Shown here: in pieces, positions 1-36,980 of the stretch | Layout of the letters: each line of letters starts with the position of its first letter | How positions within the stretch are numbered: the stretch's first letter is position 1 | Assembly: GCA_002715725.1 (NCBI GenBank) | Contig: PAZU01000042.1 | Coordinates: 1-36,980 of the forward strand | Direction of reading: 5' to 3' | DNA: 36,980 nt | Source of the DNA: Methanobacteriota archaeon | GTDB taxonomy: Archaea > Thermoplasmatota > Poseidoniia > Poseidoniales > Poseidoniaceae | Translations under genes and position numbers: made by a program | The notes under the pieces: model-generated | What the model was told of the DNA's origin: nothing | The model's input: only the letters and a program-made list of their open reading frames with translations | The model's database searches: none

Positions 1-137
1 ACACGGACATTGTATAGGGTACCCTCTCGAATGATGGTATTCGCAAGGGTCTATCCGAATACCCATGCGAATGGTTTTCCTGTTTGAATGGGCTTTGCGT
101 GGGCCATTCTAGACGCTACCCTATACAATGTCCGTGT
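1..137. repeat. 21-bp perfect inverted repeat enclosing 95 bp
   Basis: Bases 1-21 and 117-137 are exact reverse complements (arm begins ACACGGACATTG). They enclose 95 bp without a convincing ORF. The match stops at base 22 on the inner side. On the outer side it reaches the window edge, so the arms could be longer. The geometry (short non-coding core, exact terminal repeats) resembles a MITE, but no target-site duplication can be tested because the left flank is missing. A long-range hairpin or recombination site is the alternative. Confidence 0.8.
52..121. repeat. Diverged direct repeat, copy 1
   Basis: This segment pairs with 817-886 at a constant offset of 765 bp. Both copies start with TATCCGAA, and 47 bases later both have GTGGGCC, five variable bases and AGACGCTACCC. 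The central 39 bases match at only about 18 positions, so the repeat is old or constrained mainly at its ends. Confidence 0.55.
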
Positions 138-208
138 TTGTAACGTGAGCCCTTTGAAGCGCTTGTGCCGGGATTTAATTTAATAGTTCGAATATTTTTT
201 TTCCTCAC

Positions 209-784
209 ATGACAGAGAAGTGGGGGGCCTATGTAAAAATGCAACTAATTTGCTTTATCATTGCTTTACCCTTTGCATTTTTTCTCTCAGATTTACTTGC
301 AATGGAAGATGATGGCTACTGTCCAGGGAATGGGACCGGAGAGCTTTCCGTAGAACATAACAGTTGCCAACTGCGGCTATCTGGATCATTCGGTGGGGAA
401 GTTGGAAATCAAAGCATAGATGGGAAAGATTACCGGATTTATCAATGGTATATTGTTGGAGGCTGGGATCATGAGTACACAAGCACAGCGGCATATGCTA
501 GATTGGATTTTAGAACCGACAGCAGCTCGATGAATGGCCATTATTACACCTACTTCGAATGCAAACATTCACAGAAAGGTATTTTCGGTTGTGAAACAGA
601 TAGAGATATCGACGGTAAAGATTGGATTTCGGTTAACGCGCAAGAAATAGATTATAACAAAGGCGGTTCAAACTCCACAACCATTTTTGTAAACATAGAG
701 AACGGAGAGCCTATTCTAATCGCTATTGAAAAAGACGTGGAGGTTTCCGAAAGGTCGGAGCTGGATATCGAATTGATTGCTTAA
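209..784 (+). CDS. Secreted protein of unknown function, 191 aa
   Basis: I do not recognise this family. Residues 12-31 form a hydrophobic stretch consistent with a signal peptide. The upstream lysines K4 and K10 give the positive n-region such a peptide needs, which is why I keep the first ATG rather than the internal one at 239. The rest is polar, rich in Ser, Gly, Asp and Tyr, with four cysteines (38, 53, 118, 128) that could form two disulfides outside the cell. Its pattern of alternating hydrophobic residues suggests beta structure. It has no clear Shine-Dalgarno; a T-rich tract lies at about 192-202. It is isolated, convergent with sdhB, and lies between two diverged direct repeats (52-121 and 817-886), so it may be a recently acquired or exchanged cassette. 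The reading frame is probably real, but its function is unknown. Confidence 0.6.
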   Translation: MTEKWGAYVKMQLICFIIALPFAFFLSDLLAMEDDGYCPGNGTGELSVEHNSCQLRLSGSFGGEVGNQSIDGKDYRIYQWYIVGGWDHEYTSTAAYARLDFRTDSSSMNGHYYTYFECKHSQKGIFGCETDRDIDGKDWISVNAQEIDYNKGGSNSTTIFVNIENGEPILIAIEKDVEVSERSELDIELIA

Positions 785-903
785 AGGAATAACAAATCGG
801 ACCATTAGAGTGGGTTTATCCGAAACCCCTTTGCATTTTATTTTCCGATACAAAGGAGATTCAGTGGGCCGATACAGACGCTACCCATGTGAATGGAGAG
901 CGA
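785..903. repeat. Intergenic spacer with direct repeat copy 2 (817-886)
   Basis: This is the non-coding gap between the convergent ends of the 191-aa gene and sdhB. Bases 817-886 form the second copy of the diverged direct repeat described at 52-121. A separate 14-mer, ACCCATGTGAATGG at 883-896, also occurs with one mismatch at 61-74. No RNA gene or hairpin terminator is evident. Confidence 0.5.
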
Positions 904-1671
904 TCACATTCTGACTTTATTTCCAGTGATGACTCTCCAGATACGCTGTAGAGGGTCATAGTATCTGTCTACAACTCTCTCCTTCAGTTGGATAATAGCA
1001 TCGTCTGTGATTTGGATTCCTGCTGGGCAAACTTCGGTACAGCATCTTGTGATGTTACAGTATTCTACACCGAATTCTTTCTTGATTTCGGGAAGCCTGT
1101 CTTCTTCATCTAGCGGATGCATCTCGTATTGAGCTAGCCTTACTAGATTGCGTGGACCTCCGAACTCATCGAATAATTCGTGATCTCTCAGTATGTGGCA
1201 AGTGTTTACGCAAAGGAAACATTCTATGCACTCTCTGAACTGTTGAACACGATGTGCTTCGTGCTGGTTGAACTCCCAATTTGGCTCATCAGGACCCTTG
1301 ATTGGTTTGATTTTCTGAGCAACGTCATAGTTCCAAGAAACATCAGTAACCAAGTCTTTGATGTGCGGGAAAGTCTTCATTGGGCGGACTTCAATTGGTT
1401 GTCCTTCCGGGGTGTCAGACACTACATCTGACATTCTTGTCATACACATTAAGCGTGGACGCCCATTGATTTCTGCACTACAAGAACCGCACTTACCTGC
1501 CTTGCAATTCCATCTAACTGCAAGGTCTGGTTCTTGTTCATATTGAATCCTGTGCATGCAATCCAAGACAACCATTCCCTCATCTAAATCGAGTTCATAG
1601 TCTTCCATTTTTGCCTCTTCGCCTTCACCGCGGAGAACCTTGAATTTCTGACTCTTGCCCTTCAGTGACAT
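904..1671 (-). CDS. sdhB: Succinate dehydrogenase iron-sulfur subunit SdhB
   Basis: This is the electron-transfer subunit of succinate dehydrogenase (complex II), passing electrons from the SdhA flavin to quinone at the cytoplasmic face of the membrane. It has 255 residues, normal for the family. The N-terminal ferredoxin domain carries the 2Fe-2S ligands Cys56, Cys61, Cys64 and Cys76 (CKAGKCGSC). The C-terminal domain has Cys148, 151, 154 and 158 (CIECFLCVNTC) and Cys205, 211 and 215 (CNITRCCTEVCP), which supply the 4Fe-4S and 3Fe-4S clusters. An extra Cys210 adjoins Cys211. His159 follows the fourth cysteine of the first group, where proline is common. The ATG overlaps the sdhA stop by one base (TGATG), and a GGAGGTGA ribosome site lies 6 nt upstream. 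It is the last gene of sdhCAB. Confidence 0.96.
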   Translation of the reverse strand: MSLKGKSQKFKVLRGEGEEAKMEDYELDLDEGMVVLDCMHRIQYEQEPDLAVRWNCKAGKCGSCSAEINGRPRLMCMTRMSDVVSDTPEGQPIEVRPMKTFPHIKDLVTDVSWNYDVAQKIKPIKGPDEPNWEFNQHEAHRVQQFRECIECFLCVNTCHILRDHELFDEFGGPRNLVRLAQYEMHPLDEEDRLPEIKKEFGVEYCNITRCCTEVCPAGIQITDDAIIQLKERVVDRYYDPLQRIWRVITGNKVRM

Positions 1672-3539
1672 CAGTTGTCACCTCCTTGTTCTGCTGCTCT
1701 TTCAGCAATCATTGTCTTGACTTCCTTTATTGCATCCTTGAGGTCATCACGCATCTCCTCAATTGGTTCTTGGCGAATCTTAATTTCTCCATTCTCCATA
1801 CTACAGATGTTGAGATTCTTACCCCAGAATTCATCTTCGTGACCTGGGAAATCATCGCGTGTGTGCCCACCACGGCTTTCTTCTCTAGCAAGTGCAGCCA
1901 TAGTTGCAACTCTAGAAATATCTACCATATTCTTCAAGTCGAGTGCTTGATGCCAGCCTGAGTTGTATTTCCTGCTAGTTCCTGGGAAACAAGTCTGTTC
2001 TCTCTTAGAGAACTCATCCAAATCTTCCAAAGCTGATTCTAATTCGTCTTTTACGCGAATGATTCCGACTTTTTCTTGCATCATGTCTCGCATTGCATCA
2101 TAAATCAGTCCCGGATTTTCGCCTTCACCTCTATTTAGTGGAGCGACCATTTCCTCGATTGCGGATTGGACTTGAGATTCATCAATACTTGGCTGTGCCA
2201 AATCAGATGCTTGCTTAGCAGCATGCTCGCCTGCTCTCTTACCAAATACGATTAGATCTGATAGGGAATTTCCACCAAGACGGTTTGCTCCGTGTAGGCC
2301 GCTAGCAACTTCGCCACAAGCATACAATCCCGAAACTGTGGTTTCTTGGGTTTCAGCATTTACTACAACGCCTCCCATCACATAATGCGCTGTAGGTCCA
2401 ACTTCCATCGGTTCCTTGGAAATATCAACACCAGCCAATTCTTTGAACTGGTGGTGCATCGAAGGTAACTTCGCTAAGATGGCTTCTTCGCCACGGTGTG
2501 AGATATCCAAGAATGCTCCACCATGTGGACTTCCTCTACCCGCTTTGACTTCACTGTTAATCGCCTTAGCAACAACGTCACGAGTCAATAATTCAGGAGG
2601 ACGGCGTACTGTGGCTAGTTTACCTGAAACAACTTCCTCGACCCATTGGTCGGATTCTTCTATCGTTTCAGCGTGGTCTCCTTGGAACATTTCTGGAACA
2701 TAATTGAACATGAATCGATCCCCAAGTTCGCCACTTTCGTTGCTATTGTGCAGTCTGCCGCCTTCTCCACGAACACCCTCAGTAACTAGAATTCCTCTAA
2801 CGGAAGGCGGCCAGACCATTCCAGTCGGGTGGAATTGTACGAACTCCATATCGCGAAGTTCAGCTCCGGCCCATAACGCCAAAGCATGTCCGTCCCCTGT
2901 ATATTCCCAAGAACCTGAACAAACCGACCAGCACCTAGTAATTCCACCTGTTGCTAGAACTACAGATTTCGCTGAGAATGCGTGGAAATCGCCATCCACT
3001 CTAGTGTATGCTACACATCCTGTTACTCTGTCTCCTTCCTTTAGGAGATGGCGAACTGTATATTCTGTGAAAATGTCAATTCCTTCGTGGATTCCTCTTT
3101 CTTGTAGGGTTCTGATTATCTCAAGACCGGTTGCGTCACCGACGTGTGCTAGTCTAGGGAAAGTGTGTCCTCCGAAGTTTCTCTGGTTGATTAAATTCTT
3201 AGTAGTCCTGTCGAAAACTGCTCCCCATTGCTCAAGTTCACGAACACGGTCTGGTGCTTCCTTAGCGTGGAATTCTGCCATGCGCCAGTTTGCAAGCCAC
3301 TTGCTTCCCTTCATTGTGTCATGGAAGTGAACTTTCCATCCATCACGAGGGTCCGCATTTTGTAGTGCTGCTGCACAGCCTCCTTCTGCCATAACAGTGT
3401 GGGCCTTACCAAGCAAAGACTTGGTGATGATTGCCGTCTTTGCACCAGTCCTTGCTGATTGGATTGCAGCACGTAATCCTGCACCTCCAGCTCCAATGAC
3501 AATTACATCGTACTCGTGGGAGGTGAATTCTTCTGACAA
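1671..3539 (-). CDS. sdhA: Succinate dehydrogenase flavoprotein subunit SdhA
   Basis: This is the catalytic subunit that oxidises succinate to fumarate using covalently bound FAD. Visible features, numbered from the TTG start: the dinucleotide-binding GAGGAG near residue 16, the flavin-linking His47 in KAHTVMAEGG, the active-site HPTG loop at 237-240, Arg257 in TEGVRGEGG, His385 in HYVMGG, and Arg420 in ANRLGGNSLSD near the FAD. Start choice: the longest frame begins with GTG at 3548, but that codon lies inside the strong GGAGGTG ribosome site (3546-3552). The TTG at 3539 is 6 nt downstream of that site and 1 nt after the sdhC stop, so I prefer it (622 aa). It is coupled to sdhC upstream and sdhB downstream. 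Confidence 0.95.
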   Translation of the reverse strand: MSEEFTSHEYDVIVIGAGGAGLRAAIQSARTGAKTAIITKSLLGKAHTVMAEGGCAAALQNADPRDGWKVHFHDTMKGSKWLANWRMAEFHAKEAPDRVRELEQWGAVFDRTTKNLINQRNFGGHTFPRLAHVGDATGLEIIRTLQERGIHEGIDIFTEYTVRHLLKEGDRVTGCVAYTRVDGDFHAFSAKSVVLATGGITRCWSVCSGSWEYTGDGHALALWAGAELRDMEFVQFHPTGMVWPPSVRGILVTEGVRGEGGRLHNSNESGELGDRFMFNYVPEMFQGDHAETIEESDQWVEEVVSGKLATVRRPPELLTRDVVAKAINSEVKAGRGSPHGGAFLDISHRGEEAILAKLPSMHHQFKELAGVDISKEPMEVGPTAHYVMGGVVVNAETQETTVSGLYACGEVASGLHGANRLGGNSLSDLIVFGKRAGEHAAKQASDLAQPSIDESQVQSAIEEMVAPLNRGEGENPGLIYDAMRDMMQEKVGIIRVKDELESALEDLDEFSKREQTCFPGTSRKYNSGWHQALDLKNMVDISRVATMAALAREESRGGHTRDDFPGHEDEFWGKNLNICSMENGEIKIRQEPIEEMRDDLKDAIKEVKTMIAERAAEQGGDN

Positions 3540-3540
3540 A

Positions 3541-4353
3541 TCATACACCTCCGATTAGTACAAGACTGAAATCAGTAATGATTCCCTTTGAGCAAGCAAT
3601 AGTCCAGGCATCGCCTACGAATACTAAGATCAATGAAATCCAAAACCAAAAACCATGGCTTCTGTTGATTACACTAATCTTGGAGAATAATGCCCCTCTC
3701 ATCTTGGAAATGCCGCTAGCCCAGCGGTCTAGCATTCCACCAGCTAAATGTCGCAAAGCATGACATGAAGTAACATAGAAAGTCAAACATACCGCTTCAA
3801 GAGTTAGAATGATTGTCCCGCCGGAAATACCGTATCCCTCATTGGAGAAAGACATGGTATGAGTGATATCCCACCACTTAATCAGTAAAATTGGTATTAC
3901 CATATACAAGAAATATCGGTGTAGATTATTGACTATAAATAGTCGCTTCTCGCCTTTGTATCCAATCTTCTTGTTGATTTCTGGCTCATCGACCCAACAT
4001 GCTGTAGGGCTAGCGAAAAATGTCCTGTAGTAAACACGGCGCATGTAGTAACAGGTTCCTCTGAATGAGAATGGAATCCACAAAATTAGAACTGCGGCAT
4101 TCACCCAAGACGGATGATCCCACCCTGCAAACATGTCCCATTCCAAAACGTTTGGAGAAAACATCGGTGAAATAACGTGAGCGCCATTGACATTGTAATC
4201 GATGTGTTCGGAGAAGAATACGACTCGCCAAAGTGTCCACAAAACGGCTAATGTAAGTCCAATTCCCATTACCGCAGGCTGGGCCCACCACTTGTCAATT
4301 CGGTTTGTGCGACCCAAACCATTGAGCATTGGTAACTTGAGACCATTTCCCAT
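3541..4353 (-). CDS. sdhC: Succinate dehydrogenase membrane anchor (single-subunit SdhC type)
   Basis: This integral membrane subunit anchors SdhAB and should carry the quinone site and any haem. With the ATG at 4353 it is 270 aa. That start has a GGTG ribosome site 6 nt upstream; longer TTG/GTG options at 4365/4362 lack one. Five helices are visible at about 28-47, 84-97, 146-161, 180-197 and 234-254. Candidate haem-ligand histidines are His145, His165, His198, His202 (SCHALRHLAGG) and His233. No separate SdhD gene follows, so one five-helix protein appears to do the whole anchor job, as in Wolinella-type enzymes. The CHALRHLAGG motif reminds me of actinobacterial complexes (from memory, not aligned). 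A GC-rich hairpin (4369-4386) lies directly upstream. Confidence 0.85.
   Translation of the reverse strand: MGNGLKLPMLNGLGRTNRIDKWWAQPAVMGIGLTLAVLWTLWRVVFFSEHIDYNVNGAHVISPMFSPNVLEWDMFAGWDHPSWVNAAVLILWIPFSFRGTCYYMRRVYYRTFFASPTACWVDEPEINKKIGYKGEKRLFIVNNLHRYFLYMVIPILLIKWWDITHTMSFSNEGYGISGGTIILTLEAVCLTFYVTSCHALRHLAGGMLDRWASGISKMRGALFSKISVINRSHGFWFWISLILVFVGDAWTIACSKGIITDFSLVLIGGV
3546..3552 (-). promoter_or_regulatory. Ribosome binding site that decides the sdhA start
   Basis: GGAGGTG on the minus strand, inside the end of sdhC. It is 6 nt before a TTG at 3539 and overlaps the GTG at 3548, so it supports the TTG as the initiation codon. Confidence 0.6.
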
Positions 4354-4368
4354 TGAGTACACCAACCG

Positions 4369-4386
4369 CGCCCCCTAAAGGGGGCG
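4369..4386 (-). promoter_or_regulatory. GC-rich hairpin upstream of sdhC
   Basis: The seven-base arms CGCCCCC and GGGGGCG surround a four-base loop. The element ends 15 nt before the sdhC ATG. The arms are identical to those of the hairpin before thrS (28060-28076). It may be a leader structure affecting translation, a processing site between the aldehyde dehydrogenase and sdh transcripts, or a dispersed palindromic repeat. Confidence 0.7.
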
Positions 4387-4435
4387 GATATTGCGTGCGA
4401 GTCATGATTAGGTCTTTGACCTGTTCGCTTTATGT

Positions 4436-6064
4436 TCACGCTAGAGAGGAGTAGTCAACTTCAGCTTCAACCATCTCGATTTCATCAACATCCATCTGAG
4501 CGAGTTGCAACTTCCCTGATAACTCATCGTTTACTGCATGCCAGTAAGAGTACGCTTCGATTACCCAAATTCCTGATTCTCGAGTACCGTTACCGCTGCC
4601 CTTTACACCACCGAATGGAAGATGAGCTTCAGCACCTGTTGTCGAATTATTTATTCCTGTCATTCCAGCCTTGATTCCTGTCTTGAAACGGTATGCTTCG
4701 AGGCGGTCGTTGGTGTAAATTGCACTAGATAAACCGTAAGGAGATGCATTTGCAAGATGCAAAGCATGATCAAAATCATCCGCCTTAACCACAGTAACTG
4801 CAGGGCCGAATACTTCCTCGTGGAAGCACTTCATGTCCTCGGTAACATTTGCGTAAACATGCGGCCACATGTACACTCCATCTTCTGGAGTTCCTTGGAA
4901 ATTCTCAGGCGTATTACCTGACGAGATTCTGCCTTGTCCCCAAATTTTAGTTGCGCCATCTGCCTCAACCATATCGATTCCTTTCAAGAAATCGACAGCA
5001 TACTTCTCCGATAACATTGAACCATACAACACATCATCGTGCTTCAAAGAGTCACCAATTCTTGTAGTCTTAACCTTAGCCATGAATTTCTCCATGAACT
5101 CATCATAGATGTCCTTGTGAAGAATCAAGTTGCCTAAACTAGTACAACGCTGACCTGCTGTTCCAAAGCCACCCCAATAAGCGCCAGCCACTGCATTATC
5201 AATGTCTGCAGAGGGCATAACTACCAATGGATTCTTGCCACCTAATTCAAGGCTGCAAGACACTAAATTTCTTCCACAAACTTCGCCTATTGCTTTGCCA
5301 ACCTCAGTACTTCCAGTGAATGAAATTTTGTTGATAAGGCCTTCATCGACGGCGTCAACTATGTACTGACCTGCGCCGCTTCCTTTACCGTGAACCAAGT
5401 TGATGACTCCATCCGGTAATCCTGCTTGGTGCATTACACGTGCTAGTGCGAATGAGAGCAGAGGAGAATCTTGTGGGGATTTCCATACACATGTGTTACC
5501 ACAAATAATTGCAGGGATCATTTTCCAGAATGGAACTGCAGATGGGAAATTGCATGCGTTAATTATTCCACAAACTCCAAGTGGACGTCGATAAGTGAAT
5601 AATTCCTTGTCAGGTAATTCAGAATTGACTGTTTGGCCATAAAGTCGGCGACCTTCGGATTGGAAGAATAAACAGGTGTCAATAGCTTCTTGGATTTCGC
5701 CACCACATTCTTTCAGCGTCTTGCCGATTTCACGTGCTTGTAGGCGAACCAGGTCGTCCTTGTATTCAATCAACAAGCGACCCATGTTTCCGATAATTTG
5801 ACCACGGGTTGGTGCAGGAGTTGCCGCCCATCCTGTCAATGCAGTTCGTGCTGCTGCAATTGCAGCGTGTACATCTGCTCTAGTGGAGAGTGGGAACTCG
5901 CCTAACTCGTCTATGAGAACTGCTGGATTCTTGCTGATGAATGTAGAACCATCTGAAGACAAAGTAAGTTGCCCATTGATGATATTGTATCCTTTAACCT
6001 TAGGCAGGTTGTCTGGGTTGTTGTTTTCCATGAATTCTAGTCCGGCTTCCAGAATGTGCGTCAT
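4436..6064 (-). CDS. NAD(P)-dependent aldehyde dehydrogenase
   Basis: This aldehyde dehydrogenase superfamily enzyme oxidises an aldehyde to a carboxylate in the cytoplasm. It has 542 aa, with N-terminal Rossmann and C-terminal catalytic regions. Visible residues: Asn172 in NACNFP, the cofactor motif FTGSTEVGKAIG (249-260), the general base Glu273 in LELGGK, and nucleophile Cys307 in GQRCTS. The C-terminal HLPFGGVKGSGNGTRESG resembles semialdehyde dehydrogenases such as alpha-ketoglutaric or aminoadipic semialdehyde enzymes, but the substrate cannot be fixed from sequence. It is 82 nt upstream of sdhC on the same strand and divergent from cdc48. A product that is succinate or 2-oxoglutarate would fit the neighbourhood; that is inference. 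An ATG at 6031 is an alternative start; neither start has a clear ribosome site. Confidence 0.9.
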   Translation of the reverse strand: MTHILEAGLEFMENNNPDNLPKVKGYNIINGQLTLSSDGSTFISKNPAVLIDELGEFPLSTRADVHAAIAAARTALTGWAATPAPTRGQIIGNMGRLLIEYKDDLVRLQAREIGKTLKECGGEIQEAIDTCLFFQSEGRRLYGQTVNSELPDKELFTYRRPLGVCGIINACNFPSAVPFWKMIPAIICGNTCVWKSPQDSPLLSFALARVMHQAGLPDGVINLVHGKGSGAGQYIVDAVDEGLINKISFTGSTEVGKAIGEVCGRNLVSCSLELGGKNPLVVMPSADIDNAVAGAYWGGFGTAGQRCTSLGNLILHKDIYDEFMEKFMAKVKTTRIGDSLKHDDVLYGSMLSEKYAVDFLKGIDMVEADGATKIWGQGRISSGNTPENFQGTPEDGVYMWPHVYANVTEDMKCFHEEVFGPAVTVVKADDFDHALHLANASPYGLSSAIYTNDRLEAYRFKTGIKAGMTGINNSTTGAEAHLPFGGVKGSGNGTRESGIWVIEAYSYWHAVNDELSGKLQLAQMDVDEIEMVEAEVDYSSLA

Positions 6065-6106
6065 GGCCCTGCGTCATGTAATTAGAACATAAGTCTTGCA
6101 TTGAAG

Positions 6107-6124
6107 TTAAATCCATGGATTAAA
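6107..6124. promoter_or_regulatory. Palindromic bidirectional promoter/operator between aldehyde dehydrogenase and cdc48
   Basis: TTAAATCCATGGATTAAA is an 18-bp palindrome with one mismatched base pair and a perfect 12-bp core (6110-6121). Its centre is at 6115.5, the midpoint of the 103-bp divergent gap. TATA-like ATTAAAG (plus) and ATTTAAC (minus) sit on its two flanks. These would place starts near 6148 and 6083, leaving leaders of about 20 nt to each gene. The promoter role is inferred from spacing. Confidence 0.5.
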
Positions 6125-6167
6125 GTGATACCGACTGTGAAGATAGAACACTCGGAGGGGTTTACCT

Positions 6168-8399
6168 ATGGCTGGTGAAGATACTGATTCTATTTCCTTG
6201 AAGGTTTCAAAGGCTATACCAAGTGATGTAGGTCACGGTAGAGCGCGCATTAGTGGCGAGAATGATTTAGATCTGAAACCCGGAGATATCATTGAAATTA
6301 AGGGTGATAATCGTTCAACCGCTGCTATTTACTGGCGAAGCCGCCCAGAAGATGCAAAAATGGACATTATCAGAGTTGATGGAATCATTCGAAAGAATGC
6401 TGGTGTAAGCCTCGGCGACAGAGTTACTGTTTCCAAAGTCGATGCTAAGATTTGCACTAAACTTGTCCTATCTCCTGTTATGGCGAACAAGCAGAAGGTC
6501 AAATTCGGCCCAGGCATCGAAGGATTTGCCAGAAGGGGATTGAACAAGCGACCTGTTGTTGCAGGTGATAGGATATTCATTCCAGGTATGACTCTATTCG
6601 CAGAAGCTCTACCTTTCGCAGTTCTTCAAACCACTCCTAAAGGAATAGTACAAGTTAATTCTGATACTGATATAGTAATCAAAGATGAAGCGATTGATGA
6701 CGATGATGTCGGACAGTCTCAAGGAATTACATACGAAGACATCGGAGGAATCGGAACCCAGTTACTGAAAGTTCGGGAAATGATTGAACTTCCATTGAAA
6801 CACCCTGAACTGTTCCGTAGATTAGGTATTGATCCACCTAAAGGAGTACTGTTACACGGTCCACCAGGAACTGGAAAAACAATGATTGCAAAAGCTGTCG
6901 CAACGGAAACTAATGCACATTTCACTTCAATTAACGGCCCGGAAATTATTTCTAAGTACTACGGTGAATCTGAAAAACAATTACGTGAGATTTTCGATGA
7001 AGCAGCAAATAACGCACCTGCAATAGTATTCGTTGATGAGATAGATTCTATCTGTCCTAAGCGTGAAGATGTAAGTGGAGAAGTTGAGCGCAGAGTTGTT
7101 GCGCAAATGTTGACTCTTATGGATGGCATGCAGGGCCGTGACAATGTCATTGTCATCGGTGCTACCAACCGTAGAGATGCAATGGATCCTGCGCTCAGAA
7201 GACCAGGTAGGTTCGATAGAGAAATCGAAATTGGTGTTCCAGACAGAGAAGGGAGAAAAGAAATCCTTGATGTTCATACCAGACAAATGCCTATTGCAGA
7301 TGATTTTGATGTAGACTGGGTATTGGAAAACTCCTATGGTTTCGTAGGTGCAGACCTAGCAGCATTGGTAAGAGAATCAGCAATGAAGGCCCTACGAAGA
7401 TACCTACCAGAGATTGATTTGGATGAGGAAACTATTCCTCCAGAGGTACTCGAAAAGATGGAGGTAAGAATGGATGACTTCCGCGTTGCTATCCGTGAAA
7501 TTGAACCGAGTGCTCTTCGTGAAATTTATGTTGAAATTCCTGATGTCTCATGGGAGAGTGTCGGTGGTCTTACTGAAATCAAAGACCGTCTAAAGGAAAG
7601 TGTTGAGTGGCCTCTAACCAAACCAGAGTTATTCGAGCACTTCGGAATCAAACCACCTCGGGGGATTGTATTATTTGGCGCCCCTGGTACTGGAAAAACA
7701 CTACTTGCGAAGGCAATTGCAAATGAAGCAAAAGCGAATTTCATTTCGATCAAAGGTCCGGAGTTAATCTCGAAGTGGGTTGGTGAATCTGAGAAGGCTA
7801 TCCGTGAAATTTTCAAGAAAGCGAAGCAGTCTTCTCCTTCAATTATTTTCCTCGATGAATTCGAATCGATTGCAGGCATGCGTTCATCAAATTCACAATC
7901 AGGAGGTTCTGATGTTGCAAATCGTGTTGTCAATCAATTGCTTGCCAGTATGGACGGTGTTGAAAGCTTGGATGAAGTTATCATTGTAGCAGCAACTAAC
8001 AGACCGGAAATGATTGACCCTGCATTACTTCGAAGTGGAAGATTTGAGCGAGTCCTGCACGTGCCACCGCCAGACAAACCTGCAAGAGAAGTTATCATGG
8101 CGATACACTCTGCTGATATGCCACTATCATCATTCTCAATGAAGGATGTCCTTGGTGGAATGGAAGGATTTACTGGAGCTGACATTGAAGCAGTTTGCCG
8201 AGAAGCCGCATTAATTGCAATGCGAGCTGGTAAGAAAAAGGTGAACAAAGGGCACTTTGAAGATGCAATTTCAAGAGTCCGCCCAACCGTCACTCCGGAA
8301 ATGCTCGAATATTATTCAAAGATGGAAGAGAGATTAACATCTGGTCTTTCTAACATTAAGCGTACCAGAGATACTGGTTACGGAATGGAATCAATGTGA
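6168..8399 (+). CDS. cdc48: Cdc48/VCP-family two-ring AAA+ ATPase
   Basis: This cytoplasmic hexameric unfoldase extracts or unfolds proteins, and in archaea it can feed the 20S proteasome. It has 743 aa, normal for the family. The N-domain spans about 1-180 (double-psi barrel plus the second lobe). D1 has Walker A GPPGTGKT at 231-238, Walker B IVFVDE at 286-291, sensor Asn334 in GATNRR and an arginine-finger region [10 protein letters not shown]2 has Walker A GAPGTGKT at 504-511, Walker B IIFLDE at 559-564 (followed by FE rather than ID), and LRSGRFER. The C-terminus is short and ends GYGMESM, with no hydrophobic-Tyr-X proteasome-docking tail, so proteasome coupling is uncertain. GGAGGGG lies before the ATG. 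It may be co-transcribed with the PRC-barrel gene 68 nt downstream. Confidence 0.97.
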
Positions 8400-8467
8400 T
8401 TTATTGGTCGCCGTATGATTGAAGTGACAAAACGAATTGCATGGACTGAGAGGAGGGGAGGCAAACC

Positions 8468-8707
8468 ATGTCAAGTTTCAGCGGAGAATTCCTCAAACGT
8501 TCTGTTGTTGACATAAACGGCGAATTGTTTGGACATCTTGCTGATATTGTAATCGACCCCAGAAGTGGCGAAATCACCGAAATTTTAGTCGAAGTGATCT
8601 CAGAAATTGATGTAACTAAACTACCTTGGCCGAGCGACGGTGGTTTTTGTCAAGTTCCAGCCCAAGAAATCTCTCAAATCGGTGCACGTATCGTCTTAAG
8701 ACGATGA
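8468..8707 (+). CDS. PRC-barrel domain protein, 79 aa
   Basis: A single small PRC-barrel domain fills the protein. PRC barrels are beta barrels first described in photosynthetic reaction-centre H subunits and in RimM; free-standing archaeal copies are common and mostly of unknown role. The pattern VVDINGELFGHLADIVID, then GEITEILVEV and a terminal IGARIVLRR, is characteristic. The start follows an extended GAGGAGGGGAGG ribosome site with normal spacing. It sits between cdc48 and the DUF4350 operon on the same strand. Whether it is functionally linked to either is not shown by the sequence. Confidence 0.85.
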   Translation: MSSFSGEFLKRSVVDINGELFGHLADIVIDPRSGEITEILVEVISEIDVTKLPWPSDGGFCQVPAQEISQIGARIVLRR

Positions 8708-8788
8708 GCAATAGACTATCATCAGCCCACAACCTTCTAAACCCAATGTTGGAGTCGGTTGTCTGTATCTTGTACTAGAGGTGATAGT

Positions 8789-10405
8789 TTGGACGAAAAG
8801 CCGCGCTTTAACAAAAGAAGACTTGTTCTTCAAATTGCGTTCTGGTTTGTCCTTGTAATGTTGCTATCTACCGTAGTTTCTCAAGTCATTAACATCGGGA
8901 ACAATGAGGGTCAATCCGCATATGGAGATGATTGGAATGACATGTCAGCATTCCGACAAGACGTCAAGGACATGGGAATTGATACAAAATCACTAGTTTC
9001 TTCCCCACTATTATTGGCAGATATTGAAGATCCTGCAAATACAACATTCATTATCGCAGGAGTAGAAAGAGATACTCTTTCACTGCCTCAATTCTCATCT
9101 GATGGTTTCCTTACTTTCGCAGCTGAAGATGGATACACGCCGGCAGAAGTAGAAGCGATCAAAGAATTCGTATTCGCTGGAGGCGATGTCCTTGTGATGG
9201 ATGACTTTGGTTATTCATCTTCGATTGCAGAAGCGTTTGGTGTTCGCTTCAAAGGGGTACAATTGTATGATACAGTCTATGTTACTGAATTGGATTACAA
9301 CTTCGTTTGGATGTGCGTACAAGAATCCCCTTGTGGAATGGACGGTACATCACTTGACCCAGAGACTGTTGAAAACCATAGCAGATGGTCAATTCAAGAC
9401 AATGGTGCTCATATCTGTAAGTTGTATGATGGGAGATTTATGGCAAAATCCGATGCAGGAGTTTGCGAACAGCATTGGAAGGACGGACAAATACAGTTCA
9501 ATTCTTCTTACCAAGTATTACTCAACAACATCACTGGAATCGACATTATTCCAAATGCAAAAACCGGAATGGGAGCAACTGAAATTAGAGCACTAACCTC
9601 GCCAGAAGCGACTATTGACGTAAACGGCGATGGTGAAATTTGGGTAGGTTCTGAGCAGACCTCAGAAACACCTGACCTTTGGGGACAATTCAACCTATCA
9701 ATCGAGGTTTGTATCTCTCAAGACTGCAATTTCGTGCAAGGAGGCAGGATTACATTCATCGCCGATGGTTCTGCATTGACCAATGCTCTATACGACTATG
9801 AAGGATACAACAATGGCGATTACGGTAAAGCAGACAAGCCAATTCCTAGGAATGATAACAGGAAGTGGGCCTTGGATTATATTGCTGACTCACTGGTCGA
9901 TACCGACGAACCAGGAGTGTCCGATGATGTTCCTGAACCAGCACCGAATGCAATGGTCATCTTTGACGAAAGCCGACACATTCAGCCAAGCATCGCTTCT
10001 GAATCATACAACACTGTTTACTTCTTGCTAGTCTACTTCACCGGTGAAGGACTAGCTATGCTCCTGTTATTCCTTATTCTGTTCATCGCATTCGAAGGAG
10101 TACTTCTGAAGAAGAAAGATCCTGAACCATGGCGACACGTATTCAGTATCATCTACTATGGATTTGGAGATGCGAATAGGTACACTTACTACGCAAAATC
10201 GAATAAAATCAAACAGGTGTTCCTTTCAAAGGTTCGAAATCAGAATGGATTGACTCGAGAAGAGTTTGACTCATTACCTGCAAGAGAATTGCAGAGCATG
10301 ATCGACGACCCCGTACTAGTAAAATTCGTATTCGAAAATAGGAACTATTCATTGGAACAGACCGTGGCTATTGTTAAGCGAATAAAGGTCTGGGGAAGAA
10401 CATGA
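8789..10405 (+). CDS. DUF4350-type membrane protein
   Basis: This is a 538-aa protein anchored at both ends: helix about 11-33, a long extracytoplasmic region, helix about 413-436, then a basic cytoplasmic tail of about 100 aa. The outside region contains the GATase-like pattern of DUF4350: TPAEVEAIKEFVFAGGDVLV followed by an IAEAFGV-type segment. Start choice: the frame opens at TTG 8759, but GAGGTGA at 8778-8784 places the TTG at 8789 in the optimal position, matching the spacing of the next two genes. It is the first gene of a three-gene operon with a DUF58 protein and a multi-helix membrane protein. Such sets are usually linked to MoxR ATPases and envelope or surface assembly in other organisms. 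Precise function is unknown. Confidence 0.75.
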   Translation: MDEKPRFNKRRLVLQIAFWFVLVMLLSTVVSQVINIGNNEGQSAYGDDWNDMSAFRQDVKDMGIDTKSLVSSPLLLADIEDPANTTFIIAGVERDTLSLPQFSSDGFLTFAAEDGYTPAEVEAIKEFVFAGGDVLVMDDFGYSSSIAEAFGVRFKGVQLYDTVYVTELDYNFVWMCVQESPCGMDGTSLDPETVENHSRWSIQDNGAHICKLYDGRFMAKSDAGVCEQHWKDGQIQFNSSYQVLLNNITGIDIIPNAKTGMGATEIRALTSPEATIDVNGDGEIWVGSEQTSETPDLWGQFNLSIEVCISQDCNFVQGGRITFIADGSALTNALYDYEGYNNGDYGKADKPIPRNDNRKWALDYIADSLVDTDEPGVSDDVPEPAPNAMVIFDESRHIQPSIASESYNTVYFLLVYFTGEGLAMLLLFLILFIAFEGVLLKKKDPEPWRHVFSIIYYGFGDANRYTYYAKSNKIKQVFLSKVRNQNGLTREEFDSLPARELQSMIDDPVLVKFVFENRNYSLEQTVAIVKRIKVWGRT

Positions 10406-10415
10406 GGTGAGTTAG

Positions 10416-11669
10416 ATGTGGACACGTAAAGCAGCATTTACATTCACCGGAGGAATCGCATTGATTCTGATTGGAATGATGATTTCTAATCACCAAATGA
10501 TGATTCTTGGTGTTGCATTCATCGCATTCATTGTAGTCAATTCTTGGGTTAGTGGACACGGTGATGTCGAAGTTCAGAGAACCCTTTCTGCAGACAACTT
10601 GTACAAAGGAGACGATTTGTATGTTGAACTTCTAGTAACCAACAGAAGTAGACGCAAAACACAGCAATTGGAAGTGTATGACAACGTTCCGCACGAGATG
10701 AAATTACGTAGTGGTCTGAACCAAATGAGGCTCAACCTAAAGCCTGGAGAGAGTGCACGTATTCGCTATGTTCTACGCTGTCCACTGCGTGGCCATTATT
10801 CGCTTGGTCCGGTTTCATTACGCTACCGTAATACATTCAACCTCTCAGTAGATGAGATGTATGTTGACCACCACTCAGACATTATCATCTTCCCTCAAAT
10901 CAGAGATGTCGAGGAGGCATTTATCCGTTCTAGAACTGCAAAGATGTACACAGGTGCAACTACACTGAGAACACCAGGGCCGGGAACGGAATTCTATTCC
11001 TTGAGAGAATATGTCCCCGGTGATCCGTTCAAGAACATCAATTGGAAGGCGTTCGCAAGAACTGGAGATTTGATGATTAATGAAAAGTGTAGAGACGCTG
11101 TAACCGATTTGTACATTATACTAGACAGTAGAGATATCGCAAGAATTGGAACCGTTTTGAAAAATCCACTTGAGATGGGAACAGTGGCAGCAGCTAGTTT
11201 AGCATCCTTCTTCATCCAGCGGCGCGATTCTGTGTCATTGACAATTTATGATGAGAAGTTATCCTTCTTGCCTCCAGATACGGGCGACAAGCAGTACTTC
11301 AAGATCCTATCATCACTTGCCGGGGTTGCACCGCGAGGAACTATGCCTCTACAAGCGGTTACAAACAGCCTAGCAGCAAGGTTCAGTCGTGGAAGTCCAG
11401 TCTTCGTGATATCATCATGCGAAGGTGATGGAACTGTACCGTCTGCAATTAGAGACCTGGTAGGAAGGGGTCACGAAGTGACTGTTCTTTCTCCATCATC
11501 AATCGATTTCGAGCGGCTTGTTAGCCGCATCCCTAGAATGTCATATGAAGTTCTCAAACTCGAAAGACAGAACAGGCTCACATCATTGGCTGGATTTGGC
11601 AGCCAGGTGATTGATTGGATGCCGGACATGGACCTATCACAGGCTCTATTGCAGGTGAGAGGATACTGA
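10416..11669 (+). CDS. DUF58 domain protein, vWA-like
   Basis: A 417-aa protein with two N-terminal helices (about 8-24 and 27-43), a beta-rich linker, and the DUF58 core PGPGTEFYSLREYVPGDP at 187-204 followed by INWKAFARTGDLMINE. C-terminal to this is a von Willebrand A-like fold beginning LYIILDSRD (232-240), where the D-x-S pair could bind a metal. DUF58 proteins generally partner MoxR-type AAA+ ATPases in co-chaperone or complex-assembly roles; no MoxR gene is present here. GAGGTGA lies 5 nt before the ATG, and the gene starts 10 nt after the DUF4350 stop, so the genes are almost certainly co-transcribed. Confidence 0.88.
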   Translation: MWTRKAAFTFTGGIALILIGMMISNHQMMILGVAFIAFIVVNSWVSGHGDVEVQRTLSADNLYKGDDLYVELLVTNRSRRKTQQLEVYDNVPHEMKLRSGLNQMRLNLKPGESARIRYVLRCPLRGHYSLGPVSLRYRNTFNLSVDEMYVDHHSDIIIFPQIRDVEEAFIRSRTAKMYTGATTLRTPGPGTEFYSLREYVPGDPFKNINWKAFARTGDLMINEKCRDAVTDLYIILDSRDIARIGTVLKNPLEMGTVAAASLASFFIQRRDSVSLTIYDEKLSFLPPDTGDKQYFKILSSLAGVAPRGTMPLQAVTNSLAARFSRGSPVFVISSCEGDGTVPSAIRDLVGRGHEVTVLSPSSIDFERLVSRIPRMSYEVLKLERQNRLTSLAGFGSQVIDWMPDMDLSQALLQVRGY

Positions 11670-11678
11670 GGTGAGATT

Positions 11679-12827
11679 ATGGCAGGAGAAGTAACACCTC
11701 AAGGAGAAGGCGCAAGGTCGCTACATCTTCGTCAATTGAGGATGCAATGGCAAATTGTGACTCTGCAGGTATTAGCGACCCTTGCTCTGGTGTGGATGTA
11801 TCTTGAAGTCGTATCCACCTATGTTGTAGGCAGCATTGATCACACCCAATTATTCGAAACTCTAGAAACAGGACTGGGTACTGAACTACCTTTGGCCGAC
11901 TGGCTAACCGGCAGTGGAAGTGATGGCTTAGCCCGGTTCTATGTTCCAATGGGTCTTGGCCTAGGATTGGGAGGCGGAATGGCAATTATGGCATTCCAAA
12001 CTCCTAAGTTCCAACAGAGAGTCAAACTTGGATTCATTATCACAATGATCGTTTTACTAGCTGGACGATTCACTCTAGGATACGTTTGGCAACTTGTCGG
12101 TGACGGATGGAGTGCCCCCGATACAGATGTATTGCAACTACTCGAATGGCCATTATTGATGATGCTGTCATTCATTATTCTGACATTCTATCTACTACCG
12201 ATAATCACTGGAACTAAGGGGATTTGGGGGCTATCGAGAAGAGGAGTTGCTTGGTCGATCGGATTCACTCTGCTATTCCTCGGGGTTCATGCAATCCTTA
12301 CATTCCCTCTAATTAGAGGGCAACTTGGTAGTTACGGTTCTCAATTAACTACGCTAGAAATTATTGTTTCAGAGCCGACTGTATTTGGCCTGGTAACTGC
12401 AGAACAATTCTCACTAATCCTAATTGCATGTTTGATGATGGTTTTCCAAGAGTCAGCGTTTGGAGTAATCCGCCAGTTGGAATACGCATATCGCTTACCT
12501 GAGTCTTGCAAGAGAGACCCTGAGTACGTAGCTCAAATGGATAACCTTCTGAATGGACACATTAAACACACTGCGATTTTCCTTTCGCTCACAGTCGTTG
12601 CAACGACCATCGCATTGGGCTTCCACTCTATACTACTCGACTGGGTAAGTGGAATTACGGGTTCCCAGTGGGCTTCGCAAGTAGGTGAATCAATCGAATT
12701 AACCCTAACTTATGGATTGGTAATCTCTGCGCTTCTATTCCTTGGAATTATGGCATTACTACGCTTCGTAGTACCTTGGCAAAGAGTATGGGGTCTAATC
12801 GAGTCTTCATTTACTCCTAGAGAGTAA
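11679..12827 (+). CDS. Multi-spanning membrane protein, third gene of the DUF58 operon
   Basis: I do not recognise a named family. The 382-aa protein shows about eight hydrophobic segments, near 26-50, 88-105, 115-139, 155-176, 190-210, 237-256, 297-317 and 341-361, with a glycine-rich GLGLGLGGG in the second. It begins 9 nt after the DUF58 stop with GAGGTGA 4 nt before the ATG, so it is part of the same operon. By position it may be the membrane partner of the DUF4350 and DUF58 proteins. Its TAA stop directly abuts the stop of the convergent small membrane protein, with no spacer. Confidence 0.75.
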   Translation: MAGEVTPQGEGARSLHLRQLRMQWQIVTLQVLATLALVWMYLEVVSTYVVGSIDHTQLFETLETGLGTELPLADWLTGSGSDGLARFYVPMGLGLGLGGGMAIMAFQTPKFQQRVKLGFIITMIVLLAGRFTLGYVWQLVGDGWSAPDTDVLQLLEWPLLMMLSFIILTFYLLPIITGTKGIWGLSRRGVAWSIGFTLLFLGVHAILTFPLIRGQLGSYGSQLTTLEIIVSEPTVFGLVTAEQFSLILIACLMMVFQESAFGVIRQLEYAYRLPESCKRDPEYVAQMDNLLNGHIKHTAIFLSLTVVATTIALGFHSILLDWVSGITGSQWASQVGESIELTLTYGLVISALLFLGIMALLRFVVPWQRVWGLIESSFTPRE

Positions 12828-13031
12828 TCACTTCGAATAGTTGAATTGGAACGCTCGTCCTATTCCTTCTGTCAATACCAAGACAACCAGGGGTATTCCA
12901 CATACCCAAGATAGAATGAGGCTCGCACCATCTAAGTGGTCTTGCATGAAAAATCCAGCATAGATTCCTAAAGAAACCAAGGCCAAGAATACAAGTTTTT
13001 CAATCCATAATGGATAGTAAGAAGAACTCAT
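12828..13031 (-). CDS. Small two-helix membrane protein, 67 aa
   Basis: Family not recognised. Two hydrophobic segments at about 9-29 and 35-55 are separated by a short polar turn containing QDHLDG. A GAGGCGA ribosome site overlaps the stop of the upstream coiled-coil gene, and the gap between the two genes is only 9 nt, so it is translated as the last gene of the Roadblock/coiled-coil operon. It could be the membrane tether of that system; this is inference from position. The gene stop is back-to-back with that of the convergent 382-aa membrane protein. Confidence 0.7.
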   Translation of the reverse strand: MSSSYYPLWIEKLVFLALVSLGIYAGFFMQDHLDGASLILSWVCGIPLVVLVLTEGIGRAFQFNYSK

Positions 13032-13040
13032 TTAATCGCC

Positions 13041-16000
13041 TCAGAGATCTATACCGTCAAGAGAATCTTCGAGTTCATCCAAAGTTGAATCAGAAACTTC
13101 ACCAGATTCAACCGGGTCGGTTCTTCGAGCCCATCTCGCATCTAATCGTGCCAATTCTTCTTCCAGAGTTGCTCGTTCATCGTCTTGTGACGCTGCGGCT
13201 GATTCCTCAACTAATTCAGTAGGCTTTTCATCGACTGGAGTGGACAACTCCTCCCATTCTTCAGCGATATCACTAACTTCAACAGCAACCGCTACTTCTT
13301 CATCAATTAATTCGCCTTTCATTTGCTCTAGAACAATTTCATCGACTGGTGCTCTTTCACCTGCAGGAACAGAATCTCTCTCAAACGGAAGGATGCCATC
13401 TCTCTTGAAATCCCACAATGCTCCACGAACTTCGCCCTTGACGAAGCCACTTGCATCTAGTTGTGTCAGGAGTTCTTCTAGTGCACTAGTAGTGCCTTCA
13501 AGTTTGACTGAAGAGCCTGCGTCTCTCATATCTGCTTCAAGATGAATGTCATCCAGTGCTTTCTGAATCAATGCACGTGTTTCTCTTGCTAGCACTGGTA
13601 AGGACTCAGGCCTGCGGGTATTGCTCATCAATGCTTGAACCTGCTCAGATGGTGCCCCTAGTTTCTCAAGTTGCTCCAGTACATTTCTGATTCTTCGCAA
13701 CATGGTTACTGAACGGTCATAATCTTCAAGCAAGTTCTCCAAATCTAGAACAAGATTTGTCACCGTTTCACCAAGTTGGTGTTCTAATCTTTGCTGGACA
13801 GACCATCTTGCTAGGCCTCTCACAGCGCCCGCTGTCTGTGGGACTTGTCTCTCTAAGAGTGACATTACTTCATTAGAGAGTAAGTGACGAGGAGTCGTTG
13901 CAACATGGTCTACGCACCCTTGGATAACCTGTAGAGCGCGTTCTACTGCACGGTCAAGTAGAGATACCGAGTAACCAAGTGTTCTAGCGTGCTCTAACCT
14001 TTCCAATACTGGGCCTAGACCATCAAATTGAGCACCATCTTCAAGCAAAGCTTGTGCTAGAGGTTCTTCGGATAGTTTAGCGCGCAGCAACTCGGCTTCC
14101 TTGATGTCAGACAAGGCTTCCTCGTGTGCGATTGCTAACGCTTCTGCTTGGTCTAACAGGTTAGACAACTCGGCTTCTGCTTGACCTCTTCTAGCTCCTA
14201 AATCGCCTAGTTCTTTGAGCACTTGGCGGCGTTCATCCATCAATTCTCTCATTTCAGATTGAATCATTGATGCGCGGTTTTCTTGCTCGGTGAGCCTTAT
14301 TCTATCATCTTGAGTTCTTTCGCTGGCAACCTTGGACTCCGATTGTATCTGCTTTAGATTCAATTGGGCGTCACTGATTTTTGCTTCCAATTCTGATAAC
14401 TCGCCTTGAGCCCTACGATGACGGTCACGAGTTGCTTCAACTTGCTCTTCGATCATTCTTTGACGGCGTTGGTCATCTTCGATACGAGAACGAATACTTG
14501 CTAAAGTTGCAGAATGCGAATCTATATCACTCGACAATGCTGCTTCCTTAGTAGCCATCTCTTCAATCTGTGAAGATAATTCAGAACTCGCTTTGTTATC
14601 ACCAAGAATTCTTGCTAATTCTACTGCTCTCTCACTTAATTGGTGTTCAAGTTCGTTAACTCTCTTCGATAACCTATCGCTTCTAGATTCAGAGTTTTCA
14701 GCAGTGGCCTGAGCCGCGGATAAATCGAGTTGCAATTGATCGATTGTACGATTATATGAGGCGATTTTATCTTGCACATCAGAGGCTTGACGGTTCGCTT
14801 CATTCGCATTAACCTTAGCTGCACTCTCGGATTTTTGTGCCGATTCAAGTGCGACTTTAAGCGAAGCAACCTCGCCAATTGACTCTGACAACTTCAGTTC
14901 AGACTTTTCGAGTTTTCTTCTCAATCCATCATCGATTCCGGCTGAGGTTTCGATTGTTGCTAAACCTTCAGATGGGGTGGCAACTGTGATTGCAAATTCG
15001 AATCTAGTTCGCTCTTTACGCAACTTTTGAAGGCCGATTTCAAATCCATATAATTGCATCATCATCTGCTTAATCAAAGTTTGACGAGATTCCGAGCGAG
15101 TACGTGTAGTTGCTAATTCGTCACAGAATTGTGCTAGATTGAAATCGATTACATTTCCTGATTCGGGCCCTAGAATAGTTCCGACTGGTAGTCTGTGTAG
15201 AGCCAAAACCCTTCGAGATTCACAAAGTGAATTCGCTGCTTCGGCAAGTTTGGTCTTGCCTGGTGCTTGCATAGCCACAGGTACACCCTTGACTAAAGCA
15301 ACACGGATTGCTTTCGAGGATTTTCCAGCGGTTAGATGTCCGGTGAGTCCTTCATCGACTGCACTAGTTAGCATAGAGAGTACTGCATCTGTTCCGCCAC
15401 GTCCTTCTCTAACCACATGTCCATCAGTTAGAGCCTCGCCATGTGAGCCCATAGCATCTATTTGACCATCCATCAATGCAGCTATTTGACTAATTAAACG
15501 GCCGTGATCGACATCAGCTTCAGTCCAAATTGCAAGAGCAACATCTCCGGCTTCAGCCAATAGTAGGGAGCCATCTCCGGTATGCAAAGTCCAGTGGCCT
15601 GCGCCATCTAAGCCTAAATCGCTAGCCATTGCTTTTCTTCCAGCCAATGTTTCTCCTACTTGGGCTGCAAGTTTGTCAGCACTGGAAGGAAGGTCTCCTG
15701 CATCATCGATTAACATTCCAGAATCTACTGCGATTCCTCCACGTACCTCAGGACGTTGAACTAGATTAGCGAGAACTGCAGAAAGGTCTCTGGATAGTAA
15801 GCGTTCAAGTGAATCACCTGCACCAAGTAGCCCTCTCATGTCAGCGCTGTGCTCAAATGCCTCAGGAACAATCTCAGCTACAGAACCTAGAGCAGACTGT
15901 GTCCAAGCTCTAGCAACTAATCGGTGCTGGTCGATTTCTAATGACTCAAGGCGATCCTTTGCCGCTTTACCACACAGCAAAACCTTGCCCTTAGCAGGTT

Positions 16001-16166
16001 CAGCGATCCATCCGACGACTCTACCTGCGCGAACGATACGATGACCGCTAGCGGTGGACCTGCGGCCCAAATAAGTCGTAATCGAACCGTTTTCAAATGG
16101 TAAAATTACACCATCACTAACATCGATTTCATTTTCAACTGGCATTCCATATGGCAGATCGAACAT
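13041..16166 (-). CDS. Roadblock/LC7-like domain fused to a long coiled coil, 1041 aa
   Basis: No named ortholog is recognised. Numbered from the ATG at 16166: a globular N-terminal part; a Roadblock/LC7-like module at about 142-237 (pattern GGIAVDSGMLIDDAGDLPSS, then GSLLLAEAGDVALAIW); a further globular segment to about 400, part of which is loosely reminiscent of DUF4388/PATAN; an unbroken coiled coil at about 415-700 rich in Glu, Gln, Ser and Arg; a helical region to about 900; and an acidic tail. There is no Walker A, so it is not an SMC ATPase. Start: GTG 16175 and ATG 16172 overlap the ribosome site GAGGTGA, while ATG 16166 lies 5 nt after it. The upstream gene is a stand-alone Roadblock protein. 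A scaffold or regulator working with a small Ras-like GTPase encoded elsewhere is plausible but inferred. Confidence 0.75.
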   Translation of the reverse strand: MFDLPYGMPVENEIDVSDGVILPFENGSITTYLGRRSTASGHRIVRAGRVVGWIAEPAKGKVLLCGKAAKDRLESLEIDQHRLVARAWTQSALGSVAEIVPEAFEHSADMRGLLGAGDSLERLLSRDLSAVLANLVQRPEVRGGIAVDSGMLIDDAGDLPSSADKLAAQVGETLAGRKAMASDLGLDGAGHWTLHTGDGSLLLAEAGDVALAIWTEADVDHGRLISQIAALMDGQIDAMGSHGEALTDGHVVREGRGGTDAVLSMLTSAVDEGLTGHLTAGKSSKAIRVALVKGVPVAMQAPGKTKLAEAANSLCESRRVLALHRLPVGTILGPESGNVIDFNLAQFCDELATTRTRSESRQTLIKQMMMQLYGFEIGLQKLRKERTRFEFAITVATPSEGLATIETSAGIDDGLRRKLEKSELKLSESIGEVASLKVALESAQKSESAAKVNANEANRQASDVQDKIASYNRTIDQLQLDLSAAQATAENSESRSDRLSKRVNELEHQLSERAVELARILGDNKASSELSSQIEEMATKEAALSSDIDSHSATLASIRSRIEDDQRRQRMIEEQVEATRDRHRRAQGELSELEAKISDAQLNLKQIQSESKVASERTQDDRIRLTEQENRASMIQSEMRELMDERRQVLKELGDLGARRGQAEAELSNLLDQAEALAIAHEEALSDIKEAELLRAKLSEEPLAQALLEDGAQFDGLGPVLERLEHARTLGYSVSLLDRAVERALQVIQGCVDHVATTPRHLLSNEVMSLLERQVPQTAGAVRGLARWSVQQRLEHQLGETVTNLVLDLENLLEDYDRSVTMLRRIRNVLEQLEKLGAPSEQVQALMSNTRRPESLPVLARETRALIQKALDDIHLEADMRDAGSSVKLEGTTSALEELLTQLDASGFVKGEVRGALWDFKRDGILPFERDSVPAGERAPVDEIVLEQMKGELIDEEVAVAVEVSDIAEEWEELSTPVDEKPTELVEESAAASQDDERATLEEELARLDARWARRTDPVESGEVSDSTLDELEDSLDGIDL

Positions 16167-16171
16167 GTCCA

Positions 16172-16513
16172 TCACCTCATCACTGAGTTCAGCATATCAA
16201 CATCACACTCGACGGCGTGTCGCCACCTAGCAATCCTGCCACCCTTCTTCCCGGAAATTACGAGGCTTGCATCTTCACTCAAGCGAGTCAAGAGAAACAA
16301 TCCTGTTCCTTCAGACCAGAGTTCCAAACCTCTCCCAACACTAACTGTTTGTTCGAGTTTATCCATTGCTTGGACCAACTGGGTGGCATGTTCAACCATC
16401 GGTGCACGACCTCTCTTCCCCACTGCAGCAACCAAACCATCTCGTCTAGAAACGATGTATGCTTGGTCTGCCCCTGGTAGGGCTGAAAATTCGGCCAAAA
16501 TGCGTTGCATCAT
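16172..16513 (-). CDS. Roadblock/LC7 domain protein, 113 aa
   Basis: A single Roadblock/LC7 domain fills the protein: N-terminal helix MQRILAEFSALPGADQAYIV, the strand pair VSRRDGLVAAVG, the long helix around residues 40-58, then GLELWSEGTGLFLLTRLSEDASLVI. Members dimerise and in bacteria (MglB) and eukaryotes regulate Ras-like GTPases. It overlaps the start region of the large coiled-coil protein that itself contains a Roadblock-like module, so a hetero-Roadblock complex is likely (inference). No GTPase gene is in the window. No clear ribosome site precedes the two adjacent ATG codons (16513, 16510); translation may be leaderless. Confidence 0.78.
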   Translation of the reverse strand: MMQRILAEFSALPGADQAYIVSRRDGLVAAVGKRGRAPMVEHATQLVQAMDKLEQTVSVGRGLELWSEGTGLFLLTRLSEDASLVISGKKGGRIARWRHAVECDVDMLNSVMR

Positions 16514-16720
16514 GCGCGCTCAAATGGGTGCAGGTTGAAAACGGCTTCAAGAAGTTTGGCTTTTCAAAACGCCCGTAGGGCGGTTTGTAGGGTTGTTTGA
16601 TTTTGCCAACTAGTTTTTTGGTAATCGTAAATTCCTATTTGTAAATTCCTATTGGAAATTTGATTTTTGAATTGAAAAATTCTACCGTTGACATCAAGCC
16701 TAGAACCTCGTCGAATAATC
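16514..16720. promoter_or_regulatory. Divergent intergenic region with hairpin and tandem repeat
   Basis: A 207-bp gap between the divergent Roadblock gene and tRNA thiolase gene. It contains a hairpin CGCCC-GTA-GGGCG at 16570-16582, extendable with one bulge into the flanking AAAAC/GGTTT, and a tandem duplication of the 14-mer GTAAATTCCTATT(T/G) at 16627-16654 in an A+T-rich stretch. Both genes probably have promoters here, but no single TATA box stands out. Confidence 0.5.
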
Positions 16721-17680
16721 ATGGCCGGCCTTTTTGATGTCCCGAGTTGCGATAAGTGTCGCAATCCGGCTATTCATCACCAAGTTTACTCTGGCAGAAT
16801 GATGTGCGGAGCACACCTTGCTGAAAGCGTCAGGAAGAAAGCTTCCAAGGCATTAAGAGAACAATTAATCCTGCCAAAAGGAGAACATACTACAATCCTC
16901 GTAGCGATCTCTGGAGGTAAAGATTCGGCAGTGCTACTAGAAAGGCTTCACGAGAATTTGGGGAAGCGTCGTGATGTGACACTTGTTGGAGGATGTGTGG
17001 ATGAAGGGATTGAAGGATATAGGCCACCATCTTTAGAATGCGCAAGACAACTTTGTGAAGATTTAGGAATAAGGTTCGAAACCGTATCTTACCCCGAACT
17101 TGGATTCAAAGAAATGGACGATGTTGTAGACAAGATAGTTGAACTTGAAGAAAAAAAGGCACCGTGCTCATATTGTGGCGTTTTTAGACGGCAAGGAATC
17201 AATCATCTTGCGGACAGAGTCAATGCCGATGTAATTGCCTTGGGTCACAATTTAGACGACATGGCTCAAACCATCATGATGAACATGCAAAACGGCGACT
17301 TGGAAAGAACGCTAAGACTAGCGCCCCATACCAGTACTCCGCTGAAAGGAATGGCTCCCCGGATCGTGCCATTACGCTGGATTCCTGAGCAAGAAATTCA
17401 CCTATATGCTATTCATAAAAATTTGCCCATTCATCACGAGGAGTGCCCTCACGGAGAAGGGGCTTTACGATTCAGACATCGAGAAACTATCGCAATGATG
17501 GAATCTGACGTACCAGGGACTCGGCATGGTTTACTACGAATGGCGGATGACCTGAAGAGATTGCATGCTTCTGCGGGTGGAAAATTCAACACCATTAGCC
17601 CAATTAATTGCCCAGAATGTGGACAAGTGTGTAGCGGTAAAATTTGCAAGGCTTGCGAAATGAAAAAACGAATGCAGTAA
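16721..17680 (+). CDS. tRNA 2-thiouridine synthase, NcsA/TtuA (TtcA-like) family
   Basis: A PP-loop ATPase that adenylates a tRNA uridine and replaces its 2-oxygen with sulfur. It has 319 aa from the ATG at 16721. The N-terminal zinc finger uses Cys10, Cys13, Cys29 and His32. The PP-loop SGGKDS is at 64-69. Cys149, Cys152 (PCSYC) and Cys242 (EECPHG) match the three-cysteine 4Fe-4S site of TtuA/NcsA proteins. The C-terminal zinc finger has Cys297, 300, 309 and 312. In a mesophile the wobble U34 role (NcsA/Ncs6) is more likely than the thermophile-specific U54 role (TtuA), but sequence alone does not separate them. An upstream TTG at 16688 is less likely. The stop abuts the stop of the convergent gene with no spacer. 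Confidence 0.88.
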   Translation: MAGLFDVPSCDKCRNPAIHHQVYSGRMMCGAHLAESVRKKASKALREQLILPKGEHTTILVAISGGKDSAVLLERLHENLGKRRDVTLVGGCVDEGIEGYRPPSLECARQLCEDLGIRFETVSYPELGFKEMDDVVDKIVELEEKKAPCSYCGVFRRQGINHLADRVNADVIALGHNLDDMAQTIMMNMQNGDLERTLRLAPHTSTPLKGMAPRIVPLRWIPEQEIHLYAIHKNLPIHHEECPHGEGALRFRHRETIAMMESDVPGTRHGLLRMADDLKRLHASAGGKFNTISPINCPECGQVCSGKICKACEMKKRMQ

Positions 17681-19426
17681 TCAAACCCTGCGCCTTAGTC
17701 TTTCCATGAAACCATCTGCGAGACCGAGAGATTCCAATGTTTCATCTACTCTACCAGCCTTGTGTGCATCACCTGCTAAAGCAATTGCTTCTTCAACAGA
17801 TCTTCTATCTTCATCATCGGCCTTGATTCCACTAGCGTCACATTGATTCCTCAAAATTTTCCATTCTTCTAGGACATATTCCAACAATTCATTGGCTTCG
17901 CCGCTCGCCTTACCTTCTACATCCAAGTCCTTCGTCAACCGCTCTAGAAGTGTTGCTGCATGAGACCATTCAAGTGAATCAGCAGATTCTTCGATTTCTA
18001 ATAATCGCGTATCCCAATCTGCAGAATCTTCTCTTTCTGACCATCGAGAAATCAAGTGTACTTTCTGCCTGAGTGCTCTACGTACATCATCCATCGCCTC
18101 TCTTTCCGCGTTGATTTCTCTAACAATTCCATCGGCGAGGCCTTTAGCTTGTGCATGGTTACCTTGCTCCAATTCGGCTTCAGCATTATCGAGTCTTTCC
18201 TCCAGTAAATCTTTGTTGATTCCATCGGCAGATTTCAATTGTCTTGCAGCATCTTTGACAGATTTTTCAGCAACAATCATCGCATCGCCAGATGCCTCTA
18301 ATTGATCAGGAATAACCATTGCAAATTCGTATGCTTTTTGCGGCTTTTCGGAGTTGAGTTTTTTCTTTGCGTCAGCCAAAATTTCTTCCAATGCTTCTTC
18401 CTTATGCTTTGATGAAGATAACAAGGAAGATGCTTCTCTAATCGCTTCTTCGGCTTTCTGCCACCATTCGATTATTTCGCTAGCTCTTTGCTTAGCTTGT
18501 CTGAACAAAGCCTCCCCTTCTCGCAAACTACCCAATTCGACTTCTCTTTTACCCATGTCCCATGCTTTCCGAGGGCGTTTTGCGATTGGAGCGATTTCTT
18601 CTGCCGATTCTACAGCCTTGAGAGAATCTGCTTTAATTTCTTCAACATCGCCAGCCAAAGATAGCGACCTCTCGATGTCCTCTTCAGCTTCATCTAGAAG
18701 CCTCATACCCCAATCTGGCTCTCGATGACCTTCTTCTCTAGCGGTCATAATCAGGCTTGCTGCTTGATCTACAGCAGAACCATTGCTCCGAAGATGCAGG
18801 ATTCTTTCTTCCATTGAATTTAATCGTGAATTGAATTCTTTTCTCAATCCGCGTTGGTCATCCTTACCAAACCAATCCGTTACGATCAATATTAATCCAA
18901 CCACGCAAAATCCAATCTGGATAAACGAAGAGTTGTCTTCAAATTTGATTGTGGTGAGCAAAGATGCTGCAAGTACAAGACCGAGTAAACCCATCAATGC
19001 ACGGAATTTCATAACAGCAATATCTCCTTCCAATATTGCCCGACTAGTCAAAAACAAGACGGCTGATGTCGATAACAAGATTACCATTCCTAGCATCTGT
19101 GAAATATTACCTTCCAGTTGTGATAATGCTACAACGGCTAATGGAAGCCATGCTATTGTGGATATAATCCCAATTCTTGACCTAGATTTCTTATCCATCA
19201 AACCGAGGTCTTGAACAAAAACGCCCCAGGCGATGATGATTAAAGCGTACTTCAAATCTGAAGTAATCGAGTCACCACTCATTCCTGATTTCAGAGACGG
19301 CCATGCTAACCAAACAGCCGCTCCGAGCATTGCCATTGCTGATACTCCGGCTAATTTTTCCACTCTATCCAAACGGCTTTTGGCCTCCGCCTTAATCGCT
19401 TCATCCAAATTAACAAAGCCATCCAT
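17681..19426 (-). CDS. Six-helix membrane protein with long helical cytoplasmic tail, 581 aa
   Basis: Family not recognised. Residues 1-190 hold about six membrane helices (near 25-45, 58-76, 86-103, 111-131, 141-157 and 168-186). The remaining 390 residues are almost wholly helical, rich in Glu, Ala, Lys and Arg, and probably form coiled-coil or helical-repeat structure on the cytoplasmic side. AAGGTGGG lies 6 nt before the ATG. It begins 25 nt after the stop of the large secreted protein gene, so the two are likely one operon. The arrangement (membrane block plus helical tail) resembles that of the 844-aa protein at 23477-26011 although they are not obviously homologous. A role in envelope organisation is a guess. 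Confidence 0.7.
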   Translation of the reverse strand: MDGFVNLDEAIKAEAKSRLDRVEKLAGVSAMAMLGAAVWLAWPSLKSGMSGDSITSDLKYALIIIAWGVFVQDLGLMDKKSRSRIGIISTIAWLPLAVVALSQLEGNISQMLGMVILLSTSAVLFLTSRAILEGDIAVMKFRALMGLLGLVLAASLLTTIKFEDNSSFIQIGFCVVGLILIVTDWFGKDDQRGLRKEFNSRLNSMEERILHLRSNGSAVDQAASLIMTAREEGHREPDWGMRLLDEAEEDIERSLSLAGDVEEIKADSLKAVESAEEIAPIAKRPRKAWDMGKREVELGSLREGEALFRQAKQRASEIIEWWQKAEEAIREASSLLSSSKHKEEALEEILADAKKKLNSEKPQKAYEFAMVIPDQLEASGDAMIVAEKSVKDAARQLKSADGINKDLLEERLDNAEAELEQGNHAQAKGLADGIVREINAEREAMDDVRRALRQKVHLISRWSEREDSADWDTRLLEIEESADSLEWSHAATLLERLTKDLDVEGKASGEANELLEYVLEEWKILRNQCDASGIKADDEDRRSVEEAIALAGDAHKAGRVDETLESLGLADGFMERLRRRV

Positions 19427-19451
19427 GAACTACCCACCTTTATCGAACATA

Positions 19452-21953
19452 TCAGAATCGCGGTTCGTTGCGTGACCTTGCCCACACTACGGCCAAAATT
19501 CCTAAACCAACAACGATGACTAATTCTAAGGCACCAAATCCAATTCCTGAATTATATTCACTTGTAGAGTGTTTCACCACTGTCTGATTTGAATCATCTA
19601 GATATGACAACTCTACTGAGAATGTTTCAAACCAATCTAAATCAACTTTCATCGAGACTATCGAAGTCGAGGTTTGAGAATAAGTGGAAGGGGCGACAAT
19701 AGAATCTACACAAGTGTCATCGCTACAAAGGATGAATTCTGTACTGCTTGCTCCATTATTTTGTATTGTAATCCAAAATTGATTCATCCCTGGCTCTACC
19801 TCAGTTGCAGAGGATTTGATTTCGATTACCTCGAGATCTCTAGCTATTGGCGGAGCGATTGCAACACCGATTGTGCTACCTGCCAAATTACCTGCTTCAT
19901 CCATTCCAGCGATATTGATTTCATGATAGCCGATTCCCAATTCAGGCAACTCCCAATACTGTATTTCAGGCCATGATAAATCCGTATATTCATCGTTTAA
20001 ATTATTAATTGAAAATTTAATTTTGTCAATTGAAGAATGGTCGTCAAATGTCTGGGTTAAATTCAGCCTCAACTTATCGCCGGGACGAGAAACTGAAGTC
20101 ACGGCTTTCCACCGGCCGTCCTCTTCCAAAGATTCTACTGTAGCAATAACAACTGGACCAGAGTTATCGAGCAAGCGAATCGTCCAATTACCTGTAGAGG
20201 AATGGCCAACATCATCGCTTACTTCTGCAGACAACCAATACTCGATTTGATTACGTGCTTTGTGCCTCTCACTGATGTTGTCATTGATTGAATTAACCTC
20301 TGAATTAACACTAAAGCTGGTTTGCAGAACATCCCCGGTGTACCACCAATCATCGGATTTGTTACTAGTCCAATACACTCTCAAATTGTCATCATGATCG
20401 TCTCCAACCATCAAGTCCCAGTTGAAGAAGCCCGGAGTTATTTCTTGAACATCATTACTGGCGTTAATCCATGGGCTTCCACCGTCTAAGATGAAACTGG
20501 TAGAGAATGTCTCAGATAAGCCGCCTTCATCTACACAGGAGACCATGACAGGCAAGAATGAATCTTGCTCAAATGCTGAAAGATTGACGCTTAAATTGTT
20601 GGTTAGGCCTGAAATATTCCATTCACACTCGTGAACCGAGAGCGGTGCATCATCTATGATTATGTCGAAATTATAGGATTCATTGTCCCAAGGTAAAGCA
20701 TAATCTTCAGACATAGAAAGAATAGGAGCAGTATTGGGACCTAGAGATATCGTATAGAAACCGGAGACAGAGGTTGCATCTCTTGTTAACGTGAAGTCTG
20801 CTGGAGTGCCGTCAATCCATTCCCCTAGTGGGCTAGAAAGATACTGCCATTCTCCATTAGTTACAAAATTTAGTGGCGTTATTTGCCTCAAATCATTGTA
20901 GAATGGAACTTCTAACCTCATCAAACTGATATGTGAACGATCCGCACTTATGGTTGCCGTTTCGTTCCACCCCCAGTAACCATTGGCAAAGTCTATTTGT
21001 GCCTGAACACTAAGTCCGGAAAACAATACCGTTGAGTCATCAATAATGCAACACAGTGCTTCCTTTCCATTGAGATATTCTATGCTCTCAAGCAGAGATT
21101 CTAATTGTGATATATCGCCGCCCAAAAATCGATCAACTTGGCTTTCAATTCCTGCCGCAACACCAGGAATAAACGGCAACCCTATCCCGTTGTTGAAACT
21201 ATGCGATGCATTCCAAACTCCCACAATATCTTCATTCGGAGTCAGATTAGAAGTAAATTCGAGACTAGCTTGTCCATTGATTAAAGAGGAATTCAATTGT
21301 TCTGTAATCCATTGGCTGGTTGGAGGCCAAATGGAGTTTCCAAGTGGCATTCCTTGTTGATATACACGAGCGCTCCAGCCACCGCCAAATTCGCCTACGG
21401 TCAAATTTTGATTCTCCCACTCAACAATATTACCAGAACCAGTATGTATGGCTTTTACAAGCACATCATCGCTATAATTTCCATGCAAATCATATGCTGT
21501 AGTCGCATTTGGAATAATAATCGATGATTCCCCATACCTTATGTCTGAGCCACCTTCACCAATCAATACAATTGGGATTCCGTTTGGAGCGTCTACGAAT
21601 CCATCATCTATCGAAACTTCCCAAGTGCTGCCTAATGCCTGCATTGTATGTGCGCCTTGAACTGTGAAGAGATCTTCAATGATAGGATGAGCTTGCAAAA
21701 CGACCGTTGTCTGAGAGGAGGAGATTGGAGGATGCCACATTACAACATATCCTTCACAGGTAGCACTCGCTTGATACATGCCACCACTAGGGCTGTCGAC
21801 TATGCTTCCAGTCCAGGGTTCTGTCAAAACAATGTCGCAATCTGCAATTGGGTTGCCCAATGGGTCTTCTACTTCTACTGTCCAAGACTCTGATTCTTCT
21901 GCCCAAACCGCAGGCATGAGAAGTAGAAATACGAGCAACAAAACCCTGCGCAT
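19452..21953 (-). CDS. Large secreted, membrane-anchored protein with CARDB-like domain
   Basis: An extracellular protein of 833 aa from the ATG at 21953. That start gives a textbook signal peptide MRRVLLLVFLLLMPAVWA; the open frame continues upstream to 22037 with alternatives at 21980 and others. The mature part is beta-rich with many Trp, Ser, Asn and N-glycosylation sequons. It begins with a carboxypeptidase-regulatory-like fold (VEDPLGNPIADCDIVL) and ends with a CARDB-like Ig domain (APPIARDLEVIEIKSSATEV, then FWITIQNNGAS). The C-terminus has a single helix and the basic tail RSRNEPRF, which anchors it in the membrane. Surface binding or an S-layer-associated role is plausible. It is divergent from pyrB and upstream of the six-helix membrane protein. 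Confidence 0.75.
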   Translation of the reverse strand: MRRVLLLVFLLLMPAVWAEESESWTVEVEDPLGNPIADCDIVLTEPWTGSIVDSPSGGMYQASATCEGYVVMWHPPISSSQTTVVLQAHPIIEDLFTVQGAHTMQALGSTWEVSIDDGFVDAPNGIPIVLIGEGGSDIRYGESSIIIPNATTAYDLHGNYSDDVLVKAIHTGSGNIVEWENQNLTVGEFGGGWSARVYQQGMPLGNSIWPPTSQWITEQLNSSLINGQASLEFTSNLTPNEDIVGVWNASHSFNNGIGLPFIPGVAAGIESQVDRFLGGDISQLESLLESIEYLNGKEALCCIIDDSTVLFSGLSVQAQIDFANGYWGWNETATISADRSHISLMRLEVPFYNDLRQITPLNFVTNGEWQYLSSPLGEWIDGTPADFTLTRDATSVSGFYTISLGPNTAPILSMSEDYALPWDNESYNFDIIIDDAPLSVHECEWNISGLTNNLSVNLSAFEQDSFLPVMVSCVDEGGLSETFSTSFILDGGSPWINASNDVQEITPGFFNWDLMVGDDHDDNLRVYWTSNKSDDWWYTGDVLQTSFSVNSEVNSINDNISERHKARNQIEYWLSAEVSDDVGHSSTGNWTIRLLDNSGPVVIATVESLEEDGRWKAVTSVSRPGDKLRLNLTQTFDDHSSIDKIKFSINNLNDEYTDLSWPEIQYWELPELGIGYHEINIAGMDEAGNLAGSTIGVAIAPPIARDLEVIEIKSSATEVEPGMNQFWITIQNNGASSTEFILCSDDTCVDSIVAPSTYSQTSTSIVSMKVDLDWFETFSVELSYLDDSNQTVVKHSTSEYNSGIGFGALELVIVVGLGILAVVWARSRNEPRF

Positions 21954-22052
21954 ACCACTTAGCAGAAATTCATACCTCATCAAGAAAGCGGATTTTCGCG
22001 CCCATATGTTCATGGTCGGGTTTGGCACAAGACCCACGGAAGGGGGAGTGAC

Positions 22053-23003
22053 ATGCCCGGATTAATCACCATGGATGACCTAACGAATGATGAGATTATT
22101 TCTATTCTAGATGATGCTGAAAGGCTGCTTCCTGTGGCTCGTGGCGAGATATACTTACCACTGCTACAGGGTAGAATCCTAGGCAACCTTTTCTTTGAAC
22201 CATCAACTAGAACTCGGATGTCTTTTGAGACCGCAATGAAGCGATTAGGAGGAGATGTTGTCAATCTTGGAGATGTGAAAACCTCCTCTGTTGTCAAGGG
22301 TGAAACCCTATTTGACACCATCCAAATGGTCGATGGATATACCGATATTATCGCTATGAGGCACCCTAGACAAGGAGCCGCGCAATATGCTTGTGATAGT
22401 GCGAAGGTCCCAATTTTGAATGGCGGCGATGGCGCTGGCCATCATCCGACTCAAACAATGCTTGACCTGTTCACCATTAGACAATCCCACGGCACGCTTG
22501 AGGGATTAAATGTAGTCCTAGCAGGAGACCTAAGATATGGCCGTACTGTTCACTCGCTATCGCATGCTCTAGTTAGGTTCGGATGCAATGTCACATTTGC
22601 ATCTCCTGAAAGTTTACGAATGCCGGAAGAAATTGTTGCTGATTTGAAAGTACATGGTGCTGAAGTTGTCGAAACCGATGACTTGCTAGGCCAAATTAAC
22701 AGCGCTGATGTAATTTACATGACTAGAATCCAGAAAGAGAGATTCCCTGACGAAGACGAATATGCAAAAGTTGCAGGAGCATACAAATTACAAGCTAGTG
22801 ACTTGGATGGAGCGAAGGCTGAGATGATTATCATGCATCCTCTACCGAGAGTAAATGAAATTCATCCATCAGTAGATTCCACCAGGCATGCCAGATATTT
22901 CGAACAGGCTTTCAATGGAGTCGTTGCTAGAATGGCACTAATGTGTAGGTTATTGGGCGTCGATGTACCTGCAGCAATCGGTACAGAAGGAGGGATTCAA
23001 TGA
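22053..23003 (+). CDS. pyrB: Aspartate carbamoyltransferase catalytic subunit
   Basis: Catalyses carbamoyl phosphate plus aspartate to carbamoyl aspartate, the first committed step of pyrimidine synthesis, as trimers in the cytoplasm. It has 316 aa, slightly longer than the usual 305-310. Visible active-site elements: Ser51-Thr-Arg-Thr-Arg55 (phosphate loop FFEPSTRTR), Lys82 in VVKGET, Arg103-His104 in MRHPRQG, His131 in GDGAGHHPTQ, Arg161 and Arg164 in GDLRYGRT, and HPLPR near the end. Position 130 is His where Gln is usual. A GGAGTGA-like ribosome site precedes the ATG. It overlaps pyrI by four bases (ATGA), so the holoenzyme subunits are co-translated. Confidence 0.97.
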   Translation: MPGLITMDDLTNDEIISILDDAERLLPVARGEIYLPLLQGRILGNLFFEPSTRTRMSFETAMKRLGGDVVNLGDVKTSSVVKGETLFDTIQMVDGYTDIIAMRHPRQGAAQYACDSAKVPILNGGDGAGHHPTQTMLDLFTIRQSHGTLEGLNVVLAGDLRYGRTVHSLSHALVRFGCNVTFASPESLRMPEEIVADLKVHGAEVVETDDLLGQINSADVIYMTRIQKERFPDEDEYAKVAGAYKLQASDLDGAKAEMIIMHPLPRVNEIHPSVDSTRHARYFEQAFNGVVARMALMCRLLGVDVPAAIGTEGGIQ

Positions 23004-23476
23004 GCCAAGAAGCAAACATGAGAAGAGTTACTGCAATCAAAAATGGTACTGTTATTGACCATGTTCCTGCTGGTAAAGCTCTATCTGTTCTGAAGATGCT
23101 AGGTATCGGTGGCGATATGTCAAACCCAGTATCTCTTGTAATGAATGTCCCCTCCAAAAAAATGGGTGGGAAGGATATCATCAAGGTTGAAGATCGTGAA
23201 TTAACTCAGCATGAGTTAGACCGTTTGGCCCTTGTTGCTCCTGATGCATCCGTTGCGATTATTCGCGCATATTCTGTTGCTGAGAAATTAGACATCAACT
23301 TGACCGATGAAGTGGTCAATGTAGCAAGATGTACTTTCTCCAATTGTATCACTGAAAATCCCCGTGAGCCTTTGCCACATAGGCTAATCGTAACAAAAAG
23401 AGACCCACTTGAACTTCGTTGCAGATATTGTGGTAAAACACAAGACATTGAGGCACTAGTGGACAATCTAATTTGA
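23000..23476 (+). CDS. pyrI: Aspartate carbamoyltransferase regulatory subunit
   Basis: Binds nucleotide effectors (CTP, UTP and ATP in characterised enzymes) and links catalytic trimers through a zinc domain. It has 158 aa, a normal length. The allosteric N-terminal domain holds RRVTAIKNGTVIDHVPAGKA and the segment with LGIGGDMSNPVSLVMNVPSK. The zinc domain has Cys111, Cys116, Cys141 and Cys144 (ARCTFSNCIT, RCRYCGKT). GGAGGG lies 5 nt before the ATG within the end of pyrB, with ATGA stop/start overlap. The TGA stop directly abuts the stop of the convergent 844-aa gene. Confidence 0.97.
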   Translation: MSQEANMRRVTAIKNGTVIDHVPAGKALSVLKMLGIGGDMSNPVSLVMNVPSKKMGGKDIIKVEDRELTQHELDRLALVAPDASVAIIRAYSVAEKLDINLTDEVVNVARCTFSNCITENPREPLPHRLIVTKRDPLELRCRYCGKTQDIEALVDNLI

Positions 23477-26011
23477 TTACAGGTCAAACAAATCGGCCTT
23501 TTCACAAGCGCGGAAATTGATCCATCCAGGTAATCCTAAGTCGATTGGCACTCCACCAACTGTAGTGATTAATCCAGTCATAATCAGGTGATTTGCAAGT
23601 GGTGGATTGGTCCAATCAACTTTCTTCCAACCCTTCTTCCCAAGATTCTCGATTGTGGTTTCACGGCGTGAAGTCCATGCATTCGCATTCCATGCATGTA
23701 TTTTCATTGCATTAGTAGAGATACTTGGCGCAGCCACTACATTATGTGATTCTTGCCAATTTTTCTCCCAATCCCCATCCATGGTATCAGCCCAAATTAA
23801 TCCGGTCTTTTCTTGGACAGGAATATCCATCTCACCAAGTGTTGCGAGATGTATTGCCAATCTTCTTAGGTGGGGATGACGAGGATGTTTCTTCATGGTT
23901 TTCTTTACGATGTTTATTGCACTTGCATTCATTCCTCTATCAAGATAGAGAAGAGCCCTAGCAGTTTGGCCATGCGGCCATTCTTCCATGTCGATTTCAT
24001 TCTTTTTGGCCCAAGCTTCCAACTTATCCAATGCAATATCGGATTGAGACCATAGTCTGAATCTTGCTATATCTCCAAGAACAAATAATTTTGAAGCAGG
24101 TTTGTATTTCCAAGCAATATTGCTACCGGGTATACCTTCTTTGAATCTCTTCAATAAGTCGATATTTCTCTTTGTAAGCGAATCCAATCGCAATAATGGC
24201 CTAACCGTATCTGGTAACTTTACAGAAGGATCTAAAACGGATGTAATCCACTTTAGTCGAGCGGATTCAATATCTTCGTCTGCTAGTAAATCTAGTCGAG
24301 GAATCGCTTCAGATATGTCTCTTTGTGCGAGGGAGGCAGCTGCTAAAACAACTCTAGCAATTTCTGCTGTACGCCCTGCTCTCAGTGCTAGGAAGGAGAG
24401 TGCCACCTGTTCGGCTTGGTCCCATCTCCCTAAGCCCATCAGCATCTCCATACTGGCTTCGGTTCGCCTGACTAGGGACAAGCCTTCGATACTCTCTTCG
24501 CCATGATCCTCATACAACAATTCCATTTGTTCCATTGCTTTAGACCAATTGTCCGATGAAATCATCTGACGGAAATCTTCACCTTTACGGTAAATCATCT
24601 TTTCAATTGCTTCTAACTGGATTCTATTTTGGTTAGCCATTGCATCAAAGGAAATGTCGTCTAAATGCTGCCCTGTTCTCCTAGATAGAGCCCAGATTCC
24701 TAAGAAAACAACTTGCCCACCCGATGCTAACATCCATGTCATTTCTTCTAAGGCATCTTTCCTGATAACTTGACAAATGGAATCTTGCCAAGAACCGCAT
24801 TGTTGGCCTTGAGGGAGATACTGTGAATCCCAAAACGTCAACATAGCCAAAGCTAGTAACAACATAGATTGGCCTGCGAATCCTGTGAAACAGAAATTCA
24901 AGACATTGGCTTGTTGAGATTTCTCACTTCGCAATAATCGTGAGTCTGCAAGTCTGATTCCGCCTTTTCCAGACACATCAGCGATATCTAGGAATAAAAT
25001 TCTTGCAACTTCGTATACGAAAAGGAAACCTACGATTGCAACGTTAAGCAGGAGGAATAGGAGAACAATTGTGACTAATGGAACCCTAATTCCCGGTTCT
25101 GAAATGTTTGCAAATAATTCGATTGCATAGAATCCAAGTACTCCTCCTTCTTCCATAATCGTTGACTGAGGGCGGTATTCAGGTAAATCAAGCACTCTCT
25201 GAGTATGCTCAAACATCGTTGGATCAATCGCCAGTAAAATGAGCGAAACAAATGTGTTGAACGCGATGAATGGCATCGCTGCTGTATTTAACCAAACAAG
25301 AGTGGAGATGAATTGTTTTCGAGCAGGGGGTTTGTATGGATAGAAAGCCGATGGCTCACCTTTGGATAACTGTCTGCTAGATTCTTTCAGAGCGGTCCAT
25401 GATGAACCCATGACTCTTCCATAAGCGATGAATCCAGGGGCGAATGCTAAACAACCTATCAAAGCCAATTTCCTATCAAAATCCACTTCTACAAAACCCA
25501 TAATGAACCAGAGCATGATTAGTGAAGTAAACCACAAAATCGTAATTGTTACTCCGACTCCATTTCTAAATGTACTAGCACCTTGGAGAGTAGCTCGCTT
25601 GCCCCCTGTTCTAGTAATGATTTGGGTGCTCATGGAGACGCCGGTTGAGATCATTGCTGGTACGATAATCAAAATTAGTGCAACGGCTAAGGAAATCTGA
25701 TGAAGTCCTTCTGAGAGTTCCATCTGATAGAGTAGCCATTCCATTCCTAGTAAAATTGCGCCAGTTAATGCCATGACATATACTGTCAGCCCATTACGCA
25801 TACCGGGCGTCTTCAACAGTTCTTTTGCCTCATTTTTGTTATCTGTAACTGTATGAACTTCGTATCTCCTCGGACCTGTAGGAAATGCTACTTGCAATCC
25901 AGAAAGGCCTCTTGGAATAACATACTCTTGGAATAGATATGCAATGAAAGCGGATAAAGAAATGGCAAAAATGGCCATAATATCGAATTCACTTACGAGT
26001 TCGATTCCCAT
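23477..26011 (-). CDS. Large membrane protein with C-terminal helical-repeat region, 844 aa
   Basis: Family not recognised. The first 440 residues contain about eight or more hydrophobic segments (for example 12-29, 76-95, 104-125 and 150-172) with soluble loops. From about 460 to 800 the protein is helical with a repeating pattern suggestive of TPR-like repeats (for example QAEQVALSFLALRAGRTAEI). It starts 9 nt after the thrS stop with GAGG, overlapping that stop region, 7 nt before the ATG, so it is in an operon with thrS; I see no obvious functional link to tRNA charging. An internal ATG at residue 12 directly before the first helix is an alternative start. The stop abuts that of pyrI. Confidence 0.72.
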   Translation of the reverse strand: MGIELVSEFDIMAIFAISLSAFIAYLFQEYVIPRGLSGLQVAFPTGPRRYEVHTVTDNKNEAKELLKTPGMRNGLTVYVMALTGAILLGMEWLLYQMELSEGLHQISLAVALILIIVPAMISTGVSMSTQIITRTGGKRATLQGASTFRNGVGVTITILWFTSLIMLWFIMGFVEVDFDRKLALIGCLAFAPGFIAYGRVMGSSWTALKESSRQLSKGEPSAFYPYKPPARKQFISTLVWLNTAAMPFIAFNTFVSLILLAIDPTMFEHTQRVLDLPEYRPQSTIMEEGGVLGFYAIELFANISEPGIRVPLVTIVLLFLLLNVAIVGFLFVYEVARILFLDIADVSGKGGIRLADSRLLRSEKSQQANVLNFCFTGFAGQSMLLLALAMLTFWDSQYLPQGQQCGSWQDSICQVIRKDALEEMTWMLASGGQVVFLGIWALSRRTGQHLDDISFDAMANQNRIQLEAIEKMIYRKGEDFRQMISSDNWSKAMEQMELLYEDHGEESIEGLSLVRRTEASMEMLMGLGRWDQAEQVALSFLALRAGRTAEIARVVLAAASLAQRDISEAIPRLDLLADEDIESARLKWITSVLDPSVKLPDTVRPLLRLDSLTKRNIDLLKRFKEGIPGSNIAWKYKPASKLFVLGDIARFRLWSQSDIALDKLEAWAKKNEIDMEEWPHGQTARALLYLDRGMNASAINIVKKTMKKHPRHPHLRRLAIHLATLGEMDIPVQEKTGLIWADTMDGDWEKNWQESHNVVAAPSISTNAMKIHAWNANAWTSRRETTIENLGKKGWKKVDWTNPPLANHLIMTGLITTVGGVPIDLGLPGWINFRACEKADLFDL

Positions 26012-26020
26012 TGTTTAGCC

Positions 26021-28048
26021 TCATTCTTCCTTCGGTGGAACAAGTGTTGGAGTTGCTCTCTTAGAATTGATTTCTTCCAACAACTCATCGATGAATGCAT
26101 CGTAGGGAACACCTGCTCTTTGATCGCCGTTTCTAGCCCGAATAGAAACGGTGTTGTTGTCGGTTTCATCATCGCCAAGAATCAGCATATATGCTGGTTG
26201 GAATTTCCTATGCATTCGAATCTTCTTTCCGATTGTATCATCGCCATCATCCAAATCTGCTCTAATTCCCGCAGCCTTGAGTTTAGAAGTGATTTCTTGG
26301 CCGTATTCGACTTGCTTTTCAGAGATTGTCAAAACATGCACCTGGGTTGGTGCAAGCCATGTTGGGAAGCGCCCTGCGAAGTGCTCAATCAATACTCCAC
26401 AGAACCTTTCCATCGAACCGAATGGTGCTCTGTGAATCATCACAGGCCTATGCATTTCCCCATCACTGCCCTTGTATTGAAGTTCGAAACGTTCTGGTAG
26501 ATTGTAATCAACTTGGACTGTTCCCAACTGCCATTCGCGACCGATAACATCCTTGACTACGAAATCGATTTTCGGGCCATAGAATGCCGCTTCTCCGGGC
26601 TCTTCGGACCAATTGACGCCTAGACTACTCGCAGCTGCACGACATGCTTCTTCAGCTAAATCCCACTTTCCGCTGTCCCCGACATACTTGGTAGAATCCG
26701 GGTCTCTAAGTCCGACTCTGACTCGATAATCGTTCATTCCCAATGCTTCGAAGATTACCTGAACTAATTCGATACAGCCCAACACCTCATTTGCAATTTG
26801 GTCTTCTGTAACGAATAAATGAGCATCATCTTGTGTGAATCCTCTAACCCTAGTTAAACCAGAAATCTCTCCGGATTGCTCCCAGCGATAGACCGTACCG
26901 AACTCTGCTAATCTCAATGGTAAATCACGGTATGAGCGTGCCTGGGAGGAGTAAATCTTGATGTGGTGAGGACAATTCATTGGTTTCAGCATATATCCTT
27001 CAATATCGCCTTCAGCCATCATATTCGACAACTCGCCACAACTACATCCTTCGTTGGCAAGACGGGCCATCATGTCTTTTTCAACCAATGGAGGATATTG
27101 TGAATCCTGATAGTATGGGAAGTGACCACTTTTACGGTACAAGTCTAATTTTCCGATGTGAGGCGTGTATACCTGATGGTATCCTTGTCTAGTTAGGTGC
27201 TCGGAAATGAAGTCCTGTAAGCAAGAGCGAATAATTGCACCACGCGGGGTCCAAAGTATGAGGCCTTGACCTACATCTTCGTCAACATGGAATAATTGCA
27301 AATCCTTACCCAGTTTCCTGTGATCTCTTTTCTTAGCTTCCTCGATAGCAGACATTGTTGCCTTTAGAGTATCCTTGTTTGGCTCGACTATCCCATAAAT
27401 TCGAGTTAATTGTTCGCGGCTTTGGTCGCCTCTCCAAAATGCGGAAGATACCGATGTCAGTCTTACATGCATTAACTTAGCAGTTGAGTGAACGTGAGGG
27501 CCTAAACACAAATCATACCATTCTCCTTGACGATAGATGGTTGAGCCCTCTCCGGCCTCTAATTTGTCGTTTATGATTTCAATCTTGTATGGATTGGAAG
27601 AGAATAATTCATTCAATTCAGACTCGCTACATTCTACTCTCTCAACGGCGAGATTCCGACGAGAAAATTCGTGCATTTTCTTTTGAACTGCTTTCAATTC
27701 AGACTCTCCGAAATCTTCGAGGTCTGCGAAATCGTAGTAAAATCCTCTATCGATGGCTGGACCGATTGTTGGCTTCGCATTAGGATAAATCGAAGTTACC
27801 GCTTGTGCTAGTAAGTGAGCCGCACTGTGACGAAGGATGTAAATGCCCTCATCCGTGAATACTGATATCCCCTCAACTGAACAATCAGAATCTAGAGGTG
27901 CTGAGAAATCTTTCTGTTCTCCGTCTACTAAAGCAGCGACGCAGTCATGCTTTCTGCCTTCGATATCAATTACGATTTCTCCTGCCGTAATACCGGACGC
28001 GTATTCGTTAACTGAACCGTCCGGCAGGGTGACTGAAATCATCGACAT
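26021..28048 (-). CDS. thrS: Threonyl-tRNA synthetase, bacterial type
   Basis: Charges tRNA-Thr with threonine. It is 675 aa from the ATG at 28048, which has GGAGG 7 nt upstream; the longer TTG frame from 28105 would translate the leader hairpins and is rejected. Domains in order: TGS (1-65), the bacterial-type editing domain with HSAAH at 74-78 and Cys181/His185, the class II catalytic core with zinc ligands Cys359 (KPMNCPHH) and His410 (DDAHLF) and motif 3 near HRAPFGSMERF, then the anticodon-binding domain. Most euryarchaea carry a ThrRS with a different, D-aminoacyl-tRNA deacylase-like editing domain, so this gene looks transferred from bacteria. An unusual insert with NEGCSCGELSNMM lies at about 332-346, before the catalytic cysteine. 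Confidence 0.96.
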   Translation of the reverse strand: MSMISVTLPDGSVNEYASGITAGEIVIDIEGRKHDCVAALVDGEQKDFSAPLDSDCSVEGISVFTDEGIYILRHSAAHLLAQAVTSIYPNAKPTIGPAIDRGFYYDFADLEDFGESELKAVQKKMHEFSRRNLAVERVECSESELNELFSSNPYKIEIINDKLEAGEGSTIYRQGEWYDLCLGPHVHSTAKLMHVRLTSVSSAFWRGDQSREQLTRIYGIVEPNKDTLKATMSAIEEAKKRDHRKLGKDLQLFHVDEDVGQGLILWTPRGAIIRSCLQDFISEHLTRQGYHQVYTPHIGKLDLYRKSGHFPYYQDSQYPPLVEKDMMARLANEGCSCGELSNMMAEGDIEGYMLKPMNCPHHIKIYSSQARSYRDLPLRLAEFGTVYRWEQSGEISGLTRVRGFTQDDAHLFVTEDQIANEVLGCIELVQVIFEALGMNDYRVRVGLRDPDSTKYVGDSGKWDLAEEACRAAASSLGVNWSEEPGEAAFYGPKIDFVVKDVIGREWQLGTVQVDYNLPERFELQYKGSDGEMHRPVMIHRAPFGSMERFCGVLIEHFAGRFPTWLAPTQVHVLTISEKQVEYGQEITSKLKAAGIRADLDDGDDTIGKKIRMHRKFQPAYMLILGDDETDNNTVSIRARNGDQRAGVPYDAFIDELLEEINSKRATPTLVPPKEE

Positions 28049-28140
28049 GGTCTTGCCTCCGCCCCCTACGGGGGCGCTCCTGCCTTTCACCTTGGCGATT
28101 AACAATCGCCAAAAATTGAGTTATCTGCCATTCGAGTGGA
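28049..28140 (-). promoter_or_regulatory. Structured thrS leader with two hairpins
   Basis: Two strong inverted repeats lie in the 92 nt before thrS. The distal one at 28092-28112 has perfect 9-bp arms (TTGGCGATT/AATCGCCAA) and a 3-nt loop. The proximal one at 28060-28076 has 7-bp GC arms (CGCCCCC/GGGGGCG) and ends against the GGAGG ribosome site. A T5 run precedes the distal hairpin on the minus strand and may end the upstream 87-aa transcript. Translational control of thrS is a reasonable inference. Confidence 0.6.
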
Positions 28141-28404
28141 TTACCACTCTACATCAAAATCGTCGCCTTCTTTGGATGATGGCTGTGAGACGACTTCCAC
28201 GTGCTTCTTTTCTGGAGCAGGTTGTTGTTTCTTGGACATACGAATCTCGCTTCGTTTCTCGACCACATCTCTTTGTCCACGGAAGGCTGGAGCCTCGTGC
28301 ACTTTGACCTCTTTCTTCTCTTCAGGAGGTGATTCTTTCTTCTCTTCTTCGATTTGGTTTTTCCAAGCACCTTCGAAAGTCAAGTCGTCCTTGCGCCTCT
28401 GCAT
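28141..28404 (-). CDS. Small highly charged protein, 87 aa
   Basis: Family not recognised. The sequence is dominated by Lys, Glu, Arg and Pro, with runs such as EEEKKESPPEEKKEVK, and ends in the acidic-aromatic tail EGDDFDVEW. It is probably intrinsically disordered, with no membrane segment and no cysteine. AAGGA lies a few bases before the ATG. It sits between thrS and the divergently oriented NAD kinase-like gene, on the thrS strand. Low-complexity composition makes coding status less certain than its neighbours, but the distinctive C-terminal tail and start context argue that it is real. Confidence 0.55.
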   Translation of the reverse strand: MQRRKDDLTFEGAWKNQIEEEKKESPPEEKKEVKVHEAPAFRGQRDVVEKRSEIRMSKKQQPAPEKKHVEVVSQPSSKEGDDFDVEW

Positions 28405-28468
28405 GTTAAATCCTTGAAACTAACAATACATAATCGGTTTGATGTATCGTGAACATCTGGACCTCAAT

Positions 28469-29572
28469 ATGCGCCTAGCGGTCATCGTCAATCCAGATGC
28501 CGGCCTTGGAGGAAGGCTCGGTTTCAAAGGAAGTGATGGTAGAGCAGCCGAAGCACGTGCAGCAGGAGCCCAAGACAGGGCGGGTCCTAGAATGCGACAG
28601 TGCTTGGAGAAACTTTCAGAATTGGCAAGAGAACCTATTGAAATCGTTGCATGGGATGGTAGAATGGGTGGAGATTGGATCCCTGGCGAATATACCTCCA
28701 CAGGAGTTACTCCAGAATTTACTGACGCTAGCTCAACCTCTGATTTCATCAAAGCACATTCTCCTGATTTATTCCTTTATGCAGGTGGTGACGGTACTAC
28801 ACGAGATATTGTCGAGGCATTGGATGATAGGAACATCCCACTGGTAGGAGTTCCTGGTGGAGTGAAGATGCACAGCGGTTGCTTTGCTACCACTCCTAAG
28901 GCCGCTGCTGAAGTGGTTTGGTCATTCGTAACTGGGGACTTGATGGTTGCTAGAACTGAAGTCATGGATTTAGACGAAGAGGTCTACAGGAAAGGCGAGT
29001 GGAAAGTTCGGATGTATGGTGAAGCATTCACCCCAGCAAGTCCTAGATGGATGCAGGGAGCTAAAGAGCAAGTTCAGAGAGAATCCGAAGAAGAGACCCT
29101 TGAGGCAATGGCAATGCATGTTGCTAGCCTAATCGAAGATGATCCAGATTTGATGATTGTCTGGGGTAGTGGTGGAACACTGAGGCAAATTTGTCTAGAA
29201 AACGGATTTGATTCAACACTACTCGGCATCGACATACAGCATAGAGGTCAAATGTATCCTGACCTAAATGAGGAAGGTTTGCTTGAACATATAGCCACCC
29301 ATGATGGTAAAATCCTGTTACTACTTTCTCCTATGGGCGGCCAAGGATTCCTAATCGGCAGAGGTAACTTGCAACTTTCACCAGATGTTCTGCGTGCGAT
29401 TGGAACTGACAATATTCTCGGCATTGCCACTCCTGCTAAACTTCTGGGGCTTAATGAATTGAGAATCGATACCGGTGACGAAAACCTAGATTCTGAAATT
29501 CGTGCCAAGAAATATCTCAAGGTGCTACAAGGTTACAGAACTACCCGAGTCATCAGAGTGGCAGAGGATTAG
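28469..29572 (+). CDS. NAD kinase-like protein of the archaeal COG3199 type
   Basis: A diacylglycerol/NAD-kinase-fold protein, 367 aa from the ATG at 28469. That start puts the family's N-terminal signature at the beginning (MRLAVIVNPDAGLGGRLGFK); ATG 28442 or TTG 28439 would only add an unconserved leader. The nucleotide-binding GGDGT is at 106-110. The length exceeds bacterial PpnK (about 290) and matches the COG3199 group of predicted polyphosphate/ATP-dependent NAD kinases, which carry an extra C-terminal region. The likely reaction is NAD to NADP, but some members (AcoX-like) act on other substrates. It is a single gene, convergent with pyrG. Confidence 0.82.
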   Translation: MRLAVIVNPDAGLGGRLGFKGSDGRAAEARAAGAQDRAGPRMRQCLEKLSELAREPIEIVAWDGRMGGDWIPGEYTSTGVTPEFTDASSTSDFIKAHSPDLFLYAGGDGTTRDIVEALDDRNIPLVGVPGGVKMHSGCFATTPKAAAEVVWSFVTGDLMVARTEVMDLDEEVYRKGEWKVRMYGEAFTPASPRWMQGAKEQVQRESEEETLEAMAMHVASLIEDDPDLMIVWGSGGTLRQICLENGFDSTLLGIDIQHRGQMYPDLNEEGLLEHIATHDGKILLLLSPMGGQGFLIGRGNLQLSPDVLRAIGTDNILGIATPAKLLGLNELRIDTGDENLDSEIRAKKYLKVLQGYRTTRVIRVAED

Positions 29573-29608
29573 ACGAAGGCGAATGGAAAGGGTGTTCGGC
29601 CTACACAA

Positions 29609-29620
29609 AGGGTACCCTCT
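29609..29620. repeat. 12-mer shared with the left-edge inverted repeat
   Basis: AGGGTACCCTCT, containing the 10-bp palindrome AGGGTACCCT, lies in the 55-bp gap between the convergent NAD kinase-like gene and pyrG. The identical 12-mer is at 16-27 inside the left inverted repeat. It may be a degenerate member of the same repeat family. Confidence 0.4.
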
Positions 29621-29627
29621 GATTGGA

Positions 29628-31244
29628 TCAAACAGTTTCCCCAGAAGCTGCCTTTAACAGTCCCAAGAATGGGGGACTTGGCTTCTCTGGCCTACTCTTG
29701 AATTCTGGATGGTATTGAACACCAACGTAGTATGGATGCCCCCTGAGTTCGAAAATCTCACAGCGTTGGCCTGTCTCATCCTTTCCAACATAGACAAGTC
29801 CTGCGCTCTCAATTTTCTCAATGAGGTCTGGATTTACTTCGTAGCGATGACGGTGGCGCTCATCTACCTGAGAGACCCCCCCATACAGGCGCTTAGTCAT
29901 ACAATCGTCAACTTGGAAAATTGTCGGCCTGCTTCCCAATCGCATTGTTCCACCTAGGTGTGTCTTGGAAATTTCTGGCATGAAGACTACAGCAGGATTA
30001 GGAGTGTTCTCATCAAATTCTGTGGAATTAGCTCCTTCTAGGTCGAGAACGTTTCGGCAGAATTCTATGGTTGCAACCTGTAGTCCAAGACAAATTCCGA
30101 GGTAGGGAACTTGATTGGTTCTAGCGTACTCGGCGGCGAGAATCTTTCCTTCAATGCCTCGAACACCGAACCCTCCTGGAACTAGGATTCCATGTGCATT
30201 TCTCAGCACATCCCAGTCTGAATGGGTTGTGTCTACTAGATTTTCAGCCTCGATCCAATCGATTACCAGCGTACGGTTTACAGCATATGACGCGTGTTCT
30301 AGACCTTTAATCACTGAAAGGTAGGAATCTGATAATCCAGTGTACTTTCCAACCATTGCAATGTGGACATCATCGCCAAGGTTGTCTACACGGTCAGCCA
30401 TATCTTCCCAGCGGCTCATCAGATCGGTAGCATTGCAGTCAATGTCTAGGGCATCACATATTCCTTGGTCACGTAGTAGAAGTGGAACACGGTAGATATT
30501 GGATACGTCATGAGCACTCATTACCGCATTTGGTGATACATGACAGAACGCTGCAAGTTTCTCTCTGGTCTCTTTTGCCAATGGTGCTTCAGCACGGCAG
30601 ACTATCACATCTGGAGTAATTCCAAGACCTCGTAATTCCTTGACTGTATGTTGGGTTGGCTTGGTTTTCTGTTCCCCAACAGGACCCATTACTGGAACTA
30701 GTGAAACGTGCACGAAACAGATGTTTTCTCGTCCTACTCTGAACTGGAACTGACGCAACGCTTCAATGAAAGGAGATGATTCAATATCTCCGACAGTTCC
30801 TCCGAGTTCGATAACACAGGCTTCAGGTGTTTCACCACTACCATCTGCTGATACTGCGGAGATGCGCTCAATCCAATCTTGAATTGCATCGGTAATGTGA
30901 GGAATAACCTGGACTGTCTTTCCAAGGTAATCTCCACGACGTTCGGCCTCGATTACCTGCGAGTAGATCTTGCCTGTAGTGATATTGTTGTCTTTGTATA
31001 AGTCAAGCCCACAGAAGCGCTCATAGTTTCCAAGGTCGAGGTCGGCTTCGCCACCATCATCGAGAACGAATACTTCACCATGCTCAAATGGTGACATTGT
31101 TCCTGCATCGCTGTTTAGATAAGGGTCTATTTTGACTGCAGTGACTCTCAGTCCAGCGCTTTTTAGAAGAACTCCGATGCTAGATGCGGTAACACCTTTG
31201 CCAAGTCCGCTGAGGACGCCTCCTGAGACAACGACATATTTCAT
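29628..31244 (-). CDS. pyrG: CTP synthase
   Basis: Converts UTP to CTP using ATP and glutamine, the last step of de novo pyrimidine nucleotide synthesis. It has 538 aa from the ATG at 31244, matching the family N-terminus [10 protein letters not shown]; an in-frame ATG at 31289 would add a proline/arginine-rich leader and is rejected. The synthetase domain shows [10 protein letters not shown] (8-17), [18 protein letters not shown] (40-57) and [12 protein letters not shown]. The class I glutaminase domain has the Cys385-His512-Glu514 triad ([14 protein letters not shown]). A 6-bp-stem hairpin (31262-31277) lies 17 nt before the start. Confidence 0.97.
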
Positions 31245-31261
31245 GTCCTTCAACGGGCTTT

Positions 31262-31277
31262 GAGGCGGTCGCGCCTC
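31262..31277 (-). promoter_or_regulatory. Leader hairpin before pyrG
   Basis: The arms GAGGCG and CGCCTC surround a 4-nt loop, ending 17 nt before the pyrG ATG on the minus strand. If transcription starts near 31296 as the TATA-like box suggests, the hairpin lies in a leader of about 50 nt. CTP-sensing attenuation is known for pyrG in some bacteria, but nothing here proves the mechanism. Confidence 0.5.
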
Positions 31278-31289
31278 CCCTTTCAACAT

Positions 31290-31432
31290 TGGGTCGCGTC
31301 TAGAAACAAAATGAGTGAATTAAAACACAATTAATCTAATTCTACAAAGGATACTGCGAGATAGTTTGCGCTTTTACACACTAAAAATTTCATAATTGAT
31401 AGATTTCGAAATTTTCGTTGCCGAGCACAAAA
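31290..31432 (-). promoter_or_regulatory. A+T-rich intergenic region, candidate pyrG promoter
   Basis: A 143-bp gap between tdh and pyrG, both on the minus strand, clearly richer in A+T than the genes. On the minus strand GTGTTTTAATTC (31317-31328) could be a TATA element, placing the start of transcription near 31296. T-rich runs just after the tdh stop may terminate that transcript. No RNA gene or ORF is evident. Confidence 0.4.
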
Positions 31433-32380
31433 TCATTGCTTGAGAGATTCAATCATTATGTCGCACATTGAATCGAGGTCGTATTCCAACTGGAACCCCC
31501 ACTCCTGTTGTGCTAATTTCCCGTCTGTTTCATCGGGCCATGAGTTTGCATATTCTTGGCGGTGGTCGGGAGAAAACTCACATTCGAAGCCGGGTATTTT
31601 TTCTCGAATCTTGTTGTACAGGTCTTCGGCGGTAAAATTCAGACTTGGAAGATTGTAACCTCCTCGTACCGATAAGTCCTCACTTGGAGCGTCCATTAAT
31701 TGCAAAGTTGCTTTGATTGCATCATCCATGTACATCATTGGCAATCGAGTCTGACGATTTACGAAGCAAGTATAACTCTCTGATGCTACTGCTTTATGGA
31801 AAATTTCCACGGCGTAATCAGTGGTTCCTCCACCAGGCATTACTTTCCATGAGATTAGTCCGGGATAACGTAGCCCTCTGATATCAACTCCGTGAACAGC
31901 GTGATAATACTCAGCCATTAACTCTCCAGCAACCTTCGTAACTCCATATATTGTTGAAGGGTTCTTAGGTGAATTTTGATGAGCAATTGTACCAACATCA
32001 GAACCGAAAACCGCTATTGAAGAAGGTGCGAAAATTCTGAATTTATACTTACGAGATAATTCTAATACATTCATTAATCCATCCATGTTTATCTTCCAAC
32101 ATAGTTCTGGATTTTTCTCCCCCGTTGCAGAAAGTATTGCAGCTAGGTGATACACTTCGTTGATGTTATGCTCTTGGATTATCTTCTCTAGTTCGCTATG
32201 ATCAAGAATGTCTAATTTTTGGAATTGGAAATTCTGACCTTGTGAATTGTCAGGTTCTCTAATATCTGTTGCAATGACATTCTTTGAGCCAAACTTGTGA
32301 AGTAGTGCATCTAGCAACTCCATTCCGATTTGGCCTAGGGCTCCGGTGACCAAGATTCGTCTATCTTCCGAGTCGCCCAT
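31433..32380 (-). CDS. tdh: L-threonine 3-dehydrogenase, SDR/epimerase type
   Basis: Oxidises L-threonine with NAD+ to 2-amino-3-ketobutyrate, the first step of threonine breakdown to glycine and acetyl-CoA. It has 315 aa, typical of the short-chain epimerase-like TDH family found in bacteria, Thermoplasma and animals rather than the zinc-dependent enzyme. The Rossmann motif GALGQIG is at 13-19, Ser120-Ser121 and the catalytic Tyr145-x3-Lys149 (YGVTK) follow, and the TDH-specific GGGTTDYA is at 183-190, which separates it from sugar epimerases. AGGTG lies a few bases before the ATG. No 2-amino-3-ketobutyrate ligase (kbl) gene is adjacent. It lies between the thermosome and pyrG genes on the same strand. 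Confidence 0.92.
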   Translation of the reverse strand: MGDSEDRRILVTGALGQIGMELLDALLHKFGSKNVIATDIREPDNSQGQNFQFQKLDILDHSELEKIIQEHNINEVYHLAAILSATGEKNPELCWKINMDGLMNVLELSRKYKFRIFAPSSIAVFGSDVGTIAHQNSPKNPSTIYGVTKVAGELMAEYYHAVHGVDIRGLRYPGLISWKVMPGGGTTDYAVEIFHKAVASESYTCFVNRQTRLPMMYMDDAIKATLQLMDAPSEDLSVRGGYNLPSLNFTAEDLYNKIREKIPGFECEFSPDHRQEYANSWPDETDGKLAQQEWGFQLEYDLDSMCDIMIESLKQ

Positions 32381-32461
32381 AAGACACCTACAGTAGAGTC
32401 GATACTTGAACCTAAAGGTGCTTAGAAAAATTATCTTGAGGTGATATCTGGGTAGAATTAC

Positions 32462-34051
32462 TCATTCTGCGCCAAAGCCTTGGAGTTGCTCTTGTACCTC
32501 ATCGGGGACTTGGGCAGCCATTTGTGCCCAGAGTACATCATCGATTCTAAGTATACTAATCGCTGCTTCCGTGGCTCCTGAAATCGCTTGTTGAGTAATG
32601 CTCTTCGGCTCTAAGATACCTCGAGAAATTGTGTCCTTGGCTTCACCATCATTCAAGTCTAATCCCATGTAATCCCCTGAATCATTGTGAGCAGCTGTTA
32701 GTTTAAGCAAAGAGTCTATTCCATCATAACCAGCATTTGCCGCTAAAGCCCTAGGTATCGACTCCAGAGCATCAGCCCATGCTTCAATTGCAAGTTGTTC
32801 ACGACCAGGTACAGTTTCAGCATACCTTCGAAGTCGGCGACCAAGGGCGACCTGAGTTGCACCAGCCCCGGGAAGAAGAACTGGTTCTTCCAACAATTGA
32901 CAGGCTACTCCTAGGCCATCAGCAAAACAGCGCTCAACTTCATCTAACACACTTTGAGTGCTCCCTCTAGCAATCAGAGTTGCCCCACTGTCTTCAGCAT
33001 CCAAAATCCAGTGATTTACGCCGCCTCTCAATTCCTCTCTAGTCTTGATAAACGCTCCCAAATCTTCCTTGGACGCTCTACCTGCATCTGGAACAAGATT
33101 TGCTCCGCATGCGCGTGAAAGAAGGTCGAGATCTTTCTTCTCAACTCTACGGTAAGTTAGAATTCCATGCTTAGAGAGTGCTTGTCTTGCTTCATCATCC
33201 ACGCCTTCTTTGCATACTAACAAATCGCAACCGATTTCTACGAGATTTTCAACTTGCTTTAGAATAGACTTCGATTCAGCATTTCGGAATGCATCTACCA
33301 TTCCAGCAGATGTTATGTTCAATTTTGTTTCAAATTGAGGTTTTCTGCGCTCTATTCCGCCATCCAAAATTAGGATTGAACCTGGGCCACCTCTCTCTTT
33401 CATCTCTGGATGAATACGGCTCTTTGCGAGTGCTAATCCAGTAATTAGTGTGGATTCTTGCATACTGCCTCCGGTTTGTTTGATGATTTTGACTCTGGTA
33501 GGATCTGCTCTTCCCTCAGATAATATTGTCTTACCTGCTTGTAGGGAGATTTTTGCGAGATGGCTTTCCATCCCTTTGTCCAATTTCCCCGCTAGTGAAG
33601 TTTCTATCGCGGATTCAATCTGTACAGTACTCGCATTAATGGCTAATTCATCTAATGCAGACAAAGCGAAGTTTTCAGCTAACGCGTATCCTCTTGCAAT
33701 GATGGCAGGGTGCACACCTTGTCTAACTAATTGCCAAGCATTTCTCAACATTTCAGCGCAGATCACTACGGTAGTGGTTGTGCCATCTCTTGCAACTCTA
33801 TCTTGTGTTGATGAAGCGCTGATAATCATTTTAGCGACTGGATGTTCAACTCTTGCTGTCTCAAGTACTGTAACTCCGTCGTTGGTTACCAGAGTTTCAC
33901 CTTGGTCATCTACCAACAATTTGTCAAGACCCTTTGGACCAAGAGTAGAGCGGATTGCTCCGGCTAGAGCGATTGCAGCTTGGACGTTTTTGCGTAACGC
34001 CTCGCGGCCACTTGTTCTCTCAGTAGATTCGAGAATAGTTTCCTCCGCCAT
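32462..34051 (-). CDS. Thermosome subunit (group II chaperonin), divergent
   Basis: An ATP-driven double-ring protein-folding chamber in the cytoplasm. It has 529 aa from the ATG at 34051 (another ATG at 34084 is possible). The family pattern is clear: LGPKGLDKLLVD (38-48), TNDGVTVLE (56-64), DGTTTTVV (89-96), Asp378 in ADGLGV, and ILRIDDV (500-506). Two usually conserved glycines are changed: the nucleotide loop reads ARDGTTT instead of VGDGTTT (Arg88), and LPGAGATQ (393-400) replaces the usual PGGGAVE. The acidic residues Asp59 and Asp89 are kept, so ATPase activity is probably retained. The C-terminus lacks a Gly/Met-rich tail. It is divergent from the sHsp-like and dnaK genes. Confidence 0.94.
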   Translation of the reverse strand: MAEETILESTERTSGREALRKNVQAAIALAGAIRSTLGPKGLDKLLVDDQGETLVTNDGVTVLETARVEHPVAKMIISASSTQDRVARDGTTTTVVICAEMLRNAWQLVRQGVHPAIIARGYALAENFALSALDELAINASTVQIESAIETSLAGKLDKGMESHLAKISLQAGKTILSEGRADPTRVKIIKQTGGSMQESTLITGLALAKSRIHPEMKERGGPGSILILDGGIERRKPQFETKLNITSAGMVDAFRNAESKSILKQVENLVEIGCDLLVCKEGVDDEARQALSKHGILTYRRVEKKDLDLLSRACGANLVPDAGRASKEDLGAFIKTREELRGGVNHWILDAEDSGATLIARGSTQSVLDEVERCFADGLGVACQLLEEPVLLPGAGATQVALGRRLRRYAETVPGREQLAIEAWADALESIPRALAANAGYDGIDSLLKLTAAHNDSGDYMGLDLNDGEAKDTISRGILEPKSITQQAISGATEAAISILRIDDVLWAQMAAQVPDEVQEQLQGFGAE

Positions 34052-34084
34052 CGACCTTGCGACCCGATAACCTACCTTGAACAT

Positions 34085-34166
34085 GTTGTGAGGTTGTAAG
34101 CGTCGAGTTCATATATGGGCTACTGCTCCGACTATACAACCGATGGTTACCTAGTGGGTGAGAATG
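34085..34166. promoter_or_regulatory. Divergent chaperone promoter region
   Basis: A short gap between the thermosome and sHsp-like genes. CATATATG at 34110-34117 is a good TATA box for the minus-strand thermosome gene, predicting a start near 34087. CTATAC near 34132-34137 is a weaker TATA candidate for the plus strand, predicting a start near 34161. GGTGA at 34157-34161 sits 5 nt before ATG 34167. Shared stress control is an inference. Confidence 0.45.
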
Positions 34167-34868
34167 ATGGCTGAAGACTGGGAAGAAAAGATGCTAGAAC
34201 AGATGGCTGAAATGTTTCAAAAGATGGGTATGACCGTCGATATCAAGCAATTGAAAGCCATGATGAAGCAGTTCCAATCCAAGTTTGAAGCTATGGGAAT
34301 AGACCCCGAGAGGCTTGCAAAGGGAGATGTCAATTTCAATTTCGACATGTCAGATATTTCGAAATTGTTCCAATCTGGAATGCCCCTAGATGATATGCTA
34401 TCCAACCTAGGAGTCGATGTCAAAGTTGATGCAGCACCTGTCGAGGTTGATATTGAAGAAACCGAACAGGATAATGATATTCTCAGACTTCCTTCAGAGA
34501 ACATCTATCTCTCAGGATGGAATATGTCGATTACGGTCGATTTCTCTACACGAACAGACTTCGAAGAAATCGAAGTTGCACTTTCAAACGGTGGTGAATT
34601 GTTACAGGTCCTTTCCGATCCAACCGAGCCACCGCTGGCTCAAATCGAACTGCCGCACCAGTGTGACGATGTTGTTGACTGGTCGATAAATAACGGAATC
34701 CTTGACATCACCTTGAAATTAACACCACAAGGTTCTGCTGTGGAATCCGATTCAGAAGACATCGATGATGATGTCGAAGATGATCTTGCTCCTGTATCAT
34801 CCGATGTAAGCATAGACCTTGCAGATGACGATGATGACGAAGAAGATGGAGGAATCCCGATTTTTTGA
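34167..34868 (+). CDS. Divergent small-heat-shock-like protein with acidic tail
   Basis: A 233-aa protein in three parts. Residues 1-85 are Met/Gln/Phe-rich amphipathic helices (MLEQMAEMFQKMGM, then KAMMKQFQSKFEAMG). Residues 108-186 look like an alpha-crystallin/CS beta sandwich (NIYLSGWNMSITVDF, IELPHQCDDV, then NNGILDITLKL, which matches the NGVLTI-type strand of Hsp20 proteins). Residues 190-229 are a long Asp/Glu-rich linker, followed by Ile-Pro-Ile at 230-232, an I-x-I motif as used by small heat-shock proteins to bind neighbouring subunits. Start: GGTGA lies 5 nt before ATG 34167; ATG 34164 and GTG 34158 are alternatives. It sits 27 nt before dnaK and divergent from the thermosome, supporting a holdase role. 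The assignment rests on motifs and context, not on a search. Confidence 0.6.
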   Translation: MAEDWEEKMLEQMAEMFQKMGMTVDIKQLKAMMKQFQSKFEAMGIDPERLAKGDVNFNFDMSDISKLFQSGMPLDDMLSNLGVDVKVDAAPVEVDIEETEQDNDILRLPSENIYLSGWNMSITVDFSTRTDFEEIEVALSNGGELLQVLSDPTEPPLAQIELPHQCDDVVDWSINNGILDITLKLTPQGSAVESDSEDIDDDVEDDLAPVSSDVSIDLADDDDDEEDGGIPIF

Positions 34869-34895
34869 AATCGGAAATTTTACGGATGTGTAATA

Positions 34896-36782
34896 ATGGC
34901 TAAAAGTAGTGTAATTGGAATAGACCTGGGAACAACCAACTCCTGTGTTGCAACGATTGAGAATGGTGAAGCTGTAGTTATTGCGAACGCAGAAGGAGCA
35001 AGAACAACTCCTTCTGTAGTAGCATTCTCCAAAGATGGTGGAGAAAGAATGGTGGGAGTCACCGCTAAGCGTCAAGCAGTTACCAATCACGAGAGAACCA
35101 TGATCTCTGTAAAGAGACAGATGGGTACTGATTGGAAAACCAAAGTAGACGACTCAGAATATACTCCTCAGGAGGTCTCTGCATTCATTCTACAGAAACT
35201 AAAGACCGATGCAGAAGCATATCTAGGTACAACTGTAAAACAGGCTGTAATCACCTGTCCTGCATATTTCACAGATGCTCAGAGGAAGGCAACCAAGGAT
35301 GCCGGGCGTATCGCTGGACTTGAAGTTTTGAGAATCATCAACGAGCCAACTGCCGCTGCTCTAGCATACGGAGTTGACAAGGAAGAAGACCAAACCATCC
35401 TTGTTTACGACCTTGGAGGGGGTACTTTCGATGTATCAGTTCTCGAGATTTACGATGTAGATGGTCAACCTCAAATCGAAGTAAAGGCTACTGCTGGTAA
35501 CAACAAACTTGGTGGAGATGACTTCGACGAGGTTCTAATCGACTACCTAGTTACAGAGTACAAGAAATCCTCAGGTATTGACCTTGCAAAAGATGTTCAA
35601 GCAATGAGCCGTCTCAAAGAGGCTGCTGAAAAAGCAAAAATCGAGTTATCCGGAACTGGCCAATCTCAGGTAAACCTACCATTCATCACTATGAAAGATG
35701 GTCAACCAGAACACCTTGACATCACTGTTTCTCGTGCTAAATTCGAGGAACTTATCGCTCCACTTGTTGAGAAGACAATGAAGCCTACCAGGCAAGCGAT
35801 GAAGGATGCTGGACTATCAAAAGGTGAAGTCGACAAGGTAATCCTAGTCGGTGGTTCAACCCGCGTTCCTGCAGTTCAAACCGCTATCGAGAAAGAAACT
35901 GGTAAGTCGCCATTCAAGGGAATCAACCCTGATGAAGCAGTGGCTATGGGTGCTGCATTACAAGCTGGAATTATCGCCGGAGACGAAGGTGTATCTGACA
36001 TTCTATTGCTGGATGTTACTCCACTAACCCTCGGAATCGAAACTCTGGGAGGAGTGACTACTACAATGATCGAGCGAAACACGACTATTCCAAGTCGTCG
36101 CTCCGAAGTATTCTCAACTGCAAGTGATAACCAACCTGCGGTAGAAATCCACGTACTACAGGGTGAGAGAGAATTCGCTAAGGACAATGTAAGTCTTGGC
36201 CAATTCCACCTTATGGGAATCCCACCTGCACCTCGTGGTATGCCACAAATCGAAGTAACATTCGATATCGATGCTAACGGAATCGTAAACGTATCTGCCA
36301 AAGATAAGGGAACAGGCAAGGAGCAATCTATCAAGATTGAATCTGATACCTCTCTCTCCGAAGATGATATACAGGCAAAGATTGCTGAGGCTGAAGAGTT
36401 TGCTGAGGCTGATAAGCGCCTGAAGGCACAAGTCGAAATGAGAAACATGGCTGACCAAATCGTCTACCAAACACGCAGAACAATCGACGAGGCTGGCGAG
36501 AAACTCAGTGACGAAGACAAGGAGCCAGTTCTTTCCAAGGTTGACGAACTTGAAGCATTACTACAAAACGAAGAAGGCGTTGCTAAGGAACTTGATGAAA
36601 TCGATGAGGCCGCAGTGCAAGCCAAGGTCAAGGAAATCGAGGAAGGAATGCACGCAATCTCCGCTAAGTTGTACGAGGCTGCTGCTGCTGAAATGGCTGA
36701 GCAAGAAGAATCTGGGGCTGAACCGTCTGATGATGGCGTCGTGGATGCTGACTTCGAAGTAGTCGATGAAGACGAAGACTGA
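34896..36782 (+). CDS. dnaK: Hsp70 chaperone DnaK
   Basis: An ATP-dependent chaperone that binds exposed hydrophobic peptides in the cytoplasm. It has 628 aa. The ATPase domain shows [11 protein letters not shown] near the N-terminus, the [12 protein letters not shown] phosphate loop and [11 protein letters not shown]. The interdomain linker region [19 protein letters not shown] and the substrate domain follow, then a lid and the acidic tail ending EVVDEDED. The N-terminal quadrant lacks the roughly 24-residue insert of proteobacterial DnaK, as in Gram-positive and archaeal homologs, which is usually read as an old acquisition from bacteria. No grpE or dnaJ is visible in the window. It is probably co-transcribed with the sHsp-like gene. 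The TGA stop abuts the stop of the convergent partial gene, forming TGATCA. Confidence 0.98.
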
Positions 36783-36980
36783 TCACCAGATAAACGGTAT
36801 TGCGCTGAAAATCAGCATAACTATTGGCACGACTATTGCTTCTGTAGTAGAGCGCAAGCCGGCGATTAGTGATAACTCGGTTCCTCTGTGAAGGTGCACT
36901 TGCATACCGATGTCTTTGTTGCCTCGAACAACGAGTAATGAATTAGGAATTGTAGTATCTATTCCTTCCTCCCTCTCATC
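36783..36980 (-). CDS. Partial membrane protein, C-terminal 65 residues
   Basis: An open frame on the minus strand enters from beyond the right edge and ends at TGA (36785-36783) directly against the dnaK stop. The visible part reads DEREEGIDTTIPNSLLVVRG at its start, continues through a segment with MQVHLHRGTELSLIAGL, and ends with a hydrophobic stretch of about 20 residues (TEAIVVPIVMLIFSAIPFIW) that is likely a membrane helix at the very C-terminus. No stop interrupts all 65 codons, and codon use resembles the neighbours. The N-terminal portion and function are unknown. Confidence 0.6.
   Translation of the reverse strand, partial: DEREEGIDTTIPNSLLVVRGNKDIGMQVHLHRGTELSLIAGLRSTTEAIVVPIVMLIFSAIPFIW

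Follow-up and report, generated by a model that had tools for sequence, protein, structure and literature searches.

Convergent gene ends and invertible segments in other systems

Near-overlapping convergent gene pairs, together with a stop-extension model for them, were reportedly described by Kingsford, Delcher and Salzberg in 2007. The gene pairs analysed here resemble these in that their convergent ends overlap or nearly do so, with offsets shaped by the possible positions of the stop codons. They differ from the overlaps that the stop-extension model explains (e.g. -4), as the main class here lies at exactly 0 and is about three times commoner than -4; with 46 pairs at 0 and 15 at -4 in the four near species defined below, stop extension alone fails to explain the offsets.

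A second comparison is with inversions bounded by gene ends and with invertible DNA segments, in which a segment flips between two fixed boundaries. One segment of the present locus (17681-23476) likewise has fixed boundaries and its genes stay whole. Unlike in such systems, the flips are seen between species, and no recombinase gene was found in or next to the segment, nor were any long inverted repeats.

The four-base convergent overlaps CTAA, TTAA, CTAG and TTAG are described in PMC2174442, and 15 of 172 convergent pairs in the four near species are overlaps of this kind (TTAA 9, CTAA 3, TTAG 2, CTAG 1). Such overlaps exclude TGA, whereas TGA occurs in almost all of the hexamers formed at zero spacing here (42 of 46 pairs). 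No peak at zero spacing among convergent pairs is described in the accessible parts of PMC2716372, PMC10666635, PMC3887535, PMC4161906 and PMC2174442, and may be described by Kingsford et al. (2007); we do not claim it as unreported.

Genomes, samples and gene calls

The window is the whole stretch of 36,980 nucleotides analysed, i.e. contig C42 in full, from a genome of 1.94 Mb in 57 contigs (estimated completeness 76%) whose closest named relatives are Poseidoniales (marine group II) genomes. Its genes include those for CDC48, thermosome, CTP synthase, DnaK, a TtuA-like protein and pyrBI. We sampled 804 kb (41%) of this genome (L002-L021, L052-L071 and the window) and 158-400 kb of each comparison genome, calling genes with a home-made caller based on a fifth-order coding model, a later version of which was trained on six same-genus genomes. 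For E. coli K-12 we used the annotated genes of four 50-kb stretches, giving 28 convergent pairs after exclusion of yedL/fliE, which has pseudogenes between its members. The term "four near species" refers to the window's own genome (G000), G025, G018 and G022, and "two more distant species" to G020 and G002 of the same genus; this split was chosen post hoc from the counts (TtuA identity 86-88% versus 75-78%).

Four junctions with touching stop codons

The features under study are as follows.

11679-12827, plus strand: 382-aa protein, left gene of junction 1; no Pfam match
12825-12830: junction 1, TAATCA; TAA of 11679-12827(+) abuts TGA of 12828-13031(-)
12828-13031, minus strand: 67-aa conserved small protein, right gene of junction 1; identified by conservation in relatives
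16688-17680, plus strand: PP-loop tRNA 2-thiolation protein (TtuA-like), left gene of junction 2; Pfam ATP_bind_3
17678-17683: junction 2, TAATCA; TAA of 16688-17680(+) abuts TGA of 17681-19426(-)
17681-19426, minus strand: 581-aa protein, right gene of junction 2; no Pfam match
17681-23476: 5.8-kb segment encoding 581 aa, 861 aa, pyrB and pyrI; runs from junction 2 to junction 3, in the opposite orientation to most relatives
23000-23476, plus strand: pyrI, aspartate carbamoyltransferase regulatory chain, left gene of junction 3; Pfam
23474-23479: junction 3, TGATTA; TGA of pyrI abuts TAA of 23477-26011(-)
23477-26011, minus strand: 844-aa protein, right gene of junction 3; no Pfam match
34896-36782, plus strand: dnaK (Hsp70), left gene of junction 4; Pfam
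36780-36785: junction 4, TGATCA; TGA of dnaK abuts TGA of 36783-36980(-)
36783-36980, minus strand: 3' end of a gene open at the contig end, right of junction 4; about 600 aa in most relatives

The preliminary description of the window had reported four exactly abutting pairs of opposing stops, and we confirmed all of them: each hexamer is at its place between long or conserved opposing frames, i.e. the 3' ends lie within a few bases of each other and both genes are real. The least obvious frame is the 67-aa one at junction 1, which scores no better than non-coding sequence in our caller; a stop-free match to it is present in all but one of the 25 genomes G000-G024 and in 25 of the 41 searched overall. 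At junction 4 the minus-strand frame is the end of a longer gene, with open frames of 395-703 aa spanning the query at the corresponding places of eight relatives. Hit coordinates put this gene at zero spacing to DnaK in seven of nine genomes with adjacent hits, the exceptions being G005 (one base more) and G001 (overlapping). In the TtuA-like protein of junction 2, the Pfam family TtuA_LIM_N scores slightly below its cut-off.

Two further convergent pairs had been described as having a spacer. That at 29572/29628 is unaffected by our analysis, whereas that at 784/904 does not stand, as it rests on an ORF (209-784) that is not conserved, with no match in the 25 other genomes searched. The sound count for the window is therefore four zero junctions among five convergent pairs, which makes it richer in such pairs than its genome (binomial P 0.02). 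ORF 209-784 (191 aa) does have some coding score, and is either an orphan or spurious.

Spacing of convergent genes across genomes

In the sample of the window's own genome, 27 of 95 convergent pairs had a spacing of 0, none had 1-4 and seven had -4, using the model trained on six genomes; with the first coding model, the zero count was 27 of 89, and with the window left out it was 25 of 90. Other allowed offsets within 40 bases held 0.55 pairs each, against which 27 pairs at zero has a Poisson P of about 4e-36. The zero spacing noted in the preliminary description is borne out by the genome-wide distribution as tabulated on the sample, which shows an excess at 0 in this genome and its near relatives, i.e. 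the opposite of a distribution with no such excess. The pattern of touching stops is real and strong in this genome.

The four near species together had 46 of 172 pairs at zero (G025 10/30, G018 5/25, G022 4/22), a total in which orthologous junctions common to several species are not independent data points. The two more distant species had 3 of 50 (G020 2/28, G002 1/22), a contrast with a P of 0.0016 that is post hoc. Four genomes of other genera had 16 of 111: G036 (5/43), G033 (3/26) and G035 (5/18) from the same family, and G046 (3/24) from another. The shape of the distribution also differed, with counts at 0, 1, 2 and 3 of 46, 6, 1 and 1 in the near four (eight pairs at 1-4) versus 16, 7, 8 and 5 in the other genera, i.e. 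a plateau with a modest peak. Overlaps of -1 to -3 were empty in all ten Poseidoniales genomes sampled. E. coli K-12 had none of its 28 pairs at zero and three at -4. An exact-zero spike with near-empty next spacings provides a clean ruler for deletion pressure in uncultured archaea.

Inversion of one segment and conservation of spacing

In 60 of 74 loci the convergent partner of TtuA is pyrI, and the 844-aa gene is mostly opposed by the 581-aa gene where the far side could be read. The window and most of its genus show the alternative pairing, TtuA with the 581-aa gene and pyrI with the 844-aa gene. As partners are swapped at both ends, the whole segment 17681-23476 is inverted, with its ends at junctions 2 and 3; the segment is therefore present in both orientations, with the same ends, in different species. 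A few distant loci (L214, L228 and L230) are arranged otherwise. A three-protein tree of the 74 loci gives two changes of orientation. Three changes result from a TtuA tree of 91 rows that includes more species of the genus, and G002 there seems to have flipped back within the inverted species; this tree came from a short search with long branches flagged, and support for the place of G002 is only 85. Judging from these trees, the segment appears to have flipped two or three times in the family. A scheme of exactly two inversions with G020 and G002 basal was rejected, since G002 is nested in the larger TtuA tree.

Zero spacing is widely conserved at these junctions. Of the 11 named same-genus loci L152-L162, all but L162 (-21) have junction 1 at zero, with the hexamers TAATCA (3), TGATTA (5) and TAATTA (2). 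Junction 2 has zero spacing in 16 of the 21 same-genus loci (TAATCA 13, TGATCA 2, TGATTA 1), the exceptions being G013 (+2), G004 (-4), G020 (-4), G005 (-18) and G002, which has pyrI as the partner at -4. The values for G004, G020 and G005 led us to drop the idea that inverted segments never end in overlaps. Junction 3 is at zero in the window and in all ten inverted named loci L152-L161 (TGATTA 8, TAATCA 2, TGATCA 1). In the other orientation, the junction between the 581- and 844-aa genes is at zero in 25 of the 43 loci with a measured value. Spacing that is kept while the letters change would be expected if insertions and deletions were excluded, rather than if a site were being read.

Composition of the hexamers

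Among the 27 zero junctions of the own-genome sample, 23 read TAATCA or TGATTA, three TAATTA and one TGATCA, and none contains TAG. The 46 zero pairs of the four near species comprise 48 TAA and 44 TGA stops and no TAG, whereas the 15 pairs at -4 comprise TAA and TAG only. Mixed TAA/TGA pairs are more frequent than random pairing of the genome's own stops would give (P 0.0004 for at least 23). The genomic pool of the three hexamers (681:167:196) raises the mixed share expected to 65%, against 23/27 observed (P 0.02).

GATC (observed/expected 0.27-0.60) is more depleted than any other four-base palindrome in each of the six same-genus samples, with ratios of 0.27-0.43 in the four near genomes (own genome 0.43, G025 0.27). 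TGATCA is disfavoured because it contains this depleted tetramer. It is common at the zero junctions of genomes with higher GC and weaker GATC depletion, and commoner at those of G036 (ratio 0.58). The hexamer is therefore mostly TAATCA, as a TGA-rich genome uses TAG little and TGA facing TGA would make TGATCA with its GATC. Stop usage and GATC avoidance largely, but not fully, account for the hexamer bias. No D12-class adenine methylase was found in the own genome despite the strong depletion of GATC, nor was a Dam-type methylase special to the group. TAATCA is not enriched genome-wide (observed/expected 0.89 in the own genome), and 33 junctions showed no conserved motif outside the six bases (maximum 0.43 bits per column). 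The A content at the gene end is slightly raised at zero pairs (P 0.048 versus tandem genes). Separately, all eight tandem pairs called at spacing 0 in the own-genome sample read TAAATG, and none has TGA or TAG.

Erosion of spacers as the best-supported explanation

We consider it probable, on balance, that the erosion of spacers ends in touching stops, the smallest arrangement without overlap. Opposing stops cannot overlap by one, two or three bases, as the last base of one (A or G) would have to serve as the first base of the other (read as T or C). Spacing 0 is for this reason the tightest non-overlapping arrangement, and the next tighter one, -4, requires TAA or TAG on both sides. Small deletions would shorten convergent spacers, where no promoter or ribosome-binding site is needed. 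Once spacing had reached 0, nearly any further deletion would hit a stop codon and only one site would be left for a neutral insertion, which is why the zero state would last, with the stops continuing to swap TAA and TGA while the spacing stays. The zero spike, the conserved spacing with swapping stops, the geometry and the depletion of GATC are all observed. The driver, be it deletion bias or selection for compactness, would act together with a cost of overlap and a tolerance of transcripts that enter the opposing gene. If transcripts have any 3' UTR, antisense read-through, another possibility raised in the preliminary description, must follow. Touching stops present a case in which transcription has to terminate within the gene opposite or antisense to it.

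We simulated the evolution of spacing by insertions, deletions and substitutions, in finite runs for which equilibrium is not established. With a cost of overlap and a deletion:insertion ratio of 10:1, the simulation gave 320 of 600 pairs at 0, 117 at 1-4 and 15 at -4. At 3:1 it gave 176 of 600 at 0 and 193 at 1-4, and at 1:1 only three at 0 and 11 at 1-4. The other genera (16 at 0 versus 22 at 1-4) resemble the 3:1 simulation, and the four near species (46 versus 8) are sharper than that at 10:1. Genome streamlining alone, one of the possibilities raised in the preliminary description, is accordingly the best supported of them, as no arrangement without overlap is tighter than zero, and combining deletion bias with a cost of overlap makes the simulated spacings spike there.

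Several results count against erosion alone. Without a cost of overlap, -4 exceeded 0 in the simulation in all eight settings. Simulated zero pairs hold many TAG hexamers, whereas none of the 54 stops at the genome's zero pairs is TAG (P 0.002), a scarcity to which avoidance of C at the +4 position may add. The excess of mixed hexamers over the genomic pool also counts against it. Zero is also not fixed, as the overlaps in three same-genus species at junction 2 show, and the model leaves the rise of the zero bias in the nearer species, compared with the two distant ones, unaccounted for. Extreme compaction, with an end state that is almost frozen, is nonetheless the best reading of the pattern.

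Alternative explanations

The hexamers could instead be boundaries of recombination, a reading that we regard as unlikely. Inverted copies (TAATCA ... TGATTA) would let a segment flip between convergent junctions with the four genes unharmed, and repeated flips would spread and keep zero spacing. It is similarly improbable that whole divergent operon modules flip at the central bases of T-R-A-T-Y-A, the products regaining two intact touching stops. If true, the recombination reading would explain both the rise of zero spacing in one clade and the uniform hexamer, and would tie gene-end geometry to genome rearrangement. It draws on the segment between junctions 2 and 3, which is inverted, ends at touching stops and changed orientation twice or three times depending on the tree; moreover, of the 11 loci in which junctions 2 and 3 both have zero spacing, eight carry hexamers there that are inverted copies of each other (the window, L152, L153, L155, L157, L158, L159 and L161). 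However, convergent junctions often swap partners, and do so no more at zero (20 of 53) than when overlapping (42 of 99) or with spacers of 1-60 (37 of 60). In L217-L219, where the segment inverted independently, both ends have spacers of 2 to 5, and six bases are short for homologous recombination. No dedicated recombinase was found nearby or confined to the lineage, and no Pfam recombinase among the window proteins scanned. The own genome (76% complete) has no serine recombinase and six of 41 relatives have one, while tyrosine recombinases occur in 35 of the 41, hence none is special to the group. An inversion between convergent junctions is, finally, simply the kind that breaks no gene. The recurrent inversion bounded by touching-stop junctions is nevertheless the most interesting lead.

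We think it very unlikely that a compact transcription terminator working in both directions lies in the hexamer or around it; the preliminary description had raised the hexamer as a compact bidirectional end. Beyond its place between two gene ends, the hexamer has in its favour a T content of 0.41 in the first six downstream bases at zero pairs, which is partly the opposing stop. Runs of at least five T within 60 downstream bases, however, occur at 9.8% of 92 gene ends at zero pairs, compared with 12% for spacers of 1-60, 13.5% for overlapping pairs, 19.7% for spacers above 60 and 12.3% for tandem genes with long spacers. No T-rich tract above background was thus seen downstream of both genes at zero pairs. 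Stop swaps freely alter the hexamer at fixed zero spacing, and the proposal also fares badly against the lack of both a motif beyond the six bases and a genome-wide enrichment of TAATCA.

We give an equally small chance to selection on the base after the stop, in which zero spacing without TAG would place both genes in a strong termination context, with T at +4. Among 540 gene ends followed by more than 20 bases, 192 have T at +4 and just 69 have C; zero pairs always have T there, and TAG, which would place C there, is absent. This is, however, a mild genome-wide preference for which any spacer starting with T would be equally good, and it may explain the absence of TAG instead of the spacing.

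That the touching stops are an artefact of gene calling or assembly is barely credible: the caller is home-made and the small ORF of junction 1 scores poorly, but the reading frame fixes the stops, and conservation in relatives, from independently assembled public records, confirms all four junctions, so that the orthologues already largely refute it.

At the convergent pair of the window that retains a spacer, NAD kinase faces CTP synthase across 55 bases (29572-29628). In G025, a 131-aa gene lies at zero spacing (TAATCA) to NAD kinase, pointing to a gene gained or lost where two stops touch.
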